From positions 124,001-188,000 of the forward strand of contig NZ_BEWN01000003.1 in assembly GCF_002723955.1 (NCBI RefSeq): 64,000 bases of DNA. The letters are read 5' to 3'. Below, one piece after another: positions 1-64,000 of the stretch; position 1 is the stretch's first letter; each line of letters begins with the position of its first letter. Under the pieces are notes generated by a model. The model worked only from the letters and a program-made list of their open reading frames with translations, did no database searches and was not told the DNA's origin. This DNA comes from Gluconobacter frateurii (GTDB taxonomy: Bacteria; Pseudomonadota; Alphaproteobacteria; Acetobacterales; Acetobacteraceae). The position numbers and the translations under genes were made by a program.

Positions 1-2
1 CA

Positions 3-557
3 TATCATGACCCTCGCCTGACGCTCTTCAGCGGTGGCGTACAATCCGCCTGTGGTTATGCCCAAACCTCGGTTGGACCGTTCTACTGCCCTGCTGATCA
101 CAAGGTGTATCTGGATCTTCAGTTCTTCCAGGAATTGCAGAACCGTCTTGGTGCTGGTGGCGACTTTGCCAAAGCGTATGTCGTTGCTCATGAGATCGGC
201 CATCACGTTCAGAATGAGCTTGGCATCATGCAGCAGGTCAGTCGCCAGGGAGATGCTGCGCAAAAGGGTGCCAACGGGCCTTCTGTGCGTGTGGAACTTC
301 AGGCTGACTGTTTTGCTGGCGTCTGGGCCAAGCGAGCCAATGACGCAAAGCATCTTCTTGAAACAGGAGATATTGAAGAGGGCATGAACGCCGCCGCCGC
401 TGTAGGAGACGATCGGCTGGAGCGTCAGGCCAGAGGATATGTTGTTCCCGACAGCTTCACGCATGGGACGTCTGCCCAGCGCGTCAGCTGGTTCAAACGC
501 GGCCTGAGCAGCGGCGATATCAACCGTTGTGACACATTCAGCGCACCAAGCCTCTGA
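3..557 (+). CDS. Neutral zinc metallopeptidase, YpfJ family (5' end outside window)
   Basis: The reading frame is open from the left edge to a TGA at 557, giving 184 visible residues, so only the C-terminal part is present. Seen: a sequence resembling [16 protein letters not shown] followed by KVYLDLQFF, then the zinc-binding [12 protein letters not shown] helix (HExxH) and, further on, [12 protein letters not shown], whose Glu would be the third ligand. This arrangement is typical of the Zn_peptidase (PF04228, YpfJ) family of envelope-associated putative peptidases. The activity of the family is poorly characterised. The N-terminal signal or membrane segment expected for the family lies upstream of the window. 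No functional link to the cytochrome genes downstream is evident. Confidence 0.9.
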
Positions 558-687
558 TTTTTCGTAATGCAATTTGGAAGCTGCTTTTTACAGGATGAAG
601 TGACATTTTCCGATGCCGTTATGGCTCTGGAAAAGTCCGTAAATCTGGTGCTTCATGATGAGACTGCTGCTGATCAGGACATTCATC

Positions 688-1206
688 ATGAAGCGTATCT
701 TTGTTCCCCTGTCTCTCGCTCTGTTTGCCTGTTATGGAAGTTCAGCACGGGCCGACGACGCAAGTTGCAAGAGTGGCCCGCATCCCCTGCCCGCAGGATA
801 TGAAGGATGGAGCAATCCCTCCTCTTTGAACGCCGCAACTCAGGCTGACGGTCTTCCTGCCAGCACACTAACATTGGGCCACGCCGCCAAAATCCACCTT
901 GCTCACACGCCGGAGGTGCATTTCGCCCAGCGGCCGGCTGAGCCGGGAGGAAGTGTCAGCTACAGTGGCATGGTGGCGTTTGAGGTCCCTAAAGACGGGA
1001 CATACCGGGTGATGCTCCCAAACAAGACGTGGATTGATGTTCTGGGTGGCACTGCTCCGGCAAGCTCGACCCATCATCAACATGGTCCTGACTGCTCCGG
1101 CATTCGCAAGATGGTTGATTTCTCACTCAAGACAGGGACCTACATCCTGCAGCTTGCTGGCAGTGGCCAGCAGGATATTCCGGTGATGGTGTCTGCTGTT
1201 CCGTGA
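688..1206 (+). CDS. Exported protein of unknown function paired with a di-heme peroxidase
   Basis: 172 residues. The ATG at 688 is chosen because it is preceded by a CAGGA element and begins a clean signal peptide (MKRIFVPLSLALFACYGSSARA); an in-frame ATG at 655 would add an unlikely extension. The mature part has a conserved central segment (PGGSVSYSGMVAF, then TYRVMLPNKTWIDVLGG) and a HHQHGPDCSGIRKMVDF segment rich in His with one Cys, which could bind metal or be a redox target. Proteins of this kind are sometimes labelled homogentisate 1,2-dioxygenase in databases, but the size and the signal peptide argue against that. The gene overlaps the di-heme cytochrome gene downstream (GTG inside the stop region), so the two are translationally coupled and probably work together in the periplasm. 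Confidence 0.75.
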   Translation: MKRIFVPLSLALFACYGSSARADDASCKSGPHPLPAGYEGWSNPSSLNAATQADGLPASTLTLGHAAKIHLAHTPEVHFAQRPAEPGGSVSYSGMVAFEVPKDGTYRVMLPNKTWIDVLGGTAPASSTHHQHGPDCSGIRKMVDFSLKTGTYILQLAGSGQQDIPVMVSAVP

Positions 1207-2102
1207 AGTTCTCTGGTCTGACTCTGCTGGTGGCCACATTGAGTTGGTTGCCAGCGCCAACTTTCGCTGCTTCCCTGTCTCCGGAGACAGCAAAGAGAGA
1301 ACTGGGCCATCGTCTCTTCTACGATGCGGATCTGTCTCTGGATGGCAGTATGTCCTGCGCCACATGTCACGAGCAGAGACATGCCTTTTCTGACGGAAAT
1401 TCAACACATCCTGGCGTTACAGATGAGCAGGGCATCCGAAACGTCCCCGCTCTTGCCAATGTTGGGGCATTTCAGAGCCTTACGTGGATAGATCAGCATG
1501 TCACCTCTCTTGAAAAACAGCTTTTCATCCCTTTGAGTGGTCATCATCCGGTTGAGATGGGGATGACTGATATGGCGGAACTCTCCCGGCGTCTCTCAGG
1601 AAATTCCTGTTACCGTGCTCTGTTTGCAATCGCCTTTCCGGACAAATCCAGCGTCATAGATGCTGAACACGTGTCTCAGGCAGTAGCAGCGTTTGAGCGC
1701 ATTCTGGTCTCAGAGAGCGCACTGTGGGACCAGCCCGGGCACAGAGAGACACCTCAGCAACAGCGGGGCGAGGAACTGTTTTTCGGAAGAGCGAAATGCA
1801 GTTCCTGTCATGCGCCTCCTCTGTTCATGGATCAGCACTTTCACGTGCTTTCTGTTAGTCAGAACGGCCCCATAAGAACGCCGTCTCTTCGCAATGTGGA
1901 AGTCACGGCTCCGTATTTGCATGATGGATCTGCACCAACACTGGTTGCGGCCATTCAGGCACACGCGGGTGCAGGCGATTTATCGAAGCTGGAAATAGAA
2001 AGTATTTCTGATTTTCTATCTCTTCTGACAGATCATACGTTTCTATCGCGTCAGGACTTCGCCTTGCCTGCCGAACAATGCCCTGTCAGGATTGCGCCCT
2101 GA
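1203..2102 (+). CDS. Periplasmic di-heme cytochrome c peroxidase (MauG/CcpA family)
   Basis: 299 residues starting at a GTG that overlaps the previous stop codon. A signal peptide (MKFSGLTLLVATLSWLPAPTFAA) is followed by two c-type heme motifs, CATCH near residue 58 and CSSCH near residue 200, each with typical downstream features (PSLRNVEVTAPYLHDGS near residue 230). This is the layout of bacterial di-heme peroxidases and MauG-type enzymes, which reduce hydrogen peroxide or oxidise a protein partner. It is slightly short for the family (usually 320-360). The flanking genes supply a possible partner protein (upstream) and an electron carrier (cytochrome c, downstream). Whether it is a classical peroxidase or a protein-modifying enzyme cannot be told from sequence. 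Confidence 0.9.
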   Translation: MKFSGLTLLVATLSWLPAPTFAASLSPETAKRELGHRLFYDADLSLDGSMSCATCHEQRHAFSDGNSTHPGVTDEQGIRNVPALANVGAFQSLTWIDQHVTSLEKQLFIPLSGHHPVEMGMTDMAELSRRLSGNSCYRALFAIAFPDKSSVIDAEHVSQAVAAFERILVSESALWDQPGHRETPQQQRGEELFFGRAKCSSCHAPPLFMDQHFHVLSVSQNGPIRTPSLRNVEVTAPYLHDGSAPTLVAAIQAHAGAGDLSKLEIESISDFLSLLTDHTFLSRQDFALPAEQCPVRIAP

Positions 2103-2152
2103 AGGATCTCACATCTCCACGATTTGACGCTATGATATTTCGGATCGCACCT

Positions 2153-2611
2153 ATGTTTAAATTTAACGCCTTCCTTCTGACCGCTGCATTAGGGGCGTTT
2201 TCTGTCGCGCAGGCAGAAGACGGTCTGGCGATTTACAACAGCCGCTGTAGCGTCTGCCACCAATCGGCGGGAATTGGCTCTCCCAGCCAGTTTCCTCCGC
2301 TCAGTGGTCGCATCGGTAAGATCGCCGGTTCTCCCGAAGGTAAAACCTACCTGACCCATGTTCTGCTGAATGGACTTCACGGAGCTCTTGAAGCGTCGGA
2401 TGTGAGCTATATGGGCTATATGCCGCCCTTCAAGTCCTTGACTGACGCAGAACTCGCTGCGGTTCTGACCTATGTATCCTCGTTGAATACCCCCGGTACG
2501 TCCCCTGTCTTTTCTGCAGACGAGTTCAAGGTGCAGCGTTCTAAGTCGATGAAGGCCAATGACATCCTGTCGGAACGTGAAGCGCTGGATGCTCTGCATC
2601 CCCTGCCCTGA
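2153..2611 (+). CDS. Periplasmic class I cytochrome c
   Basis: 152 residues if translation starts at the ATG at 2153, which begins a good signal peptide (MFKFNAFLLTAALGAFSVAQA). In-frame starts at 2132 and 2078 are possible; none has a clear ribosome-binding site, and the 2078 start would overlap the peroxidase gene. A single heme motif CSVCHQ follows the signal peptide, and a Met-containing segment (SYMGYMPPFKSLTDAELAAVLTYV) provides the likely axial ligand and the usual C-terminal helix. It is the third gene of the 688-2611 unit and probably donates electrons to, or accepts them from, the di-heme enzyme. Confidence 0.88.
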   Translation: MFKFNAFLLTAALGAFSVAQAEDGLAIYNSRCSVCHQSAGIGSPSQFPPLSGRIGKIAGSPEGKTYLTHVLLNGLHGALEASDVSYMGYMPPFKSLTDAELAAVLTYVSSLNTPGTSPVFSADEFKVQRSKSMKANDILSEREALDALHPLP

Positions 2612-2654
2612 TCCGGGATACAGCTCTTTCGTTTTGCTCAGACATAATCATTTG

Positions 2655-2720
2655 GGAGCCAACACCAGGATGGTCAGGCATGACAGGACAAACATTCCTG
2701 TTCGATGCCTGAAAGGCTCC
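2655..2720. ncRNA. Nested hairpin in the 3' intergenic region of the cytochrome operon
   Basis: Three stacked complementary segments are visible: an outer GGAGCC/GGCTCC, a middle TCAGGCAT/ATGCCTGA, and an inner ACAGGA/TCCTGT closing a 7-nt loop. The middle and inner stems are separated only by a small internal loop (1 nt against 3 nt), so together they form a long rod. It starts 43 nt after the cytochrome c stop codon and has no T-tract on either strand. It could be an mRNA-stabilising or processing structure, a factor-dependent terminator, or a repeated extragenic palindrome. The type ncRNA is used only to denote RNA structure. Confidence 0.45.
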
Positions 2721-2869
2721 TGACATCATGCGCTAGCTGAGGAAGTATCGGGTCTGCTCCAGCGGAATATTTGATGGAGCGGTAGAAATATCGGCCTTTT
2801 ATAGGTTGAGCCGCATGACAACACCGCCCTTACGGGAGAGCATTCAGTAAGACTTAGGGACGATTGGCA

Positions 2870-4069
2870 TTATTCCCAGACAGGAAATGGATCTGGAAGA
2901 CTGTCAAAGTGCCAGGACATAAAAATGCCGTCTATAGCATCTGGCATCAGGCAATTATCCAGCGCTGCCCGAATATCTGCTTCCTCCATGTCCGCGCCAA
3001 TAAAGACAAGTTCCTGCCGCCGATCGCCATATGTGTCGTCCCAATATTTTGCGAGTGTTTCTCGCCAAGCGGCATCATCAGGCCAGGACTGCTGCGGCAC
3101 GCTGCTCCACCATCGGCCTGCGGCCTGATTTCGGGCCAGCGCACCTGCAATGCTCAGTTCACCGACCCAGTCCGGTCGCGTCGCCAGCCAGAAATAGCCT
3201 TTGACGCGCACGACACCTGGCCATGACTGTTCAATGAATTGTGCAAAGGCTTGGGGTGAGAACGGACGACGGGCTCTGTAAACAAAGCTTGAAATTCCGT
3301 ATTCCTGCGTTTCCGGAGCATGGTCTGCATGACCATAGAGTTCCTTGAACCACATCGGATGCTGATGAGCCCGATCAAAGTCGAAATGGCCGGTGTTGAG
3401 GACCTTGTCCAAAGAAACCTTGCTCTGATTGGTTTCGATGACTTCTGCGTCCCTGTTGAGCGATCTGATGATGAGGCGAGCTGCTTCCCGCTGTTCGGGC
3501 GTTGCCGTGTCCGTCTTGTTCAGAAGCACGACATCGGCGAACTCGATCTGCTCCACAAGAAGGTCAACAAGTGCCCGTTCGTCATCTTCTCCCGCAACTT
3601 CGCCGCGGTCTTTCAGGAAATCCGTCGAACCGTAATCGCCGAGCAGGTTAACCGCATCCACAACTGTCACCATGGTATCGAGGCGCGCGATATCGCTGAG
3701 GCTACGGCCGTCCTCGTCCCGAAACTCGAAGGTTGCCGCGACAGGAAGTGGTTCTGCGATGCCCGTTGATTCGATCAGCAGATAATCGAACCGCTGTTCA
3801 CGAGCCAGTCGATCGACTTCCTGTAGAAGATCATCCCGTAAGGTGCAGCAGATACATCCATTACTCATCTCGACAAGCTTCTCGTCGGTGCGGGAAAGAT
3901 CACTCCCTCCCTGTCGCACCAGATCCGCATCAATGTTTACTTCGCTCATATCATTGACGATGACTGCGACTTTCCGACCTTCGCGGTTGTTCAGGATATG
4001 ATTGAGGAGTGTAGTTTTTCCAGCACCGAGAAAACCGGAGAGAACGGTAACGGGCAATCGGTCATCCAT
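2870..4069 (-). CDS. COG0523 (CobW/ZinC/YeiR-type) GTP-binding metallochaperone, zinc homeostasis
   Basis: 399 residues. Seen: P-loop [12 protein letters not shown] near residue 16, the hallmark metal-binding CICCTLR motif near residue 73, the [11 protein letters not shown] switch region, LNKTD guanine-specificity motif, and a CobW C-terminal domain ([16 protein letters not shown]). The family uses GTP hydrolysis to deliver metal, zinc in the best studied cases, to client proteins. The context supports zinc: the gene diverges from a DUF1826 gene, a partner known from comparative genomics of zinc-dependent COG0523 proteins, and the shared promoter holds a Zur-like palindrome. Derepression during zinc starvation is inferred. 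An alternative role with cobalt or nitrile hydratase is unlikely because no such genes are nearby. Confidence 0.93.
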
Positions 4070-4121
4070 GATGACTAAAGCTCCTTGATGGAATGAACGG
4101 TCTTGCGTGAAAGGCTTATAT

Positions 4122-4136
4122 TGTTATGATATAACA
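4122..4136. promoter_or_regulatory. Candidate Zur operator
   Basis: TGTTATGATATAACA is a perfect inverted repeat of 6-bp arms around a 3-bp centre, with further AT-rich partial symmetry outside. It matches the TGTTATNNNATAACA core known for proteobacterial Zur sites and sits between the divergent COG0523 GTPase (start at 4069) and DUF1826 (start at 4166) genes, 53 and 30 bp from their start codons. One site could repress both genes when zinc is plentiful. Confidence 0.75.
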
Positions 4137-4165
4137 TATCAATATGTAAGAGCGATTTTGTTGAG

Positions 4166-4780
4166 ATGTCCTCATGCCCAACGCGCCACCAGATGGTCAG
4201 CCAATTGTCTTTCTCGGCAATACTCTCCCCGGAACGCACGATTGCCGTTCATTCTCAAACCCTTGCTGAGTCTGTCAGGAGAGCCTCCGAGAGTCATCTC
4301 CGGCATGGCGCACGGCTGGTCATGGCTCAGGGGACGCTTGAGACTATCAGTAGCGTTCTGGCCGAAGCTTTTCCGGATGAGACCTTCCCCTTGTTGGCAG
4401 ATATGATTGACCTGGCAAGTCGATATCAGGAGGTCTCCGGGCATCAGGCGTTACGCGTTCGCCTTGAAAAAGTGACGACTGACAGTTGCCGGAAATTCCA
4501 TGTTGACTGTGTGGGGCTGCGATTGCTCCGCGCGTATGTCGGCCCTGGTGTTGAATGGACGACAGATGGAGGTTTGAACATTCATCAGCCCCCGGAAGGA
4601 GCCGTTGTCTTTCTCAAAGGAAAGCATTTTCCGGGATGGTCTGAAGCAACCAGTGTCCGCCATCGCTCGCCACGTTTATCGGCTCTACCGCTGGAGAAAC
4701 GCTACAGGCTTCTTCTGACGATTGACGAAGCTGATACGTGTGGAGCGTCCATGGACGCTCCTGTGATGATTGCGACCTAA
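4166..4780 (+). CDS. DUF1826 family protein, zinc-starvation associated
   Basis: 204 residues. The C-terminal half carries the DUF1826 signature: RVRLEKV, then Cys108-Arg-Lys-Phe-His112-Val-Asp114 and RLLRAYVGPGVEW, followed by a GAVVFLKG segment. The Cys/His/Asp group looks like a metal site. DUF1826 genes recur beside COG0523 GTPases and under Zur control, so the protein is probably a client or partner of the GTPase diverging from it. The biochemical function of the family is not established. Only 4 bp separate its stop from the next gene, another DUF1826-like protein. Confidence 0.82.
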   Translation: MSSCPTRHQMVSQLSFSAILSPERTIAVHSQTLAESVRRASESHLRHGARLVMAQGTLETISSVLAEAFPDETFPLLADMIDLASRYQEVSGHQALRVRLEKVTTDSCRKFHVDCVGLRLLRAYVGPGVEWTTDGGLNIHQPPEGAVVFLKGKHFPGWSEATSVRHRSPRLSALPLEKRYRLLLTIDEADTCGASMDAPVMIAT

Positions 4781-4784
4781 CATC

Positions 4785-5351
4785 ATGTTTGTGATTGAAA
4801 GCTGGCCTGATCCTGTCCTCGCCGATGCCCCGCGTGTCAGGGCCTCAAGTCGACCGGAAATTCTCGTAGACATCGCCAGGACCGATCTGGACATGGTTGT
4901 CTGGACCCGGAAAGTGCCGAACGACTGGCAGCAGAGATTGCAGGTTCATCAACTTCCTGCGGAAGATCTTTTTCTGGACGGGACACTCAATGATATTCTG
5001 AGTCAGTTGAAGGTTTCCGCCATCCGTGAGCGCTATCCGGCCTTCATGATTGAAGATGTGGAGCAGACGGCAGCTCTGGCTGCAGCATTTGCTGTCTCGG
5101 ACAGGATGGTCTTGCGGCTGACATCAGACAAACAGCCAGAGCAGCAGTTCGGGAAAGCCAAACTGCGGGCGTTTTGCTGCTATGGAGCTGGGCAACTCTA
5201 TTGGAAGTCGGGAACGTTTAATGGTTACGATCCGACCAATAGTCTGGCTCCTTTTGATCTTGCGTTCGTTCCTTCATGGAGTGGGAACAGGGTGCGCGTC
5301 AGCTGCGATGCCAGTCCACAGGCTGTGTATCTTGCGTTGTCTGTTCTCTGA
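4785..5351 (+). CDS. Second, degenerate DUF1826-like protein
   Basis: 188 residues from the ATG at 4785; a TTG at 4770 overlapping the previous gene is an alternative start. It can be aligned by eye with the preceding DUF1826 protein along its length: LDMVVWTRKVPNDWQQRL fits the N-terminal part of the family, and LRLTSDK ... FGKAKLRAFCCYGAGQLYW fits the RLEKV ... FHVDCVGLRLLRAYVGPGVEW region. The putative metal ligands are lost: the Cys and His of CRKFHVD are not conserved and the Asp is replaced by Ala. It is therefore probably a paralogue that keeps the fold but not the metal site, perhaps a subunit or regulator. It shares a transcript with the upstream gene. The family assignment is my alignment and needs a profile search. 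Confidence 0.6.
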   Translation: MFVIESWPDPVLADAPRVRASSRPEILVDIARTDLDMVVWTRKVPNDWQQRLQVHQLPAEDLFLDGTLNDILSQLKVSAIRERYPAFMIEDVEQTAALAAAFAVSDRMVLRLTSDKQPEQQFGKAKLRAFCCYGAGQLYWKSGTFNGYDPTNSLAPFDLAFVPSWSGNRVRVSCDASPQAVYLALSVL

Positions 5352-5462
5352 AAGCGCATGTTCACAAAACAAACATAAAATATCCTGCTCTTGCCTCGTG
5401 ATTTCCTGAAGGCAGACTGTTAATCGTTCCCCCAATTCTGACTACTCGAGAGAGATGATCCG

Positions 5463-7556
5463 GTGACCGTAAAACTCGACCGTCGTGGCCTTCTGGGCCT
5501 TGGTGCCGGCTTTTCCCTGAGCGCCCTCCTGCCCTCAATCCAGCGTGCCCGCGCCATTCCTGCGCATCGTGAGAGCGGAACGCTTGAGGACGTGCAGCAT
5601 ATTGTCGTGCTGATGCAGGAAAACCGTTCGTTCGACCATTACCTTGGCCATCTTTCAGGCGTTCGCGGTTACGGAGATCGGCACGTTGTTCGCGGACCGG
5701 GCGGTGAATCCATCTGGTGGCAGCAACGGCAAAAGGCGGAAAACGGCTGGATAACCCCGTTTCATTTGCCAACCCAGACGTCAAGCGCGGAATGCGTGAT
5801 AGACCTCGACCATAGCTGGTCGCCAACGCATGCAGCGATCAACAAGGGCTGGAACAACCAGTGGCCTCGTCACAAAAAAGATATGACGATGGGGTACTAC
5901 ACGCGCGAAGATATTCCCTTCCACTACGCATTGGCGGACGCCTTCACAGTCTGCGACCACTACTTCTGCTCCACACCAACCCAGACGCATCCAAACCGCT
6001 TCTATCTGATGTCCGGGATGGTGGATCCGAATGCGACGGGTGGCGGTCCCATTCTCGATAACGTGGACTGGGTGGACCGGGAATTTTACCCCAAGGTGCC
6101 AGATCCGTTTACCTGGACAACCTATCCGGAGCGTTTGCAGGACGCTGGCGTCTCTTGGCAGGTGTATCAGCAGGGTCTTTCTGGCGCGGATATTGAAAAC
6201 GGAAATTTCGGCACGAATGTGCTGATGTGTTTCAAGAAATTTGCTGAGGCACAGCCGGGCTCCGCGCTTCATGACCGCGCCATGACGGCCCGGACACTGG
6301 ATCATCTCAAACAGGATGTGCTGGCCGACAAACTTCCACAGGTTTCCTGGATTTTACCACCCGCCGCGTATTCCGAACATCCGCGCTGGACGCCCGGATA
6401 TGGGGCGACGTTTATCGCGCATGCTCTTGATGCCCTGACGGCAAATCCCGAGGTCTGGGCCAAGACCGTCTTTCTGGTCATGTATGACGAGAATGACGGC
6501 TACTTTGATCACATGCCGCCGCCACAGCCTCCGACCCCGGTCCTACCCGGCATCAGCACGGTTTCAACCGAAGGAGAGATCCACAGGCATCTTCAGAACT
6601 TTGAAACGCAGCGCTATAAGCCCGACAATCTACCTTACGGCCTTGGCCCGCGCGTTCCTGCATTTGCGATCTCGCCTTGGAGCACAGGCGGTTTTGTCTG
6701 CTCGGAAGTCTTTGATCACACATCGGTCATTCGCTTCATTGAGAGCCGGTTTGGCGTCAGGGAAACCAACATTACGCCTTGGCGTCGTGCGGTTTGCGGC
6801 GATCTGACCAGCGCGTTTGACTTCTCTCGCAAGAGCCATGTGAAAGTCCCGCTCCCCGATACGGCTGCATACAAGAAAATCGCAGATGCCTCCTGCAAGC
6901 TGCCCAACCCTGTCATTCCTCATCAGAGCACATTGGATGACATCGGAGATCAGGAGCGTGGTGCGCGCCCTGCCCGTCCGTTGCCATACAATCTGACTGT
7001 AGATCTGGTTGAAGACACCTCTAATGCGATGGCGTTAGAGATCCGAAATACGGGGACAGTCGGTGCCAGCTTCTATGTCTATCGGGACGGCACAACTGAG
7101 ACGCCTCGCCGTCACACGGTAGAGCCCGGTAAATCCATCGTGGATCGTTGGGATATCTCGCATAAAGACCAGCATGACTTCACGGTGCTCGGCCCGAATG
7201 GCTTCGCGCGGTATTTCAAGCGTGCTGTCCCGTCAACGCTAGTCGTGCGGGCTCACAATCAGGGCGAGACGGGCCATCTTGTTCTTGACCTGAAGAATAC
7301 TGGCACGACCGATAAAAACGTGCTGATTAAGGATAACGCTTACGGTACAGAAGACAGGCTCCTCTCCTTAGCAGCCGGACAGACACTGACTCTGTCTCTC
7401 GATCTGAGCTCAAGCCATCAATGGTATGATGTGAGCGTATCGGCCGATGATGAAACCGGTAATCGCCAACGCTTCGCAGGTCATGTGGAAACTGGTCGCG
7501 CCAGCATTACAGACCCTGTCATGGGTGCAGTCATGGCCCATCAGACCGCCGGCTGA
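5463..7556 (+). CDS. Phosphocholine-specific phospholipase C (AcpA/PLC superfamily), Tat-exported
   Basis: 697 residues from a GTG start. The N-terminus has a twin-arginine signal (DRRGLLGLGAGFSLSALLP). The catalytic domain opens with HIVVLMQENRSFDHYLG near residue 45 and contains the typical MYDENDGYFDHMPPP block, a PRVPAFAISPWS segment and TSVIRFIESRFGV. The C-terminal 200 residues hold two copies of the beta-rich DUF756 domain (ending GHVETGRASITDPVMG). The family cleaves phosphatidylcholine or sphingomyelin outside the cytoplasm, releasing phosphocholine. The gene stands alone between the DUF1826 pair and the convergent nad genes. A paralogue at 46975-49002 shares the whole architecture. 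No Pho-box-like repeat was seen upstream of this copy. Confidence 0.93.
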   Translation: MTVKLDRRGLLGLGAGFSLSALLPSIQRARAIPAHRESGTLEDVQHIVVLMQENRSFDHYLGHLSGVRGYGDRHVVRGPGGESIWWQQRQKAENGWITPFHLPTQTSSAECVIDLDHSWSPTHAAINKGWNNQWPRHKKDMTMGYYTREDIPFHYALADAFTVCDHYFCSTPTQTHPNRFYLMSGMVDPNATGGGPILDNVDWVDREFYPKVPDPFTWTTYPERLQDAGVSWQVYQQGLSGADIENGNFGTNVLMCFKKFAEAQPGSALHDRAMTARTLDHLKQDVLADKLPQVSWILPPAAYSEHPRWTPGYGATFIAHALDALTANPEVWAKTVFLVMYDENDGYFDHMPPPQPPTPVLPGISTVSTEGEIHRHLQNFETQRYKPDNLPYGLGPRVPAFAISPWSTGGFVCSEVFDHTSVIRFIESRFGVRETNITPWRRAVCGDLTSAFDFSRKSHVKVPLPDTAAYKKIADASCKLPNPVIPHQSTLDDIGDQERGARPARPLPYNLTVDLVEDTSNAMALEIRNTGTVGASFYVYRDGTTETPRRHTVEPGKSIVDRWDISHKDQHDFTVLGPNGFARYFKRAVPSTLVVRAHNQGETGHLVLDLKNTGTTDKNVLIKDNAYGTEDRLLSLAAGQTLTLSLDLSSSHQWYDVSVSADDETGNRQRFAGHVETGRASITDPVMGAVMAHQTAG

Positions 7557-7566
7557 GTTTGAAACC

Positions 7567-7593
7567 CTGAGGGCTACTTTCGAGTAGCCTCAG
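7567..7593. terminator. Bidirectional hairpin terminator between phospholipase C and nadC
   Basis: CTGAGGGCTAC and GTAGCCTCAG form a stem of about ten pairs with one bulged G around a short TTTCGA-type loop. It lies 11 nt past the phospholipase C stop and 14 nt past the end of the convergent nadC. The T-tract is weak on both sides, so termination strength is uncertain. Confidence 0.6.
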
Positions 7594-7606
7594 AAGGCCG
7601 CCAGTT

Positions 7607-8464
7607 TTAGCCCTCAATATCCAGCCCGATATCGAGAGCCTTGACGGTATGCGTTAGCCAGCCGAGGGAAATGATATCGACACCGGTTTCCGCAATCGGG
7701 CGAACTGTTTCAGGGGTGACGCCGCCTGATGCTTCCGCGATACCTCGTCCATCTATTAACCTGACAGCCTGACGCAACTGGTCCGGGCTCATATTGTCGA
7801 GAAGATACGCGTCTGCTCCCCCGGCAGACAGGGCTTCGTCAAGCTGCTCTAGTGTATCAACCTCAAGCTCGATTTTCACGAGATGCCCCGCACGGTTACG
7901 GGCTCTGGTCAGGGCAGCAGACACACCGCCACACAGTGCCAGATGGTTGTCCTTGATCAAGATGGCATCATCCAGTCTGTAGCGGTGGCTGGATCCTCCA
8001 CCGGCCCGAACTGCATATTTCTGAACGGCCTTCATCCCGGGGAGTGTCTTGCGCGTACAGCAGATGCGCACGCCGGTCCCATTAACCGCATCCACAATTT
8101 CGCGCGTGGCTGTTGCAATGCCACTGAGATGAGACAGAAGATTCAGCGCGGTTCGCTCACCAGCGAGAACGGTTCCAGCCCCTCCTTCGACAACTGCCAG
8201 AACATCACCGGCAACGATCTGCTCCCCATCGCTCTTCTGAGGCAGGAACCGAACGCTCTTATCCAGGAGAGTGAAAGCAAGTTCAGCCCCTTTCAGGCCC
8301 GCAAGCACACCCGTTTTTCGGGCACAGAAGATGGCCTGCAATCGTCGTTCGGGGTCTAGAAGTGCCTGCGTCGTGACATCGCCTCCTGTTCCCAGATCTT
8401 CCAGAAGTGCAGTACGGACCAGAGGCTCCCAGAGAAGATCTGGCAGAAAAGTCTGGAATGTCAT
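7607..8464 (-). CDS. nadC: Nicotinate-nucleotide pyrophosphorylase (quinolinate phosphoribosyltransferase)
   Basis: 285 residues, normal length. It converts quinolinate and PRPP to nicotinate mononucleotide, CO2 and pyrophosphate in the cytoplasm. Seen: RKTLPGMKAVQKYAVRAGGG with SSHRYRLDDAILIKDNHL near residues 140-180, AYLLDNMSP, and the C-terminal EASGGVTPETV and GVDIISLGWLTH blocks, all diagnostic of NadC. It is the last gene of nadQ-nadA-nadB-nadC and overlaps the nadB stop by 4 bp. Confidence 0.97.
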   Translation of the reverse strand: MTFQTFLPDLLWEPLVRTALLEDLGTGGDVTTQALLDPERRLQAIFCARKTGVLAGLKGAELAFTLLDKSVRFLPQKSDGEQIVAGDVLAVVEGGAGTVLAGERTALNLLSHLSGIATATREIVDAVNGTGVRICCTRKTLPGMKAVQKYAVRAGGGSSHRYRLDDAILIKDNHLALCGGVSAALTRARNRAGHLVKIELEVDTLEQLDEALSAGGADAYLLDNMSPDQLRQAVRLIDGRGIAEASGGVTPETVRPIAETGVDIISLGWLTHTVKALDIGLDIEG

Positions 8465-9942
8465 GAGAGTAATCTTTCAGGAACAGGGAGGTCTGAGAAC
8501 GTAAGAGTTGTTCGGTAAGGATCTGTTATTTCAGGATAATCTGTCCGGTAATGACTTCCTCGGCTCTCGCGTCGTTTGAGCGCGGACTGAGCGACAAGGG
8601 CCGCCACGAGGGCACCGTCGTTTGTTTCGACGTCCGGTAGAGCTGCATGAAGGAGCGTCTGAAGGCCGGTTTCGTCTCTGAGAATTCCAGCATACTCACT
8701 CATGAGTTTCGGTATCTGACCTGAAAACTGCGAGTGAGCCTGACGGGTCGGTACAGAGCGAAGGAGTATGTGCTGATAGCCGACATGGTCGATATCTTCC
8801 GCTGCCCATTGTCCCGTCAGGAAGGCTTCCAGCAGGGAATTGCTGGCCAGACGGTTTGCACCATGAAGACCGGTGCAGGCTGCTTCACCTGCCGCCCAGA
8901 CGCCGGAAACAGAGGTGCGTCCGCGCGCGTCCACGTCTAGGCCGCCCATGTGATAATGCATCGCGGGGCTTACCGGGATGGGGCTTTTCTCTGGATCGAC
9001 GCCAATGGCATGGCAGGCTGCGGTAATGGCCGGAAACTGCTGACTGAACACTGTCTCCCTCAAACGCCGCCCATCCAGAAAAACGTCATGTCCTTCGCGG
9101 ATATGAGCAAAAATCGCTCTGGCCACGACATCCCGAGATTGTAGCTCGTCCGTAAAGCGCTCGCCTTTTTCATTCACAAGAATGGCCCCGGCACCTCGAA
9201 CGGCTTCACTGACAAGTGGGCGCCGTCCCGTCATCGAACCAGTTTTCAGGGCCGTAGGATGGAACTGGGTGAACTCCATATCAGCCACCCGCGCGCCCGC
9301 TCGAGCAGCGTGAGCAAGACCTGATCCGCTCACTGTGGATGGACTGGTGGCCTCGCTGTAAAGTGCTCCTATTCCTCCAGAGGCTACAAGACACGCAGAT
9401 GTGGGCAGGAAACCTGCGGATGTATGGACGCCTCGCAGCCGGCCATCCTGAACCATGAACCCCTTCAGGCTGGTGTCTTCCAGCACTGTAATGTTCTCCC
9501 GGGCCAGCACGCGTCTGATGAGCGTCTGCATGATGGCCGCGCCGCTCCCATCGCCTCCGATGTGCAGAATGCGCTTGCGGGAATGCGCAGCTTCCAGATG
9601 CAGGTCCAAGACGCCGTTTTTCCGCGCGAATGGAACACCCCAGTCCAGCAGTGTCTGGATGACCTGCGGCGCTGCGGTTGTTACGCGCCTCACAACTTCA
9701 GGCACACTCAGACCCGCGCCAGCAGCCAACGTATCCGCTGCATGCAGCTCTGGGAAGTCATCCGAACCGATGGCTGCCGCGATCCCTCCCTGTGCCAGAG
9801 AGCTGGCGGCCTCCAGCCCCAATGGTGACGGTGTGAGGATGACGCAGGGTTGGCGCAGATGGAGTGCAGCGGACAGGCCGGCCAATCCTGCCCCAACAAT
9901 CACGGGCTGACCGGCGAGAGCGCTCAGAAGAGCCTTGCTCAT
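8461..9942 (-). CDS. nadB: L-aspartate oxidase
   Basis: 493 residues. It oxidises L-aspartate to iminoaspartate with FAD, the first step of de novo NAD synthesis. Seen: FAD-binding GAGLAGLSAALHL near residue 17, SSLAQGGIAAAI, HIGGDGSGAAIM, the FTQFHPTAL and SEAVRGAGAILVNEKG segments of the succinate dehydrogenase/fumarate reductase fold, MHYHMGGL and GEAACTGLHGANRLASNSL. It is somewhat shorter than E. coli NadB (540), mainly in the C-terminal helical region. It lies between nadA (2-bp gap) and nadC (4-bp overlap), so the three enzymes are co-translated. Confidence 0.96.
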   Translation of the reverse strand: MSKALLSALAGQPVIVGAGLAGLSAALHLRQPCVILTPSPLGLEAASSLAQGGIAAAIGSDDFPELHAADTLAAGAGLSVPEVVRRVTTAAPQVIQTLLDWGVPFARKNGVLDLHLEAAHSRKRILHIGGDGSGAAIMQTLIRRVLARENITVLEDTSLKGFMVQDGRLRGVHTSAGFLPTSACLVASGGIGALYSEATSPSTVSGSGLAHAARAGARVADMEFTQFHPTALKTGSMTGRRPLVSEAVRGAGAILVNEKGERFTDELQSRDVVARAIFAHIREGHDVFLDGRRLRETVFSQQFPAITAACHAIGVDPEKSPIPVSPAMHYHMGGLDVDARGRTSVSGVWAAGEAACTGLHGANRLASNSLLEAFLTGQWAAEDIDHVGYQHILLRSVPTRQAHSQFSGQIPKLMSEYAGILRDETGLQTLLHAALPDVETNDGALVAALVAQSALKRRESRGSHYRTDYPEITDPYRTTLTFSDLPVPERLLS

Positions 9943-9944
9943 AG

Positions 9945-10928
9945 CTAGATCGCCAGCATCCGTTCTACGGCCGCTCGGGCAGGTGCTTCAAGAGCGGAGG
10001 GAATGGTGACGGGTGTCTCCATATTTTCCAGAGCGCGACGAATGCCAGCCAGCGTGATGCGCTTCATGTGTGGGCACAGGTTGCACGGGCGCACAAACTC
10101 TGTCTCCGGATTGAGTGTCGTCAGATTGTCGCTCATCGAGCATTCGGTCACGAGCAGCACCTTTTCCGGCTTCTGTGTGGCCACATAGTCAATCATGTTG
10201 GCTGTCGAGCCTGAATAATCGGCTTCAGCCACCACCTCGGGCGGGCATTCCGGGTGGGCTATGATCGTCACGCCGGGGTGCATGCGCCGATACTGGCGAA
10301 TTTCCTGCGGCGTAAAACGTTCGTGCACTTCGCAGTGGCCCGGCCACGTGAGCATTTCAATGCCGGTTTCGTTCTGGATGTTCTGTGCCAGAAATTCATC
10401 CGGGATCATGATGACGCGCGGCACATTCAGGCTTTCGACAACGCGTTTCGCGTTTCCGGATGTGCAGCACACGTCTGTTTCGGCTTTCACGTCAGCGGTG
10501 CTGTTGACGTAAGTCACGACCGGAACGCCGGGATAACGCTCTTTCATTTTCCGCACGTCTTCGGCCGTAATGCTCTCTGCTAACGAGCAACCTGCCCGCT
10601 CGTCGGGGATCAGAACGGTTTTGTCGGAATTCATGAGCTTGGCGGTTTCCGCCATGAAGTGAACGCCCGCCATGACGATTACATCGGCTTCAAGATCCTG
10701 AGCGTCACGCGCGAGAGCAAGGCTGTCTCCGCGGATATCGGCCACGCAATGAAAGATTTCGGGTGTCTGATAGTTGTGAGCGAGAATGACTGCGTTGCGT
10801 TCCTGCTTCAGGCGCAGAATGGCTTCGATATCATCCGCATAAAGACGCTCCCAATCCTCCCGGGCCATCAGGCGGGAGACGGGTTCGTACAGCCTGTCTC
10901 GGCTTTGCAAGGCACTTGGACCGCCCAT
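9945..10928 (-). CDS. nadA: Quinolinate synthase (4Fe-4S)
   Basis: 327 residues from the ATG at 10928, chosen because GGAG lies 6 nt ahead of it; an upstream in-frame ATG at 10940 has no such site. The enzyme condenses iminoaspartate with dihydroxyacetone phosphate to quinolinate. Seen: AHNYQTPEIF near residue 50, the three cluster cysteines in AGCSLAESI, CCTSGNAKRVV and PCNLCPHMKRITL, and AHPECPPEVV. The gene is first of the nadABC enzymes and 80 bp downstream of nadQ. A 7-bp-arm palindrome (10948-10966) just upstream is the likely NadQ operator. Confidence 0.96.
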   Translation of the reverse strand: MGGPSALQSRDRLYEPVSRLMAREDWERLYADDIEAILRLKQERNAVILAHNYQTPEIFHCVADIRGDSLALARDAQDLEADVIVMAGVHFMAETAKLMNSDKTVLIPDERAGCSLAESITAEDVRKMKERYPGVPVVTYVNSTADVKAETDVCCTSGNAKRVVESLNVPRVIMIPDEFLAQNIQNETGIEMLTWPGHCEVHERFTPQEIRQYRRMHPGVTIIAHPECPPEVVAEADYSGSTANMIDYVATQKPEKVLLVTECSMSDNLTTLNPETEFVRPCNLCPHMKRITLAGIRRALENMETPVTIPSALEAPARAAVERMLAI

Positions 10929-10947
10929 GATGGACTCCATAAACTAT

Positions 10948-10966
10948 TATGCTCTTATTGAGCATA
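10948..10966. promoter_or_regulatory. Candidate NadQ operator before nadA
   Basis: TATGCTC-TTATT-GAGCATA is a perfect inverted repeat with 7-bp arms and a 5-bp centre, located about 20 bp ahead of the nadA start region and immediately downstream of the nadQ gene. Its place directly between the regulator and the enzymes makes it the best candidate site for NadQ. The assignment is by position and symmetry, not by comparison with a known motif. Confidence 0.65.
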
Positions 10967-11008
10967 TATTATCTTACTCCATCAGCAACACGTCCATGCA
11001 ACACATTT

Positions 11009-11938
11009 TCAGGAGATCTCCCCCAAGGGGAGCTTGGCACCCGAAAGATAACAGTTTTCAGAATTCTCCCGGCGGAACCTGTAAAGCCGCGCAGGACGTC
11101 CCTGCACACCGCTTTCGTAGCGGTCCGTTTCTTCTACAAGTTGTTGATTTTGCACAAGGCGTCGGAAATTTTGCTTGTGCATGAGACGACCCGACAGGGC
11201 CTCCATGGCTTGCTGAAGATGTAGGAGTGTAAACTCTTCGGGAACCAGTTCGAAAACGGCTGGCGTATAGCGAATTTTTGCGCGCAGCCGTGAAAGCGCT
11301 GTCGCGAGAATGCGTCGATGGTCCCAAAGCATCGGCTGGCCATTGATCTGCGATACGGTTTCTCGCCCTGCCTCCGGTACCAAACCTGCTTCCCAGAGTA
11401 GTTCATATCGCTCCAGAACCGCATCGTCATTCCAGTTCTCACCATTCAGCCCAAATGCCTGATTGCAGCGTTCAAGCCTTGCGGGTTGATCGCCAGCCCA
11501 GCCTTTCAGCCGATCTTCAATGGTCTTCAGGACCGTAAGGCAGGCATTGGTCCGGCGATCTTCCCATGGGAAATAATTATACCAGCTCTGCCAGCCACCC
11601 TGCGTCTGTCCGTCCCGGGTCAGGGCCATGTAGGAAATACGAACCAGCCTGTCTTGCTGAGCCAGTGCAGCATCCCCGAACGTATAAAGCTGTTCCACAT
11701 GCCCCAGTCGAAAGCCTGTCTGCTGCTCGACCCAGTGCCTCAGGCCGCGCTGAAGAGACGTGTGCTCGGTTTCCAGCGGCCCGGCTGGCAGGCAACGCCC
11801 ATTTTGAAGAGTCAGAACTTCTGGCATGCCGTTCCGCAATGTTGTCAGAACGGCAACCAGTTCGGCACGGCAGGTTGCTACGTGGTGATCCATGCTGAGA
11901 TCGTGCCTTTTTACCACAGGATCAGTCTTTACACTCAT
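11009..11938 (-). CDS. nadQ: NAD biosynthesis regulator with degenerate Nudix domain and winged helix (NadQ/NrtR-like)
   Basis: 309 residues. The N-terminal half resembles a Nudix hydrolase, but the catalytic Nudix box is replaced by LQRGLRHWVEQQTGFRLGH, without the REuxEE catalytic residues; the segment VEQLYTFGD is typical of NrtR-like sensors. The C-terminal half (KIRYTPAVFELVPEEFTLLHLQ, then RPARLYRF) fits the winged-helix DNA-binding domain of this group. Such proteins bind an NAD-related metabolite and repress NAD synthesis genes. It sits directly upstream of nadABC on the same strand, so control of that operon, and of itself, is inferred. The start at 11938 lies 11 bp from a strong inverted repeat. 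Confidence 0.85.
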   Translation of the reverse strand: MSVKTDPVVKRHDLSMDHHVATCRAELVAVLTTLRNGMPEVLTLQNGRCLPAGPLETEHTSLQRGLRHWVEQQTGFRLGHVEQLYTFGDAALAQQDRLVRISYMALTRDGQTQGGWQSWYNYFPWEDRRTNACLTVLKTIEDRLKGWAGDQPARLERCNQAFGLNGENWNDDAVLERYELLWEAGLVPEAGRETVSQINGQPMLWDHRRILATALSRLRAKIRYTPAVFELVPEEFTLLHLQQAMEALSGRLMHKQNFRRLVQNQQLVEETDRYESGVQGRPARLYRFRRENSENCYLSGAKLPLGEIS

Positions 11939-11948
11939 AGAGTTCGTT

Positions 11949-11986
11949 TTCTGCGAAACAGGCTGGAAATCATCTGTTTCGCAGAA
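11949..11986. promoter_or_regulatory. 13-bp perfect inverted repeat between adh and nadQ
   Basis: TTCTGCGAAACAG and CTGTTTCGCAGAA are exact complements separated by 12 bp. On the minus strand the structure begins 6 bp after the alcohol dehydrogenase stop codon and ends 11 bp before the nadQ ATG. No T-tract follows on the minus strand, so it is not a classical terminator. It may be a factor-assisted terminator, an operator, or a leader hairpin limiting nadQ expression. Confidence 0.6.
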
Positions 11987-11991
11987 CGATA

Positions 11992-13062
11992 TCAGTCTTC
12001 GAGTGTTGCTGGCATGGAGGCCATGTCGATGACGAACCGGTACTTCACATCGGAGCGAAGCACGCGGTCATAGGCTTCATTGATTTCATCCATGCGAATG
12101 ACTTCAATATCGCTGGTGATGTTATGTTTTCCGCAGAAATCAAGCATTTCCTGCGTCTCCTGGATCCCACCAATGGCCGATCCTGCAAGGCTGCGGCGCT
12201 TGGCGACAAGGCTGAAAGCCCCGATGGACATTGGCTTTTCTGGAAGGCCGACCAGAACCATGTGTCCGTCCTGCTTCAGAAGCGCGAGATAGGCGTTGAT
12301 GTCGTGGTCGGCGGAGACGGCATCCAGAATGAAGTCAAACCGGTTCGCTTCTGCCGCCATGGCATCGGAATCACGGGAGATGACAACCCGGTGTGCGCCG
12401 AGACGCTTGCCGTCTTCGATTTTGCCAGGCGACGTCGTGAACAGCGTCACTTCTGCCCCCAGCGCTACGGCAAATTTGACGGCCATATGCCCAAGCCCGC
12501 CAAGCCCAACGACACCAACTTTGTGGCCTACGCCGATCTTCCAGTGCGCTAGCGGAGACCAGGTTGTAATGCCCGCGCAGAGCAGAGGTGCCGCAGCGGC
12601 TGGATCCAGATTTTCGGGAATGCGAAGAACAAATCCCTCATCCGCGACAACCGCACGAGAATAACCGCCATATGTGTGGGCGCCTTCTACGGGAAATGAC
12701 GTGTCAGGGCTGTTGTAGGTCCAGGTCGGACCAGCATCGCAATACTGCTCGAGTCCCGCTTCGCAGGACGCACAGGACCGACATGAATCAACCATGCAGC
12801 CGACGCCAACCAGATCTCCAGCCTTAAAGCGGGTGACGTCACGTCCTACGGCACTGACACGCCCGACGATCTCGTGACCCGGAACGACCGGATATGAGGC
12901 AGGGCCCCACTCGCTTCGGGCCGTATGAATGTCCGAATGGCAGACCCCGCAATGCGTGATGTCAATCTGAACATCCAGAGGGCCGCAGTCACGGCGTTCA
13001 AAAGCAAATGGCGTCAGCGGTGACGTCGGGCTGGAAGCGGCATAGCCAACGCAGGTCAGCAT
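11992..13062 (-). CDS. Zinc-dependent NAD(P)-linked alcohol dehydrogenase, YahK/cinnamyl-alcohol type
   Basis: 356 residues of the medium-chain dehydrogenase family. Seen: catalytic zinc ligands in HCGVCHSDIH and PGHEIVGRV, the four structural-zinc cysteines within CMVDSCRSCASCEAG and QYC, and the coenzyme motif GLGGLGHMAVKFA. Close relatives (YahK, AdhC-like) are broad-specificity, usually NADPH-dependent aldehyde reductases. The gene is on the same strand as nadQ, 53 bp upstream, but a strong inverted repeat separates them, and 102 bp separate it from the amidohydrolase gene upstream. No specific substrate can be inferred. Confidence 0.92.
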   Translation of the reverse strand: MLTCVGYAASSPTSPLTPFAFERRDCGPLDVQIDITHCGVCHSDIHTARSEWGPASYPVVPGHEIVGRVSAVGRDVTRFKAGDLVGVGCMVDSCRSCASCEAGLEQYCDAGPTWTYNSPDTSFPVEGAHTYGGYSRAVVADEGFVLRIPENLDPAAAAPLLCAGITTWSPLAHWKIGVGHKVGVVGLGGLGHMAVKFAVALGAEVTLFTTSPGKIEDGKRLGAHRVVISRDSDAMAAEANRFDFILDAVSADHDINAYLALLKQDGHMVLVGLPEKPMSIGAFSLVAKRRSLAGSAIGGIQETQEMLDFCGKHNITSDIEVIRMDEINEAYDRVLRSDVKYRFVIDMASMPATLED

Positions 13063-13164
13063 GGAATTTCCTTTTCTGGGAAGACAGCTGGGAATTCAAA
13101 CGAGACAGGCACGAATACCAGAAGACGAGCTTCAGCCATAGGTCATGCCCTGCATTGGTTCCTG

Positions 13165-14523
13165 TCACGAAACTGCGAGGCACCCCACAACGCTTCTCGC
13201 CTCCGCCAGAAGTGCCTCGAGATCCAGTCCTGGAATCATTCCATCTACAACAACGGGCTTCCCATCCATCAGGACGTGCCGGACGGTTGTGGCTCCAGAG
13301 ACAACTGGTGCAATCAGCGGATCATGCATCCCTGCACATCGTGGGGCATCCAGACTATGAATGACCAGATCTGCCGTTGCTCCGACTTCTATCCGGCCCA
13401 CATCTGGAAGCCCCAGAATGGTGGCTCCTTCTGACGTGGACCACCGCATGACATCTTCGGCTGTTACAGCCCCTGCTCCCTGAACCGCGCGATGGACCAT
13501 CCAGGCACAGTGCATTTCTGCACTCATGTCACAGGCTTCATTCGACGCTGCCCCATCGACAGCCAGAGAGATGCGCCCTCCCAAGGCATCCAGAGCGGGT
13601 GCGGGCGCAATTCCTGAACCAAGTCGACAATTACTTTGCGGGCAATGCGCCATGCCGGTGCCCGTCTGGGCAAGGAGCTTGAGTTCGCTCTCATCCAGAT
13701 GGACCAGATGTGCGAACCACACGTCATTTCCGACCCAGCCATGCTCCGCTACGAACTGGACGGGCCGCATATTGTATGTTTCCAGGCAGAACCTGACGTA
13801 ATTATCCGTCTCCGACAGGTGCGAATGCAGTGGAATGCCCATACTTCGTGCCGCCACGGCCATCTGCCGCAATTCGTCCGGCGTGACGCCCCATGTGGGC
13901 GTATTGGGCGCCAGAGCAATCCGACGTTTCGCGTTCGGCCCGGACTGATGATACCGGCTGACAAGCGCATCGACGCGCTTGAGCATGACATCCAAAGTTT
14001 CGGTCGGGGCAGGAATAACTTCGTCCGTATCGAATTTTCTGGCCCGTGTTGTCCCTCCTCGCGCCAGAACGTACCGAAGGCCCAGATCTTCGGCAGCATC
14101 GAACAGAACAGAAGCCGGGTCGTAAGCATACATGTCTGCAAACAGGTAATGATGGTCCGCAACCGTGGTACAGCCTGAGAGGAGCAACTCCACCATCCCG
14201 ACCCGCGCGGCGACATTCAGGGCCCGCTCGTCGATGCGGCTCCAGTAGGTGTTGGGAACAAGGCGCAGCCAAGGCTCAAGCGGCTTGTTGATAGCAGTCG
14301 GGACGGCCTTGAGAACACTCTGGAACAGATGATGATGCGTGCTGATCAGGCCGGGCGAAACAACGCCGCCCTTGGCGTCAAGCACTGTTTCTCCGTCCCG
14401 TGGAGACAACTCGCCAATTTCGACAATTTTCCCATCGCGGATGCGAAGACTTCCCTTTCTTCTGGCTGGTTCACCTTTCAGGCCCGTCAGAATACCGCAG
14501 GTGTTGTGGATAAGGAGCGTCAT
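13165..14523 (-). CDS. Amidohydrolase/deaminase of the TRZ/ATZ family (8-oxoguanine deaminase-like)
   Basis: 452 residues from the ATG at 14523, which overlaps the stop of the upstream binding-protein gene by 4 bp; a longer frame to 14634 would run into that gene. Seen: STHHHLFQSV near residue 63 (metal-binding HxH), CTTVADHHYLF, HLSETDNY, HLVHLDESEL, HCPQSNCRLGSG and AVDGAASNEACDM, the metal and catalytic positions of the TRZ/ATZ/8-oxoguanine deaminase subgroup of the amidohydrolase superfamily. These enzymes deaminate or dechlorinate purines, pterins and triazines. Coupling to an NMT1-type binding protein suggests the substrate is an imported nitrogen heterocycle. The exact substrate is unknown. 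Confidence 0.88.
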   Translation of the reverse strand: MTLLIHNTCGILTGLKGEPARRKGSLRIRDGKIVEIGELSPRDGETVLDAKGGVVSPGLISTHHHLFQSVLKAVPTAINKPLEPWLRLVPNTYWSRIDERALNVAARVGMVELLLSGCTTVADHHYLFADMYAYDPASVLFDAAEDLGLRYVLARGGTTRARKFDTDEVIPAPTETLDVMLKRVDALVSRYHQSGPNAKRRIALAPNTPTWGVTPDELRQMAVAARSMGIPLHSHLSETDNYVRFCLETYNMRPVQFVAEHGWVGNDVWFAHLVHLDESELKLLAQTGTGMAHCPQSNCRLGSGIAPAPALDALGGRISLAVDGAASNEACDMSAEMHCAWMVHRAVQGAGAVTAEDVMRWSTSEGATILGLPDVGRIEVGATADLVIHSLDAPRCAGMHDPLIAPVVSGATTVRHVLMDGKPVVVDGMIPGLDLEALLAEARSVVGCLAVS

Positions 14524-15527
14524 GTGGGCATGATCCGGAGGTTGTCTACAAATTCTGTTGTGAAGGCGCTTTTCCAGTCTGCATCGGCTGGGAGAAGGTT
14601 TTGACTGACCATGAAATCCCGTGTCGCCTGCCATCGGGCAGTCGTCATCGCGCCCAGTCCTTTTGTTCGGACATCGTCCGACAGAAGAACGTCCGCTTTC
14701 TTCAGCCCTTCGTAACCGAATGTCAGGTGTTCTAGCGTCATGTTCGGATTGGCTTTCAGGATTAAGCTATTTCCTGGTGTGGGGTCTTTAAAATAGTCGT
14801 TCCAGCCCAGCAGAGACGCCTTTACGAAGCTGTTCACCTTGCCTTTGTCTGTCTTCACCATCTGCTGGGTGGTGACCATCGGGGCGCCATAAGGCGGGTA
14901 TCCCAGATCCTTGAACAGGAAGAACTCGACCGCCATTCCTTTCAATTTCGCATCCCACAGCTCAGATGACGCGTAAGCCTGCACGGCCATGGTTTTATCG
15001 AAAAAGAAAGGTTGGAGATTGAAAGAGTAAGGCCTCGCCTGCTCTTCCGCATAGCCAGAGCGTTTCCTGAGCCATGGCCAGAATGTCGCATGTGAAGATG
15101 ATGCAATCAGGATTGGATGATTTTTGAGCTGCTGAAGATCAGTAACGCCAGCATGCGTCATCAGCCCTTGCTGGTCATGCTGAAACGTACTCGCTACGGC
15201 AACGAGGGGAATGCCAGACGCGACAGCAGAGAGAAGCTGGAAGTCATATCCGGTGATGAAGTCGGCTCGTCCCGCGGCAAGGAGCTGTGGGACATTCATC
15301 TGCGGACTGGCTGCCTCGATTGTGACGTCCAGCCCTTCCCGCTCATAATACTCTTTGGCAAGCGCCTGATAAAAACCGCCGAATTCTGCCTGTGCGTACC
15401 AGGATGTGACGAGCTTGACGGGCGTCCCAGCAGCGCGCGCTGTTTGAATAAACGGCATAGAAAGCGCGCCAAGACCGGCGGTCAAGCCAAGCAGAGACTG
15501 GCGACGACCAAGCATGTTTCTGGACAT
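14520..15527 (-). CDS. NMT1/THI5-like ABC substrate-binding protein (orphan)
   Basis: 335 residues with an RR-containing signal (GRRQSLLGLTAGLGALSMP, Tat-like). The mature protein begins VKLVTSWYAQAEFGGFYQALAKEYY and continues with ASPQMNVPQLLAAGRADF, the pattern of NMT1/ThiY/SsuA-type periplasmic receptors for small heterocycles or sulfonates. It is an obvious paralogue of the binding protein at 26641-27642 (shared SWYAQAE/NWYAQAE, PQMN, GLMTH, HPILI, YSFNLQPF/YTYNLQPF, FFLFKDLGYPPYG). No ATPase or permease gene adjoins it, so it may feed the importer encoded at 27639-29197 with a related ligand. Confidence 0.9.
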   Translation of the reverse strand: MSRNMLGRRQSLLGLTAGLGALSMPFIQTARAAGTPVKLVTSWYAQAEFGGFYQALAKEYYEREGLDVTIEAASPQMNVPQLLAAGRADFITGYDFQLLSAVASGIPLVAVASTFQHDQQGLMTHAGVTDLQQLKNHPILIASSSHATFWPWLRKRSGYAEEQARPYSFNLQPFFFDKTMAVQAYASSELWDAKLKGMAVEFFLFKDLGYPPYGAPMVTTQQMVKTDKGKVNSFVKASLLGWNDYFKDPTPGNSLILKANPNMTLEHLTFGYEGLKKADVLLSDDVRTKGLGAMTTARWQATRDFMVSQNLLPADADWKSAFTTEFVDNLRIMPT

Positions 15528-15844
15528 AAGGGGACATTCTCCCGTTTCTTTGTGGGTACAGTTTATGAACCGAAATGAATTTTCCGGAAGTCTCTATTTG
15601 CGATTGATCTGATGCTGTTTTGACGACGACATTTTGGAATTGACAGCTCATGCTTCGATATGATTTGAATTCAGAACGAGTATAAGCGGTCGGGATCTCC
15701 AAGAAGATTTTGGGCATTGCTCCAGCAGGTCTGCGCAACAGGCTTGGATGGAGGAATATGTTCGGAGCCACCCCCGTTTGTCCCCCATCCATTGTACGCG
15801 TGGTCCTTGCTGTCTTTCGTCAGGCATAAGGAGAGACTGAGCAG
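15528..15844. other. 317-bp divergent intergenic region
   Basis: This gap separates the minus-strand binding-protein gene from the plus-strand oxygenase gene and must contain both promoters. No ORF with coding character was found. The only structured element noticed is a TTCGATATGATTTGAA imperfect inverted repeat at 15654-15669, related to elements upstream of the iclR and creatininase genes. A purine-rich AAGGAGAGAC sequence at 15828-15837 is the ribosome-binding site of the oxygenase gene. Confidence 0.6.
15653..15669. promoter_or_regulatory. Candidate IclR-type site (imperfect)
   Basis: CTTCGATATGATTTGAA shares the TTCGATAT core of the iclR promoter palindrome and the CGATATGAT core of the element at 25835-25860. 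It lies in the middle of a divergent promoter region of the same catabolic cluster. Its own symmetry is weak, so the call rests on resemblance to the other two sites. Confidence 0.35.
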
Positions 15845-16855
15845 ATGAGCACCTCAGCCACGACATCCATGAGTGAAATTGAGACCGAGCGTCGCATTGG
15901 CGGAGCTGGAACCAATATCGTCAGAGACATTCCCAGAATTGACCTGTCGTCATTCGAAGAGCGTAAGAAGGAAATCGCCGACGCTCTATGGTCGGCTGCG
16001 ACTGACATTGGATTTTTCCAGGTCTATAATCACGGCATTCCGCAGGACGACATTGACCGTGCATTTTCTCTGGCCGAGCAGTTTTTCGCTCTTCCGACAG
16101 AGACAAAAGCAACTCTTCCGTTGAAGCCAGGCACCAATGCTGGTTGGGAGTTTCGGGAACAGGTCAGACCCTCAACAGGTACCCCCGACCATAAAGAATC
16201 CTTCCAGATCACTCTTCCGCGCATGAAGGGGCTGTGGCCTCAGGATGCGGATATTGCCGGTTTTCAAGGATTTCTCACGCAGTTCGAACATCAGAACTGG
16301 CTGCTGGGAATGAAAATCCTGTCGTGTTTTGCGATGAAGCTCGGCTTCGATGAGGATTTTTTCACATCGCGGCATGAGCCGTCTTCGCCGGATTATCAGT
16401 GTACCCTGCGCCTCATCCACTACATGAGCATGGAAAATGCCCAACCCGCAGACTTTGAAAACTGGCGCGCCGGAGCACATTCAGATTTTGACTGCCTGAC
16501 CCTGCTCCATCAACGTACTGGTGAAGGCGGATTACAGGTCTGTCCGGGTAAGGATGTTGATAGTGGGGCTTGGACGGACGTCGAGCCAGCCACCGGTTAC
16601 GTGACTTGCAATATCGGGGACATGCTGATGCGCTGGAGTGATGACAAACTCCTTTCCACTCTGCATCGTGTCCGGATGCCGAAAGCCGGTGAATATCTCG
16701 GAGAACGGTTGTCCATCCCGTTTTTCTGTCAGGCCAACCGCGATGCGATCATTCAGGGGCCAGACAAGAAATACGCGGCTATCTCGGCCCAGAATTATCT
16801 TCTTGAACGTCTTCAGGCCAATTTCACCGCGTTGCAAAAAGCCAAGTCTTCATAA
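15845..16855 (+). CDS. 2-oxoglutarate/Fe(II)-dependent oxygenase, isopenicillin-N-synthase-like
   Basis: 336 residues with a good Shine-Dalgarno (AAGGAGAGAC). The N-terminal DIOX_N region contains IPRIDLSSF and GFFQVYNHGIPQDD; the C-terminal jelly roll has the iron ligands His211 and Asp213 in AGAHSDFD and His273 in TLHRV, and the co-substrate pair Arg-Leu-Ser at about 288 (RLSIPFF). All catalytic residues are therefore present. Bacterial members hydroxylate or oxidatively demethylate small molecules, purine or amino-acid derivatives included. Placed opposite a heterocycle receptor and next to one-carbon folate genes, oxidative N- or O-demethylation releasing formaldehyde is an attractive but unproven role. 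Confidence 0.9.
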   Translation: MSTSATTSMSEIETERRIGGAGTNIVRDIPRIDLSSFEERKKEIADALWSAATDIGFFQVYNHGIPQDDIDRAFSLAEQFFALPTETKATLPLKPGTNAGWEFREQVRPSTGTPDHKESFQITLPRMKGLWPQDADIAGFQGFLTQFEHQNWLLGMKILSCFAMKLGFDEDFFTSRHEPSSPDYQCTLRLIHYMSMENAQPADFENWRAGAHSDFDCLTLLHQRTGEGGLQVCPGKDVDSGAWTDVEPATGYVTCNIGDMLMRWSDDKLLSTLHRVRMPKAGEYLGERLSIPFFCQANRDAIIQGPDKKYAAISAQNYLLERLQANFTALQKAKSS

Positions 16856-16867
16856 CACGGCGGAACG

Positions 16868-18049
16868 TCAGGCTACGACGCGATGCTGCCTGACCTGAAA
16901 AATGGTCAGGCAGCCCATGCTCAGGGCGCAGAATGCAAACAGGGCGTAGCTGGTCCAGAGCGTGGTGGAAAAGTAAAGATAAGGCATCAGGACGGCCGAA
17001 ACAGAAATGAACTGCCCGACTGTGCCTGCGACTGCGCCACGGGTTTTCCGGTCTGTCGCAACGACGGGTAGCAGGGACATCCCTGCTCCACTCAGGCCGC
17101 TATAGGCGAAAGTCCAGAGGAACAGTCCGAGGGAGGCCACAACCATCGTGCTGCCGGGGAAAAGTAGCATCCATTGCGCGGCCATGCCGATCGCCGCCAT
17201 GACGCAGAACATGACGCGGGAGCGACGTTCCGTGCCTACACAAAGACTGACGATCAGACCCCCAGCCATCATCACGACGATTTTCATGATTGCCACTTCA
17301 GCAGCAGACGCTGCCAGACTGACATGATGCACACGTGCCAGATAGGATGGCGCAATCAGGCTTGTCCCATATGCAATCCCATTTGGGAGCGTGACTGAAA
17401 GGCCAAGTGCAGTTACCAGCCAAGGCGAAAGTTTTTTAACAGGGCCAGAAGTCATTTCCGCTGTTAAGGGCTCTTTCAGTCTGGCCAGGGTCAAAATGCC
17501 GACGGCGAGAATGACCAGCATCAGTGCCATATGGGACAGGCAGGCTGCCTGCCACCGGCTGCCTGCAAGGAACGGAATGGCGAGGAGCAATCCCGCAGAA
17601 TATCCCGCGGGAGCGAAGGTGGACCAGAACGCCAGGGCACGGGATCGGTTTTTCTCCGGCAAATACCGCATAAACAGAACAGGAGAGCCCGCAGTCGCAA
17701 AGGCAAACCCGCATCCGCAAAACATCAGACCAGTCCGAAGGCTCCACAATGTAGTGGTGGACAGCAGAAGAGTGTCACCGACCAACGTCAGTCCAATAGA
17801 AATCGGGAAAGCCTTTTTTACCCCGATGCGATCAACGATCATGCCGAAAAGAAACGACGTGAACGCTGCTGGAACGGAGAAGAATGACAGGCTCGTTCCG
17901 ACTGGCCCTGGCGAGACGTGCCTTGCTTCCGCAATGGCGCTGATGAACGGAACCACCAGCCCCACGACAGCCATGGATACGGCCGAGTAGACATAAATTA
18001 TCAGAATGAGAAAAAGGTGATAGCCTGATCTGTCATCCGTGGTCTGCAT
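16868..18049 (-). CDS. Major facilitator superfamily transporter
   Basis: 393 residues with about twelve hydrophobic segments and the MFS loop signature FGMIVDRIGVKKAFP between helices 2 and 3. It resembles MFS permeases of organic anions or drugs; substrate cannot be read from sequence. Its stop is 12 bp from that of the oxygenase gene (convergent). Upstream, 58 bp with a weak hairpin separate it from the lipase gene, so it may be the last gene of the minus-strand unit beginning at 21746. It could import or export an intermediate of the catabolic cluster. Confidence 0.87.
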   Translation of the reverse strand: MQTTDDRSGYHLFLILIIYVYSAVSMAVVGLVVPFISAIAEARHVSPGPVGTSLSFFSVPAAFTSFLFGMIVDRIGVKKAFPISIGLTLVGDTLLLSTTTLWSLRTGLMFCGCGFAFATAGSPVLFMRYLPEKNRSRALAFWSTFAPAGYSAGLLLAIPFLAGSRWQAACLSHMALMLVILAVGILTLARLKEPLTAEMTSGPVKKLSPWLVTALGLSVTLPNGIAYGTSLIAPSYLARVHHVSLAASAAEVAIMKIVVMMAGGLIVSLCVGTERRSRVMFCVMAAIGMAAQWMLLFPGSTMVVASLGLFLWTFAYSGLSGAGMSLLPVVATDRKTRGAVAGTVGQFISVSAVLMPYLYFSTTLWTSYALFAFCALSMGCLTIFQVRQHRVVA

Positions 18050-18068
18050 GGTCTCGTATCCTAGAAAG

Positions 18069-18088
18069 AGCCGGCCACCGGCCTGGCT
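18069..18088 (-). terminator. Weak hairpin after the lipase gene
   Basis: AGCCGGCC and GGCCTGGCT form a GC-rich stem with one bulge around ACC; on the minus strand it is followed by CTCTTTCT. It lies 20 bp past the lipase stop and ahead of the MFS gene, so it may partly terminate the 21746-18108 transcript. Confidence 0.4.
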
Positions 18089-18107
18089 ACAGGGCGTTTT
18101 CAGGCTC

Positions 18108-19418
18108 TCAATTGTTCCATGGAATGTTTGGTAATGGCTTTTCGATAGGTCCGGGAACCGTTACGGCGGAGCAGTTTTGTGGAGGCTTTCGCCCAGCCAG
18201 AAGGCTCTTCACAAAGGGAACAGAATCCTTCAGCGAGACATTGACCGCGCCATTATGCGTTACGCCCGGATAACGCTTCCACAGAACATGCGTCCCGGCG
18301 TCGCACATCGCTGCCACAGCATTGTACTGACCATTCACACCCGCCTCGCCGTCCGCCAATCCGGTGCCAGCAAAGACAGGAAAATTGATCCGGGCGTCAG
18401 GGATGGTGAACGCGGTGTCATGTCCGGTCTCAAAAGCGGGTAGCTTGTCATTGAACAAGACATCGCTTTGCACCTTCATCTCGTCGGCTTTGTCGAAAAG
18501 AGTGTGCAGACAGGCATGCCGTGCAATTTCAGACATCTTGCGACCAGCATCGGTCATGACGGTTTGGCTATCCGTCTCCGGATGCAAAGACTGATCCGAC
18601 CCCTCCACCCGGAGCATGGCAAAAGCAGAGTCCATCTTCGTCGCGTCGGTGTAGACTTCCGGGATGGGAGAGTGTTTGGCCGTCGGCGAAGGCGTAAAGC
18701 CTGTGACGAGACCGGTCGCGACGACACCATGGATTTTCAGGTCTGGAGCGTAAGAAGGAGCCAGCCAAGCCGTGCCCAATGCTGCACCGGAACCCTGAGA
18801 CTGGCCAACCAGAACAATCCAGTTCCTGATCTGTCCCGGAAACCCGCTTAAAGATGCGCGCAGACCATCCAGAACGCTGTACCCTTCCGGTCGATACAGA
18901 AGATAAGGATGTGGCCCTGAAGTGCCCAGGCCCTGATAGTCGCTGGCGACCACGGCAAAACCTTCAGAAAGCCAGCGAGACAGATAGGCCTTGTCACGGC
19001 TGGAATATCCCCGCCAGGACGGGGCGCAGACGTCAGCAACGCCTGTGGTTCCATGCTCCCAGGCGACAACGGGCCACCCGTGTGTGGGCATCTTGCCTTG
19101 TGGCAGTAGAATTTGTCCGGAAACTGCAACCGGGGCACCCTTCCCCAGACCATTCGTCGAGGAATAGAGGATCCTGATTCCGCGACTGGTGCCTTTGGGG
19201 AGTTTTGTCAGATCCATATCTTCCTGTTGGATCAACTGGCCCGGCATCGACGGAATGGCTGTCTGGGGACGATAAAACGCGCTGACGCCGCCGTCTCCGT
19301 AGAGATCACTGCTACGTTGTGCGTCATGAGACACAGGGGCCTTGTTTCCCGTCTCCGAACATCCTCCTAATATGAGGAGTGCTGCCATGGATGTGAGAAC
19401 GAAAGGTCTATGCATCAT
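18108..19418 (-). CDS. Lipoprotein, secretory-lipase-like alpha/beta hydrolase
   Basis: 436 residues. A lipoprotein signal ends at LGGC near residue 19, so the protein is probably anchored in the envelope. The hydrolase domain has WEHGTTGVADVCAPS, the nucleophile elbow GQSQGSG (Ser near residue 205) and a late GVTHNGAVN segment containing the probable catalytic His; this matches the LIP (PF03583) secretory lipase family. The overlap of 4 bp with the metF-like gene places it in an operon with folate enzymes, which suggests it removes an acyl or ester group from the compound the cluster degrades rather than acting as a general fat-degrading lipase. Confidence 0.83.
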   Translation of the reverse strand: MMHRPFVLTSMAALLILGGCSETGNKAPVSHDAQRSSDLYGDGGVSAFYRPQTAIPSMPGQLIQQEDMDLTKLPKGTSRGIRILYSSTNGLGKGAPVAVSGQILLPQGKMPTHGWPVVAWEHGTTGVADVCAPSWRGYSSRDKAYLSRWLSEGFAVVASDYQGLGTSGPHPYLLYRPEGYSVLDGLRASLSGFPGQIRNWIVLVGQSQGSGAALGTAWLAPSYAPDLKIHGVVATGLVTGFTPSPTAKHSPIPEVYTDATKMDSAFAMLRVEGSDQSLHPETDSQTVMTDAGRKMSEIARHACLHTLFDKADEMKVQSDVLFNDKLPAFETGHDTAFTIPDARINFPVFAGTGLADGEAGVNGQYNAVAAMCDAGTHVLWKRYPGVTHNGAVNVSLKDSVPFVKSLLAGRKPPQNCSAVTVPGPIEKPLPNIPWNN

Positions 19419-20287
19419 GACGGTTCTCCAGTGCCTGAACAGGACAGGTTACGGCGCCATTCGAGCGTCCGGGCGATGGCTCCAAACGGATAAAAGTGCA
19501 ATCCGTGGAAGAGTGTATCCGGCGTTTCAGCAATGGAGCCGGCGATCGCATCCACCAGATCTTTCGGATTGCACGGGGTGAACCAGCGATGCAGTTTCCA
19601 GCGTTGTTTCTGCATGAATCGCAGGGATTGTCCGACACCGCAGGCCAAACCGTAACGAACCAGCGTCTTGGGTGTCGTCAGGCCATACACGCCGAGATTG
19701 ATTGGCAATCTTATTCCAGCAGTTCGTAGGCGCTTTTCCCAATCCAGAACCGGCGTTGCATCAAAGCAGAACTGCGTGACAATCTGCATGTTCAGACCCT
19801 GCGCCCGGGCCAGTTCCTGTTTCCGGAGCAGATACTGTTCCAGTTGCTTCTCCGAGGCCTGTGGGTGCCCCTCTGGATGGCCTGCCACATAGACCGTTCT
19901 AATCCCGGCCTGGGCAGGAATTTCCGTTTCCAGAACCTGAACGGTGTCTGTGAAAATCCCGGCCGGTTTGTCTGCCCCGCCCGCGATCAGAAGCATGCGT
20001 GGAATGTCGCGTTCGATCAGTGCGGCGCAGATGTTCCTGAGATGCTCAGTGTCTCTTATCGAACGAGCTGCAACATGTGGGACCGAAAGATACCCGCAGA
20101 GTTTCAAGAGGTCACAAGCGGCGAGAACCTCGGCGAACGGTACGCCGGGCAGCCATGTCACAAAGACCCGGGAGCCGCGGTCAAGGTCCGGCAAAACCCC
20201 TGAGAGTTCAAGAATACGGGACGGCAAAAGCTCGATCGAGCTTTCTGTCATCAGATCTGCACGAACCTGTCCGATCGACCTGATCAT
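19415..20287 (-). CDS. Methylenetetrahydrofolate reductase-like flavoprotein (divergent MetF)
   Basis: 290 residues, normal for bacterial MetF. Recognisable family features are SIELLPSR (counterpart of the FEFFPP motif, catalytic Glu kept), GGADKPAG (counterpart of the RGDLPPG loop; the Asp is kept but the Arg is replaced), and VTQFCFDATPVL with LPINLGVYGL. The family interconverts 5-methyl- and 5,10-methylene-tetrahydrofolate with FAD. It overlaps folD1 upstream and the lipase downstream by 4 bp each. Together with two FolD-like genes it suggests catabolic handling of a methyl or methylene unit on tetrahydrofolate, running toward oxidation, rather than methionine synthesis. That direction is inference. 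Confidence 0.85.
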   Translation of the reverse strand: MIRSIGQVRADLMTESSIELLPSRILELSGVLPDLDRGSRVFVTWLPGVPFAEVLAACDLLKLCGYLSVPHVAARSIRDTEHLRNICAALIERDIPRMLLIAGGADKPAGIFTDTVQVLETEIPAQAGIRTVYVAGHPEGHPQASEKQLEQYLLRKQELARAQGLNMQIVTQFCFDATPVLDWEKRLRTAGIRLPINLGVYGLTTPKTLVRYGLACGVGQSLRFMQKQRWKLHRWFTPCNPKDLVDAIAGSIAETPDTLFHGLHFYPFGAIARTLEWRRNLSCSGTGEPS

Positions 20288-21138
20288 GTGGCGGCCTTCT
20301 TTTCAGCAAGATCCAGAACGGTTTTCAGAAGCATCATACGGGTCATGACGCCAAAGCTTCGGTCAGGGGGTGTCATCCATCCTGCAACTTCGGCAACATC
20401 CGGATGAACATCTCCACGGAGCGTGCCCTCCGGCCAGCTCATGCCGACATCAATCACAATAGCTCCTGCCCCGACCATATCCGGTGTAACCAGATGAGCG
20501 GAGCCGGCGGCCGCAATGATGATATCGGAATTTTTCAGGATATTCCCCAGGTTTTTACTTTTACGGTGCAAGATCGTAACGGTTGTATTGCGCGACTGTC
20601 CAGAGAGCAAGAGGCTGGCGGGAAGACCAACAAGCGTGCCTCTTCCAAGAATGGCAACACGCGCTCCGTCAAGTGCAAGACCTGTCTCTGAGAGCAGAGC
20701 ATCAATGCCTCTCACTGTGCAAGGAATGACGGATGGCTCAGAGGCGGTCAGGGACAACAGATTGACGGGATGAAGCCCGTCAACGTCTTTATGGGGGCTG
20801 ATGGCCTGAATGACCGCGTCTTCATCCAGATGAGATGGCAGAGGGAGCTGCACCAGAATACCACTAACAGTGTTATCTGCATCTAGCATCTGGACCTGCG
20901 TCAAAAGCTCGGATTGCGTGACAGACTGTGGAAGAACCACCTTCTGCACGTCGATTCCAACCTTCTTACAGTCTTCGATCTTGCGAGTAACATAGGTTGC
21001 GCTCTGGGGATCGTCCCCCACTTCAACAAGAGCAAGACAAGGGACGATACCGTGCGCCCGGAGTGCCACTGCCCTGTGACGACTGTCTTCCAGGAGCCGC
21101 AGCCCCGTAGCCTCCAGATCAAAGAAACGAGCAGTCAC
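20284..21138 (-). CDS. FolD-like methylenetetrahydrofolate dehydrogenase/cyclohydrolase, paralogue 1
   Basis: 284 residues from a GTG preceded by GGAGGA at 6-nt spacing. FolD features: SATYVTRKIEDCKKVGI with Tyr49 and the cyclohydrolase Lys53, GILVQLPLP with Gln97, HKDVDGLHPVN, PCTVRGIDALL, the nucleotide loop LGRGTLVGLP and IDVGMSW. The C-terminal PGGVGPMT loop, nearly invariant in FolD, is replaced by PPDRSFGVMT near residue 257, so folate or cofactor binding may differ. It is co-transcribed with metF-like and lipase genes and lies in the same region as a second, differently altered FolD (22661-23539). A housekeeping folD probably exists elsewhere in the genome. Confidence 0.87.
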   Translation of the reverse strand: MTARFFDLEATGLRLLEDSRHRAVALRAHGIVPCLALVEVGDDPQSATYVTRKIEDCKKVGIDVQKVVLPQSVTQSELLTQVQMLDADNTVSGILVQLPLPSHLDEDAVIQAISPHKDVDGLHPVNLLSLTASEPSVIPCTVRGIDALLSETGLALDGARVAILGRGTLVGLPASLLLSGQSRNTTVTILHRKSKNLGNILKNSDIIIAAAGSAHLVTPDMVGAGAIVIDVGMSWPEGTLRGDVHPDVAEVAGWMTPPDRSFGVMTRMMLLKTVLDLAEKKAAT

Positions 21139-21164
21139 TGCATGTCCTCCTGCAAATAGCCGGT

Positions 21165-21746
21165 TCAGATGGCTTTCAACTTGCGGATCACTTTTTTCAT
21201 GAAGCTCCGACGCGCATCCAGTGTCGTGTTGTTCATGTTGTAAAGTCCCAGATAATCCACGCTAACACGACGGTTCATCACGGCGCGCAGAAAGCGGGTT
21301 CCGTTCTTCCGTGGCGGATCTCCCAGAACAAAGGCCCTGTGGCGGGGGCATCCATATGTCGTGACGGTCATGACTTTCTTGATGTTCGTGAAGCCAGGTG
21401 AGAGTTTGCCGTCAATCAGCTTGAAGGACACATCCGGCAGGAACACGCGATCAAAATAGCCCTTCATGATCGCGGGCCAGCCAAAGTTCCAGACTGGATG
21501 ACACAGAACCAGCGCATCCGTGCTTTGCAGGCGCTTCACATAATCGGCCACGCGATGCTGATTGATCGTGACGTCATGATATTCGATGCGATCCTGCGGG
21601 CTGAGCACAGGGTCGAAATTGTCCCGATACAGGTCCAGGCTATCGACTTCGTGCCCTTCCGCTTCCAGTGTCTGGGTCACCAGTCTGAACAGGGCAGCGT
21701 TGAAGCTGTCTTCCAGAGGATGGGCAAAAATGACGTGAACTTTCAC
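21165..21746 (-). CDS. NAD(P)H:quinone oxidoreductase/flavodoxin-fold protein (YwrO/KefF-like)
   Basis: 193 residues from a GTG at 21746 with AGGAAG 6 nt upstream; this start gives the canonical KVHVIFAHPLEDSFNAALF N-terminus, whereas the longest frame adds 19 unlikely residues. Further family features are LCHPVWNFGWPAIMKGYFDRVF and TVTTYGCPR. Members bind FMN or FAD and reduce quinones or related acceptors with NAD(P)H. It is the first gene of the minus-strand unit that continues with folD1, metF-like and lipase, and diverges from iclR. It may recycle reducing equivalents or reduce a ring in the degraded compound. Confidence 0.85.
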   Translation of the reverse strand: MKVHVIFAHPLEDSFNAALFRLVTQTLEAEGHEVDSLDLYRDNFDPVLSPQDRIEYHDVTINQHRVADYVKRLQSTDALVLCHPVWNFGWPAIMKGYFDRVFLPDVSFKLIDGKLSPGFTNIKKVMTVTTYGCPRHRAFVLGDPPRKNGTRFLRAVMNRRVSVDYLGLYNMNNTTLDARRSFMKKVIRKLKAI

Positions 21747-21786
21747 AAGGCACTTCCTGATCAGGGACTTTAGTCTGGAACATTTG

Positions 21787-21801
21787 GTTCGATATTCGAA
21801 C
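21787..21801. promoter_or_regulatory. Candidate IclR operator
   Basis: GTTCGATATTCGAAC is a perfect inverted repeat (GTTCGA-TAT-TCGAAC), and a further GTTCGA half-site follows at 21806-21811. It lies in the 150-bp divergent region between the oxidoreductase gene (minus) and the iclR gene (plus). The shape and sequence resemble known IclR-family sites such as those of PcaR/PcaU, so autoregulation and control of the divergent operon are likely. Confidence 0.7.
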
Positions 21802-21896
21802 ACTTGTTCGATTTATTTATTTTAGGCATAATCGTTTTCAGCCTGCAATGACATTCGCAACATCATGCATGGTTTTCTGCCAAGGACCGTCTTCCC

Positions 21897-22652
21897 ATGG
21901 ATCAGCCCCTACCCATTCCTGAAACGGAAATTTCCCTGACTTTCGCCAAAGGCCTTGAAGTTCTGAGGGCATTTGATGGCGGTCAGACGGACATGACTGT
22001 TGCCGATATTGCCCGGCAAGTCGGGCACACGCGGGCAGCAACGAGGCGTCTGGTTCGCACGCTCGAATCTCTCGGTTATGTCAAAGGAGTAGAGCAGCGA
22101 TATCGTTTGACGGCGCGGGCTTTGAAGCTCGGTCTTGGATTTCTGCAAAGCCGTTCAATCGGGCACCTCGTCGGTCCGGTCCTGCGGGCAGAATCTCTCG
22201 CACTTGGTGAATCGATCTCTCTCGCACTTCTTGATGCGATGGAGGCGATCTACGTGTTTCATAATCCCGCAGATAAAGTCGCAGAAATGGCAGGCCATAC
22301 CATTGGCAGTAGCATGTCCTTGGCAACGACGGCGACGGGTCAGGCAATATGTGCCTTTCTGCCCTCAGCGGTGCAGGAACAGGTTTTCAGGACCTCCAAA
22401 CTTTCCGAAACAGAGCATGACGAACTGACGCGTCACCTGACGAAAATTACAGCGCAGGGCTTTGCTCTCAAGGATATATCGCCGCAGAGCGATCTGCGGG
22501 CTCTGGGTGTGCCCGCATTCAATCTTGATGGAGAGGTTGCTGGCGCGCTCAGCATTGTCTTCCCAGCCAGCCGCTACGACGATGCACAGATCCGGCATTC
22601 TCTCGTTCCTCACCTTCAGCGATGCGCGACGTATCTCGTCAGCGCCCTGTGA
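21897..22652 (+). CDS. IclR family transcriptional regulator
   Basis: 251 residues. The N-terminal winged helix (LTFAKGLEVLRAFDGG, then TVADIARQVGHTRAATRRLVRTLESLGYV) is followed by the IclR effector domain (SISLALLDAMEAIYVFH, MSLATTATGQAICAFLP, and GVPAFNLDGEVAGALSIVFP). It resembles the PcaU/PobR branch, whose members sense aromatic or similar catabolites. It is 8 bp upstream of folD2 on the same strand and diverges from the folD1 operon. It is the only regulator in the 13-33 kb cluster, which makes it the candidate controller of the whole region. Confidence 0.93.
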   Translation: MDQPLPIPETEISLTFAKGLEVLRAFDGGQTDMTVADIARQVGHTRAATRRLVRTLESLGYVKGVEQRYRLTARALKLGLGFLQSRSIGHLVGPVLRAESLALGESISLALLDAMEAIYVFHNPADKVAEMAGHTIGSSMSLATTATGQAICAFLPSAVQEQVFRTSKLSETEHDELTRHLTKITAQGFALKDISPQSDLRALGVPAFNLDGEVAGALSIVFPASRYDDAQIRHSLVPHLQRCATYLVSAL

Positions 22653-22660
22653 GACCGCAT

Positions 22661-23539
22661 ATGACAACCATTCTGCATACGTCTGACCTGGCTGAACACT
22701 ATCTGGGAATGCTCAAAGCCCAGATCGGCAGTTATCCAGGCACAAAACCTGCTCTTGCAGTGATCACGGGGTCTTCAGAGGCCGGCCCACAGGCTTATAT
22801 CCGGCGCATTGCGGCGTTAGGAGAGCTTGGGGGTATCACTATTCAAACTGTTGACGCTACCGGACAGGATGAGAATGCCTTCTGTCAAACGGTTCGTGAA
22901 CTTGGCGTAAATCCGCAGATAGACGGCATTCTGGTGCTCTTTCCTCTGCCCGAAGGGATCTCACGCGATGCGGTTCTCGCTGCGATACCCGCCGAAAAGG
23001 ATGTGGATTGTCTTCACCCGCTTAATCTGGGGAAAGCGACGGCTGGAACTCCCGGATTTCAGCCCTGCACTGCCACCGGAGCGCTGATGGCGGCAGAATA
23101 TCTTGCAGGAGACCTTCGCGGAAAGAACTGCGTGATTATCGGAAGTTCAGCAGTCGTCGGACGCCCCTTGGCAATGTGTTTGCTGGATCGGGGTGCGACA
23201 GTTTCCGTGGTTCATATTGATACGCAGGATATCACGTCTCATTGCCGCAACGCTGATGTGCTGTTCTCGGCCGTTGGGAAGGCCAGACTTGTAAACAGTG
23301 CGTGGATCAAGCCGGGAGCTATCCTGATTGATATCGGGATCAGTTATTGCCCGGCAGAGGGACGCGTTGTGGGGGATGTAGATCTTGAGACCGTCGATCA
23401 CATCGCATCGGCCGTTACAGCGGTTCCAGACGGTGTCGGTCCGCTCACGACGTGCACCCTGCTGGCTAACACAGCCAAGAGCGCCTTTGACCGTATGGGG
23501 TTGAGCTTCACCTTCCCGACCTTGCCTCGTCAGGTATGA
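22661..23539 (+). CDS. FolD-like protein, paralogue 2, lacking the catalytic Lys and Gln
   Basis: 292 residues from the ATG at 22661; the longer frame from 22622 would overlap iclR. The FolD fold is clear: KDVDCLHPLN, PCTATGALMAA, IGSSAVVGRPLAMCLL, LIDIGISY and VPDGVGPLT. However, the cyclohydrolase motif is AYIRRIAALGE: Tyr46 is present but the position of the essential Lys (Tyr+4) is Ile50, and the Gln of VQLPLP is Leu93 (GILVLFPLP). Such a protein should lack cyclohydrolase activity and may be a dehydrogenase only, or act on another substrate. Paralogue 1 keeps these residues but lacks the C-terminal loop that this copy retains. Confidence 0.87.
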   Translation: MTTILHTSDLAEHYLGMLKAQIGSYPGTKPALAVITGSSEAGPQAYIRRIAALGELGGITIQTVDATGQDENAFCQTVRELGVNPQIDGILVLFPLPEGISRDAVLAAIPAEKDVDCLHPLNLGKATAGTPGFQPCTATGALMAAEYLAGDLRGKNCVIIGSSAVVGRPLAMCLLDRGATVSVVHIDTQDITSHCRNADVLFSAVGKARLVNSAWIKPGAILIDIGISYCPAEGRVVGDVDLETVDHIASAVTAVPDGVGPLTTCTLLANTAKSAFDRMGLSFTFPTLPRQV

Positions 23540-23543
23540 AAAA

Positions 23544-23568
23544 AGCCGGGAAGATGATTTTCCCGGCT
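23544..23568. terminator. Bidirectional intrinsic terminator
   Basis: AGCCGGGAA/TTCCCGGCT form a perfect 9-bp stem around a 7-nt loop. A run of A residues on its left becomes a T-tract for minus-strand transcripts. It lies between the convergent folD2 and FAD oxidase genes and serves both, best the latter. Confidence 0.85.
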
Positions 23569-23575
23569 CTCTGTC

Positions 23576-24934
23576 TCAGTCCTGAGGCTCCAGCGTTTTG
23601 GCGCTGAGCATCTTGCCCGGATTGAGCAGAAGCAGCGGATCATAACGCTTCTTGATGGCAGCCAGATCCGGCGATGCCACTCGATGCATGCCGCCCTCCT
23701 CGATCGTCACAACATGAGGGTTGGCGATGTTCACGCCACGCTTTTCATGCTCTGCAATGATGTGATTGAGGCGGTCTTCATCCGTAAAGCGAATGACCGG
23801 AAGAGCCGCACAACTGACGTGACCACCCATCGGGAAAAATTCCAGATGCATCATCAGTTCATCAGGGAAAAGTGCCCGGATTTCCGCAACCTTGTCGAGT
23901 GTGCCGTCTGCCGGATAGCCGCACTGGAGATAGGTATATCCACGGTCCTTCTTCAACACCTGAAGTGTCGTGTGATTCCATGTCAGTTCATATAGCGGCG
24001 TTGCGCCGGACGTATTTTCCATGTCCCGCGTGTTGGCTTCGTAACAAAGCTGGCCGCCTGCCTTGGTTGCCAGAAGCTTGACTGTCTCTATTCCTGCCGG
24101 AGCAATCATGAGAATCACGAGGGAAGCTCCCTCTGGGACGTGCTCGCGCACAGAGGCAAAAAACGGCGGTAGGTCGCCATCCACAACAGAGACGAGCTTC
24201 TTCTGAATGCCGCTCTGCAAGGCGATGTCTCTTGCGAACACAGCGGCTTCCTCGAATGAACCGAACGAAACGGCCATATCCTGCCAGTTCACGGCAGGTT
24301 CCACACCGATTTCGAGCTCGGTAATCAGCCCGGTCGTTCCGTAAGTATGCAGAACGCTTCGGGCATCCTCGCCCCGGAGCTCTACAACTTCCGGCTCTTT
24401 ACCAAGTGTCATGAGGCGCAGGGCCAGAACGTTTCCAGGCGATGACAGACCGCCCCATCGAACTGACCCGATGCCGCCGGAACCACCCGCAATGAAGCCA
24501 CCAATCGTGGCTGTCCGCTTGGTGGACGGATACATTCGGACTTCCCAGCCCTGCTCCTGCAAAGCCCGATCCAGATCCAGCATATTCATGCCGGCCTGTA
24601 CGCGTGCAACGCCGTCCTTGACCCAGAGCAGCTTGTTCAGCTCCGTCATTTCAATGACAGCCCCGCCCTCCATCGGCACAGCCTGACCATAATTGCCGGT
24701 GCCGCCTCCACGTGGGGTCAAGCGTGTCTTCGTTTCGCGTGCCGCAGAGGCAATCTTGAGAAGATCCTCTTCATTGCGCGGCATCACGATACAATCGGCA
24801 AAACAGCTATCGAGCTGGCGCTTCAGAACCGGGCTATACCAGTAGAAATCGCGGCTTTTACGCTTTACGAGTGCTGGAACCGTCTGAACAGGAACGTCAT
24901 CGAGTAGCGAGAGGAAGGTATCGATACCGCTCAT
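23576..24934 (-). CDS. FAD-binding oxidoreductase of the GlcD/D-lactate dehydrogenase type
   Basis: 452 residues. The N-terminal FAD_binding_4 domain shows LTPRGGGTGNYGQAVPMEGG near residue 93 and ATIGGFIAGGSGGIGSVRWG near 145; the C-terminal domain ends in the family-typical YDPLLLLNPGKML. Relatives oxidise 2-hydroxy acids (glycolate, lactate) or amino-alcohol type substrates. It lacks an iron-sulfur partner gene nearby. The gene overlaps the upstream creatininase gene by 4 bp, so the two act in the same pathway; oxidation of a ring-opening product, for example a hydroxy acid, is a reasonable guess. Confidence 0.88.
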   Translation of the reverse strand: MSGIDTFLSLLDDVPVQTVPALVKRKSRDFYWYSPVLKRQLDSCFADCIVMPRNEEDLLKIASAARETKTRLTPRGGGTGNYGQAVPMEGGAVIEMTELNKLLWVKDGVARVQAGMNMLDLDRALQEQGWEVRMYPSTKRTATIGGFIAGGSGGIGSVRWGGLSSPGNVLALRLMTLGKEPEVVELRGEDARSVLHTYGTTGLITELEIGVEPAVNWQDMAVSFGSFEEAAVFARDIALQSGIQKKLVSVVDGDLPPFFASVREHVPEGASLVILMIAPAGIETVKLLATKAGGQLCYEANTRDMENTSGATPLYELTWNHTTLQVLKKDRGYTYLQCGYPADGTLDKVAEIRALFPDELMMHLEFFPMGGHVSCAALPVIRFTDEDRLNHIIAEHEKRGVNIANPHVVTIEEGGMHRVASPDLAAIKKRYDPLLLLNPGKMLSAKTLEPQD

Positions 24935-25767
24935 CGGCCAAGATCCTCAGTGATGGGGCGAATGCGGTCGAGCGGGTATTCTGCAATTTCTGCAAGAAGC
25001 TCAAGGAAGCCTTTGATCCATTGGTTGGCAACTGCCTCGCCCTTCTCTGCCGTCGCAATGCCTGCATTGCCAGCAGCCCCAGAGGGATGAATGTCATGGG
25101 TCAGCCAACCAAAGCCGACGCGGCCTTCTGCTTCCAGCCACTTTGCTGTCTCGGCCAGCTTTTGCGGCCAGGGCTCGAAATTGTCTGCGCGGCTCATATC
25201 CACGAGGTCGGGCCGAAGATGCAGCATCAGAGAGGTTTCGATGTCGCCGCCATGAATGCCGTACTGGCGCTCGTCGGCTGTGAACATGCCATCCGGCACG
25301 CCAAACCGGGACCAGCCCACACAAACAACAAACATTCCATGCGTCCGGCGCAGCGTTCGTGCAACAATATCAAGGATCTGCGGCTGACCGCCATGGGAAT
25401 TCAGAAGAACCAGTCGCTTCACGCCCGAACGCGCAACACTCTCGCCAATCTCGATCAGAACCTGCGTCAGGGTCTGGGCGCTCAGTGTCAGTGTGCCGGG
25501 ATAAGCCACATGCTCTTCACTTTTTCCGACAGCCTGAATCGGAAGCGCGGTTGCGGGAACTGTTGAAGGAAGAGCCTCCAGAGCCTTGTCGAGCAGCATC
25601 TCGTTGATGCAGGCATCCACATAGACTGGCAGATGCGGGCCATGCTGTTCAACGGCAGCCACCGGCAAAATCGCCACCGTTTCTGGCGGAAGATGGCGGA
25701 ACTGGCGTGAAATCATGTCACACCAATATTTCTTGGGCCAGAAAACCGTCTCGGGGCTGCTTGTCAT
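24931..25767 (-). CDS. Creatininase-family amidohydrolase
   Basis: 278 residues from the ATG at 25767, preceded by GGAAG; a longer frame to 25827 has no comparable site. Metal-binding motifs of the family are visible: AVEQHGPHLPVYVDACI near residue 38, NSHGGQPQIL and GIHGGDIETSLML. The superfamily includes creatinine amidohydrolase, formamide hydrolases of riboflavin/deazaflavin synthesis (ArfB type) and the mycofactocin peptidase MftE. No mycofactocin or flavin genes are present, and the neighbours are heterocycle uptake and deamination genes, so opening of a cyclic amide or removal of a formamide is favoured. Confidence 0.9.
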   Translation of the reverse strand: MTSSPETVFWPKKYWCDMISRQFRHLPPETVAILPVAAVEQHGPHLPVYVDACINEMLLDKALEALPSTVPATALPIQAVGKSEEHVAYPGTLTLSAQTLTQVLIEIGESVARSGVKRLVLLNSHGGQPQILDIVARTLRRTHGMFVVCVGWSRFGVPDGMFTADERQYGIHGGDIETSLMLHLRPDLVDMSRADNFEPWPQKLAETAKWLEAEGRVGFGWLTHDIHPSGAAGNAGIATAEKGEAVANQWIKGFLELLAEIAEYPLDRIRPITEDLGR

Positions 25768-25834
25768 GGGTTGGCTTCCGTTGTTCGTCGTGTGGAATGA
25801 CGCATCCCGGTCGAGCCGGGCCGACAAATTTCCT

Positions 25835-25860
25835 GTTCCGATATGATATTATCCCGGAAC
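25835..25860. promoter_or_regulatory. Candidate IclR-type inverted repeat before the creatininase and DUF2165 genes
   Basis: GTTCCG and CGGAAC are perfect 6-bp arms spaced by 14 bp, with CGATATGAT inside. The interior matches the core of the site at 15653 and the arm resembles the iclR site. It lies in the divergent region between two transcription units of the same cluster. Confidence 0.45.
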
Positions 25861-25991
25861 GAAAAGATAGGAGAAACAGGAACTTTGCAACTTTTAAAGC
25901 ATCTATTTTCGATCATATGAGTGCAAAAAAAAGCGCACAAACTACTCAGACATTCCGTTAGCGTTCCTGAAAACCCCTTGGAAGACCACGC

Positions 25992-26516
25992 ATGTCACTC
26001 TCTTCTTCACCCGCGCTTCCCACTCGGGCTGTTCTCCTGAGTCGGGTATCCAAAACCGTTATGGTCGCGTCTCTTGGAGTGTTCGGACTCCTGGTTGCCG
26101 TGAATAATATGACGGATTACGGATCAAACTATGAGTTTGTCCGACATGTCCTGTCTATGGATACGACATTTCCGGGCAACGCGCTGAAATGGAGAGCCGT
26201 CTCTTCTCCTGTGCTCTGGCATATCTTTTATGTCCTGATTATCGCGGCGGAATTCCTGACTGGCGCCCTCTTCTCCTTCGCTGCGCTGCAAATGGCACGG
26301 GCCGTCAAGGTGCCTGCTGAAGAGTTCCGCTCTGCCCGTGCGCTGGTTCCTGTCGCGACTGCACTGGGCTTCATGATCTGGTTCTTCGGGTTCTCTGTTG
26401 TCGGTGGCGAGTGGTTTGCGATGTGGCAGTCCCATGTCTGGAACGGGCAGGAAGCCGCGTTCCGTTTCTTCATGGCAATGCTGGGGGTATGTGTGTTCAC
26501 GCTGCAGGGAGACTGA
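25992..26516 (+). CDS. DUF2165 family small integral membrane protein
   Basis: 174 residues. Four hydrophobic segments are visible (about residues 23-37, 75-95, 113-137 and 153-168), and the conserved NNMTDYGSNYEFVRHVLSMD between segments 1 and 2 is characteristic of DUF2165, as is the RAVSSPVLWHIFY stretch. The family is of unknown function. It is the first plus-strand gene after the divergent promoter shared with the creatininase operon and precedes the ABC importer genes by 124 bp. It could be a transport accessory, but nothing in the sequence proves that. Confidence 0.82.
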   Translation: MSLSSSPALPTRAVLLSRVSKTVMVASLGVFGLLVAVNNMTDYGSNYEFVRHVLSMDTTFPGNALKWRAVSSPVLWHIFYVLIIAAEFLTGALFSFAALQMARAVKVPAEEFRSARALVPVATALGFMIWFFGFSVVGGEWFAMWQSHVWNGQEAAFRFFMAMLGVCVFTLQGD

Positions 26517-26640
26517 GTGCATCCTTTTTGCGTGCACAAAGAGGTGAAAAAGGTATCGGTCTGGCAGCAGAATAAGTCTTCACAGCGGAATGAAAAAGCC
26601 GTTACGGTCTGATTATAAAAATCAAGTCGGGAGGCAGCGC

Positions 26641-27642
26641 ATGACATTACCAAGGCTCAACCGCCGCAGCATGCTTCAGGGCATCATGGCTGCGGGAGCT
26701 CTGTCTTCCCTGCCTACCACAAGAGCCAAAGCTGCGACGAAGCCGCTCAGTCTCCTGACTAACTGGTATGCCCAGGCAGAGCATGGCGGCTACTATCAGG
26801 CAGCAGAAGACGGTCTTTACGCCCAGCAGGATCTGGATGTCTCCATTCAGATGGGCGGCCCCCAGATGAATATGACGCAGCTTCTGATGGCTGGTCAGTG
26901 TGATATCGCCATCATGCAGGGCGAAGAAGCGATCCGCTGCGCCATTCAGGGTATCCCGGCCGTCGCTATCGGCACGACCTTTCAAAAGGGTGTCGGCGGC
27001 TTGATGACCCACCCGGATATCCACGATATCTCGCAGCTTAAGGGCCATCCTATTCTGATCAGTTCAGAAGGTCGCGCCAGCTTCTGGGTATGGCTCAAGA
27101 AGCGTTATGGCTTCACTGAAGATCAGGTTCATCCCTACACCTATAATCTCCAACCTTTCGCCTTCAATCCACAGATGGCCATGCAGGCATTCGTCTCGTC
27201 CGAGCCTTATGGTGCGAAAAAAGCCGGTATCCCTTTCAATTTCTTCCTATTGGATGACCTGGGATATGCGGCCTACGGAAACGTTCTGATGGTTTCGCGG
27301 AAGACACTTGAAGAGCGCGGACCGGAATTGCGGAAGTTCATTGCGGCCAGCAGTGAGGGCTGGAAGCGCTACATCTTCGGGGATGCGAGCAAGGGTGACG
27401 CGGCTATTCGCAAGGCTAATCCGGACATGAGCGCCGATCAGCTCGTCTGGTCCCGGCAGAAACTGCGGGACATCAAGGCTCTTGGCGCGCCTGGAGCCCC
27501 GATCATGACGATGAATGATGAACGCTGGAAGCGCATTTACGATATTCAGCTCGCAGCTCAGCTTGTTCCAGAAAACCCGCAATGGAAGAGTGCCTACACG
27601 CTGGATTGCGTACGCGATGGCCTGGCGACGGTACCGGCATGA
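26641..27642 (+). CDS. NMT1/THI5-like ABC substrate-binding protein
   Basis: 333 residues from the ATG at 26641, preceded by GGGAGG. A twin-arginine-like signal (LNRRSMLQGIMAAGALSSLP) precedes the mature sequence LSLLTNWYAQAEHGGYYQAAEDGLY, PQMNMTQLLMAGQCDIAIMQ and YTYNLQPFAFNP. It belongs with ThiY/SsuA-like receptors and is a close paralogue of the orphan binding protein at 14520-15527. Its stop overlaps the ATPase start (ATGA), so it is the dedicated receptor of the importer that follows. The ligand is probably a small nitrogen heterocycle. Confidence 0.92.
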   Translation: MTLPRLNRRSMLQGIMAAGALSSLPTTRAKAATKPLSLLTNWYAQAEHGGYYQAAEDGLYAQQDLDVSIQMGGPQMNMTQLLMAGQCDIAIMQGEEAIRCAIQGIPAVAIGTTFQKGVGGLMTHPDIHDISQLKGHPILISSEGRASFWVWLKKRYGFTEDQVHPYTYNLQPFAFNPQMAMQAFVSSEPYGAKKAGIPFNFFLLDDLGYAAYGNVLMVSRKTLEERGPELRKFIAASSEGWKRYIFGDASKGDAAIRKANPDMSADQLVWSRQKLRDIKALGAPGAPIMTMNDERWKRIYDIQLAAQLVPENPQWKSAYTLDCVRDGLATVPA

Positions 27643-28436
27643 GCAGCCCTGTCCTCTCCCTCGCTGGCATTGAAAAAGTTTTCCCAAATGGCGTCCGCGG
27701 ACTCTCTCCCGTCGATCTCACAGTCGAAAAAGGAGACTTTGTTACGCTCATTGGTCCATCGGGGTGTGGAAAAAGCACCCTTCTCAAGCTGATCGCCAAT
27801 CTGCACACCCCATCGGGTGGCAAAATGAGCTGGTGGGGTGGAAACTTTGGCGATGTCGGCCGGAAGGGCCGCCGCATGGCGTTCGTTTTTCAGGACGCCA
27901 CGCTGATGCCCTGGGCGACCATCGCGAAAAATGTTCGCCTTCCCCTCGATCTGGAAAAAGTAGACCGGGCCACGGCGGACAAGCGCGCTTTGGCCGCTCT
28001 GGAACGCGTAGGCCTCGGGCACGTCACGGAGCATTATCCCGCCCAGCTTTCCGGCGGCATGAAAATGCGTGTGTCCATCGCTCGGGCGCTTGTCACGGAA
28101 CCTGACCTTCTCCTGATGGACGAACCCTTCGGTGCTCTGGATGAATTCACCCGCAATCGTCTCGACGAAGAAATGGCGCGGCTTTGTTACGAAGATGGCC
28201 TGACAACACTGTTCGTGACTCATGCTCTACATGAAGCAGCTTTTCTCTCCAGCCGCGTCATGGTGATGGCCGCCCGGCCGGGTCGTATTCATGCCCAGTA
28301 TGAGATTGATCGGTCCATCCTCCGCAATGAAGAGTTCCGCCTGTCGGATCAGTTTGCGGGGATCAGCCGTGAACTGGCCATTCTTCTGGAAGATGCCAGT
28401 CGGGAAAGTATGATTCAGCAGGAGATGCGCGCATGA
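27639..28436 (+). CDS. ABC transporter ATPase (SsuB/TauB/ThiZ type)
   Basis: 265 residues from the ATG at 27639, inside the previous stop; earlier in-frame codons lie in the binding-protein gene. Seen: Walker [11 protein letters not shown]-loop [11 protein letters not shown], signature LSGGMKMR, Walker [13 protein letters not shown] and the switch His in VTHALHEA. It energises the importer with the permease at 28433. Both junctions are 4-bp overlaps. Confidence 0.95.
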
Positions 28437-29197
28437 TGTCCTCCCGCACGTTCTCTCTGTTGGCCCCTGTCACGCTCGGTATCATTATTCTCGGGATCTG
28501 GGAGGGTATCTGCCGTTTCTGGCATATCCCGCCCTATCTGATGCCGTCTCCCTCGGCCATATGGCGCGCCCTGATGCTTGATGGTGTGGCTCTACTCCAT
28601 GCCCTGCTCATCACGCTGGAAATCACGTTCGCTGCCTTGATCGCTGCCGTTGTAGGGGGCGTGCTCGTCGCATTCCTGCTTGTGCAGAGTCCTCTCATTG
28701 AGCGTTGCCTGATGCCTTATGTGGTCATCATGCAGGTCACACCGATTGTCGCGATTGCCCCTTTGATCATCATCTTGATCCACAACACGCCGTTGGCTTT
28801 GACGGCCTGTGCGGCATTGGTCGCCATTTTCCCGGTTATTTCCAACACGCTCCAGGGACTACGGAGCGTTGATCCTGATCTGGCTGCATACTTCCAGATG
28901 CACAAGGCTTCGCGCCTTCAGACACTGAGCCGCCTTCGCATTCCCAGCGCGCTTCCCATGTTCATGGCGGGGCTGCGAATTGCCACGGGCCTCTCCTTGG
29001 TCGGCGCGATTGTTGCCGAATTTGTTGCGGGAACAGGCGGTAACTCAGCCGGTCTGGCCTATCAGATCCTTCAGTCGGGTTTTCAGATGGATATCCCGCG
29101 TATGTTCGCGGCGCTTTTCCTCATTACCGTCGCTGGCCTCGTTCTTTACGCCGCCGCCGCCAGCCTGCAACGCTTCGCCCTGAGACACCGCTCATGA
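28433..29197 (+). CDS. ABC transporter permease (SsuC/TauC/ThiX type)
   Basis: 254 residues with about six hydrophobic segments. The family coupling-loop pattern is visible in LAAYFQMHKASRLQTLSRLRIPSALP near residues 148-173, and the typical beginning places PPYLMPSPSAIWRAL after the first helix. Together with the upstream ATPase and binding protein it forms one importer of the nitrate/sulfonate/thiamine-precursor class. It overlaps the deaminase gene downstream by 4 bp, tying uptake to deamination. Confidence 0.94.
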   Translation: MMSSRTFSLLAPVTLGIIILGIWEGICRFWHIPPYLMPSPSAIWRALMLDGVALLHALLITLEITFAALIAAVVGGVLVAFLLVQSPLIERCLMPYVVIMQVTPIVAIAPLIIILIHNTPLALTACAALVAIFPVISNTLQGLRSVDPDLAAYFQMHKASRLQTLSRLRIPSALPMFMAGLRIATGLSLVGAIVAEFVAGTGGNSAGLAYQILQSGFQMDIPRMFAALFLITVAGLVLYAAAASLQRFALRHRS

Positions 29198-30477
29198 CCT
29201 TTCCTTTTCCCGTCGGCCAATCTCCTTCCGGCCTTCTGAACGCGAGCATTCCGAAAGATCTGCTTCCTTCAGCACTCGCAGGCAGCAAGCTCTGCGATAT
29301 CGCGCTCGAAAACGGACACATCGCGGAGATCGTCCCGGCAGGTCAACTCCCCCATACCTTCGGCAACGTCGACCTGAAGGGCCAAATGGTCTGGTCCTGC
29401 TTTGCCGATAGTCACACCCACCTGGACAAAGCCTTCATTTGGGATCGGACGCCCAATCCTGATGGAACATTCATGGGTGCGCTTCAGGCGACGACCCAAG
29501 ACCGGGAGGCTTACTGGACGGATGCGGATGTAGAACGCCGCATGGAGTTCAGTCTGAACTGTGCTTATGCCCATGGCACAAGCGCGATCCGGACCCACTT
29601 GGATACGTTCGGTGTTCATGGAGCCCGGGTCTGGCCCCTTCTTCGCAGACTCCAGAAGAAATGGGCTGGAAAAATCGCGCTCCAGGGCGTCTCCCTCACC
29701 ATGCCGGAACGCTATATGGGCGAAGACCGGGACGGTATTGTGCGGAGTGTCGCGGAGACAGAAGGCGGCGTTCTAGGAGCCGTCCTGATGAAGCACAATA
29801 CGACAGAAGACGCGTTGGACGTGCTGTTCGGTCTGGCGACGGAGTACGGGCTGGAACTGGACCTGCATGTCGATGAAAATGGCGAAACAGGTGGCACCGC
29901 GCTCGAACTGGTGGCTCAGGCAGCACTCAGGCATCGTTTTCGCCAGAAAATCCTGTGCGGGCATTGCTGCAGCCTGACAGTGCAGGATGACGCCGATCAA
30001 ACGCGTATCATTTCGCTTCTGGCCGAAGCCGGGATTGGTATCGTCAGCCTCCCCCTCTGCAACATGTATCTTCAGGATCGGACTGCTGGCCGAACCCCGC
30101 GCTGGCGGGGCGTGACACTGTTGCAGGAACTGGATGCCGCAGGCGTGCCGGTCATGCTGGCGAGCGACAATGTGCGCGACCCCTTCTACGCCTACGGGGA
30201 TTTTGACATGCATGAAATCCTTCAGGGAGGCACACGCATTGGGCAACTCGACCATACCAGCCGACCCTGGGTGCAGTCCGTCACCAGCCGTCCGGGAGAC
30301 TGGATGGGACGCAACCATCGTCTTGAGAAAGGTGCTGTAGCTGATCTTATCGTTTTCCCGGCCCGGAACATGAACGAGTGGATGAGCCGCAATCAGACAG
30401 GTCGTACGGTTCTCCGAGCCGGGCGCGTCATTGACTCTGTACCCCCAGCCTATGAAACCCTTGGAGGGGAACTCTAA
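29194..30477 (+). CDS. CodA-type amidohydrolase (cytosine/creatinine deaminase family)
   Basis: 427 residues. The cytosine-deaminase branch of the amidohydrolase superfamily is indicated by ADSHTHLDKAF (His74 and His76), HGTSAIRTHLDTFG, DLHVDENGE (proton-shuttle Glu), CGHCCSL and ASDNVRDPF (metal Asp near residue 325). All catalytic positions appear intact. Members deaminate cytosine, creatinine, isoguanine and similar lactam-amidine rings. Direct coupling to the importer means the enzyme probably acts on the transported compound. It is distinct from the TRZ/ATZ amidohydrolase at 13165, so the cluster has two deaminase-like enzymes. Confidence 0.9.
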   Translation: MTFPFPVGQSPSGLLNASIPKDLLPSALAGSKLCDIALENGHIAEIVPAGQLPHTFGNVDLKGQMVWSCFADSHTHLDKAFIWDRTPNPDGTFMGALQATTQDREAYWTDADVERRMEFSLNCAYAHGTSAIRTHLDTFGVHGARVWPLLRRLQKKWAGKIALQGVSLTMPERYMGEDRDGIVRSVAETEGGVLGAVLMKHNTTEDALDVLFGLATEYGLELDLHVDENGETGGTALELVAQAALRHRFRQKILCGHCCSLTVQDDADQTRIISLLAEAGIGIVSLPLCNMYLQDRTAGRTPRWRGVTLLQELDAAGVPVMLASDNVRDPFYAYGDFDMHEILQGGTRIGQLDHTSRPWVQSVTSRPGDWMGRNHRLEKGAVADLIVFPARNMNEWMSRNQTGRTVLRAGRVIDSVPPAYETLGGEL

Positions 30478-32108
30478 TGGTTGCTCTCAAGCCGCGTCGT
30501 ACGGAAACCATGCTGACACGGGACGGTATCCGTCTCGTGGCAGATATCTGGGAGCCAGAAGGAGAAGGTCCCTTCCCCGTTCTTCTCATGCGTCAGGCGT
30601 ATGGTCGCCGGATTGGCACGTCACTGTGTTATGCGCCGCCAGAATGGTATGCCCGTCACGGTTATATCGTCGTCATGCAGGACGTCCGGGGCCGTGGAGA
30701 CTCAGGCGGTGAGTTCATTCTTTTCGAGCATGAAGCAGAAGATGGCGCTGACACGATTGCCTGGGCCGCTTCGCTTCCTCGAAGCAACGGCCGCGTCGGC
30801 ATGTTTGGCTTTTCCTTCCAAGGGAGCAATCAGCTACTGGCAGCCGGCGAAAAGCCTGAGGCGCTGAAGGCGATTGCACCAGCCATGATTGGCTGGCAAC
30901 TGGATCGGGACTGGGCGTACGAGAATGGCGCATTCGCGATGCGTGCGAACATCGGATGGGCCACACAGCTCGCGGCCGAAACTGCCCGTCTCAAAGGAGA
31001 CTACGACACACAGCAGATCCTGTTTGCTGCCAGTCGCGGGACGTCCTTCAACGGACGTCAGCCTACCGTTCCCGCCCACGACGCCCTACTGGCCAAGTAT
31101 AGTCATTACACCCGCTGGCGGGACACGCCTCCCGGTGATGCGTACTGGGACAAAATCTCACCTGCTAGCCGCTTAAGCAATATCGCCGAACTTGCTCCAG
31201 CGGTCCTGCTCATCGGTGGGTGGTATGACAGTCATCTTCCTGGAACGCTCGAAGCCTATCGCGCGCTTTCCTCCCATATGCCGACCCGGCTCATTGTCGG
31301 ACCATGGGCTCATTTCCCCTGGGACCGCCATATCGGGGATGTGGATGTTGGCGACGATGCGATTACGGACATCGATCAGCAGCAGATCAGGTTCTTCGAT
31401 CACTGGCTGAAATCAGAACCTGAGCAGCAGGTCGCTCCTGTTCGCCTTTTCGATATGGGAGCTTGTCAGTGGCAGGATCTGCAAGACCTGCCGGAAGGGA
31501 ATACGCAAGCGTTTCCGTCTGGTAACGGCCGTGCTGCCATTGATACCCGAGATGGTGCCTTGGCTCCTAGGGTGCCGGATGATGCACTGGCTTTGTCTGA
31601 AGAAAGCCTCACTCTCGACCCATGGCGTCCGGCAGCGCCTTGCGGTGGGAGTTTCGGCTTTCCTGGAGGGCCGGTGGATCGGGCCCGGACCGATGCACGC
31701 TCAGACGTTTTAACTTTCACGACTGCTCCTCAGACATCAGACAGGCTTCTGGCGGGCACCGTCACAGGATGCTTCGAGTTCGAAGGCGAATACGAAAGCT
31801 TCGATATCCACGCCACTCTGTCCCGTGTGGATGGGCAAGGAAAAGTCCACCCGATGGCCGAAGGCTATGCCTTGGCTAAGCCCGGTCAGACTCTCCTTCC
31901 GATGCGCGGCACATGCCTGACCCTCCAAAAGGGTGAACGGCTCAGGCTTTCCCTCTCCCTCGCCTGCTTCCCGGTCTTTCCAGTCAATCCCGGCACAGGC
32001 GGCAGCCCAATCACAGCGACGCTGGATCAGCAGCGGGTCACAACAGTTCACCTGAAATGCGGTTCCGGCACCTATCTTCTTCTTCCTTGGCTCAAACAGG
32101 AAAGCTAA
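30477..32108 (+). CDS. CocE/NonD family hydrolase (X-Pro dipeptidyl-peptidase S15 type)
   Basis: 543 residues; the start shares a base with the previous stop (TAATG). The S15/CocE alpha/beta-hydrolase domain shows QDVRGRGDSGGEF, the nucleophile region VGMFGFSFQGSNQLLAA, GGWYDSHLPGTLEAY (acid) and GPWAHFPWDRHIGD (His). The C-terminal jelly-roll domain of the family follows (from about residue 400). There is no signal peptide, so it works in the cytoplasm. Relatives hydrolyse cocaine, amino-acid esters and acyl-amides. It may cleave an ester or amide substituent before or after ring opening. Confidence 0.88.
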   Translation: MVALKPRRTETMLTRDGIRLVADIWEPEGEGPFPVLLMRQAYGRRIGTSLCYAPPEWYARHGYIVVMQDVRGRGDSGGEFILFEHEAEDGADTIAWAASLPRSNGRVGMFGFSFQGSNQLLAAGEKPEALKAIAPAMIGWQLDRDWAYENGAFAMRANIGWATQLAAETARLKGDYDTQQILFAASRGTSFNGRQPTVPAHDALLAKYSHYTRWRDTPPGDAYWDKISPASRLSNIAELAPAVLLIGGWYDSHLPGTLEAYRALSSHMPTRLIVGPWAHFPWDRHIGDVDVGDDAITDIDQQQIRFFDHWLKSEPEQQVAPVRLFDMGACQWQDLQDLPEGNTQAFPSGNGRAAIDTRDGALAPRVPDDALALSEESLTLDPWRPAAPCGGSFGFPGGPVDRARTDARSDVLTFTTAPQTSDRLLAGTVTGCFEFEGEYESFDIHATLSRVDGQGKVHPMAEGYALAKPGQTLLPMRGTCLTLQKGERLRLSLSLACFPVFPVNPGTGGSPITATLDQQRVTTVHLKCGSGTYLLLPWLKQES

Positions 32109-32113
32109 TTCTC

Positions 32114-32539
32114 ATGCCTTTTGCAAAATGCAGCCCCGATAGTGTGGAAGCCTTCCGGATTGCGCCGGACTCAAGCAATTACTTTGCCATCCTGTTTGAC
32201 AGGAAAGCTGGGGATTATTCTTCCATCGCTGTCGTGGAAATCTTTGAACCCGGAGGAGCTACACCTCCAAATACCCATACAGATGCTGACGAAATGTTCT
32301 TCGTCCTGTCGGGTACTGGTCGCGCCTGGTGTGACGGCAAAAGCTGTGAACTGAAAGCTGGCGATGCGCTTCTGGTCAAACCCGGCTCGGAACATGTTCT
32401 GGAGAATACCGGCACCAGCAAGCTTTATACGCTGACGGTCATGACACCAGACGAAGCATTCGGAGACCTGATCCGGAGCGGCATTCCGGTCAAGCTGGAT
32501 GCTGAAGACCTCGCCGTCCTCTGTGGAGGGAGTCAATGA
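32114..32539 (+). CDS. Cupin-domain protein
   Basis: 141 residues from the ATG at 32114, 5 bp after the previous stop; longer frames run into the esterase gene. The cupin motifs are GATPPNTHTDADEMFFVLSG (metal-binding His, His/Asp and Glu positions) and GDALLVKPGSEHVLENTG. Small cupins of this kind can be isomerases, dioxygenases or ligand sensors. Its placement between an esterase and an amidohydrolase suggests an enzymatic step in the pathway, such as isomerisation of an intermediate, but no activity can be assigned. Confidence 0.85.
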   Translation: MPFAKCSPDSVEAFRIAPDSSNYFAILFDRKAGDYSSIAVVEIFEPGGATPPNTHTDADEMFFVLSGTGRAWCDGKSCELKAGDALLVKPGSEHVLENTGTSKLYTLTVMTPDEAFGDLIRSGIPVKLDAEDLAVLCGGSQ

Positions 32540-33297
32540 GACGTCTGGGCAGTACTTATGCCAACAGTTGGGGCGCAACAGAGAATTCCATCAGTCTGCT
32601 GCGACCAGAACGTAAGCCCAAGCCTATTAGTGTTCCGTCTGCGCCCCAGACATTGACTTTCGATCTCGCTCGGACGGCAATCATTGTCATCGATATGCAG
32701 AACGACTTCTGTCATTCGGATGGCTGGCTCGCGTCCATTGGTGTGGATATTGCTGCGGCCCGCCGCCCGATCAAGCCCTTACAGACGCTCCTTCCGATCC
32801 TGCGCGAACATGACGTGCCCGTGGTTTGGCTGAACTGGGGAAACCGTCGGGATAAACTCAATCTCCCACCATCTGTTCTGCATGTTTATGATCCGGCAGG
32901 AGAAGATAAAGGAATTGGATCACCGGTTGGTGCTGCGGACAGGAAAGTTCTTGAGGATGGAAGCTGGAATGCTGCCATCGTCGATGAACTGGACGTCGAG
33001 GCTGAGGACATTCATGTCTCGAAATACCGGATGAGTGGCTTCTGGGATACGCCTCTTGAGGGCATCCTCCGGAACCTGCGTGTGGATACCCTGCTTTTTG
33101 CCGGTGTGAATAGCGATCAGTGTGTTCTCAGCACCCTCACTGACGCAGGCTGCCTAGGATATGACTGTATTCTGCTGAATGACTGCGCTGCAACAACGTC
33201 TCCTGAATTTTGCGAGCAGGCTACAATTTATAATGTCCGGCAGTGCTACGGTTTTGTGGCAACGGGATCAGATCTTGTGAAGGCTTTGAGAAAGTAA
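32536..33297 (+). CDS. Isochorismatase-family amidohydrolase, RutB-like
   Basis: 253 residues. The catalytic triad of cysteine hydrolases in this family is present: Asp53 in VIDMQNDF, Lys163 in VSKYRMSGFWDTPL and Cys196 in GVNSDQCVLSTL. The flanking patterns GSWNAAIVDEL and KYRMSGFWDTPLEGILR are close to those of RutB (ureidoacrylate amidohydrolase of pyrimidine degradation); N-carbamoylsarcosine amidase is another relative. Such enzymes release CO2 and ammonia from N-carbamoyl compounds, the expected last step after opening a ureide ring. It is the final gene of the cluster, overlaps the cupin gene by 4 bp and is followed by a strong terminator. Confidence 0.9.
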   Translation: MRRLGSTYANSWGATENSISLLRPERKPKPISVPSAPQTLTFDLARTAIIVIDMQNDFCHSDGWLASIGVDIAAARRPIKPLQTLLPILREHDVPVVWLNWGNRRDKLNLPPSVLHVYDPAGEDKGIGSPVGAADRKVLEDGSWNAAIVDELDVEAEDIHVSKYRMSGFWDTPLEGILRNLRVDTLLFAGVNSDQCVLSTLTDAGCLGYDCILLNDCAATTSPEFCEQATIYNVRQCYGFVATGSDLVKALRK

Positions 33298-33320
33298 AAT
33301 TTTCCCAATTTATATCTGAA

Positions 33321-33364
33321 CGTAAAAAGGCCTAATACCCAGTTTGGTATTAGGCCTTTTTACG
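33321..33364. terminator. Strong terminator ending the catabolic cluster
   Basis: CGTAAAAAGGCCTAATACC and its exact complement form a perfect 19-bp stem around a 6-nt loop, 23 bp after the amidohydrolase stop. The stem contains a T-run on the 3' side (GGCCTTTTTACG), so it acts as an intrinsic terminator and is symmetric enough to work both ways. Confidence 0.92.
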
Positions 33365-33595
33365 TTTGTACGACACTCTAAGATTCTATCTGGGCTTATC
33401 AAGAAACAGTTTTTAGCGAGTGCTATTTATTCACAAAGCCTTCAGGTACGCCAGTGCGTCAGGGTTACGGATGCAGTCTATGATGAGAGATGGTGTCGGT
33501 TGGTTCAGCAGCACAGCGACAGGCTGAGTGGCCAGAGCGCATAGATGATGAAAGATATACCTTCATCCGGCTCCATACCTGGCGTTGCCAAATAC

Positions 33596-33631
33596 AAAAA
33601 AACCCTCAGAAGCGGGTGAGCTTCTGAGGGT
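33596..33631 (-). terminator. Intrinsic terminator of the TonB receptor gene
   Basis: ACCCTCAGAAGC/GCTTCTGAGGGT form a 12-bp perfect stem around GGGTGA. On the minus strand it is followed by a run of seven T residues (33602 down to 33596), 24 bp after the receptor stop codon. Confidence 0.92.
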
Positions 33632-33655
33632 ATAAATCGAACTAAAAGGCTTTGA

Positions 33656-36061
33656 TCAGAACGCCGTAGAAATCGTTCCGGTCATGCTGAACCGTGGAGT
33701 AACGTAGAATTGCGCGCCTGACGTAGCTGCAGCAAGATTGCCATTCATCAAGCGTACTGCCGATGCATTTGTACCTACGCCAGCAACGCCTGTCCGAACA
33801 ATCGAACCCGTCAAGTTCGTAAAGTTTAAGCGGATCGTTGGCGACTTAGCATACCAGACGGGCTTGAAATGGTAACCAAGAGACAGCGTATCAGTCACGT
33901 AGCCCGGGATACGCTGGTCACCAGCAATAGTAACCGATTGTGGGCCAGTATAATGAACCGTGGCATTAGCAAAGAAGCCCTGATTTACGTATGTCAGACC
34001 AAAATTGGCCATGACATGTGGTGAAAGAGGGGCTTGTGTTCCCTTGGTTCTGTACGCTGTCAGGTTTCCATCAGCATCGGAGGCGGCAATATTGCTATCC
34101 ATCCGGGCATTCAGATACTCAAACGATACATACGGGCTGAAACCGTAGATCGGCTGGGTAGAGAACATGGCGTCAAAGCCACGTGCTGTCTGGTTGCCCG
34201 CATTAACGACGCCAGTCTGATTGTTACCGACATAGGTCGTCAGCAGCCGATTGGTGATGTTGTAGTTAAACAGGTCCAGATCAACAATGACGTACTTGTC
34301 ATTATAGCGGTAACCAAGTTCTTCCTTGATGGAATACTGATTTTTCGGAAGCGTACCGGTATAAGCGGTGTTTCCAAGTGCCGAGGCAGATGGCTGACGG
34401 AAATCACCCTCTGCATTCACATACACCTGGTGATGTTCATTAAAGTGGTAGCTGATGGAGAGATGAGGCAGTGGCGCCGTCAGGTTTTGACCCATCTGGC
34501 TGTGGCCCGGATATGTAATGTACCAGACATTGGACATGACATATTTGAACCCACCAGCAACCTGAAGCTTATCATGGAAATACTTCGCGGTATCCTGCAG
34601 GAACAGGGAATGGATTTCGTATCCGGTCGTGTTACCGTAGTAGGAGCGGCTTCCGCCAGAATAGACCTGATAGGCAGCATCATTCGGGCTTGGGTTTGAG
34701 CCGTCCGCCTTCGTCACGCTGACTGGGAAGTGCTGCGTATAGTCCTGATTTTCGTACCAGTATCCGAGCTCAATATGGTTATGCTTGTCGATGTCATAAC
34801 CCAGCTTGGCCGTCGCGCCGACGTCAAGAGCTCCGTTTTCTTGGAAGTAGCTTGTTAGCGGCGTCCCTGCTGCGATTGTTTGTCCGGACTTGTATGTCGT
34901 CGTTCCGTCAGCAAAGTCACCCGAGCTACCGTCCCAACCTTGACCCCAGTTATAATAGGGGCGCAGGTCGAACTGTAGCTTGTCCGTGAGGACTACGTGA
35001 ATAGGAGCACTCAGGAAAAGCTGATTCCAGTGATCGATATTGTTCTTCCAATAATCGTTTCCGATTGCGTCAAAGCCAGCTTTGCGGCCGTATCCCTGTC
35101 CGGTGCTCTTGTATTTGTAGAACTCAGCAGCAGTCGGATAATTGTCGATTGTGAAATCTTCATTATTCCAGGACATAAAGAGCTTGGCATAAGATCCGTT
35201 TTGCCAGTCTTTACGGATACCGAAGTCAAGATGGCGTCGCTCGTTGATGCCTGCTCCCATCCAGGAGCGGGCATGACTGTTGGAAAAGGAAAGATAGCTG
35301 CGAACGCCTGTGTTTCCGATTTCACCAGATTCAAGACGGATAAATTCACGCGACAGATTGTTTGTGCCGTATGAAAAATCAACCAAGCCACCGAACGTAT
35401 GCGATGGGTCATGAGATGTTTCATTCATGACGCCAGCCGCAGCAGATGTCGCTGGCAGATCAATCGGCGAGGACCCAGGCATCATGCTGACGCTGTCCAG
35501 GTTTTCTGAATCGATATCCTCAGCCATATAGGACGCGCTTGCCGCCGGTGCGCCATCCACCATCAGAGCCATATCAGCATCTGTCAGGCTTCGACTCTGG
35601 ATGGTACCACCCTGCATGCCTGACGTATCTGGCGTAGAGACGCTGACACTCGGCAGGTTCTTGATGAGATCAAGTGCCGTGCTGGTTGGGCTCTTGGCTT
35701 CAATAAACGCTTTTGTGATCGTCTGGATAGCGTAGGGAGCCGTTTCGACACGCATCATCCCGCCGCCGCGGCTCCGCGCCAGGCGGGAGGTGGAAACCGT
35801 TACGTGTTCGTCACCCGTAGAATTGATCGACGATGGCCGACGCATCTTGGGACGCTCTGGAACAGTCGTAGCGACGGCATTGCGGGATGCCTTCTGGCTG
35901 TGGGCCGCTACACCGTGAGCGTGAGACTTGTGTTTTACAGCAGTGGCCCCGGTCGCCGCCTGTGCTGGTGCAGCCAGAGATGCTGAACCAAAACCTGCCA
36001 GACACGTTACAAGAAGAAGGGCCTTCCTGGACGACTGCTTTTCAGATCGATACGGACACAT
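33656..36061 (-). CDS. TonB-dependent outer-membrane receptor 1
   Basis: 801 residues from the ATG at 36061, which gives a typical signal (ALLLVTCLAGFGSASLAAPAQAA); a GTG at 36091 would add ten residues. The plug domain begins near residue 100 (TAPYAIQTITKAFIEAKSPTS) and includes MALMVDGAPA and SVSMMPGSSPIDLPA. The remainder is a 22-strand-type barrel with many alternating aromatic segments, ending in the outer-membrane signature Phe (MTGTISTAF). It takes up a bulky ligand with TonB energy; ligand unknown. It has its own terminator and diverges from a LysR regulator gene, which may control it. Confidence 0.92.
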   Translation of the reverse strand: MCPYRSEKQSSRKALLLVTCLAGFGSASLAAPAQAATGATAVKHKSHAHGVAAHSQKASRNAVATTVPERPKMRRPSSINSTGDEHVTVSTSRLARSRGGGMMRVETAPYAIQTITKAFIEAKSPTSTALDLIKNLPSVSVSTPDTSGMQGGTIQSRSLTDADMALMVDGAPAASASYMAEDIDSENLDSVSMMPGSSPIDLPATSAAAGVMNETSHDPSHTFGGLVDFSYGTNNLSREFIRLESGEIGNTGVRSYLSFSNSHARSWMGAGINERRHLDFGIRKDWQNGSYAKLFMSWNNEDFTIDNYPTAAEFYKYKSTGQGYGRKAGFDAIGNDYWKNNIDHWNQLFLSAPIHVVLTDKLQFDLRPYYNWGQGWDGSSGDFADGTTTYKSGQTIAAGTPLTSYFQENGALDVGATAKLGYDIDKHNHIELGYWYENQDYTQHFPVSVTKADGSNPSPNDAAYQVYSGGSRSYYGNTTGYEIHSLFLQDTAKYFHDKLQVAGGFKYVMSNVWYITYPGHSQMGQNLTAPLPHLSISYHFNEHHQVYVNAEGDFRQPSASALGNTAYTGTLPKNQYSIKEELGYRYNDKYVIVDLDLFNYNITNRLLTTYVGNNQTGVVNAGNQTARGFDAMFSTQPIYGFSPYVSFEYLNARMDSNIAASDADGNLTAYRTKGTQAPLSPHVMANFGLTYVNQGFFANATVHYTGPQSVTIAGDQRIPGYVTDTLSLGYHFKPVWYAKSPTIRLNFTNLTGSIVRTGVAGVGTNASAVRLMNGNLAAATSGAQFYVTPRFSMTGTISTAF

Positions 36062-36545
36062 AACCTGCTGGCTTCCCCTGCTGCAAGACACTCGACGTTC
36101 CCCACAGGACCTGGTCTCCGATCAGAAGACCCTTCCCATAACGAAGTCGTAACATAATCGACCACTGCCTCAAAAGGCGAATAATTGCCTCGGAGTGACA
36201 TCAAAAATAGATCACTCGCGAAATCGGACACACTTGTGGATCTTTCTACACACTTACAGAAATGCTTTGCAATCCGATCCTCTTCCGAAATCAGATCTGT
36301 GTCATCTCGAAAAACTACATGTATAACAATCACTTATCGGAAAACCGAAGATATAAAAGCATATTTGTCGCGATGGATTTTTTTCCTATGGCACCATAAG
36401 GACCTGCAATGTGTCTTTTGTGCCACACGAGCTTTGCGAAAAATGAACTGCCCATAAACAGGTAGGCTCAGTTCGAAATCGGTACAAAATCTTGATGGTG
36501 CCGCAAAATGTTCTTATCGTGCATCTTTTGGGCGAGAGTTCGGTC
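36062..36545. other. 484-bp divergent intergenic region
   Basis: This gap separates the TonB receptor gene (minus) from the LysR gene (plus). Short ORFs here have no coding character. It is AT-rich toward the LysR side and should contain both promoters and LysR binding sites. A short TGTG...CACA-type dyad near 36412-36430 was noticed but is too weak to call. Confidence 0.5.
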
Positions 36546-37457
36546 ATGCTGCACAGTCGACTTCTAACCTATCTGGATACGGTCGCCCGTTGCGGTTCGA
36601 TAAGGAAAGCTGGCGAGCATCTGAACGTCGCGTCCACGGCTATCAATAGGCAGATCCTGACGTTGGAGCAGGATCTCGGCACGCCAATCTTCCAGAGACT
36701 GCCCAGAAAACTCGTTCTTACGGCCTCAGGTGAAATCCTGCTCGCGCATGTTCGCGAAACCCTGAAGAACATGAACCATACAAGGCAGATTCTCGAAGAC
36801 CTGAAAGGATTGAAGCGCGGAGAATTCTCCATTGCCACGATGGTAGGTCCTGTTTCTACCTTTCTTCCCCTAGCCCTTACAGATTTCCATAATACGCATC
36901 AGAATGTCCGCACGCATGTCAGTACCTATGGTACGCATGATTTGGTCGAAGCGGTTAAGAACGGGCAGGCCGATATTGGAATAGGCTTCGATATCCCACC
37001 CGAAAACGGGTTGGTGGTCCAAGCGTCCAGAAGCGTGCCCTTGGGTGTTGTGATGAGTGCCCAGCACCCCCTCGCCCATCAGGAGTCCATCAGTCTTGAA
37101 GACTGCAATGCATGGCCGTTGATAGTCGCAGATGACAGTATGGCGATCCGCCCGCATCTGGAAGATCTCTATACTGCCAAAGGTCTGACCCTGGCACCTT
37201 CTCTGGAAACCAATTCCATCGAACTTATGCGGCAAATGGCACTCGTACCGGGCAACATCACGTTTTTAACCCCACTCGACATCATTCAGGAACAGTCCGA
37301 AGGCAAACTTAAATTTCTTACATTAAGAGAGAATGGCATTCACCCACAGACCGTTTCCATTGTCGCACGGTCCCGAATTTCAAATCCTTTTACATCTCTC
37401 TTTATTGAGAGGGTTGAATATTTTCTTCAGGAATACAGTTCCGCCCATTTTGTATGA
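36546..37457 (+). CDS. LysR family transcriptional regulator
   Basis: 303 residues from the ATG at 36546, which gives the standard LysR beginning (MLHSRLLTYLDTVARCGSIRKAGEHLNVASTAINRQILTLE would continue the helix-turn-helix); an ATG at 36492 is possible but adds 18 atypical residues. The effector domain contains GEFSIATMVGPVSTFLP, NGQADIGIGFDIPPENG and QMALVPGNITFLTPLDII. Its target is unknown; the divergent TonB receptor is the nearest candidate. Confidence 0.9.
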   Translation: MLHSRLLTYLDTVARCGSIRKAGEHLNVASTAINRQILTLEQDLGTPIFQRLPRKLVLTASGEILLAHVRETLKNMNHTRQILEDLKGLKRGEFSIATMVGPVSTFLPLALTDFHNTHQNVRTHVSTYGTHDLVEAVKNGQADIGIGFDIPPENGLVVQASRSVPLGVVMSAQHPLAHQESISLEDCNAWPLIVADDSMAIRPHLEDLYTAKGLTLAPSLETNSIELMRQMALVPGNITFLTPLDIIQEQSEGKLKFLTLRENGIHPQTVSIVARSRISNPFTSLFIERVEYFLQEYSSAHFV

Positions 37458-37469
37458 ATCTTAAAAGAA

Positions 37470-37489
37470 CGGAATTCGAGATAATTCCG
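37470..37489. terminator. Hairpin between convergent lysR and methyltransferase genes
   Basis: CGGAATT/AATTCCG form a 7-bp perfect stem around CGAGAT, 13 bp after the lysR stop and 18 bp past the end of the convergent gene. There is no clear T-tract, so it is a weak terminator candidate. Confidence 0.45.
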
Positions 37490-37506
37490 AGATCCGCACT
37501 TCTTGA

Positions 37507-38622
37507 CTACTTAAGAATGTCTGTCTGGAATAGAAAGACCTTCAGCCCTCCATGAGGGATGGGCGCACCAGTCGGTAGAAATGGCAGACCAGTCGCGTGA
37601 GCAAGGGACGTTTCAGTGGTGATGATCCCAACGCGCCAGCCTTTAAAATGCTCAAGCATCCGCTGCCCAAGTGCTCGATACAAGGCTGAAAGTTTCTTTT
37701 TGTCACCAATACGCGTTCCATAGGGAGCGTTCAGGATCACCAGACCGGGAGGCCCTGCCGGAGGCAGGATGTCACTCACCGTCGCCTGATTGAAGGTTGT
37801 ATAGGCTGTGACGCCAGCGCGTTCAGCGTTAGCCCGGCTCATGGTGATCGCCCCTGCATCGCGATCACTTCCATAAAAATGAAATTCCGGAGCACGTTGG
37901 CTCTTCACCGCCCGCATCTGTTCCCAAGCTTCCGGATCAAATGTGGCAAAATGCTCGAATGCAAAATGTCGAGACCGGCCCGGATTTAGACGCGCGGCTA
38001 CTTCTGCCGCTTCGATAACGAATGTCCCAGACCCACACATCGGGTCGAGGACAGGCTCCTGCCCATTATATCCGCATTTCCTTAGAAACAGGGACGCCAT
38101 CGTCTCTCGCATGGGAGCCCGGTTGACGGCTTCTTTATGTCCGCGACGGTGTAGAAGGTCTCCAGACGTATCAAGACTGAGCGTGCAGAAATTGTTCTCA
38201 ATCCGTGCGCGAACGATGATATCCGCAGTTTCGGATCTCGGAACTCCCAGTGTCTCGGTAATTGCTTTGGCAATGCGCTCAGCCGCAGCGCCGCTGTGAT
38301 AAATTCGGGACGTAGAGCAGGAAACCTCAACCCGAAATGGAACATCCGTCCGCAAGAGTTCCCCCCAGGAGACTTCCTTAGCCCGGACCTCAAGCTGGTT
38401 CAGATATTCCGCCCGGAACTGTCCGATACGAGCGAGAACCCGGCTGGCCCCCCTGATCCAGAGGTTTGCGCGCCAGACTTCAGGCCATCCTCCCCGCAAC
38501 GTTACTCCCCCAGGCACAGCTTTGGGTTGGCGGAACCCCTTCAGCTTCACTTCGGCGCAGAGCATGTCCTCAAGACCGGGGGATGTTGCGAGAAAAATTT
38601 CAAAGTGCCTGTTTTTCGTCAT
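37507..38622 (-). CDS. THUMP-domain class I rRNA methyltransferase (RlmL/COG0116 type)
   Basis: 371 residues from the ATG at 38622, chosen for the GGAGG 4 nt upstream. The N-terminal THUMP region (FEIFLATSPGLEDMLCAEVKLKGF) precedes an SAM-dependent domain with DLLHRRGHKEAVNRAPMRE, motif I VLDPMCGSGTFVIEAA and motif IV NAPYGTRI. Methyltransferases of this group modify guanine in 23S rRNA. The usual motif IV is NPPYG; here the first Pro is Ala. The protein corresponds only to the N-terminal (RlmL) half of the fused E. coli RlmKL, as is common in alphaproteobacteria. Confidence 0.9.
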   Translation of the reverse strand: MTKNRHFEIFLATSPGLEDMLCAEVKLKGFRQPKAVPGGVTLRGGWPEVWRANLWIRGASRVLARIGQFRAEYLNQLEVRAKEVSWGELLRTDVPFRVEVSCSTSRIYHSGAAAERIAKAITETLGVPRSETADIIVRARIENNFCTLSLDTSGDLLHRRGHKEAVNRAPMRETMASLFLRKCGYNGQEPVLDPMCGSGTFVIEAAEVAARLNPGRSRHFAFEHFATFDPEAWEQMRAVKSQRAPEFHFYGSDRDAGAITMSRANAERAGVTAYTTFNQATVSDILPPAGPPGLVILNAPYGTRIGDKKKLSALYRALGQRMLEHFKGWRVGIITTETSLAHATGLPFLPTGAPIPHGGLKVFLFQTDILK

Positions 38623-38885
38623 GGCGCCTCCATGGCAGGAAGCGGCCAATTGAGCAATCATTTCTGACAGATTTGGGGATAGGAGGGACTTATTTTTAGT
38701 AATGTTTTGTCAAGTAACCAGATACGATTGTAAAGTTATCGTGGCATCGTCACTCCTTTCATGGATCGGACGTAAGTATCCATACTCTTGGAAGCCCCCT
38801 GCGTTGGTCACAGAGGTGAAGCCAGCGGCCTTTCCGTCATATTTCGTCCCATGTCGTGAAAAGAACCCCATCGGGAGGATCGACG

Positions 38886-39908
38886 ATGAAGCCATCAGAA
38901 ACACGCAAGTTTGGCCGCAACGACTTTAGCGTTACAGCCTTCGCTTTTGGAACTGCTCCGCTCGGAAATTTTCTGCAGGAAGTGTCCGAAGAAGACGCCG
39001 CCCAGATGATACAGCATGCCTGGGATGCAGGTATCCGGCTTTACGATACGTCACCCATGTATGGTCATGGGTTAGCTGAACTCAGGCTGGGACAGGCTCT
39101 CAGATGGAAAAACCGGGACGACTTTGTCGTTGCCACAAAAGTTGGGCGTACACTGCACGCGGCGCCTCGCGCCGAAATAGATTTTGCTCCCTGGGTCAAC
39201 GCAGCACCCAACCGCATGACATTCGACTATACTTATGACGGAACAATGCGATCATTTGAAGATTCATTGCAGCGATTGGCCCTTGAGCGTATCGACATGG
39301 TGTTCATCCATGACATTGACCGGTTTACACATGGGCAAAACCAGCCGGAAGTTTTCAAACAGGCAATGGATGGTGCGTGGCGAGCCCTGGAAAAGTTGCG
39401 CACCGAGGGCGTCGTCAAGGCTATAGGGGTTGGTGTGAATGAATGGGAAGTTTGTCACGCTGCTCTTCAACAGCATGATTTCGACTGCTTTCTTCTCGCA
39501 GGTCGTTACACCTTGCTTGAACAAGACGCCTTGCGGGATTTTCTGCCGCTTTGTGAACAAAGGAATGTTACGCTGCTTGTGGGTGGCGGCTTTAATTCTG
39601 GTATTCTTGCTACCGGTGCTGTGAAGGGCGCCAAATATAATTACGCCCCTGCCCCTTCGCATATTCTCGATCGGGTTTCCCGTATCGAGGCTGTTTGTAA
39701 AAGGCATCATGTCCCATTACCTGCAGCGGCTTTGCAGTTTGTCGTGGCGCATCCGGCGATTTCATCTTTTTGTGCCGGGACCCGCAATACCAGTCAGCTC
39801 ACGCAAAACCTGGCATGGTTCAGCCATCACATTCCGGAAGAGTTCTGGAACGACCTTAAAGCCGAGCACCTTCTGGCTGAAGAAGCGCCTGTCCCTGTTG
39901 CTGCATAG
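38886..39908 (+). CDS. Aldo/keto reductase (D-threo-aldose/L-fucose/pyridoxal dehydrogenase subgroup)
   Basis: 340 residues from the ATG at 38886 with GGGAGG upstream. It opens with RKFGRNDFSVTAFAFGTAPLGN and shows YDTSPMYGHGLAELRLGQAL (catalytic Asp and Tyr), VVATKVGR (Lys) and DMVFIHDIDR (His). This subgroup oxidises aldoses such as L-fucose or D-threo-aldoses with NAD(P), or pyridoxal. It precedes the ribulokinase and polyol ABC genes by 329 bp on the same strand, so it may convert a sugar to a lactone for the same pathway. Confidence 0.9.
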   Translation: MKPSETRKFGRNDFSVTAFAFGTAPLGNFLQEVSEEDAAQMIQHAWDAGIRLYDTSPMYGHGLAELRLGQALRWKNRDDFVVATKVGRTLHAAPRAEIDFAPWVNAAPNRMTFDYTYDGTMRSFEDSLQRLALERIDMVFIHDIDRFTHGQNQPEVFKQAMDGAWRALEKLRTEGVVKAIGVGVNEWEVCHAALQQHDFDCFLLAGRYTLLEQDALRDFLPLCEQRNVTLLVGGGFNSGILATGAVKGAKYNYAPAPSHILDRVSRIEAVCKRHHVPLPAAALQFVVAHPAISSFCAGTRNTSQLTQNLAWFSHHIPEEFWNDLKAEHLLAEEAPVPVAA

Positions 39909-39919
39909 CGTAATGTATG

Positions 39920-39948
39920 GAGGACGGGGTGTTGAGTGCCGCGTCCTC
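39920..39948 (+). terminator. Hairpin after the aldo/keto reductase gene
   Basis: GAGGACG and CGTCCTC form a 7-bp stem with a 15-nt loop that can pair further (GGG with CC), 11 bp after the stop codon. No T-tract follows directly, so this is only a candidate. Confidence 0.45.
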
Positions 39949-40033
39949 GCAAAACATCCGTGGCATTCATCTTTTTGCGATCTGTACGTTTTCCTTTCTG
40001 AATTCCATTTCGCGCTATGGACAGCCGGTAAGC

Positions 40034-40060
40034 TATATGTAACATAAACACTGTTATATA
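40034..40060. promoter_or_regulatory. Candidate operator of the polyol operon
   Basis: TATATGTAACA and TGTTATATA form an inverted repeat with one bulged base around a 7-bp centre, about 180 bp ahead of the ribulokinase start. Operon regulators of polyol ABC systems often bind AT-rich dyads, but no regulator gene is adjacent, so the call is tentative. Confidence 0.35.
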
Positions 40061-40237
40061 TTCTGGATTGTGCGTTATCTTTGGAAGTGACATAACATAG
40101 CGGTATCGGGATTTTTTAAGGTTGCCCATGGTTCTCAGAGGCAATTTTTGGTCACGGACGCTTGGTATGACACTGGAGAGATAGCTCTCCCGAAATCTCG
40201 GCAATCTATCTGCACGATACAACCTGGGTGTGGCCTT

Positions 40238-41884
40238 ATGGATCTGGTTCTTGGAGTTGATGTTGGAACAGGGAGCGCCCGGGCCGGTCTCTTCACCCTC
40301 GATGGGGAAAAGAAGGCCTCTGCCGTCCAGCCGACCCGGACATGGACACCTGCAGACAATTACGCCCAGCAGTCTTCCGCCAATATCTGGGAGGCTGTTT
40401 GCACGGCAACCCGAACGGCGCTTTCCATGCTGGACCAGCCTTATCGAATTGTAGGTATAGGTTTCGACGCAACCTGCTCTCTTGTTGTCCTTGATCCAGA
40501 AGGCCGTCCGTTATCCGTCGACCCTGACGGTGCGGATGGGCAGGATGTTATCCTTTGGGCGGATCATCGCGCCCTGAAGGAAACCGCCGAAATCAATGCA
40601 GGTGGCTACGAAGTCCTGCGTTACGTAGGAGGCAAAATCTCCCCGGAGATGGAGACGCCAAAGCTTCTCTGGCTCAAACGGAACCTGCCGGACATTTTCG
40701 CCAAGGCTGGCCATTTTTTCGATCTGCCGGATTTCCTGACTTGGCGAGCCACAGGGTCCCTGTCTCGCTCGGCGTGTTCCACGGCCTGTAAGTGGACCTA
40801 TCTGGCCCATGAAGATCGTTGGGATGATACGTACTTCAAAGCCATTGGCCTCGAAGAGCTGACAGAAGACAACTATGCCCGGATTGGCAATGACATTCGG
40901 GCGCTGGGCGGCGTTGCTGGAGACGGTCTGAGCGCTCAGGCTGCAGCGGAACTTGGTCTTGAGCCAGGGATTCCTGTCGGAGTGTCCGCCATTGATGCTC
41001 ATGCTGGGGGTATCGGCGTCCTCGGTATTGAGGCAGCCGGTGCGCTTTCAGACGATGTACTTGAGCGCTCAATTTCGCTAATCTGCGGTACATCCAGCTG
41101 CCATATGGCAGCCTCCAGAGAGGCCCGCTTTGTTCCGGGAGTCTGGGGACCGTACTGGAATGCCATGGTGCCTGACATGTGGCTCAATGAAGCGGGCCAG
41201 TCTGCAACAGGCGCCTTGATCGATTTTGTTATTTCCAAGCATTCGGCGGGTCCTGCCCTCAAGCAGGAAGCAGAACAGTCAGGGACAAACATCTACGCTC
41301 TGCTGAACGATCGTGCGGATGCTCTTGAGCAGGACCAGCTTCCAGGAACGAGCACTGCGAACCTGCATGTGCTGCCGGATTTCCACGGCAATCGTTCGCC
41401 TCACGCTGACCCAGACCTCAAGGGCGTCGTCAGCGGGCTAAGCCTGTCCGCCAGTGGCGATGATCTGGCAAAGCTGTATCTGGCGACGTTGCAAGGCCTT
41501 GCCTATGGCACCAAAGACATCATTGATGCGCTTAATGCCCAAGGCTACCGGATCGACACGATCCTCGCCACGGGTGGCAGCACCAAGAACCACGTCTTCC
41601 TGCGTGAGCACGCCAACGCAACAGGTTGTCGCATTCTCCTGCCCGAAGAGCCGGACTCAGTCCTTCTGGGGGCAGCCATTCTTGGCGCCGTCGCCAGCGG
41701 AGAATACGCAGATCTTCGCACCGCCATGGCCCGGATGAGCCATGCCGGAACCGAAATCCTGCCTGATGAGCGAACAGGCGCCTATCACGCAGCCAAACGT
41801 TCCATCTGTCATGACATGCTGAACAGTCAACTCGCATGGCGTCAGCAGATGCGGGACGTCCTTGAGCCTGTCCCTTCCCACTGA
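40238..41884 (+). CDS. FGGY-family carbohydrate kinase (D-ribulokinase type)
   Basis: 548 residues from the ATG at 40238, which gives the exact family start MDLVLGVDVGTGSARAGLF. Other signatures are DGQDVILWADHRA, MEMETPKLLWLK-like sequence (PEMETPKLLWLKRN), GVSAIDAHAGGIG, ICGTSSCHMA and the ATP-site ILATGGSTKNHVFL. Length and motifs fit the ribulokinase/YDR109C group that phosphorylates D-ribulose, the ketose that could come from ribitol or arabitol oxidation. Its stop is 32 bp from the polyol binding-protein gene, so the kinase, transporter and dehydrogenase form one pathway. Confidence 0.9.
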   Translation: MDLVLGVDVGTGSARAGLFTLDGEKKASAVQPTRTWTPADNYAQQSSANIWEAVCTATRTALSMLDQPYRIVGIGFDATCSLVVLDPEGRPLSVDPDGADGQDVILWADHRALKETAEINAGGYEVLRYVGGKISPEMETPKLLWLKRNLPDIFAKAGHFFDLPDFLTWRATGSLSRSACSTACKWTYLAHEDRWDDTYFKAIGLEELTEDNYARIGNDIRALGGVAGDGLSAQAAAELGLEPGIPVGVSAIDAHAGGIGVLGIEAAGALSDDVLERSISLICGTSSCHMAASREARFVPGVWGPYWNAMVPDMWLNEAGQSATGALIDFVISKHSAGPALKQEAEQSGTNIYALLNDRADALEQDQLPGTSTANLHVLPDFHGNRSPHADPDLKGVVSGLSLSASGDDLAKLYLATLQGLAYGTKDIIDALNAQGYRIDTILATGGSTKNHVFLREHANATGCRILLPEEPDSVLLGAAILGAVASGEYADLRTAMARMSHAGTEILPDERTGAYHAAKRSICHDMLNSQLAWRQQMRDVLEPVPSH

Positions 41885-41916
41885 TCCTGCTTCCTTTTTC
41901 GAAAGGTCTGAGTTTC

Positions 41917-43233
41917 ATGTCCCGTCTAAAGTCACTCTGCGCACTGACTCTTCTCTTGAGCGGTTCAGTGCTCTCTTCAGCTCATGCTGCTGGCACCCTG
42001 ACAATCGCCACCGTGAACAACGGCGACATGATCGTCATGCGACAGCTTTCCTCGGAATTCGAGAAAGCCCATCCAGATATTCACCTGAACTGGGTGACGC
42101 TGGAGGAAAACGTTCTCCGCCAACGCGTCACGACCGATATCGCCATGAAAACCGGTCAGTTCGACGTCGTGACCATCGGCAACTACGAAGTACCCATCTG
42201 GGCCAAGCAGGGCTGGCTGACGGAACTCAAGCCGGACGCAGCCTATGACGTAAACGACGTCCTCCCGTCCGTGCGTGATGCCCTGACATCTGACGGCAAG
42301 CTGTACGCCCTGCCCTTCTATGCAGAAAGCGTCATGACCTACTACCGCAAGGATCTGTTCCAGAAGGCTGGTTTGACCATGCCCGAGGACCCGACTTACG
42401 ACCAGATCCGACAGTTTGCTGACAAGATCACGGACAAGTCCGGTCAGGTCTATGGCATCTGCCTCCGCGGAAAGCCCGGCTGGGGCGAGAACATGGCCTA
42501 TGTGGACTCCCTGGCAAACACCTATGGCGCACAGTGGTTCGACATGTCCTGGAAGCCCCTGCTGACGTCTGATGCCTGGAAGAAGGCACTCACATGGTAT
42601 GTTTCTACCCTCAAGGAAGATGGCCCTCCAGGAGCGACGTCCAACGGTTTTAACGAAAATCTGGCTTTGTTTGCTAGCGGACATTGCGGAATCTGGATTG
42701 ATTCCACCGTTGCTGGAGGCCTGCTGTTCGATCCAAAGCAGTCTCAGGTGGCCGACAAGGTTGGCTTTGCGACTGCTCCCAAAGGCCCTTATGGCAAGGG
42801 ACCGACGTGGCTCTGGGCCTGGAGTCTCGCCGTTCCGGTCAGTTCCCATCAGAGCGCCGATGCCCAGACCTTCATTACATGGGCGACGTCCAAGGAATAC
42901 GTAAAACTGGTTGCCGACCGTAAGGGATGGGTTGCCGTCCCTGCCGGAACACGTGCTTCTACTTATGCTACGCCTGAATATCAGCAGGCCGCACCCTTCG
43001 CTTCCTTCGTGCTGAACGCCATCAAGACAGCCGATCCGAACGGGCAGACGGCCCAGCCTCGCCCCTACACTGGTGCGCAGTTTGTCGGCATTCCCGAGTT
43101 CCAGGCCATGGGCACACAGGTTGGCCAGACGGTCGCTGCGACGCTCTCCGGCCAGATGACAGTCGATCAGGCTCTCGCATCCGCACAGTCTTCCGTAACC
43201 CGTTCGCTGCGCCAGTCCGGCCGCGCCAGATAA
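41917..43233 (+). CDS. Polyol ABC transporter substrate-binding protein (SmoE/MtlE type)
   Basis: 438 residues with a standard signal peptide (LCALTLLLSGSVLSSAHAA). The mature start TLTIATVNNGDMIVM and HLNWVTLEENVLRQRVTTDIA, VVTIGNYEVPIWAKQGWL are characteristic of the sorbitol/mannitol receptor of alphaproteobacterial ABC systems. It delivers a polyol to the permeases encoded immediately downstream (12-bp gap). Sugar alcohols are common substrates of acetic acid bacteria, which usually oxidise them in the periplasm; this system would serve uptake. Confidence 0.92.
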   Translation: MSRLKSLCALTLLLSGSVLSSAHAAGTLTIATVNNGDMIVMRQLSSEFEKAHPDIHLNWVTLEENVLRQRVTTDIAMKTGQFDVVTIGNYEVPIWAKQGWLTELKPDAAYDVNDVLPSVRDALTSDGKLYALPFYAESVMTYYRKDLFQKAGLTMPEDPTYDQIRQFADKITDKSGQVYGICLRGKPGWGENMAYVDSLANTYGAQWFDMSWKPLLTSDAWKKALTWYVSTLKEDGPPGATSNGFNENLALFASGHCGIWIDSTVAGGLLFDPKQSQVADKVGFATAPKGPYGKGPTWLWAWSLAVPVSSHQSADAQTFITWATSKEYVKLVADRKGWVAVPAGTRASTYATPEYQQAAPFASFVLNAIKTADPNGQTAQPRPYTGAQFVGIPEFQAMGTQVGQTVAATLSGQMTVDQALASAQSSVTRSLRQSGRAR

Positions 43234-43245
43234 GGCTCCCATGCC

Positions 43246-44154
43246 ATGCAGGCCGTTGTCGAACATAGCCCCACACCGGGAGCCTCCGCACGGAAGGGAA
43301 AAGGAGCAGGTTTCCTGCTTCTTTCCCCGGCTGTTCTGATTCTTCTGGTCTGGTCGCTCGTCCCACTGGGAATGACCCTGTGGTACTCCCTCCTGAATTA
43401 CAACCTTGTAGACCCGACGCTTCACGGCTTCGCAGGCTTCAGTAACTACTGGTACCTGCTAACCGATCCTGATTTCCTGCACTCCCTTCTGAATACATTC
43501 ATTCTCGTGGGAGGGGTGCTCGTCATTAGCGTTGGCGGCGGTACATTACTCGCCGTCCTGTACGATCAGGAATTCTTTGGGCGTGGCATTGCCCGCGTAC
43601 TGGTGATTTCCCCGTTCTTCATCATGCCAACGGTCTCCGCCCTGCTGTGGAAGAACCTGATGCTGCACCCGATCTATGGCGTCTATTCTGCCATGATGCG
43701 GGCTGTCGGCCTCACGCCAATCGACTGGCTGGCACAGTTCCCGCTCCTGACCGTCATGATGATCGTCGCCTGGGAATGGCTGCCTTTCGCCGTGCTCATT
43801 CTTCTCACGGCAGTCCAGTCACTGGACAGTGAGCAGAAGGAAGCCGCCCGTATGGATGGCGCAGGCCCTGTCGCACAGTTCCGGCATATTATCCTGCCCC
43901 ATCTGGGACGTGCGATCAGTGTCGTCGTGATGATCGAGACGATCTATCTGCTGACGGTCTTTGCCGAAATTTCCGTGACGACGGCCGGTGGCCCCGGCGT
44001 GGCCTCTACCAATCTGGCCTACCTCATTTACTCCCGCGCCCTGCTCCAGTTTGACGTCGGTGGTGCCTCCGCCGGTGGCGTTGTCGCCATTATCATCGCC
44101 AATATCGTTGCGGTCTTCCTCGTCCGCTCCGTTGCTCGCAATCTGGAGGTCTGA
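43246..44154 (+). CDS. Polyol ABC transporter permease 1 (SmoF/MtlF type)
   Basis: 302 residues with six hydrophobic segments. It follows the layout of MalF-like permeases: GFLLLSPAVLILLVWSLVP, LHGFAGFSNYWYLLTDPDF, and the coupling loop EAARMDGAGPVAQFRHIILP. Its partner is the second permease starting 1 bp after its stop codon. Confidence 0.93.
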   Translation: MQAVVEHSPTPGASARKGKGAGFLLLSPAVLILLVWSLVPLGMTLWYSLLNYNLVDPTLHGFAGFSNYWYLLTDPDFLHSLLNTFILVGGVLVISVGGGTLLAVLYDQEFFGRGIARVLVISPFFIMPTVSALLWKNLMLHPIYGVYSAMMRAVGLTPIDWLAQFPLLTVMMIVAWEWLPFAVLILLTAVQSLDSEQKEAARMDGAGPVAQFRHIILPHLGRAISVVVMIETIYLLTVFAEISVTTAGGPGVASTNLAYLIYSRALLQFDVGGASAGGVVAIIIANIVAVFLVRSVARNLEV

Positions 44155-44155
44155 G

Positions 44156-44983
44156 ATGGCCGTTAAAACAAAACGCAGCACTCAGATTGCCGTCACCCTT
44201 CTGGGGTGGGGCATCGCGCTGTGGCTGTTCTTCCCGATCTTCTGGATGATCCTGACCGGCTTCAAGGGCGAAGTGGAGGCTGTCTCTTCACCACCCAAAC
44301 TGCTCTTCATGCCGACCCTTAGCAGTTACGCGGAAGTCTTTGAGCGGGCCAGCTATTGGCACTTTGCTCTCAACACCGTCGTTGTTTCGGTCGGAGCGAC
44401 GGTCGCTGCCCTGTTGCTGGCTATTCCGGCAGCCTATTCAATGGCGTTCATGCCCTCGAAGCGGACGCGTGGCACGCTGCTCTGGATGCTCTCGACCCGG
44501 ATGCTGCCTCCGGTCGGTGTGCTGGTTCCGATCTACCTTCTGGCCCGCAACACCCATCTTCTGGATACCCGCACCGGTCTGGCCATCGTGGACATGCTCA
44601 CGAACCTGCCAATCATCGTCTGGATGCTCTTCACGTTCTTCCGTGAAGTCCCCGCTCCCATTCTGGAAGCTGGCCGGATGGATGGGGCCACGCGCTGGCA
44701 GGAAATGACAATGGTTCTGCTGCCTCTGGCGTTGCCTGGCATTGCATCCACGGCCCTGCTGTCGCTGATCCTGTGCTGGAACGAGGCTTTCTGGTCCTTG
44801 AACCTGACGTCCTCCAACGCGGCTCCGCTGACGGCATTCATTGCCTCCTTCTCCTCCCCGGAAGGACTGTTTTTCGGCAAGCTTTCCGCCGCCTCGACCC
44901 TCGCTGTTGCGCCAATCCTCATCTTTGGCTGGATCAGCCAGAAGCAGCTTGTCCGCGGCCTGACGTTCGGAGCCGTAAAGTGA
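44156..44983 (+). CDS. Polyol ABC transporter permease 2 (SmoG/MtlG type)
   Basis: 275 residues from the ATG at 44156; the longer frame is inside the first permease gene. MalG-like features are FFPIFWMILTGFKGEVEA, AIPAAYSMAFMPSKRTRG and the coupling loop EAGRMDGATRWQEMTMVLLP, with six hydrophobic segments. It forms the channel with permease 1. Confidence 0.93.
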   Translation: MAVKTKRSTQIAVTLLGWGIALWLFFPIFWMILTGFKGEVEAVSSPPKLLFMPTLSSYAEVFERASYWHFALNTVVVSVGATVAALLLAIPAAYSMAFMPSKRTRGTLLWMLSTRMLPPVGVLVPIYLLARNTHLLDTRTGLAIVDMLTNLPIIVWMLFTFFREVPAPILEAGRMDGATRWQEMTMVLLPLALPGIASTALLSLILCWNEAFWSLNLTSSNAAPLTAFIASFSSPEGLFFGKLSAASTLAVAPILIFGWISQKQLVRGLTFGAVK

Positions 44984-45036
44984 CCGACCTTTTCCTTCCT
45001 GCCGTTGCCCCCACGCTTACAAACGGGATCTGACCC

Positions 45037-46140
45037 ATGGCTACGCTTGAACTCAAGAACATCCGCAAGACGTACCTTACGGAAGAAATCATCAAGGGCA
45101 TTTCCCTGTCGATCGAGAACCAGGAGTTTGTGGTGTTTGTCGGGCCATCTGGCTGTGGCAAATCCACCCTTCTGCGCATGATTGCCGGCCTCGAAGACAT
45201 TACATCCGGAGATCTGCTGATTGATGGCCAGCGCGTCAACGACGTTGAGCCCGGCAAGCGCGGTCTGGCGATGGTGTTTCAGTCTTATGCGCTCTACCCG
45301 CATATGAACGTCTACAAGAACATGGAATTTGGCCTGAAGCTTGCCGGTATGCCGGAGGCAGAGCGCCGGCAGAAAATCGAGCATGTCGCCCGTACGCTTC
45401 AGCTTGAGCCCTATCTGAACCACAAGCCCGGCCAGCTTTCAGGCGGACAGCGTCAGCGTGTAGCCATCGGGCGCGCCATTGTGCGGAACCCGAAGGTGTT
45501 CCTGTTCGACGAACCGCTGTCCAATCTTGACGCCGCTCTGCGTGGCCAGATGCGTGTGGAGCTTTCAGCTCTGCATCGCAAACTCGGTGCTACGACGATC
45601 TACGTGACCCACGATCAGGTCGAAGCCATGACCATGGCAGACAAGATCGTCGTGCTCCAGAAGGGCGTCGTGGAGCAGATCGGTTCTCCCTTGGAACTGT
45701 ACCATCACCCGCGCAACCTTTTCGTGGCGAAGTTCATCGGCTCCCCTCCCATGAACTTCTTCTCGGCCATTTTCCAGGATGGTGATGCGGAAGGCTCGAC
45801 GGTCCAGCTTCGGGACGGAACAATCCTCAGGGTTCCTGTCGCTCCACCCGAAGTTCTGCCCGGTACGAAACTTACGCTTGGTATCCGTCCAGAGCATCTG
45901 GAACTCGCAGCACCCGGCCCGAATAGCGGCGGCGTTGAAGTCATCGAACGGCTTGGTGCCACCACGCTTGTTCACGTTCGTCTGGAAGACGGGCAGAGCG
46001 TCGTCGTCCAGACGGATGGCTTTACAACCATTGAGGTTGAGACCCGCGTCAGCCTGAGAATGCCTCCTCAGTACTGTCATCTTTTCGCCCCTGATGGACT
46101 GGCCTTCGAGGCTTGCCGTCGTCATCCCCTCGCCGCCTGA
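45037..46140 (+). CDS. Polyol ABC transporter ATPase (SmoK/MtlK, MalK-like)
   Basis: 367 residues. Seen: Walker [11 protein letters not shown]-loop [12 protein letters not shown], signature [10 protein letters not shown], Walker [13 protein letters not shown], switch [10 protein letters not shown], and a C-terminal TOBE/OB domain ([12 protein letters not shown]) of the CUT1 sugar transporter class. It energises the SmoEFG-type complex. 53 bp separate it from the permease gene. Confidence 0.95.
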
Positions 46141-46157
46141 TTTCAGGAATATTCAAG

Positions 46158-46931
46158 ATGTACATGGAAAAACTTCGCCTTGATGGCCGCACCGCTGTTG
46201 TCACCGGCGGCGCACAGAATATCGGTCTGGCATGCGTAACGGCTCTCGCTGAAGCGGGTGCCCGCGTTGTGATTGCAGATCTGGATGAAGCTCTGGCTGC
46301 AAAGTCCGCTGAAGGCCTTCGTGCGGAAGGGTTGGACGTCGGCAGCATCCGCATGGATGTCACGAACACGGAAAATGTTCAGGCCGCAATCAAGACCGTG
46401 CATGAGCAGGAAGGTCATCTGGATATTCTGGTTGCCTGCGCCGGGATCTGCATTTCCGAAGTGAAGGCAGAAGATATGACAGATGGCCAATGGCTCAAGC
46501 AGGTTGATATCAACCTGAACGGCATGTTCCGCTGCTGCCAGGCCGTCGGTCGCATCATGCTTGAGCAAAAGAAAGGCGCGATTGTTGCAATCGGTTCCAT
46601 GTCCGGGCAGATCGTCAACCGCCCGCAGCAGCAGGCCGCCTATAATGCCTCGAAGGCGGGTGTGCACCAGTATATCCGCTCACTGGCGGCAGAATGGGCC
46701 CCTCACGGCATCCGAGCCAATGCCGTTGCTCCAACCTATATCGAGACGACCCTGACGCGCTTCGGCATGGAAAAGCCGGAACTGTATGATGCCTGGATTG
46801 CAGGGACGCCAATGGGGCGCGTGGGACAGCCCGACGAAGTGGCCTCTGTCGTACACTTTCTAGCCTCGGAAGCTGCGAGCCTGATGACGGGTTCGATCGT
46901 CAACGTGGATGCTGGCTTTACCGTCTGGTAA
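46158..46931 (+). CDS. Short-chain polyol dehydrogenase (SDR family)
   Basis: 257 residues from the ATG at 46158; an upstream in-frame codon at 46113 lies within the ATPase gene. Classical SDR motifs are visible: TGGAQNIG cofactor loop (unusual N in place of the more common GxGxxG glycine pattern), ACAGI, a catalytic Ser in IGSMSGQIV and Tyr-x-x-x-Lys in YNASKAGVHQ. The position at the end of a polyol ABC operon suggests a cytoplasmic NAD-dependent polyol dehydrogenase, for example converting ribitol or arabitol to the ketose phosphorylated by the ribulokinase. Confidence 0.9.
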   Translation: MYMEKLRLDGRTAVVTGGAQNIGLACVTALAEAGARVVIADLDEALAAKSAEGLRAEGLDVGSIRMDVTNTENVQAAIKTVHEQEGHLDILVACAGICISEVKAEDMTDGQWLKQVDINLNGMFRCCQAVGRIMLEQKKGAIVAIGSMSGQIVNRPQQQAAYNASKAGVHQYIRSLAAEWAPHGIRANAVAPTYIETTLTRFGMEKPELYDAWIAGTPMGRVGQPDEVASVVHFLASEAASLMTGSIVNVDAGFTVW

Positions 46932-46940
46932 CTGACTTCC

Positions 46941-46969
46941 AAAAAAACCGGGCCTGTCGTCAGGTCCGG
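46941..46969. terminator. Bidirectional terminator between polyol and phospholipase genes
   Basis: CCGGGCCTG and CAGGTCCGG pair with one G-T wobble around TCGT. A run of seven A residues on the left gives a T-tract for the minus-strand phospholipase transcript; it also follows the dehydrogenase stop by 16 bp. Confidence 0.8.
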
Positions 46970-46974
46970 ATATT

Positions 46975-49002
46975 TCAACTCCGGCGGCTCATCAACGGAT
47001 CAGTCCGGCTTGGTCGCCCGGTTTCTACATGCCCGGCAACCTGTATATGCCCCGCAGCGCTGCCCTTGCGGTTTGTGACTGTCAGATCATACCAGAAGTC
47101 GCTGCCTTCTAGCGGATAAAAGCGGGACAACTCCTGCTCCGGCCTCAGAAGAGCAGTCCAGTCAGCCGTCGCACCATAGGCGTCTTCAACAACCAGTTCC
47201 GCCTCTTCCGACGCGATGCTTTTGAGAAACAGAGTCGCGCCTTCGGTCTCTTCACGAACCCGGACCTGCAAGCCTGAAATGTTCTTGCCAGAGCGGTAAA
47301 AGCCGTTGGGTCCAGAAAGTGTGAAGTCATCATGAGGATGGAGCGAAATACTCAATGTGGCTCCCTCACCAACAGTATAGTGGCGCGACGGTCCTTGCCC
47401 CGAAAAGCGGAAAACCGCTCCTTTCCGGCCCATATTGTTGAGAAGGAGCTCAGCTTTCTCGGTGTTCACCATCAGGTCTGCTGTTAGATGATACGGAAGA
47501 GCACACGTCACTCTCTGCCCTTCCTCCTGCCGGGGCAACGTCTGGTATTGTGGAACCAGAGGTAGGGGCAACATGCAGGACTTGCGGGTCTGCGGCATGT
47601 AATCATCTGTGTTGGGAAGATCAGCCTTCCAACTGGTATCTTTGGCTGAAAAGTCAAAAGCGGATGTCAGATCCCCGCAGACAGCACGCCGCCAGGGTGT
47701 GATATTGGGAGCCCGAACGCCAAAGCGCTTTTCAAGAAACATCAGAACAGATGTGTGGTCGAACACTTCCGAATTCACACGTCCGCCCTTGCTCCATGGG
47801 GAAATCAGGATGGCAGGAACGCGCGGCCCAAGACCCACGGAAACTCCATGATAACTCTCGCCTGTCACTGAGACAGTGCTGCTCCCCTCGTCTCCGTAAA
47901 GGGCGGGAACCGGGGGTGGAACATGATCGAAGAAGCCGTCGTTTTCATCGTAATTCAGGATGAAAACCGTTTTGGACCATACGTCCGGATGGCGGACAAA
48001 CACATCCATCAGGCGTGAGATCAGATGCTCGCCGTATCCGGGCGGTGCGTTCGGGTGTTCAGAGAGCGCAGCAGCAGGCACAATCCAGGAAACCTGAGGC
48101 AATGTCCCAGCGGCCACATCCTTTTCAAATGCCTCAATCAGGAAGCGCCCTTCGGATGTCGCAGCGTTTTCAGCCGTAGAGCCTTCAACAATCCGGCGCC
48201 CCTGCTGATACTGCCAGAACTGTTCGGAAAGGCCCCGAAAGGCGGCAAAGCCTGCGAGAGCGTTGTCTCCGAAATTGTCGTATTCCTGATAGACCCTCCA
48301 GGACACGCCCGCTTTCTGAAGCTCTTCGGCGTAGGTCGTCCACTGGAAGGACTGAAATTTCGGGTTGTCGTGGCGCATATCAGCCGAGACGTTTCCGTCA
48401 TCGACGTTCTCGACCGCCTGTTTGCCATCGTGCCCGACGCTCAATCCGTTCGTACCCGAGAACAGGAACAGCCGGTTGGGGTTAGTCGGGCCAAAAATCG
48501 AGCAGTGATAGGCATCGCAGATCGTGAAAGCGTCTGCGAGCGCGTAGTAATAGGGAATATCCCGACGTGTAAAATGGCCCATCGTCATGGCGGTCTTGTG
48601 CGGGATCCAGCAGTCCCACTCGTTCCAGACTTTCTGGCTGCCCTTCCAGCTATGATCCAGACTGGCAATGCAGGCACTCGACGTATGCACGGTGTTCATG
48701 CGGAACGGCAGAACCGTGGAGCCGTCAGCCTTTTTTTGTGCGAAAACAGATGTTCCGCCGGGCTGCTGTGCGGCGCGCGGGTCTCCATATCCCCGAACGC
48801 CGTTCAGGCAGCCGAAATAATGATCGAATGAGCGGTTTTCCTGCATCAGGATCACCACATGTTCGACATCCTGGATCGTCCCGGTCTTTCGGTTGGCCGG
48901 AACCGCCAGAGCCTGTCGCAAATTGCCCGGCAATGACCCGGCAGCAGCAAAAGCTGCTCCCAGTTCAAGAAATCTGCGTCGGCTGGAAAGCGGTCCGGTC
49001 AT
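46975..49002 (-). CDS. Phosphocholine-specific phospholipase C, paralogue 2, Tat-exported
   Basis: 675 residues. A Tat signal (SSRRRFLELGAAFAAAGSLPG) is followed by VVILMQENRSFDHYFGCLNGVRGYGD near residue 48, NYDENDGFFDHVPPP, PRVPAILISPWSKGG and TSVLMFLEKRFGVRAPNITPWRRAVCGDLTSAFDF. The C-terminal third has the two DUF756 domains, ending GHVETGRPSRTDPLM, almost the same as in paralogue 1. It degrades phosphatidylcholine-like lipids in the periplasm or outside. It lies 12 bp downstream of a TonB receptor gene in the same unit, and near PiT phosphate transporter and phosphoesterase genes. Confidence 0.93.
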   Translation of the reverse strand: MTGPLSSRRRFLELGAAFAAAGSLPGNLRQALAVPANRKTGTIQDVEHVVILMQENRSFDHYFGCLNGVRGYGDPRAAQQPGGTSVFAQKKADGSTVLPFRMNTVHTSSACIASLDHSWKGSQKVWNEWDCWIPHKTAMTMGHFTRRDIPYYYALADAFTICDAYHCSIFGPTNPNRLFLFSGTNGLSVGHDGKQAVENVDDGNVSADMRHDNPKFQSFQWTTYAEELQKAGVSWRVYQEYDNFGDNALAGFAAFRGLSEQFWQYQQGRRIVEGSTAENAATSEGRFLIEAFEKDVAAGTLPQVSWIVPAAALSEHPNAPPGYGEHLISRLMDVFVRHPDVWSKTVFILNYDENDGFFDHVPPPVPALYGDEGSSTVSVTGESYHGVSVGLGPRVPAILISPWSKGGRVNSEVFDHTSVLMFLEKRFGVRAPNITPWRRAVCGDLTSAFDFSAKDTSWKADLPNTDDYMPQTRKSCMLPLPLVPQYQTLPRQEEGQRVTCALPYHLTADLMVNTEKAELLLNNMGRKGAVFRFSGQGPSRHYTVGEGATLSISLHPHDDFTLSGPNGFYRSGKNISGLQVRVREETEGATLFLKSIASEEAELVVEDAYGATADWTALLRPEQELSRFYPLEGSDFWYDLTVTNRKGSAAGHIQVAGHVETGRPSRTDPLMSRRS

Positions 49003-49014
49003 GATGTGATCCGA

Positions 49015-51381
49015 TCAGTCGAAGTGCTTGCGAAGCGTGAAGAAGACCATGCGGGGTGCGCCAGCCTGAAGTGTCTGGAAAGTGCCGGACGGATCGGAGT
49101 TGACGAAGCCGTTGCTTCCAACCGTTGCCACATATCGCTTGTTGAACAGGTTTGTGACGTTGATCTGGGCGTCGACACCACGTAGGAACCAGTTCTGGCT
49201 CTGGAAGCGATAGCCGACATTCAGATTGAAGATCGCATTGGCCGGAACGGACGCATCATTGGTATAGGTGTAATAACGCTTGTCCTGAAACTGCATCAGG
49301 ACGTTGCCCCAGATCGCGCCATCGTCATATCCAAGTTCTACGTTAGCGAGGTTGGCTGGCATCCCGACGGTGTGCTTGCCCTTGATGCGGGCAGAGATCA
49401 CGCCGTCTGCGTAAACGTTGTTATCATACAGCGAATTGTTGAACGCGTAGGAGGCAAAGAGCGACCAGTTCCGGGCGAACTTCCAGTTCGCGGCAACGTC
49501 CACACCGCGTGCCGTAACGCCGCCAACGTTACTCAGAATGGAGGCATTACCCTGAATGCCGACGCCCTGTGTCACAGCCAGAAGTCGGTTCTGGAACTCC
49601 ACATAGTAGCCCGTAACCGAGGCCTGGAATGTCCGGTTATGGAAGCGATATCCGAGCTCTTCGGTGTTGGACATTTCAGGCTTCAGCTTCTTCTGAAGAA
49701 CCTCAAAGCCTGCGATTGTCGTGGAAAATGGACCCGAAGTCTGGGCACTGTCGTAGGCCGCCATGTTGCGAGCAAAATCAGCGAAGATTTCGTTATGCTG
49801 GTTAATGCGATAGTTCGCACCGATCTGCGGAAGGAAGCCGTTTGAAGCGCTGAGTGAACCTGAGGGATAGGTCGTGCCGGTCGGTGTGCCCAGAAGATTG
49901 CCGCTAAGGGCCCGCGCAGAGTTATCCACGATGAGGGATTTGAAACCATAAGTCAGCTTCAGGGCTGGCATGATCTGCCATGTATCACCCAGATGGACCT
50001 GATAGGTCTTGGTATTAAATGTGCTCTGCCACTGGGTGTAGAAGGCATTGCCCTGATACCAGTGAATGGATGACGGAGATCCGCTGTCCTGAAGCGCATA
50101 GAAACGCCGCGCCTGCTCGAAATTGTTGTTTTCGAACCAGAAGCCCCAGTCAATGGTATGGTTTGCGATCTTGTATGTCAGGCCCCCAATGAAGCCGGCA
50201 CGATGAATGTCGTATTCTGTAGTTCGGGTTGTCAGCGGTGATCCGCCGAGAGCTGCCGGGGTGGCGAGATAAGGTGTGACCCATGCGCCCTCACCCGTAT
50301 TGGTGTGGCCATATCCGGTCACGAAGCCTTTAAGGCGGCTCGTGATGTCAAAATCCAGACGGCCGTATCCCATAGCATCTTCACGCAGGCCAGCTGCGTT
50401 GTAATAGACGGTATCCTGATCCTGAACGCTGGAAGGAAACGCCGTACCCGTCTGGTAGGCTGTGGCGATCTGTTTGGCGAGCGCGTAGTTGCCAGTAATA
50501 TTATCGAGATTGTATCCGTACTTCTTGATCTGGGCGAGCGAGAGATCCTGGTAATCGTTTTCCTTACGCTTGGACCAGTCTCCATAAACCGTGAGCTTTA
50601 CATGCTCGCCGAATGGCTGAACGTACTTGGCATTCGCCTGGTCCTGAACCTGGACACCATCGCCTTTCCACTTGTTTGCGTCCTGATGATTGTAGGACAC
50701 ATAGAAGCGGCCACCGCCTTTGAGTTCGCCGCTGTTGATGCGGGCGAAGGTACGCCAGGTCGATGCCGAGCCGATCGTTCCAGCTACGTCCACACCGAAT
50801 TTCTTGGTCGGATCGACAGAGGTGAACTGCAATGCCCCGCCCAGATCGTTCGATGCGGCAACGCCTAGAGCACCTGCGCCCTGCGTCAGGGTTGAGGGGC
50901 CATTGTTTTCGGTTTCAAGCGCACGGCCGATGGAAAGACCGTTATCGTTACCATAGGCCAGATTGCCTAGTGGAATGCCATCCATTGTGAAGCCGAGGCG
51001 ACTTTGGTCAAAGCCACGAATGATGATCTGTTGCGACCACTCGTAAGACCCCAAGGGATCGGAGGACGTAAACATTACGCCAGGCAGTTTTGAGAGCGTC
51101 TTGAACGGGCTTGTTCCCGGTGTCATTTCCTGAATGGCCCGACGAGAAACAGTCTGCGTCTCGCGAGCTGCGCCTGCCCCGAGGACAACAACGGATTCTG
51201 CGGAGGCAGCTTCAGTAGATTGTGGAACGCTCTTTTTAGAGGATGCTTTTCTGACCTGTGCATGAGGCGTGGCTTTGCGCGGAGAGTGAATGGAAGCCGG
51301 ATTTGCCGCAAACGCAAACTGAGAGGCTGAGAGAGCTACAATTCCGCTTAGACAGGTCGTCAGGGCAAGCATCGTTTTCAT
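49015..51381 (-). CDS. TonB-dependent outer-membrane receptor 2
   Basis: 788 residues from the ATG at 51381 with AGGAA upstream, giving a proper signal peptide (MLALTTCLSGIVALSASQFAFAA). The plug domain contains VVVLGAGAARETQTVSRRAI, LPGVMFTSSDPLGSYEW, IRGFDQSRLGFTMDGIPLGN and GALGVAASNDLGGALQF; the barrel ends with MVFFTLRKHFD. It precedes phospholipase C 2 in one unit, so its ligand may be a phosphorylated compound or a product of lipid hydrolysis. This is inference from position. Confidence 0.92.
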   Translation of the reverse strand: MKTMLALTTCLSGIVALSASQFAFAANPASIHSPRKATPHAQVRKASSKKSVPQSTEAASAESVVVLGAGAARETQTVSRRAIQEMTPGTSPFKTLSKLPGVMFTSSDPLGSYEWSQQIIIRGFDQSRLGFTMDGIPLGNLAYGNDNGLSIGRALETENNGPSTLTQGAGALGVAASNDLGGALQFTSVDPTKKFGVDVAGTIGSASTWRTFARINSGELKGGGRFYVSYNHQDANKWKGDGVQVQDQANAKYVQPFGEHVKLTVYGDWSKRKENDYQDLSLAQIKKYGYNLDNITGNYALAKQIATAYQTGTAFPSSVQDQDTVYYNAAGLREDAMGYGRLDFDITSRLKGFVTGYGHTNTGEGAWVTPYLATPAALGGSPLTTRTTEYDIHRAGFIGGLTYKIANHTIDWGFWFENNNFEQARRFYALQDSGSPSSIHWYQGNAFYTQWQSTFNTKTYQVHLGDTWQIMPALKLTYGFKSLIVDNSARALSGNLLGTPTGTTYPSGSLSASNGFLPQIGANYRINQHNEIFADFARNMAAYDSAQTSGPFSTTIAGFEVLQKKLKPEMSNTEELGYRFHNRTFQASVTGYYVEFQNRLLAVTQGVGIQGNASILSNVGGVTARGVDVAANWKFARNWSLFASYAFNNSLYDNNVYADGVISARIKGKHTVGMPANLANVELGYDDGAIWGNVLMQFQDKRYYTYTNDASVPANAIFNLNVGYRFQSQNWFLRGVDAQINVTNLFNKRYVATVGSNGFVNSDPSGTFQTLQAGAPRMVFFTLRKHFD

Positions 51382-51507
51382 GAGTGTGTGTTCCTGCTGG
51401 GGCTGGAGCCGTCCGTTAATTTGCAGGGACGTTATGAAGGCGGTTCCTTTCTGTCGTGTTATTGTTTCAAGACACTGCAATATGGTTTTCACATTTGCCG
51501 GGACCAT

Positions 51508-51534
51508 AAAAAAGGCCCGCCATTCAGCGAGCCC
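51508..51534 (-). terminator. Terminator of the PiT transporter gene
   Basis: On the minus strand GGGCTCGC and GCGGGCC pair (one G-U) around a TGAAT loop, followed by a run of six T residues. It lies about 33 bp after the transporter stop codon and within the leader region of the receptor operon. Confidence 0.75.
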
Positions 51535-51566
51535 TTTTCGAAAAGAACGAATTTTACGTTGCGCTT

Positions 51567-52919
51567 TCAGGCGAGAATGTAGAACAGAAGTGCGGAAACC
51601 GTGATCGTGACAGGCAGGGTAAACAGCCACGCCAAAGCAATCTTGGTCAGCATCTGCATGTTGATGCCTGACCCGGACGCCACCATCGTTCCCGCCACGC
51701 CGGATGTGATGATGTGCGTCGTGGAAACCGGCAGGCCCGTATAACCGGCAGTCATGATGAGGCCGGCGCCTACGACTTCAGAGGCGGCACCCTGAGCCGG
51801 GGTTAGATGGGTCTTGCCAATGCCCTCACCCAGCGTCTGAACGATACGGCGATACCCGATCATCGTTCCAACGCCGAGGCAAAGCGCACTGAGGAGACGA
51901 ACCCAGAATGGTGCGTATTCCACAGTCGGGCGCAGCTTTTTGGCTAGGGATGCAGCTTCTTTCTTCTGCTCACCAGAGGCCGCCGGGTTGGAGCTTACGG
52001 AGCGCAGGCCGGACAGAACCTGATAGATGTCCCCACGCGTCTCTGCGGGACTTGCGTGAATTTCCGCACCTTTTTCAAGGCGATTAATAGACGCCATCGC
52101 GTCAGCCTTGAAGGAGTAGCGATCAAATTCTGCCACCAGTGGACGTGCGGCCTGAACCTCCTGACGAATCATATCGTACTGAACTGGAACTTCCGGGTTC
52201 AGAGCAAAAGCAGCAGGCATCAGACCAATGATGGTAAGCATAATGAGACCAATGCTCTTCTGCCCATCGTTGTTACCATGCGAGAAACTGACCAGCGTAC
52301 AGGTTGTGATGAGGAGCGCCCGCACAATCGGGTTTGGTTTGTGATGTGGCTCCGGGCGCTGATAAAGAGCTGGCAGGTGCACTGTCTTCCGAATGATCAG
52401 GAAGAGAATACCGGCTCCAATGAAGCCAAGCGGCGGTGAAACGGCCAGTGTCGTCAGAACCTTCCAGATCTGGTTCCAGTCCACGCTATGCCCAAGGTCA
52501 CGGGCATGCAGGAATGAATCCCCGATTGCAATACCGACGAGCGAACCAATCACACAGTGGGAAGACGAATTTGGAATACCGAACCACCAGGTCAGGAGGT
52601 TCCAGGCCAGAGCGGTGCCGAACAGGGACACCAGCATAGGCACCGCAGGATTTCCGTTTGGCGGAGACAGCACATCCGGCGGCAGCAGTTCAACCAGCGT
52701 GTAAGCCACGGCAATACCGCCGAGCAGCACACCCAGAAGATTCATCAGGCCGGACCAGACAACAGCGACCTTGGGCTTGAGGGAATTGGTGTAAATGACT
52801 GTCGCAACAGCATTTGCCGTGTCATGGAAGCCATTGGCAAATTCAAACACGCAGACCAGCAGAAAGCAGAGTCCAAGCGCGATGATTGACCAGATAGATT
52901 CTGGGGCGAAGTGCAGCAT
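51567..52919 (-). CDS. PiT-family inorganic phosphate transporter
   Basis: 450 residues. Two inverted PiT repeats are visible: FEFANGFHDTANAVATVIYT near residue 26 and the SHCVIGSLVGIAIGDS block in the N-terminal half, and GAGLIMTAGYTGLPVSTTHIITSGVAGTM in the C-terminal half, separated by a hydrophilic loop of about 100 residues (about 240-340). The family imports phosphate with protons or sodium. It is separated from the TonB receptor/phospholipase unit by a terminator and diverges from the phosphoesterase operon. Together these genes make a phosphorus-acquisition group. Confidence 0.93.
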   Translation of the reverse strand: MLHFAPESIWSIIALGLCFLLVCVFEFANGFHDTANAVATVIYTNSLKPKVAVVWSGLMNLLGVLLGGIAVAYTLVELLPPDVLSPPNGNPAVPMLVSLFGTALAWNLLTWWFGIPNSSSHCVIGSLVGIAIGDSFLHARDLGHSVDWNQIWKVLTTLAVSPPLGFIGAGILFLIIRKTVHLPALYQRPEPHHKPNPIVRALLITTCTLVSFSHGNNDGQKSIGLIMLTIIGLMPAAFALNPEVPVQYDMIRQEVQAARPLVAEFDRYSFKADAMASINRLEKGAEIHASPAETRGDIYQVLSGLRSVSSNPAASGEQKKEAASLAKKLRPTVEYAPFWVRLLSALCLGVGTMIGYRRIVQTLGEGIGKTHLTPAQGAASEVVGAGLIMTAGYTGLPVSTTHIITSGVAGTMVASGSGINMQMLTKIALAWLFTLPVTITVSALLFYILA

Positions 52920-52986
52920 TCTGAATGCCAGCTCCTAGTAAAGGGTAGGTTAATTCTCGTAGCTGTATTCATGTGTTTGCCAAAGA

Positions 52987-53016
52987 CTGTCAGAACGCCT
53001 TTCATGAAAATTTCAT
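52987..53016 (+). promoter_or_regulatory. Candidate Pho-box-like direct repeats
   Basis: CTGTCAG, CTTTCAT and ATTTCAT occur in tandem with start-to-start spacings of 12 and 11 bp, resembling the PhoB box (CTGTCAT repeats every 11 bp). The array lies in the divergent region between the PiT gene (minus) and the small ORF/phosphoesterase operon (plus), oriented toward the latter. The match is imperfect. Confidence 0.4.
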
Positions 53017-53123
53017 CAGTGGGAATTATTCCCATCATTTAATGGAACAATCACATTTCTTTCCCGGACATTGGGATAAGAGAACGGTGGCTCTATCGCC
53101 TGCTTCACTCAAAAGGCTATCCG

Positions 53124-53306
53124 ATGAACCAGCCCGAAAAAAAGCAGCCCCATGAATTATGGCGTGAGACACTCATGTCGGCCTGGGACAACAGACCCAA
53201 ACCAGAGAAAAGTTCTGGCCTCCATGTTATTTTTGCCGGTACAGAACAGACAGATAGCCGCCCGTCCTCCTATTCCCCAAAAGATGCTAGATTTCCGCCT
53301 GCATGA
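53124..53306 (+). CDS. Small hypothetical protein translationally coupled to a phosphoesterase
   Basis: 60 residues, rich in Pro, Lys and Glu (MNQPEKKQPHELWRETLMSA at the start), no signal peptide or membrane segment, no recognised family. Support for it being real: AAAGG ahead of the ATG at 53124, and an ATGA overlap of its stop codon with the phosphoesterase start at 53303. It could be a small protein or a leader that sets translation of the downstream gene. Without homologues the call is moderate. Confidence 0.5.
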   Translation: MNQPEKKQPHELWRETLMSAWDNRPKPEKSSGLHVIFAGTEQTDSRPSSYSPKDARFPPA

Positions 53307-54958
53307 CTTTTCGCGCCACTCTCCTTCTCTCTGCCCTCACGCCTTTTCTGCTGGCTTCAGCCTGCGCAGAAGACGCTCCTCGGAAAACAGAAACCACGAC
53401 GCCTATTCGGCATCTGGTGGTGATCTATCAGGAAAACGTCTCCTTCGATCACTACTTTGGGACGTATCCATCTGCCGTAAACCCACCAGGTGAACCGGCA
53501 TTTCAGGCGCGCTCCGATACGCCACGCGCCAATACGCTCGTCACCGCTGACCTTTTGCTGAAGAACCCGAATACACGCGCGGAAAACGGAAAAGACGCGT
53601 CACTGCCCTTTCGGCTGGATCGCACCCAAGCCAGCACGGCGGATCAGAACCATGCCTACAGCGCCGAACAGCAGGCGTATCACCATGGTCTGGCTGATCT
53701 GTTCCCGCGGTATACAGGACGTGGAACGCCCGGTGGTGTAGGTGCTTTTTCAACCCGTGGGCAGGTTATGGGGTATTTTGACGGCAACACCGTCACAGCC
53801 TTCTGGAACTATGCGCAGAACTTCGCCATGAGCGACGCGGCTTATACCGATACATACGGTCCATCCACACCGGGTGCGCTCGAAGTGGTGTCAGGCCAGA
53901 CGAACGGCATGAAGATCGTGAAATCTGCCCAGAAGCGCTCCACACCCGAGGTCCAGTCTCCGTTCATCCCGGATGGTCAGGGTGGCTGGACGATGGTCAA
54001 CGATATTGATCCGGCTGGAGATGTCTGCTCCGTCCCGACCGAACAGGTCATGATGACCAGTCGCAATATTGGAGACCTTCTGAACCAGCAGCATGTCAGC
54101 TGGGGTGGTTTCATGGGGGGCTTTGATCTGACGCTGCGTAATCCGGATGGAACGACGGGCTGCAAACGCCAGACCTATTCCACAGTGGTGGCGCAGAACA
54201 TTCCCGACTACATCCCCCATCACAACTGGTTCCAGTATTACGCGAGCACGGCCAATCCGACCCATGCGCGCCCTTCATCATCCGATGTCATTGGTCAGAC
54301 TTTTCAGAAAGACGGGATTCATAAAGACCCGGCCAACCATCAGTATGATCTGAAAGATTTTTACGCGACTGTGAGGGCGGGTCATCTTCCGGCTGTATCG
54401 TTTCTCAAAATGCCCGCTCTTCAGGATGGGCACGCTGGGTATTCGGACCCTCTGGATGAGCAACGCGGCGTTGTCAGTGCAATCAATCTGATCCAGAGTA
54501 GTCCGGACTGGCGTGATACGGCCATTATCATCGCTTACGATGACTCAGATGGCTGGTACGATCATGCCTATGTCACGCCAACACATGGCTCTTATGACAA
54601 CCCGGCTGATCAACTGAACGGTCCCGGCCGTTGTGGAACGGCTCCCGCTCCAGCCGGGGTCTCCGGTCAGCCTGTAAACGGCCGATGCGGTCCAGGGACG
54701 CGGACGCCACTGATCGTGATCTCCCCATGGGCCAAGACCAATTTCGTCAGCCATATTCAGATTACGCAAAGTTCGATTACACGCTTCATCGAAGACAACT
54801 GGCTGCATGGTCAGCGTCTTGGCCAAGGCTCTTTCGATGCGGATGCCGCAGCTCTGAGGGACCTGTTCGATTTCAGCCGCCAGCCGCGTCTGTCTCCTGT
54901 TTTCCTGAGCCCCAAGACGGGTGAGCCTGCCTCACAGCCACCCCCGTCCGCGCTTTGA
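53303..54958 (+). CDS. Secreted phosphoesterase (acid phosphatase AcpA/phospholipase C superfamily)
   Basis: 551 residues with a Sec-type signal (LLLSALTPFLLASACA). The phosphoesterase domain (PF04185) shows HLVVIYQENVSFDHYFGTYP near residue 38, DTYGPSTPGALEVVSGQTNG, IIAYDDSDGWYDH and TPLIVISPWAKTNFVSH. It lacks the C-terminal DUF756 repeats found in the two phospholipases here, so it is closer to AcpA-type acid phosphatases. It would release phosphate from organic esters in the periplasm. Its stop overlaps the start of a di-heme peroxidase gene. Confidence 0.9.
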   Translation: MTFRATLLLSALTPFLLASACAEDAPRKTETTTPIRHLVVIYQENVSFDHYFGTYPSAVNPPGEPAFQARSDTPRANTLVTADLLLKNPNTRAENGKDASLPFRLDRTQASTADQNHAYSAEQQAYHHGLADLFPRYTGRGTPGGVGAFSTRGQVMGYFDGNTVTAFWNYAQNFAMSDAAYTDTYGPSTPGALEVVSGQTNGMKIVKSAQKRSTPEVQSPFIPDGQGGWTMVNDIDPAGDVCSVPTEQVMMTSRNIGDLLNQQHVSWGGFMGGFDLTLRNPDGTTGCKRQTYSTVVAQNIPDYIPHHNWFQYYASTANPTHARPSSSDVIGQTFQKDGIHKDPANHQYDLKDFYATVRAGHLPAVSFLKMPALQDGHAGYSDPLDEQRGVVSAINLIQSSPDWRDTAIIIAYDDSDGWYDHAYVTPTHGSYDNPADQLNGPGRCGTAPAPAGVSGQPVNGRCGPGTRTPLIVISPWAKTNFVSHIQITQSSITRFIEDNWLHGQRLGQGSFDADAAALRDLFDFSRQPRLSPVFLSPKTGEPASQPPPSAL

Positions 54959-56286
54959 CCTCACGAACAGTCTGGGGAGCCCTCTATTCCGGGCTCCTTC
55001 TGGGCGTAATTTTGCCGGGACAGCTCCGTGCTCAGGATTGTCTCCCGACAGCAGACGGCAGCAATCCCTGCCCGGTTTCCCTGCAACGGCCTAGAATAGA
55101 GCCATTGTCGGAAATGGCCCTGATCGGGCGGGAGATCTTTTACGATCCGCTTCTTTCTGGCTCTGGCCGCCTGTCCTGTGCGTCCTGTCACGACCCACAT
55201 CACAACTACGGCCCTTCGAATAAGCAGTCCGTTTTCATGGGTGGAAAAGTCCTTAAAAGCCCCGGGAAACGCGCCATTCCGTCTCTCGCCTACCTGGAGC
55301 ATGTGCCTAATTTCAGTATTGGACCCGACAATCCCGAGAGCGAAACGGCTCCTGTGCTGCCTGTCGCCGGTGCTACTGCCTCACACGTAGCAAAAAGTGC
55401 AGCCACCAGTTCTGCCACGGCTGTTGTTCCCCAGGGCGGTCTTTTCTGGGACGGGCGCGCGGATACCCTTCAGCAACAGGCCTCCGGCCCACTTTTTGAT
55501 CCGGCGGAGATGGCCTCTACGCCGTCAATAGCGCAGAATCGCATCGAAAACGCGCCTTATACCAAACGCCTCAAGGCTCTCGCAGGTCCAGCAGCAGAGA
55601 CATCCCCGGATCTGCTGCTGTCTGAAGCCATATTCGCTCTGGCACGGTACCAGATCGAGGAGCCGTCTTTTCATCGTTACAATAGCAAGTTCGATGCGTG
55701 GCTTGAGGGGCAGGCTCGTTTCACGCCGCAGGAAAGCGCAGGATATCGTCTTTTCAACGACCCTATTAAGGGCAACTGTGCCGCGTGTCACCTTGATCGC
55801 CCTCTTCCCGGAAATCTGCCGCCGCTGTTGACTGACCGGCAATACGAAGCCCTTGGTGTTCCACGCAATATGGCCCTCATGGGTCCATATGAGAACGGTC
55901 ATTTCGATCTTGGGCTGTGCGAAGTCATGCCTGGTGGGTCGAAACAGTCAGGTGCCTATTGTGGAATGTTCGCCACCCCGACCCTCAGGAACGTGGCAGA
56001 CCGCAAGGTCTTCTTCCACAATGGCATTTTTCACGATCTCAGACAGGTTCTGGATTTCTATGTTCTGAGAGACATTCAGCCGGAGCTATTCTACAGCCAT
56101 GACACACACGGGCGTGTTCGAAAAGCGGACGATTTACCGGCGCAGTATCAACCAAACCTTGATCGAACCGATGCCCCAATGGATCGTAAACCGGGCGATC
56201 AGCCTGCACTGACGCCCGAGGAGCGGACAGCTGTCATCGGCTTCCTCCAAACCCTGACGGACGGATGGTCTCCCACCCGTCCGTAA
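54955..56286 (+). CDS. Di-heme cytochrome c peroxidase, long form
   Basis: 443 residues starting at TTG inside the previous stop (TTGA). A signal peptide (WGALYSGLLLGVILPGQLRA) precedes two heme motifs, CASCHDPHHNYG near residue 76 and CAACHLDR near residue 278, with TPTLRNVADRKVFFHNGIF typical of the MauG/CcpA superfamily. It is longer than the peroxidase at 1203-2102. Coupling to a phosphoesterase is repeated in some alphaproteobacteria as I recall, but its reason is unclear. It probably detoxifies peroxide or modifies a partner in the periplasm. Confidence 0.9.
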   Translation: MTSRTVWGALYSGLLLGVILPGQLRAQDCLPTADGSNPCPVSLQRPRIEPLSEMALIGREIFYDPLLSGSGRLSCASCHDPHHNYGPSNKQSVFMGGKVLKSPGKRAIPSLAYLEHVPNFSIGPDNPESETAPVLPVAGATASHVAKSAATSSATAVVPQGGLFWDGRADTLQQQASGPLFDPAEMASTPSIAQNRIENAPYTKRLKALAGPAAETSPDLLLSEAIFALARYQIEEPSFHRYNSKFDAWLEGQARFTPQESAGYRLFNDPIKGNCAACHLDRPLPGNLPPLLTDRQYEALGVPRNMALMGPYENGHFDLGLCEVMPGGSKQSGAYCGMFATPTLRNVADRKVFFHNGIFHDLRQVLDFYVLRDIQPELFYSHDTHGRVRKADDLPAQYQPNLDRTDAPMDRKPGDQPALTPEERTAVIGFLQTLTDGWSPTRP

Positions 56287-56290
56287 GTTC

Positions 56291-58420
56291 TTACTTCTGG
56301 CTGTCAGCCGTCAGGCCACGATGGGCCAGCATCGGTTCAATATCCGGTGCCTTGCCATAAAAAGCTTCAAACATCGGGCCGTAATCCATGGTGTGACCCC
56401 TCGACAGGATCATGTCACGGAAGCGCTGGCCGTTTTCACGCGTCAGGCCACCATGCTGCGTGAACCAGGCGAACACGTCCTGATCCAGCATTTCCGTCCA
56501 CAAATAGGCATAATAACCGGCCGAATATCCGTTGGACCAGATGTGCAGGAAGTAGCTGGACCGGTAGCGCGGCGGTACGTTCGCCACATCAAGGCCCATG
56601 CTGTTCAGGGCATTGGCCTCGAACTTGTCTGCATCCTGACGCGGTGCGCTCGCCGGGAGAGCGTGCCACTTCATGTCCAGTTCAGCAGCCGCGACGATTT
56701 CGCCCAGATCATAGCCCTGGTTGAACTTGGCTGCCTTCTTGATCTTGTTGACCAGCTCCTGCGGCATCGGTGCGCCCGTCTTGTAGTGGCGGGCGTAATG
56801 CGACAGCACCTTCGGATCGAGCGCCCAGTTTTCGTTAAACTGAGACGGAAATTCCACGAAGTCACGGGCAACGTTCGTACCGGACAGCGTCGGGTAGGTC
56901 TGGCTCGCGAACAGACCATGCAGCGCATGACCGAACTCATGGAACATGGTCGTCACATCATCAGACGTGATGAGCTGTGGTTGACCTGGTGCAGCTTTTG
57001 TGAAGTTCGCAACATTGTAAATGACGGGCTTTGTGCCAAGGAGCGTGGATTGGCCAACAAAGTTGGACATCCAGGCGCCCCCCGACTTCGTGTCGCGCTT
57101 GAAGTAATCGAAATACATCAGGCCAAGCTGTGAACCGTCCTTGTCGAACACCTCAAACACCATGACGTCCGGATTATAGACCGGAATATCCGTGCGCTGC
57201 TTGAATGTGACTCCGTAAAGCTGATTAGCGGCGAAAAACACGCCATCCGTCAGAACTGTTTTCAGTTCGAAGTATGGCTTCACATCATCCTGATTCAGCG
57301 CATATTTCTCATGACGGACCTGCTCCGCATACCGGTTCCAGTCCCAGGGCTTCAGCGTGAAGTTTTCACCGTCACGATGGATTGCATCCTGAAGAACGGC
57401 ACCTTCCCGCTTCTGCTCGGCAGCCACGGCCGGAACGAGCTTCTGCATGAAATCTTCGGCAGCTTCAGGCGTCTTGGCCATCTGGTCGTAGAGCGTGTAG
57501 GCGGCGAAGCTCGGATATCCGAACAGCGCGGCCTTCTGGGCGCGAAGCTGTGCCAGTTCGGAAATCGTGGCGCGGGTGTCGTTCTTGTCACCCTTCTCCG
57601 CACGGTTCCAGCTCTGTTCGAACAGGGCCTGACGGGTCTCGCGCTTGCTCAGGTTTTCCAAGGCGGGCTGCTGGGTCGTGTTCTGAAGCGGGAGAACCCA
57701 CTTGCCGGTCAGCTTGCGGCTTTCCGCGTCCTTCTGAGCCGAGGCGATGGCACCGTCATCAAGACCGGCCAATGCATCCTTGCTGTCAACGACAAGGGCG
57801 CCGTCTTTCGCAGCGGCAATCAGTTTCTGCTGATAGACGGATTCAAGATTGGCCAGCTTGGTGTTGATGGCGCGCAGCTTGACCTTGTCGGCCTTCGACA
57901 GCTCTGCACCGGCATGAACGAACTGCTGGTAATACACATCCAGAAGCTGCGCCTGCTCGGCATTCAGGTTCAGGCTGTCACGGGTGTCATGCAGTTTCTT
58001 GACGCGCGCGAAAAGGCGTTCGTTAAGATAGATCTCGTCTTCATGCTGAGAAAGGCGCGGCGCTTCGCGGCTTTCAACCTTGTCCAGTTCTGCATCGCTA
58101 TTGGCTTGATAGACGCCAAAGAACGTTTCCTGTACGCGATCCAGAAGACGGCCGGCCTTTTCCATGGCAACGATCGTGTTGTCGAACGTGGGCGCAGCCT
58201 TGTTGTTCGCAATGGCCGTGATTTCGCGCAGATGATCCGCCATGCCACGCTCAAAAGCGGGCGCGTAGTCACTGTCCTTGATCAGATCGAAGCGTGGAGC
58301 CTGATAAGGAAGCGTGCTGGCCGTAAAGAAAGGATTAGTTGCGGCGGCTTGTGCTTCAGTCCCCGCAAGAGAGACCATAGACAGGGCGAAAGCGGCCCTG
58401 ATCCAGAGGTTGGAAGTCAT
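56291..58420 (-). CDS. dcp: Periplasmic M3-family metallopeptidase (peptidyl-dipeptidase Dcp type)
   Basis: 709 residues from the ATG at 58420, with AGGA 7 nt upstream; the signal peptide (LWIRAAFALSMVSLAGTEAQA) follows. The zinc motif HEFGHALHGLFA lies near residue 494, and GYDLGEIVAAAELDMKWHAL and YRSSYFLHIWSNGYSAGYYAYLW correspond to conserved M3 segments that include the catalytic Tyr and His. Dcp removes dipeptides from the C-terminus of peptides. A signal peptide is common in Acetobacteraceae and Xanthomonas homologues. It is a single-gene unit. Confidence 0.92.
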   Translation of the reverse strand: MTSNLWIRAAFALSMVSLAGTEAQAAATNPFFTASTLPYQAPRFDLIKDSDYAPAFERGMADHLREITAIANNKAAPTFDNTIVAMEKAGRLLDRVQETFFGVYQANSDAELDKVESREAPRLSQHEDEIYLNERLFARVKKLHDTRDSLNLNAEQAQLLDVYYQQFVHAGAELSKADKVKLRAINTKLANLESVYQQKLIAAAKDGALVVDSKDALAGLDDGAIASAQKDAESRKLTGKWVLPLQNTTQQPALENLSKRETRQALFEQSWNRAEKGDKNDTRATISELAQLRAQKAALFGYPSFAAYTLYDQMAKTPEAAEDFMQKLVPAVAAEQKREGAVLQDAIHRDGENFTLKPWDWNRYAEQVRHEKYALNQDDVKPYFELKTVLTDGVFFAANQLYGVTFKQRTDIPVYNPDVMVFEVFDKDGSQLGLMYFDYFKRDTKSGGAWMSNFVGQSTLLGTKPVIYNVANFTKAAPGQPQLITSDDVTTMFHEFGHALHGLFASQTYPTLSGTNVARDFVEFPSQFNENWALDPKVLSHYARHYKTGAPMPQELVNKIKKAAKFNQGYDLGEIVAAAELDMKWHALPASAPRQDADKFEANALNSMGLDVANVPPRYRSSYFLHIWSNGYSAGYYAYLWTEMLDQDVFAWFTQHGGLTRENGQRFRDMILSRGHTMDYGPMFEAFYGKAPDIEPMLAHRGLTADSQK

Positions 58421-58440
58421 TGAAACATCCTGAATGTCAT

Positions 58441-58477
58441 ACGTTGGCGCGACTGTATGGGAGAAGCCGCGCAACGT
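58441..58477. terminator. Hairpin between dcp and the DsbA-like gene
   Basis: ACGTTGGCGCG and CGCGCAACGT pair with one bulge around a 16-nt loop. It is 25 bp after the DsbA-like stop codon. No T-tract follows on the minus strand, so only a weak terminator candidate. Confidence 0.35.
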
Positions 58478-58501
58478 CCAACCCCCCGTTTGGTCTGGTC
58501 T

Positions 58502-59050
58502 TTATGGGAACAGACGGGCCGCCCAGTCTTCCACGCTGTCTCCGCTGCTGAACGCCGGATCAATCAGCCCGTCCACCATGAAGGTTGGAGAAACGTGAAT
58601 GCCGTTCTGCCGCGAATATTTCGCATGCCACTTTACGGCTTTTGTGACGTCTTCGAACGTAAAAGCCTCAGCAAGCGCGACACCGCTATAAGTCTCGAGA
58701 CGTGCGAGGATTTCAGCTGGAGTGGTGTTCATATTCGGGCCAGAACAATGGTCGGTGAACTCGAACTCTTCCCGATGGTTCGCCACGGCTAGCATGACAT
58801 CATGCGCTCTGTCCCGTCCCTGCTCCAGCGTGGACGCTGCAAGAATGGCGCGGACGATCACGCCGGAAAACATGTGCCATGGCTGCGACTGAAGGCGGAT
58901 ATGAACCGTTAGCGTCTCCTCTCCAACCCTTTCAAGAAGGGGCGGAATTTTACGAAGCGCCTTGACGGAAAACGGGCACGTCGGCTCCAGAAACATCTCA
59001 AACGTTCTGGTGCCTGCTCCCCATTTCAGTGCGGACAGATGTGCCATCAT
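58502..59050 (-). CDS. DsbA-like thioredoxin-fold protein with a monothiol CPFS motif
   Basis: 182 residues. The redox site is PTCPFSVKALRKIP near residue 25, that is CxxS rather than CxxC, and the cis-Pro loop is HVSPTFMVDG near residue 155. An alpha-helical insertion lies between, as in DsbA and the thioredoxin_4 group. There is no signal peptide, so it is cytoplasmic. With one Cys it cannot form a disulfide within the motif; it could be a glutathione-dependent or isomerase-like enzyme. It is 11 bp downstream of arfB. Confidence 0.8.
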   Translation of the reverse strand: MMAHLSALKWGAGTRTFEMFLEPTCPFSVKALRKIPPLLERVGEETLTVHIRLQSQPWHMFSGVIVRAILAASTLEQGRDRAHDVMLAVANHREEFEFTDHCSGPNMNTTPAEILARLETYSGVALAEAFTFEDVTKAVKWHAKYSRQNGIHVSPTFMVDGLIDPAFSSGDSVEDWAARLFP

Positions 59051-59061
59051 GTCTTTCCTTC

Positions 59062-59484
59062 CTAATCGTCCAGACGTACCTTGCGGTTGCGCTTGATCCC
59101 CGCCCGATGGGATTTTCCGTCCATTCGCCTTTGACGGGCCGCTTTGCCCGGGCGCGTCGGAACACGGAATGCCTGTCGATGCGCGGCTTCGCGGATCATA
59201 ACCGCCAGTCGTTCGATAACGTCTTCCCGGTTGCGCTGCTGCGTCCGGAAGCGCCGTCCCGTCAACACGATTTCCCCGTCACGGGTTGCGCGACTGCCTG
59301 CAATTTCGAGCAGGCGCGTCCGTACGCGCTCTGACAGTGCCGGAGAGCCTGCTGCGTCAAAACGAAGCTGCGCGGCTGTTGCAACCTTATTGACGTTCTG
59401 TCCACCCGGGCCAGACGCAAGGATATAGGTCACTCTTAGATCTTCGTCTTTGAGGATCAGACCGGGCATGACTTCAACACTCAT
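59062..59484 (-). CDS. arfB: Alternative ribosome-rescue factor, peptidyl-tRNA hydrolase
   Basis: 140 residues. The release-factor GGQ motif is in ASGPGGQNVNKVATAAQLRF near residue 24-45, and the C-terminus is a basic tail (RVPTRPGKAARQRRMDGKSH and beyond) that in ArfB enters the mRNA channel of stalled ribosomes. It hydrolyses peptidyl-tRNA on non-stop complexes. The size is exactly that of YaeJ/ArfB. It is co-transcribed with the DsbA-like gene. Confidence 0.95.
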   Translation of the reverse strand: MSVEVMPGLILKDEDLRVTYILASGPGGQNVNKVATAAQLRFDAAGSPALSERVRTRLLEIAGSRATRDGEIVLTGRRFRTQQRNREDVIERLAVMIREAAHRQAFRVPTRPGKAARQRRMDGKSHRAGIKRNRKVRLDD

Positions 59485-59524
59485 GCATGCGTTCCTACAC
59501 GAGGCGGTCTCTCACAGGAAATGC

Positions 59525-60586
59525 CTATCGACTGGGTTGTCCGTTATTCTGTTGTTGCCAGACCCGGGGAGACATTCCGAACCAGCGACGGAAAGCCCGG
59601 CTGAAGGCACTTGTTTCGGTGTAACCCAGCAGAATGGCAATTTCGCTGATGTCTCTGGTGGCTTCCGCCAGAAGGCGAATAGCGTCAATTTGACGCACTT
59701 CATCCAGCAGCGCGGAATAAGAAAGTCCAATTTGACCCAATTTGCGCTGAAGCGTCCAGGGAGAGAGGGCAAGTTTCTCCGCGATTTCCCAAAACTCACA
59801 TCCCCCATGCGGCAGGCTGGCCCTGATCTGCACGATAACCTGCTGCCTCAGAGACGGCACCTGTGACGACGCAGTATTCTCTGGCCCTCGGGTCAGTGTC
59901 ACCAGAGACGATTTCATGACCTGCAACAGGCCAGCATCTGCTCCCGGCATCCGCGTCTCCAGCCTGTCTCTCCGGAAGATCAGCGCATTCCGTCCTGCAG
60001 AAAAACGGACATCGGACTGAAAAGCATCGCGATGTTCTCCTGCCTGCTCCGGCTGGTCGTGGGCGAACAGAACAGCCTGTGGGGTCCAGGCCGGACCCAG
60101 CGCCGTCCGGAGGATATTGGCAAACATGCCCATTGTCAGTTCGGCATCATGGCGGCGATGCTGAATGGTCGGGTCAGTGATCATGTAGTCGAGTTGAAAC
60201 GTCTCTGCGGTTTCGGTCAGACATGTCACGGTCGAGGCCTGATGATACCCAAAATAGGCAGCCAGATTGCGGACGGCCTGTTCTACGGTCTCTGAACACA
60301 GGGCGATGTAGCCGATGAGGCCAAGTTGGTGGGGTTTGAACTGCTGGCCGAAGCGCAAACCAATATTTCCATTGTGCGTCTCTGTTTCGGCTTCGGCAAA
60401 CAGGCGGCAGTAGGCTGCAAGGTTCAGTGCGTCTGTGGGTAAGGCAAATTGCTGCGTTGAAAGGCCTGACCGTCCGGCAATACGCTCCATGTCTCCGCCC
60501 TGAGATGTCAGAAAATCTTCTACCCCCGCTGCTGCGGCGGCGAGAACATGGGCCTCTGATCCAGGAGACTTTGAAAAGGATGACAT
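59525..60586 (-). CDS. AraC family transcriptional regulator of the ethanolamine genes
   Basis: 353 residues from the ATG at 60586; a TTG at 60613 is in frame but less likely. The N-terminal arabinose-binding-like domain of the AraC_E class (LGLIGYIALCSETVEQAVRNLAAYF) precedes two helix-turn-helix units (FWEIAEKLALSPWTLQRKLG, then DISEIAILLGYTETSAFSRAF) at the C-terminus. The divergent position toward eutB with 182 bp between suggests activation by ethanolamine. It is not an orthologue of EutR by layout, as its N-terminal domain is longer. Confidence 0.9.
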   Translation of the reverse strand: MSSFSKSPGSEAHVLAAAAAGVEDFLTSQGGDMERIAGRSGLSTQQFALPTDALNLAAYCRLFAEAETETHNGNIGLRFGQQFKPHQLGLIGYIALCSETVEQAVRNLAAYFGYHQASTVTCLTETAETFQLDYMITDPTIQHRRHDAELTMGMFANILRTALGPAWTPQAVLFAHDQPEQAGEHRDAFQSDVRFSAGRNALIFRRDRLETRMPGADAGLLQVMKSSLVTLTRGPENTASSQVPSLRQQVIVQIRASLPHGGCEFWEIAEKLALSPWTLQRKLGQIGLSYSALLDEVRQIDAIRLLAEATRDISEIAILLGYTETSAFSRAFRRWFGMSPRVWQQQNNGQPSR

Positions 60587-60645
60587 CGCATCTTCGTGTT
60601 GCTGCTCACTCAACGCGAAGTGTTGGGCGGATTGTTGTCAAATGT

Positions 60646-60719
60646 CAAAACCTTGTCGTCTGGCGTCAAGTCAGGATCAATCCGAAAAAGATATAATTGC
60701 GCTAACGGACAAAACCTTG
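60646..60719. promoter_or_regulatory. Direct repeats in the eut promoter region
   Basis: CAAAACCTTG occurs twice as an exact 10-bp direct repeat, at 60646-60655 and 60710-60719 (64 bp apart), in the araC-eutB divergent region. AraC-type regulators often bind direct repeats. A TATAAT at 60692-60697 without a matching -35 is consistent with an activator-dependent eutB promoter. Confidence 0.5.
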
Positions 60720-60768
60720 AACGTCTTCTGATAGAGTTCGGACAGATCAGAGAAACAGGATTGTGGCC

Positions 60769-62151
60769 ATGGCTTACGGATGCACCCTGAGAGGGGAACA
60801 TTACACATTCGGGGATCTGAAAACCCTGATGGCCAAAGCCTCCCCAGCGCGTTCCGGCGATGAACTAGCTGGCCTCTCGGCCAGCTCTGACGCTCAGCGG
60901 ATTGCAGCCCGCTATGCCCTCGCCGACCTTCCACTCAGCACGTTTCTGCATGAAACGCTCATCCCTTACGAGGCAGATGACGTCACGCGCCTGATTATGG
61001 ATACATATGATGGTCAGGCGTTTTCGCCTGTGGCGTCTCTGACCGTTGGCGGCTTCCGGGACTGGTTGTTGTCCGATGAGGCCACATCTGAAACGCTGTC
61101 TTCCATCGCTGCTGGGATTACGCCGGAAATGGCGGCTGCTGTCAGCAAGATCATGCGCAATCAGGATCTCATGACGGTCTCCCGCAAGATCCGGGTCATT
61201 ACGAAGTTTCGAAACACCATTGGTCTGGAAGGCTGTCTGGCGACGCGCCTTCAACCCAATCACCCGACCGATGATCTGAAGGGAATTGCGGCTTCAACTC
61301 TGGACGGCCTTCTGCGCGGGATGGGGGATGCCGTCATTGGTATTAACCCCGCGACCGACAGCGTCTCGAACGGCCTCGCTCTTCTGGAGATGCTCGACCA
61401 CGCCCGACAGCGTTATGACATTCCGACCCAGACCTGCGTTCTGACACACGTTACGAACACTATTGAGATCATGAACCGCGGCGGCGCGGTCGATCTCGTC
61501 TTTCAGTCCATTGCGGGGACACAGAAAGCCAATGAAGGCTTTGGCGTCAGTCTCGGGATTCTGAAAGAGGCTTATGAGGCAGCGCTGGCTCTCAATCGTG
61601 GCACTCTTGGCAACAACGTTATGTATTTCGAGACGGGCCAGGGCGCCGCGCTTTCTGCCGAAGCCCATCACGGTGTGGACCAGCAGACTGTGGAAGCCCG
61701 CGCTTACGCCGTAGCACGGGCCTATAATCCCTTGCTGGTGAATACGGTCGTGGGCTTTATCGGCCCTGAATATCTTTACGATGGCAAACAGATCATCCGG
61801 GCCGCGCTGGAAGATCATTTCTGCGCCAAACTGCTCGGCGTGCCGATGGGCTGTGATGCCTGTTACACCAACCACGCCGAAGCCGATCAGGATGACATGG
61901 ATAACCTGATGGTCCTTCTGGGGGCAGCAGGCATCACGTTCCTGATCGGAGTGCCCGGCGCGGATGACATCATGCTCAATTATCAGAGCCTGTCCTTCCA
62001 CGATCTTCTAAGTCTCCGCAAGCTTCTGAACCTGAAACCAGCGCCGGAATTTGCGGGCTGGCTGGAGCGAATGGGCCTGTATGATGCACGGCACGACCGG
62101 GTTCTGGACATCCCGCCCGGACAGACTCTTCTTGGTCAGATGGTGCGCTAA
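60769..62151 (+). CDS. eutB: Ethanolamine ammonia-lyase large subunit
   Basis: 460 residues from the ATG at 60769 (AGGA 8 nt upstream); GTG at 60763 is a poorer alternative. It matches EutB along its length: RITKFRNTIGLEGCLATRLQPNHPTDD-like region, GDAVIGINPATDS, ETGQGAALSAEAHHGVDQQTVEARAYA, GVPMGCDACYTNHAEADQDDM and LIGVPGADDIMLNYQSLSFHD. With EutC and adenosylcobalamin it splits ethanolamine into acetaldehyde and ammonia. No microcompartment genes or dedicated reactivase follow in the window. Confidence 0.97.
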   Translation: MAYGCTLRGEHYTFGDLKTLMAKASPARSGDELAGLSASSDAQRIAARYALADLPLSTFLHETLIPYEADDVTRLIMDTYDGQAFSPVASLTVGGFRDWLLSDEATSETLSSIAAGITPEMAAAVSKIMRNQDLMTVSRKIRVITKFRNTIGLEGCLATRLQPNHPTDDLKGIAASTLDGLLRGMGDAVIGINPATDSVSNGLALLEMLDHARQRYDIPTQTCVLTHVTNTIEIMNRGGAVDLVFQSIAGTQKANEGFGVSLGILKEAYEAALALNRGTLGNNVMYFETGQGAALSAEAHHGVDQQTVEARAYAVARAYNPLLVNTVVGFIGPEYLYDGKQIIRAALEDHFCAKLLGVPMGCDACYTNHAEADQDDMDNLMVLLGAAGITFLIGVPGADDIMLNYQSLSFHDLLSLRKLLNLKPAPEFAGWLERMGLYDARHDRVLDIPPGQTLLGQMVR

Positions 62152-62153
62152 TC

Positions 62154-62948
62154 ATGACGGATGACCGCATCGCCTCCACGCCATCCCGGATACCAGATCC
62201 ATGGCAGGACTTGCGCCAACTCACCCGCGCCCGGATTGGATTGGGTCGCACAGGAAACGCCCTGAAAACCGACGATGTTCTGGATTTTCAGGCGTCCCAC
62301 GCCCAGGCACGGGATGCCGTTCATACGCCTCTGAATATTGAAGCTCTGACAGGTTCTCTAGGGAACGAGCCATACTATTGCGTTCAGAGCCGTGCGCCCG
62401 ACCGTTCTACCTATTTGCGCCGCCCGGATCTCGGACGGCGGCTTGACCCGGAAGCAGCTGCCACGCTTCCAAAAGGTGACTGGAATGTGGTTTTCGTCGC
62501 GGCGGACGGCTTGTCGTCCTTTGCCACACAACAGAGCGCTCTCCCCCTGTTTCGGACCATGCAGGCCTGGCTTTCTGACTGGACCGTGGCGCCTCTGGTC
62601 ATCGCCACACAAGCCCGTGTTGCTTTGGGGGATGAGATCGCTGTGACGCTTGGCGCGAGGATGGTCGTCATGATGATTGGCGAGAGACCCGGCCTCAGCG
62701 TTGCAGACAGCATGGGCGTTTATTTGACCTACGCGCCCTATGTGGGCTGCCCCGATTCATCCCGGAACTGCCTCTCCAACATCCACCCACACGGCATGAC
62801 CGTCCCGGCCGCAGCGGTAAAGCTTTCCTGGCTGATGCGGGAAGCCACGCACCTGAAACTCACAGGCGTGGGCCTCAAAGATGCCGCTCCTGAAACCGCG
62901 GCCTTGGAAAATTCCAAAACCCTTCTGGAAAAGGACAACGATCAATGA
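62154..62948 (+). CDS. eutC: Ethanolamine ammonia-lyase small subunit
   Basis: 264 residues. EutC features are TRARIGLGRTGNALKTDDVLDFQASHAQARDAVH-type N-terminus (arginine-rich start with ARIGLGR and FQASHAQARDAVH), RPDLGRRLDPEA, VVFVAADGLS and MMIGERPGL near the cobalamin-binding region, and SRNCLSNIHPHG. It begins 2 bp after eutB and overlaps the permease start by 4 bp. It completes the cobalamin-dependent lyase. Confidence 0.96.
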   Translation: MTDDRIASTPSRIPDPWQDLRQLTRARIGLGRTGNALKTDDVLDFQASHAQARDAVHTPLNIEALTGSLGNEPYYCVQSRAPDRSTYLRRPDLGRRLDPEAAATLPKGDWNVVFVAADGLSSFATQQSALPLFRTMQAWLSDWTVAPLVIATQARVALGDEIAVTLGARMVVMMIGERPGLSVADSMGVYLTYAPYVGCPDSSRNCLSNIHPHGMTVPAAAVKLSWLMREATHLKLTGVGLKDAAPETAALENSKTLLEKDNDQ

Positions 62949-64000
62949 GCAATGCGCCCACGCATCTCAACAAGTCCCTGAGTGCATTTCATCTCTGGGG
63001 TATTGCCGTTGGTCTGGTCATTTCCGGGGAGTATTTCGGCTGGAGCTATGGCTGGTCAACAGCCGGAACGCTTGGCTTCCTGATCGCTACCGTGTTTGTC
63101 GCGCTGGTCTATACGAGCTTTATTTTCAGCTTCACGGAACTGACCTGCGCGATCCCACAGGCTGGTGGCCCGTTCGCCTATAGTCATCGTGCCCTTGGTC
63201 GATGGGGTGGGCTCATTGCGGGTCTCGCCACTTTGGTCGAGTTCATTTTTGCACCGCCGGCGATCGCTCTCGCGATTGGTGCTTATCTGAACGTCCAGTT
63301 TCCGCATCTCTCGCCCAAAGTCGCGGCTCTGGGCGCTTATGTGATCTTCATGGCACTCAACATTATCGGCGTGCATATCGCGGCAACGTTCGAACTGTTC
63401 ATTACCATTGCCGCTATCGTTGAGTTGCTCGTCTTCATGGGCGTCGTTGCCCCTGCCTTTTCATGGAACAATTTCCTGCATGATGGCTGGGGCGGGGCGC
63501 CTCATTTCGGCTGGGAAGCTATGGGAGGCATCTTCGCGGCCATCCCGTTTGCCATCTGGTTCTTCCTTGCCATCGAAGGTGTGGCTATGGCGGCTGAAGA
63601 GGCCAGTAATCCGCGCCGTTCCATCCCGATTGCTTATGTCGCGGGTGTTCTCACGCTTGTTATTTTGGCCTTTGGCGTCATGGTTTTTGCTGGAGGGGCC
63701 GGAGACTGGCATGCTCTTGCCAATCTGAATGATCCCCTCCCACAGGCGATGAAGCATGTCGTGGGCGCGCATAGCGGGTGGCTGCATATGCTGGTCTGGC
63801 TGGGACTATTCGGCCTTGTGGCTTCCCTGCATGGCATCATCATGGGTTATGCAAGGCAGATCTTTGCCATGGCACGTGCCGGTTTCCTTCCGGCAGTTCT
63901 GGGAAAAGTTCATCCACGTTTCCACACGCCTTATACGGCTACAATCGCCGGCGGTGTCATTGGGATTGCAGCCATTTTTTCCGATGACGTCATCTCAATC
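62945..64000 (+). CDS. eat: Ethanolamine permease (APC superfamily), 3' end outside window
   Basis: The frame is open from the ATG at 62945 (ATGA overlap with eutC) to the right edge, 352 visible residues and no stop. The sequence MSNAPTHLNKSLSAFHLWGI is followed by at least nine hydrophobic segments with conserved GVAMAAEEASNPRRSIPIAY and GYARQIFAMARAGFLP. This pattern is that of the APC-family ethanolamine permease found with eutBC in organisms without eut microcompartments. It imports the lyase substrate. Confidence 0.94.
   Translation, partial: MSNAPTHLNKSLSAFHLWGIAVGLVISGEYFGWSYGWSTAGTLGFLIATVFVALVYTSFIFSFTELTCAIPQAGGPFAYSHRALGRWGGLIAGLATLVEFIFAPPAIALAIGAYLNVQFPHLSPKVAALGAYVIFMALNIIGVHIAATFELFITIAAIVELLVFMGVVAPAFSWNNFLHDGWGGAPHFGWEAMGGIFAAIPFAIWFFLAIEGVAMAAEEASNPRRSIPIAYVAGVLTLVILAFGVMVFAGGAGDWHALANLNDPLPQAMKHVVGAHSGWLHMLVWLGLFGLVASLHGIIMGYARQIFAMARAGFLPAVLGKVHPRFHTPYTATIAGGVIGIAAIFSDDVISI

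Follow-up and report, generated by a model that had tools for sequence, protein, structure and literature searches.

Gene content and organization of the locus

We analyzed a window of 64,000 nucleotides from Gluconobacter frateurii (GCF_002723955.1, NZ_BEWN01000003.1, positions 124,001-188,000), in which a cluster of 20 ORFs occupies positions 13165..33297; we divide it into three modules, M1, M2 and M3. Pfam and NCBIfam profiles recovered in place all the gene families listed in the original prediction and added a MFS transporter (16868-18049, reverse strand; PF07690), a flavodoxin-like NAD(P)H oxidoreductase, FLAV (21165-21803, reverse strand; PF02525), and a DUF2165 small membrane protein (25992-26516, forward strand; PF09933). 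The genes form tightly overlapping operons, as had also been claimed, with 4-base overlaps at 19415, 20284, 24931, 28433, 29194 and 32536 and a 1-base overlap at 30477; likelier inner starts, picked by eye, give further overlaps at 14520 and 27639.

M1 comprises, on the reverse strand, the COG0402 amidohydrolase AMH1 (13165..14523, with a longer ORF extending to 14634) and the NMT1/THI5 receptor SBP1 (14520..15527; Pfam), followed on the forward strand by the 2OG/Fe(II) oxygenase DIOX (15845..16855; PF14226 (DIOX_N) and PF03171). AMH1 scored 671.5 bits against PRK12393 (NCBIfam cut-off 543) and was nearer to 2paj (422.6 bits) than to other solved COG0402 deaminases (279.7 bits for 3hpa, and 264.8). 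The PDB's own name for 2paj is "putative cytosine/guanine deaminase"; the protein is reportedly an isoxanthopterin / pterin-6-carboxylate deaminase, and we take it to be isoxanthopterin deaminase. The two proteins share FQ, DHxY and two Thr positions in a 419-bit domain alignment, whereas a neighboring Thr of 2paj is replaced by Asn in AMH1. Contacts to the pterin in isoxanthopterin deaminase are attributed to Gln, Tyr and two Thr residues. The motifs FQ, DHxY, RGG[TA]T and AP[NT]T, which may include these residues, were present in 13/13 aligned sequences. A homologue of AMH1 in Paracoccaceae La 6 (51% identity) carries the annotation "Isoxanthopterin deaminase". We thus consider AMH1 a candidate isoxanthopterin / pterin-6-carboxylate deaminase. 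Its identification as an 8-oxoguanine deaminase was rejected, the PRK08203 score (423.1 bits) being below the cut-off of 532. DIOX, whose closest solved structure is thymine dioxygenase (154.9 bits), keeps the invariant HxD...H and RxS residues.

M2 contains, on the reverse strand, the MFS transporter, a secretory-lipase-like protein (18108..19418; PF03583) with a lipoprotein signal recognized by eye, a MetF-like protein of the MetF2 type (19415..20287), FolD1 (20284..21138) and FLAV and, on the forward strand, an IclR-family regulator (21897..22652; PF01614 and PF09339) and FolD2 (22661..23539, with a longer ORF from 22622). The transporter and lipase-like genes have the same order in another genome of the family, G097. 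MetF2 passed the PF02219 threshold (27.8 bits, above 24) and scored 33.8 bits against the MetF equivalog TIGR00676, below its cut-off of 293.7. FolD1 has the YxxxK, Q and KDVDG motifs and an altered C-terminal PGGVGPMT motif. The YxxxK lysine, which is catalytic in bifunctional FolD, was present in 7/7 aligned FolD1-type sequences and gone in all six aligned FolD2, including that of the window. Among the 25 NCBIfam models listed, no FolD cut-off was reached (best score 288.7, against 401).

A perfect palindrome-like site of 15 bases, GTTCGATATTCGAAC (21787..21801), is a candidate IclR operator. Across Gluconobacter it was identical in 3/5 cases and differed by a single change in 2/5. It was the sole exact copy within the window; at up to 3 mismatches we found 4 matches against a mean of 1.37, a count reached by 7/100 shuffles and not clearly above chance. 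By eye, the other two divergent promoters had no site in common. A single exact palindrome and such near-matches did not support an IclR control common to all operons.

M3 starts with two reverse-strand genes encoding a FAD enzyme (23576..24934; FAD_binding_4) and a creatininase-family hydrolase (24931..25827; PF02633, 232 bits). On the forward strand follow the DUF2165 protein, the NMT1/THI5 receptor SBP2 (26590..27642; PF09084; nearest solved structures 4nmy and 3ix1), an ABC ATPase (27639..28436, with a longer ORF from 27582; PF00005), an ABC permease (28433..29197; PF00528), a CodA-like amidohydrolase (29194..30477), a CocE/NonD hydrolase (30477..32108; 355.7 bits, above 66.3), a cupin (32057..32539; PF07883) and an isochorismatase-like hydrolase resembling RutB and BiuH (32536..33297; PF00857). 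The FAD enzyme matched 6v42 over its whole length, both in sequence and fold. The role of 6v42 is taken from its entry title, which designates a flavin oxygenase of folate catabolism, and the identity of the FAD enzyme to 6v42/6v43 is too low for assuming the same substrate. The CodA-like protein exceeded the NCBIfam cut-off for the cytosine deaminase PRK07583 (538.9 bits, cut-off 403) and is a predicted member of that family. Other cluster enzymes belong to the same hydrolase superfamilies as creatininase and RutB of the pyrimidine pathway but stayed below the equivalog cut-offs, so that we rejected identities as creatininase (TIGR04448, 92.8 bits, cut-off 235), RutB ureidoacrylate amidohydrolase (TIGR03614, 129.3 bits, cut-off 377.95) and biuret hydrolase (BiuH, NCBIfam cut-off not reached).

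Distribution and modularity of the gene set

Neighboring genes were counted across genomes by tblastn. The original prediction was to be abandoned if homologues never co-occurred; instead, the gene set recurred in other genomes far in excess of control windows, with relatives spanning rhizobia, acetic acid bacteria and Klebsiella. The proposed catabolic locus of N-heterocycle type, with import, amidohydrolase, oxygenase and ring-hydrolase families, is supported and conserved. All six core partners were missing at 10/80 loci with the FAD enzyme. AMH1 was rare, being found in only 2/385 genomes of the class, one of them the window's own, and four of the 11 AMH1-bearing genomes of the family had no FAD enzyme. 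The FAD enzyme was missing from 21/26 congeners. DIOX adjoins AMH1 in other lineages too.

The cluster had also been read as a single unit, which did not hold. A MetF-like gene was present in 1/80 and a FolD1-like gene in 2/80 M3 loci. M2 stands by itself on a separate contig in G097, and in G023 it is set apart from M3 by other genes spanning about 16 kb. Since the folate genes are missing at most M3 loci and M2 lies elsewhere in G097, the cluster is not one unit, and one pathway in one block was ruled out as stated. These observations, together with AMH1-DIOX pairs found without M3 nearby, would also fit M2 having a separate substrate and adjoining M1 and M3 through chance or shared transfer. 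Such independence is improbable, however, in view of other links. The 5/26 congeners that have the FAD enzyme are also those that have MetF2, although this may reflect few independent gains. Each of the three family genomes whose MetF2 reaches at least 50% identity (G000, G020 and G097) has AMH1 and the FAD enzyme. FLAV, which belongs to M2 here, has relatives in other species that neighbor the FAD enzyme and is a core partner elsewhere (41/80 loci, with three query variants), and a FolD gene lies in the core of the L070 locus.

Folate enzymes and a possible one-carbon link

Under the original prediction, the oxygenase would demethylate an N-methylated heterocycle after its import and deamination, and THF would capture the one-carbon unit for MetF2/FolD to handle. 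Consistent with this, a Rieske oxygenase adjoins AMH1 in L040, L046, L184, L189 and L199, and the L078 homologue, with 49-53% identity to these proteins, has a VanA_C domain; VanA_C-type oxygenases often demethylate. This family was the only one taken up from the clustering of unassigned ORFs, many of which were wrong-frame. Other MetF2 relatives accompany GcvT-like aminomethyltransferases and purU, and a glyA-aminotransferase-hprA-FolD-MetV/MetF stretch adjoins AMH1-DIOX in La 6. However, the La 6 MetF had no tblastn match to MetF2 of the window and its FolD has standard motifs by eye; we rejected them as orthologues of M2 genes, and the stretch is therefore at most parallel to M2.

The capture on THF met further difficulties. 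One protein was above the GCV_T cut-off and two Pterin_bind proteins had sizes matching FolP and MetH, leaving no spare THF methyltransferase of these families to feed MetF2; demethylation of the GcvT or corrinoid type was rejected, these housekeeping-sized proteins being its only candidates. The methylenetetrahydrofolate reductase MetF of pCMU01, presumably involved in chloromethane use, is of MetF2 type like the window protein (36% identity), but the cluster differs from that system in having no corrinoid- or GcvT-type methyltransferase detectable with Pfam. Were formaldehyde the product, MetF would be unnecessary, as formaldehyde-releasing demethylation does not need it. Finally, the title of 6v42, the nearest solved relative of the FAD enzyme, makes folate/pterin more likely to be the substrate than the one-carbon acceptor, so that the predicted link is probably reversed. 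We consider the demethylation scheme unlikely, although the oxygenase itself may still demethylate.

Discussion

From these similarities, we interpret the cluster as a folate/pterin catabolic locus that would import and dismantle pterins, with a probability of roughly 0.6. The two NMT1 receptors and the one ABC importer would take up pterins, perhaps along with reduced folates or fragments of folate. Since it is close to 2paj, AMH1 would remove the 2-amino group of an oxidized pterin (isoxanthopterin, pterin-6-carboxylate) to give a lumazine. DIOX, and in some other species the Rieske oxygenase beside AMH1, may hydroxylate or trim the ring, and the FAD enzyme, by family, may oxygenate the pterin-derived ring as the title of 6v42 says, perhaps with the flavodoxin-like reductase as partner. 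The creatininase-, CodA- and RutB-like hydrolases and CocE would open the ring and release nitrogen. Against this reading stand the rarity of AMH1 and its occurrence without the FAD enzyme, the FAD loci that have no core partner, the absence of the FAD enzyme from most congeners, the separability of M2, the lack of support for common regulation and the absence of a carboxypeptidase G family.

A purine or pyrimidine substrate (8-oxoguanine, methylxanthine or the thiamin pyrimidine HMP) would suit the resemblance of the SBPs to binders of formylaminopyrimidine and thiamin, the CodA- and RutB-like enzymes and the likeness of DIOX to thymine dioxygenase, but is quite improbable given the AMH1 score below the 8-oxoguanine deaminase cut-off, the distance of 3hpa behind 2paj, the RutB and BiuH results and the 6v42 relationship of the FAD enzyme.

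In the pterin catabolic locus that we favor, M2 would be an extra module joined on in Gluconobacter. MetF2 and FolD1/FolD2 might, speculatively, oxidize the one-carbon unit of imported 5-methyl-/methylene-folates ahead of pterin breakdown. A complete folate mineralization is somewhat less probable: one-carbon-loaded reduced folates would be imported, their carbon oxidized by dedicated MetF2, FolD1 and FolD2 enzymes, the last of them having a new activity and no catalytic lysine, and the pterin deaminated and opened by the flavin oxygenase and ring hydrolases. If this were true, FolD2 would be a specialized dehydrogenase for catabolic folates.

A pterin deaminase and carboxypeptidase G route has been described in Variovorax sp. 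F1 (PMC9513972), in which, from the opening part of that account, the pterin is deaminated early, as proposed here. Variovorax uses carboxypeptidase G, a family absent from the 20 ORFs of the cluster according to Pfam, whereas the cluster has flavin oxygenase, creatininase and importer families that this opening part does not name (PMC9513972). In literature searches, for which most subscription papers were out of reach, we found no account of this gene set and no paper on the reaction or pathway of 6v42.

The cluster probably represents a barely described folate/pterin breakdown pathway, its Gluconobacter form being set apart by the extra folate-handling genes. To our knowledge, bacterial destruction of the pterin ring is largely without genes, the deaminases being known and the ring-opening steps not. 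The cluster offers about a dozen genes that can be tested for a part in this process. The Gluconobacter form, with its folate one-carbon enzymes, would link breakdown to one-carbon recovery, and the locus would link insect-, plant- and gut-associated bacteria with pterin pigment and folate turnover.

Gene content of the cluster

The 20 ORFs of the cluster (13165-33297) were scanned against Pfam and NCBIfam, and each family listed in the original prediction was recovered. Three proteins came in addition to that list: an MFS transporter, an oxidoreductase of the flavodoxin-like type and a DUF2165 protein. The genome measures 3.31 Mb in 10 contigs. To the left of the cluster (7607-11938) lie NAD biosynthesis genes, nadA (Pfam) and nadB- and nadC-like genes (by eye), alongside a protein with an NrtR winged-helix domain. 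The comparison with congeners covered 18 of the 20 genes (DUF2165 and the ATPase being left out) and gave dN/dS values of 0.005 to 0.13 for the closest pair of them, G020 and G004, excluding the NMT1 receptor SBP1 against G004, for which a 40% paralogue was paired (dN/dS 0.241). A paralogue was likewise paired for SBP1 against genome G013 and for the second receptor, SBP2, against G023, and dS was saturated for many genes against these two genomes.

A core gene set around the FAD enzyme

A profile of the FAD enzyme, with one genome per species, provided the best 80 of at least 582 relatives, several of these loci lying on short contigs; partners were counted at 80 bits or more, lower scores being accepted for the cupin, RidA and DUF2165. 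Among these best 80, the commonest partners were the creatininase (56), the ABC ATPase (56) and the permease (51), the latter two being broad families, followed by the NMT1 receptor (49), the CodA-like enzyme (46) and the flavodoxin-like protein (41). All six were found together in 28 loci and none of them in 10. The same 80 loci contained RidA (26), LysR (13), Rieske (11), CocE (10), cupin (9), RutB-like (8), DIOX, the 2OG/Fe(II) oxygenase (5), and DUF2165 (3) proteins. The COG0402 amidohydrolase AMH1, a candidate isoxanthopterin deaminase, occurred in 7, five of them above 250 bits, of which two at 36% identity. A FolD1-like protein was present in two, and FolD2, MetF-like, MFS, lipase and IclR proteins in one each.

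None of 19 control windows (20 kb each, at a distance from the locus, from ten FAD-positive genomes) contained the FAD enzyme or any creatininase, CodA, receptor, flavodoxin-like, cupin or RutB-like protein; ATPase matches appeared in five, and a permease, a weak CocE with LysR, and AMH1 (32%) with Rieske in one each. FAD-centred windows sampled in the same way contained the creatininase in 5/6 and the CodA-like enzyme in 4/6, one of the six (L196) having the FAD enzyme only.

The core was found, whole or mostly, on annotated plasmids of Agrobacterium (without CodA), Paroceanicella, Rhizobium, Palleronia, Roseateles and Pantoea. On the Rhizobium etli CIAT 652 plasmid (L033:2452-24084), its neighbours on the flanks are isochorismatases, urea amidolyase and an amidase of the allophanate-hydrolase type, pointing to end products of a ureide-like kind. 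Cyanobacterial homologues of the FAD enzyme (Okeania, Nostoc, Trichodesmium, Arthrospira and others; loci L075-L077, L081, L082, L091-L095, L100, L103, L106, L108, L109) often had few or no core partners in the stretch seen. In the window, genes for a TonB-dependent receptor and a regulator of the LysR family (33656-37457) flank the core; their products could act in uptake across the outer membrane and in regulating the cluster.

Association of AMH1 and DIOX with the core

In the window, AMH1 and an NMT1 receptor (SBP1) form a module with DIOX. AMH1 was rare at E <= 1e-110 (2/385 class genomes and 11/299 family genomes, at most five candidates being scored per genome). AMH1-DIOX sets with the FAD enzyme absent from the stretch seen were found in five compared genomes (G108, G216, G230, G287, G356) and in Qingshengfaniella, Pantoea SS70 and Paracoccaceae La 6. 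AMH1 and the core were joined in G221, G321, two Bradyrhizobium loci (L040, L046) and a single Klebsiella pneumoniae record (NZ_CP074582.1, L221:1828-14344). The latter encodes a 2OG oxygenase (56%), an AMH1 homologue (47%) and a receptor, with LysR, a VanB-type reductase, CodA-like, RidA, creatininase, a receptor, ATPase, permease and the FAD enzyme; it adjoins acetoin and 3-hydroxybutyrate-type genes. Since both sets are present in this enterobacterial record, many Klebsiella may have the pathway.

A putative one-carbon folate module

A further module, made up of the MFS, lipase, MetF2, FolD1, flavodoxin-like, IclR and FolD2 genes, keeps its gene order in G097 (50-78% identity), on a contig different from that of the core. 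In the genus, the FAD enzyme and MetF2 were each found in 5/26 genomes, the same five. In G023 (L229:1831-16881), about 16 kb of other genes, by eye SOD-like, aldehyde dehydrogenase-like, TonB-like and TauD-like, separate module and core. A Hyphomonadaceae MAG (L070) has a FolD1-like protein between FAD enzyme and importer, whose best profile, PRK14193, is also that of FolD1 in the window.

The methylenetetrahydrofolate reductase of pCMU01 shares 36% identity with MetF2, and MetF-like proteins encoded next to aminomethyltransferase-like genes and purU share 34-37%; neither of these neighbours is present in the window cluster. A purU-like gene is located some 20 kb left of the cluster. In the genome, one protein exceeded the cut-off for GCV_T, and two matched Pterin_bind (ORFs of 283 and 1214 residues, sizes that fit FolP and MetH). 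There is also a separate, higher-scoring FolD (C2:404463). FolD1 retains the YxxxK motif, the Q and KDVDG. In FolD2, the lysine of YxxxK, required for the cyclohydrolase activity of FolD, is absent in 6/6 aligned sequences, so that FolD2 may be a dehydrogenase only.

Instead of acting on the one-carbon unit of imported folates, the module could capture one-carbon units freed by DIOX. A Rieske enzyme adjoins AMH1 in several other loci, one homologue of it bearing a VanA_C domain, and in Paracoccaceae La 6 (L236:1-5636) glyA, an aminotransferase, hprA, FolD, MetV-like and MetF genes adjoin AMH1-DIOX, the operon of the annotated isoxanthopterin deaminase; however, this FolD-MetV-MetF stretch is not orthologous to the module.

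Discussion

The locus is real and conserved. We regard it as a variant of something known, itself new, since a deposited structure (PDB 6v42), that of a flavoenzyme related to the FAD enzyme, is assigned to folate catabolism by its title, while the literature searched contained no description of the gene set. The locus most likely serves folate/pterin catabolism, and it includes a lineage-limited one-carbon folate module, which may process the one-carbon unit carried on imported folates.
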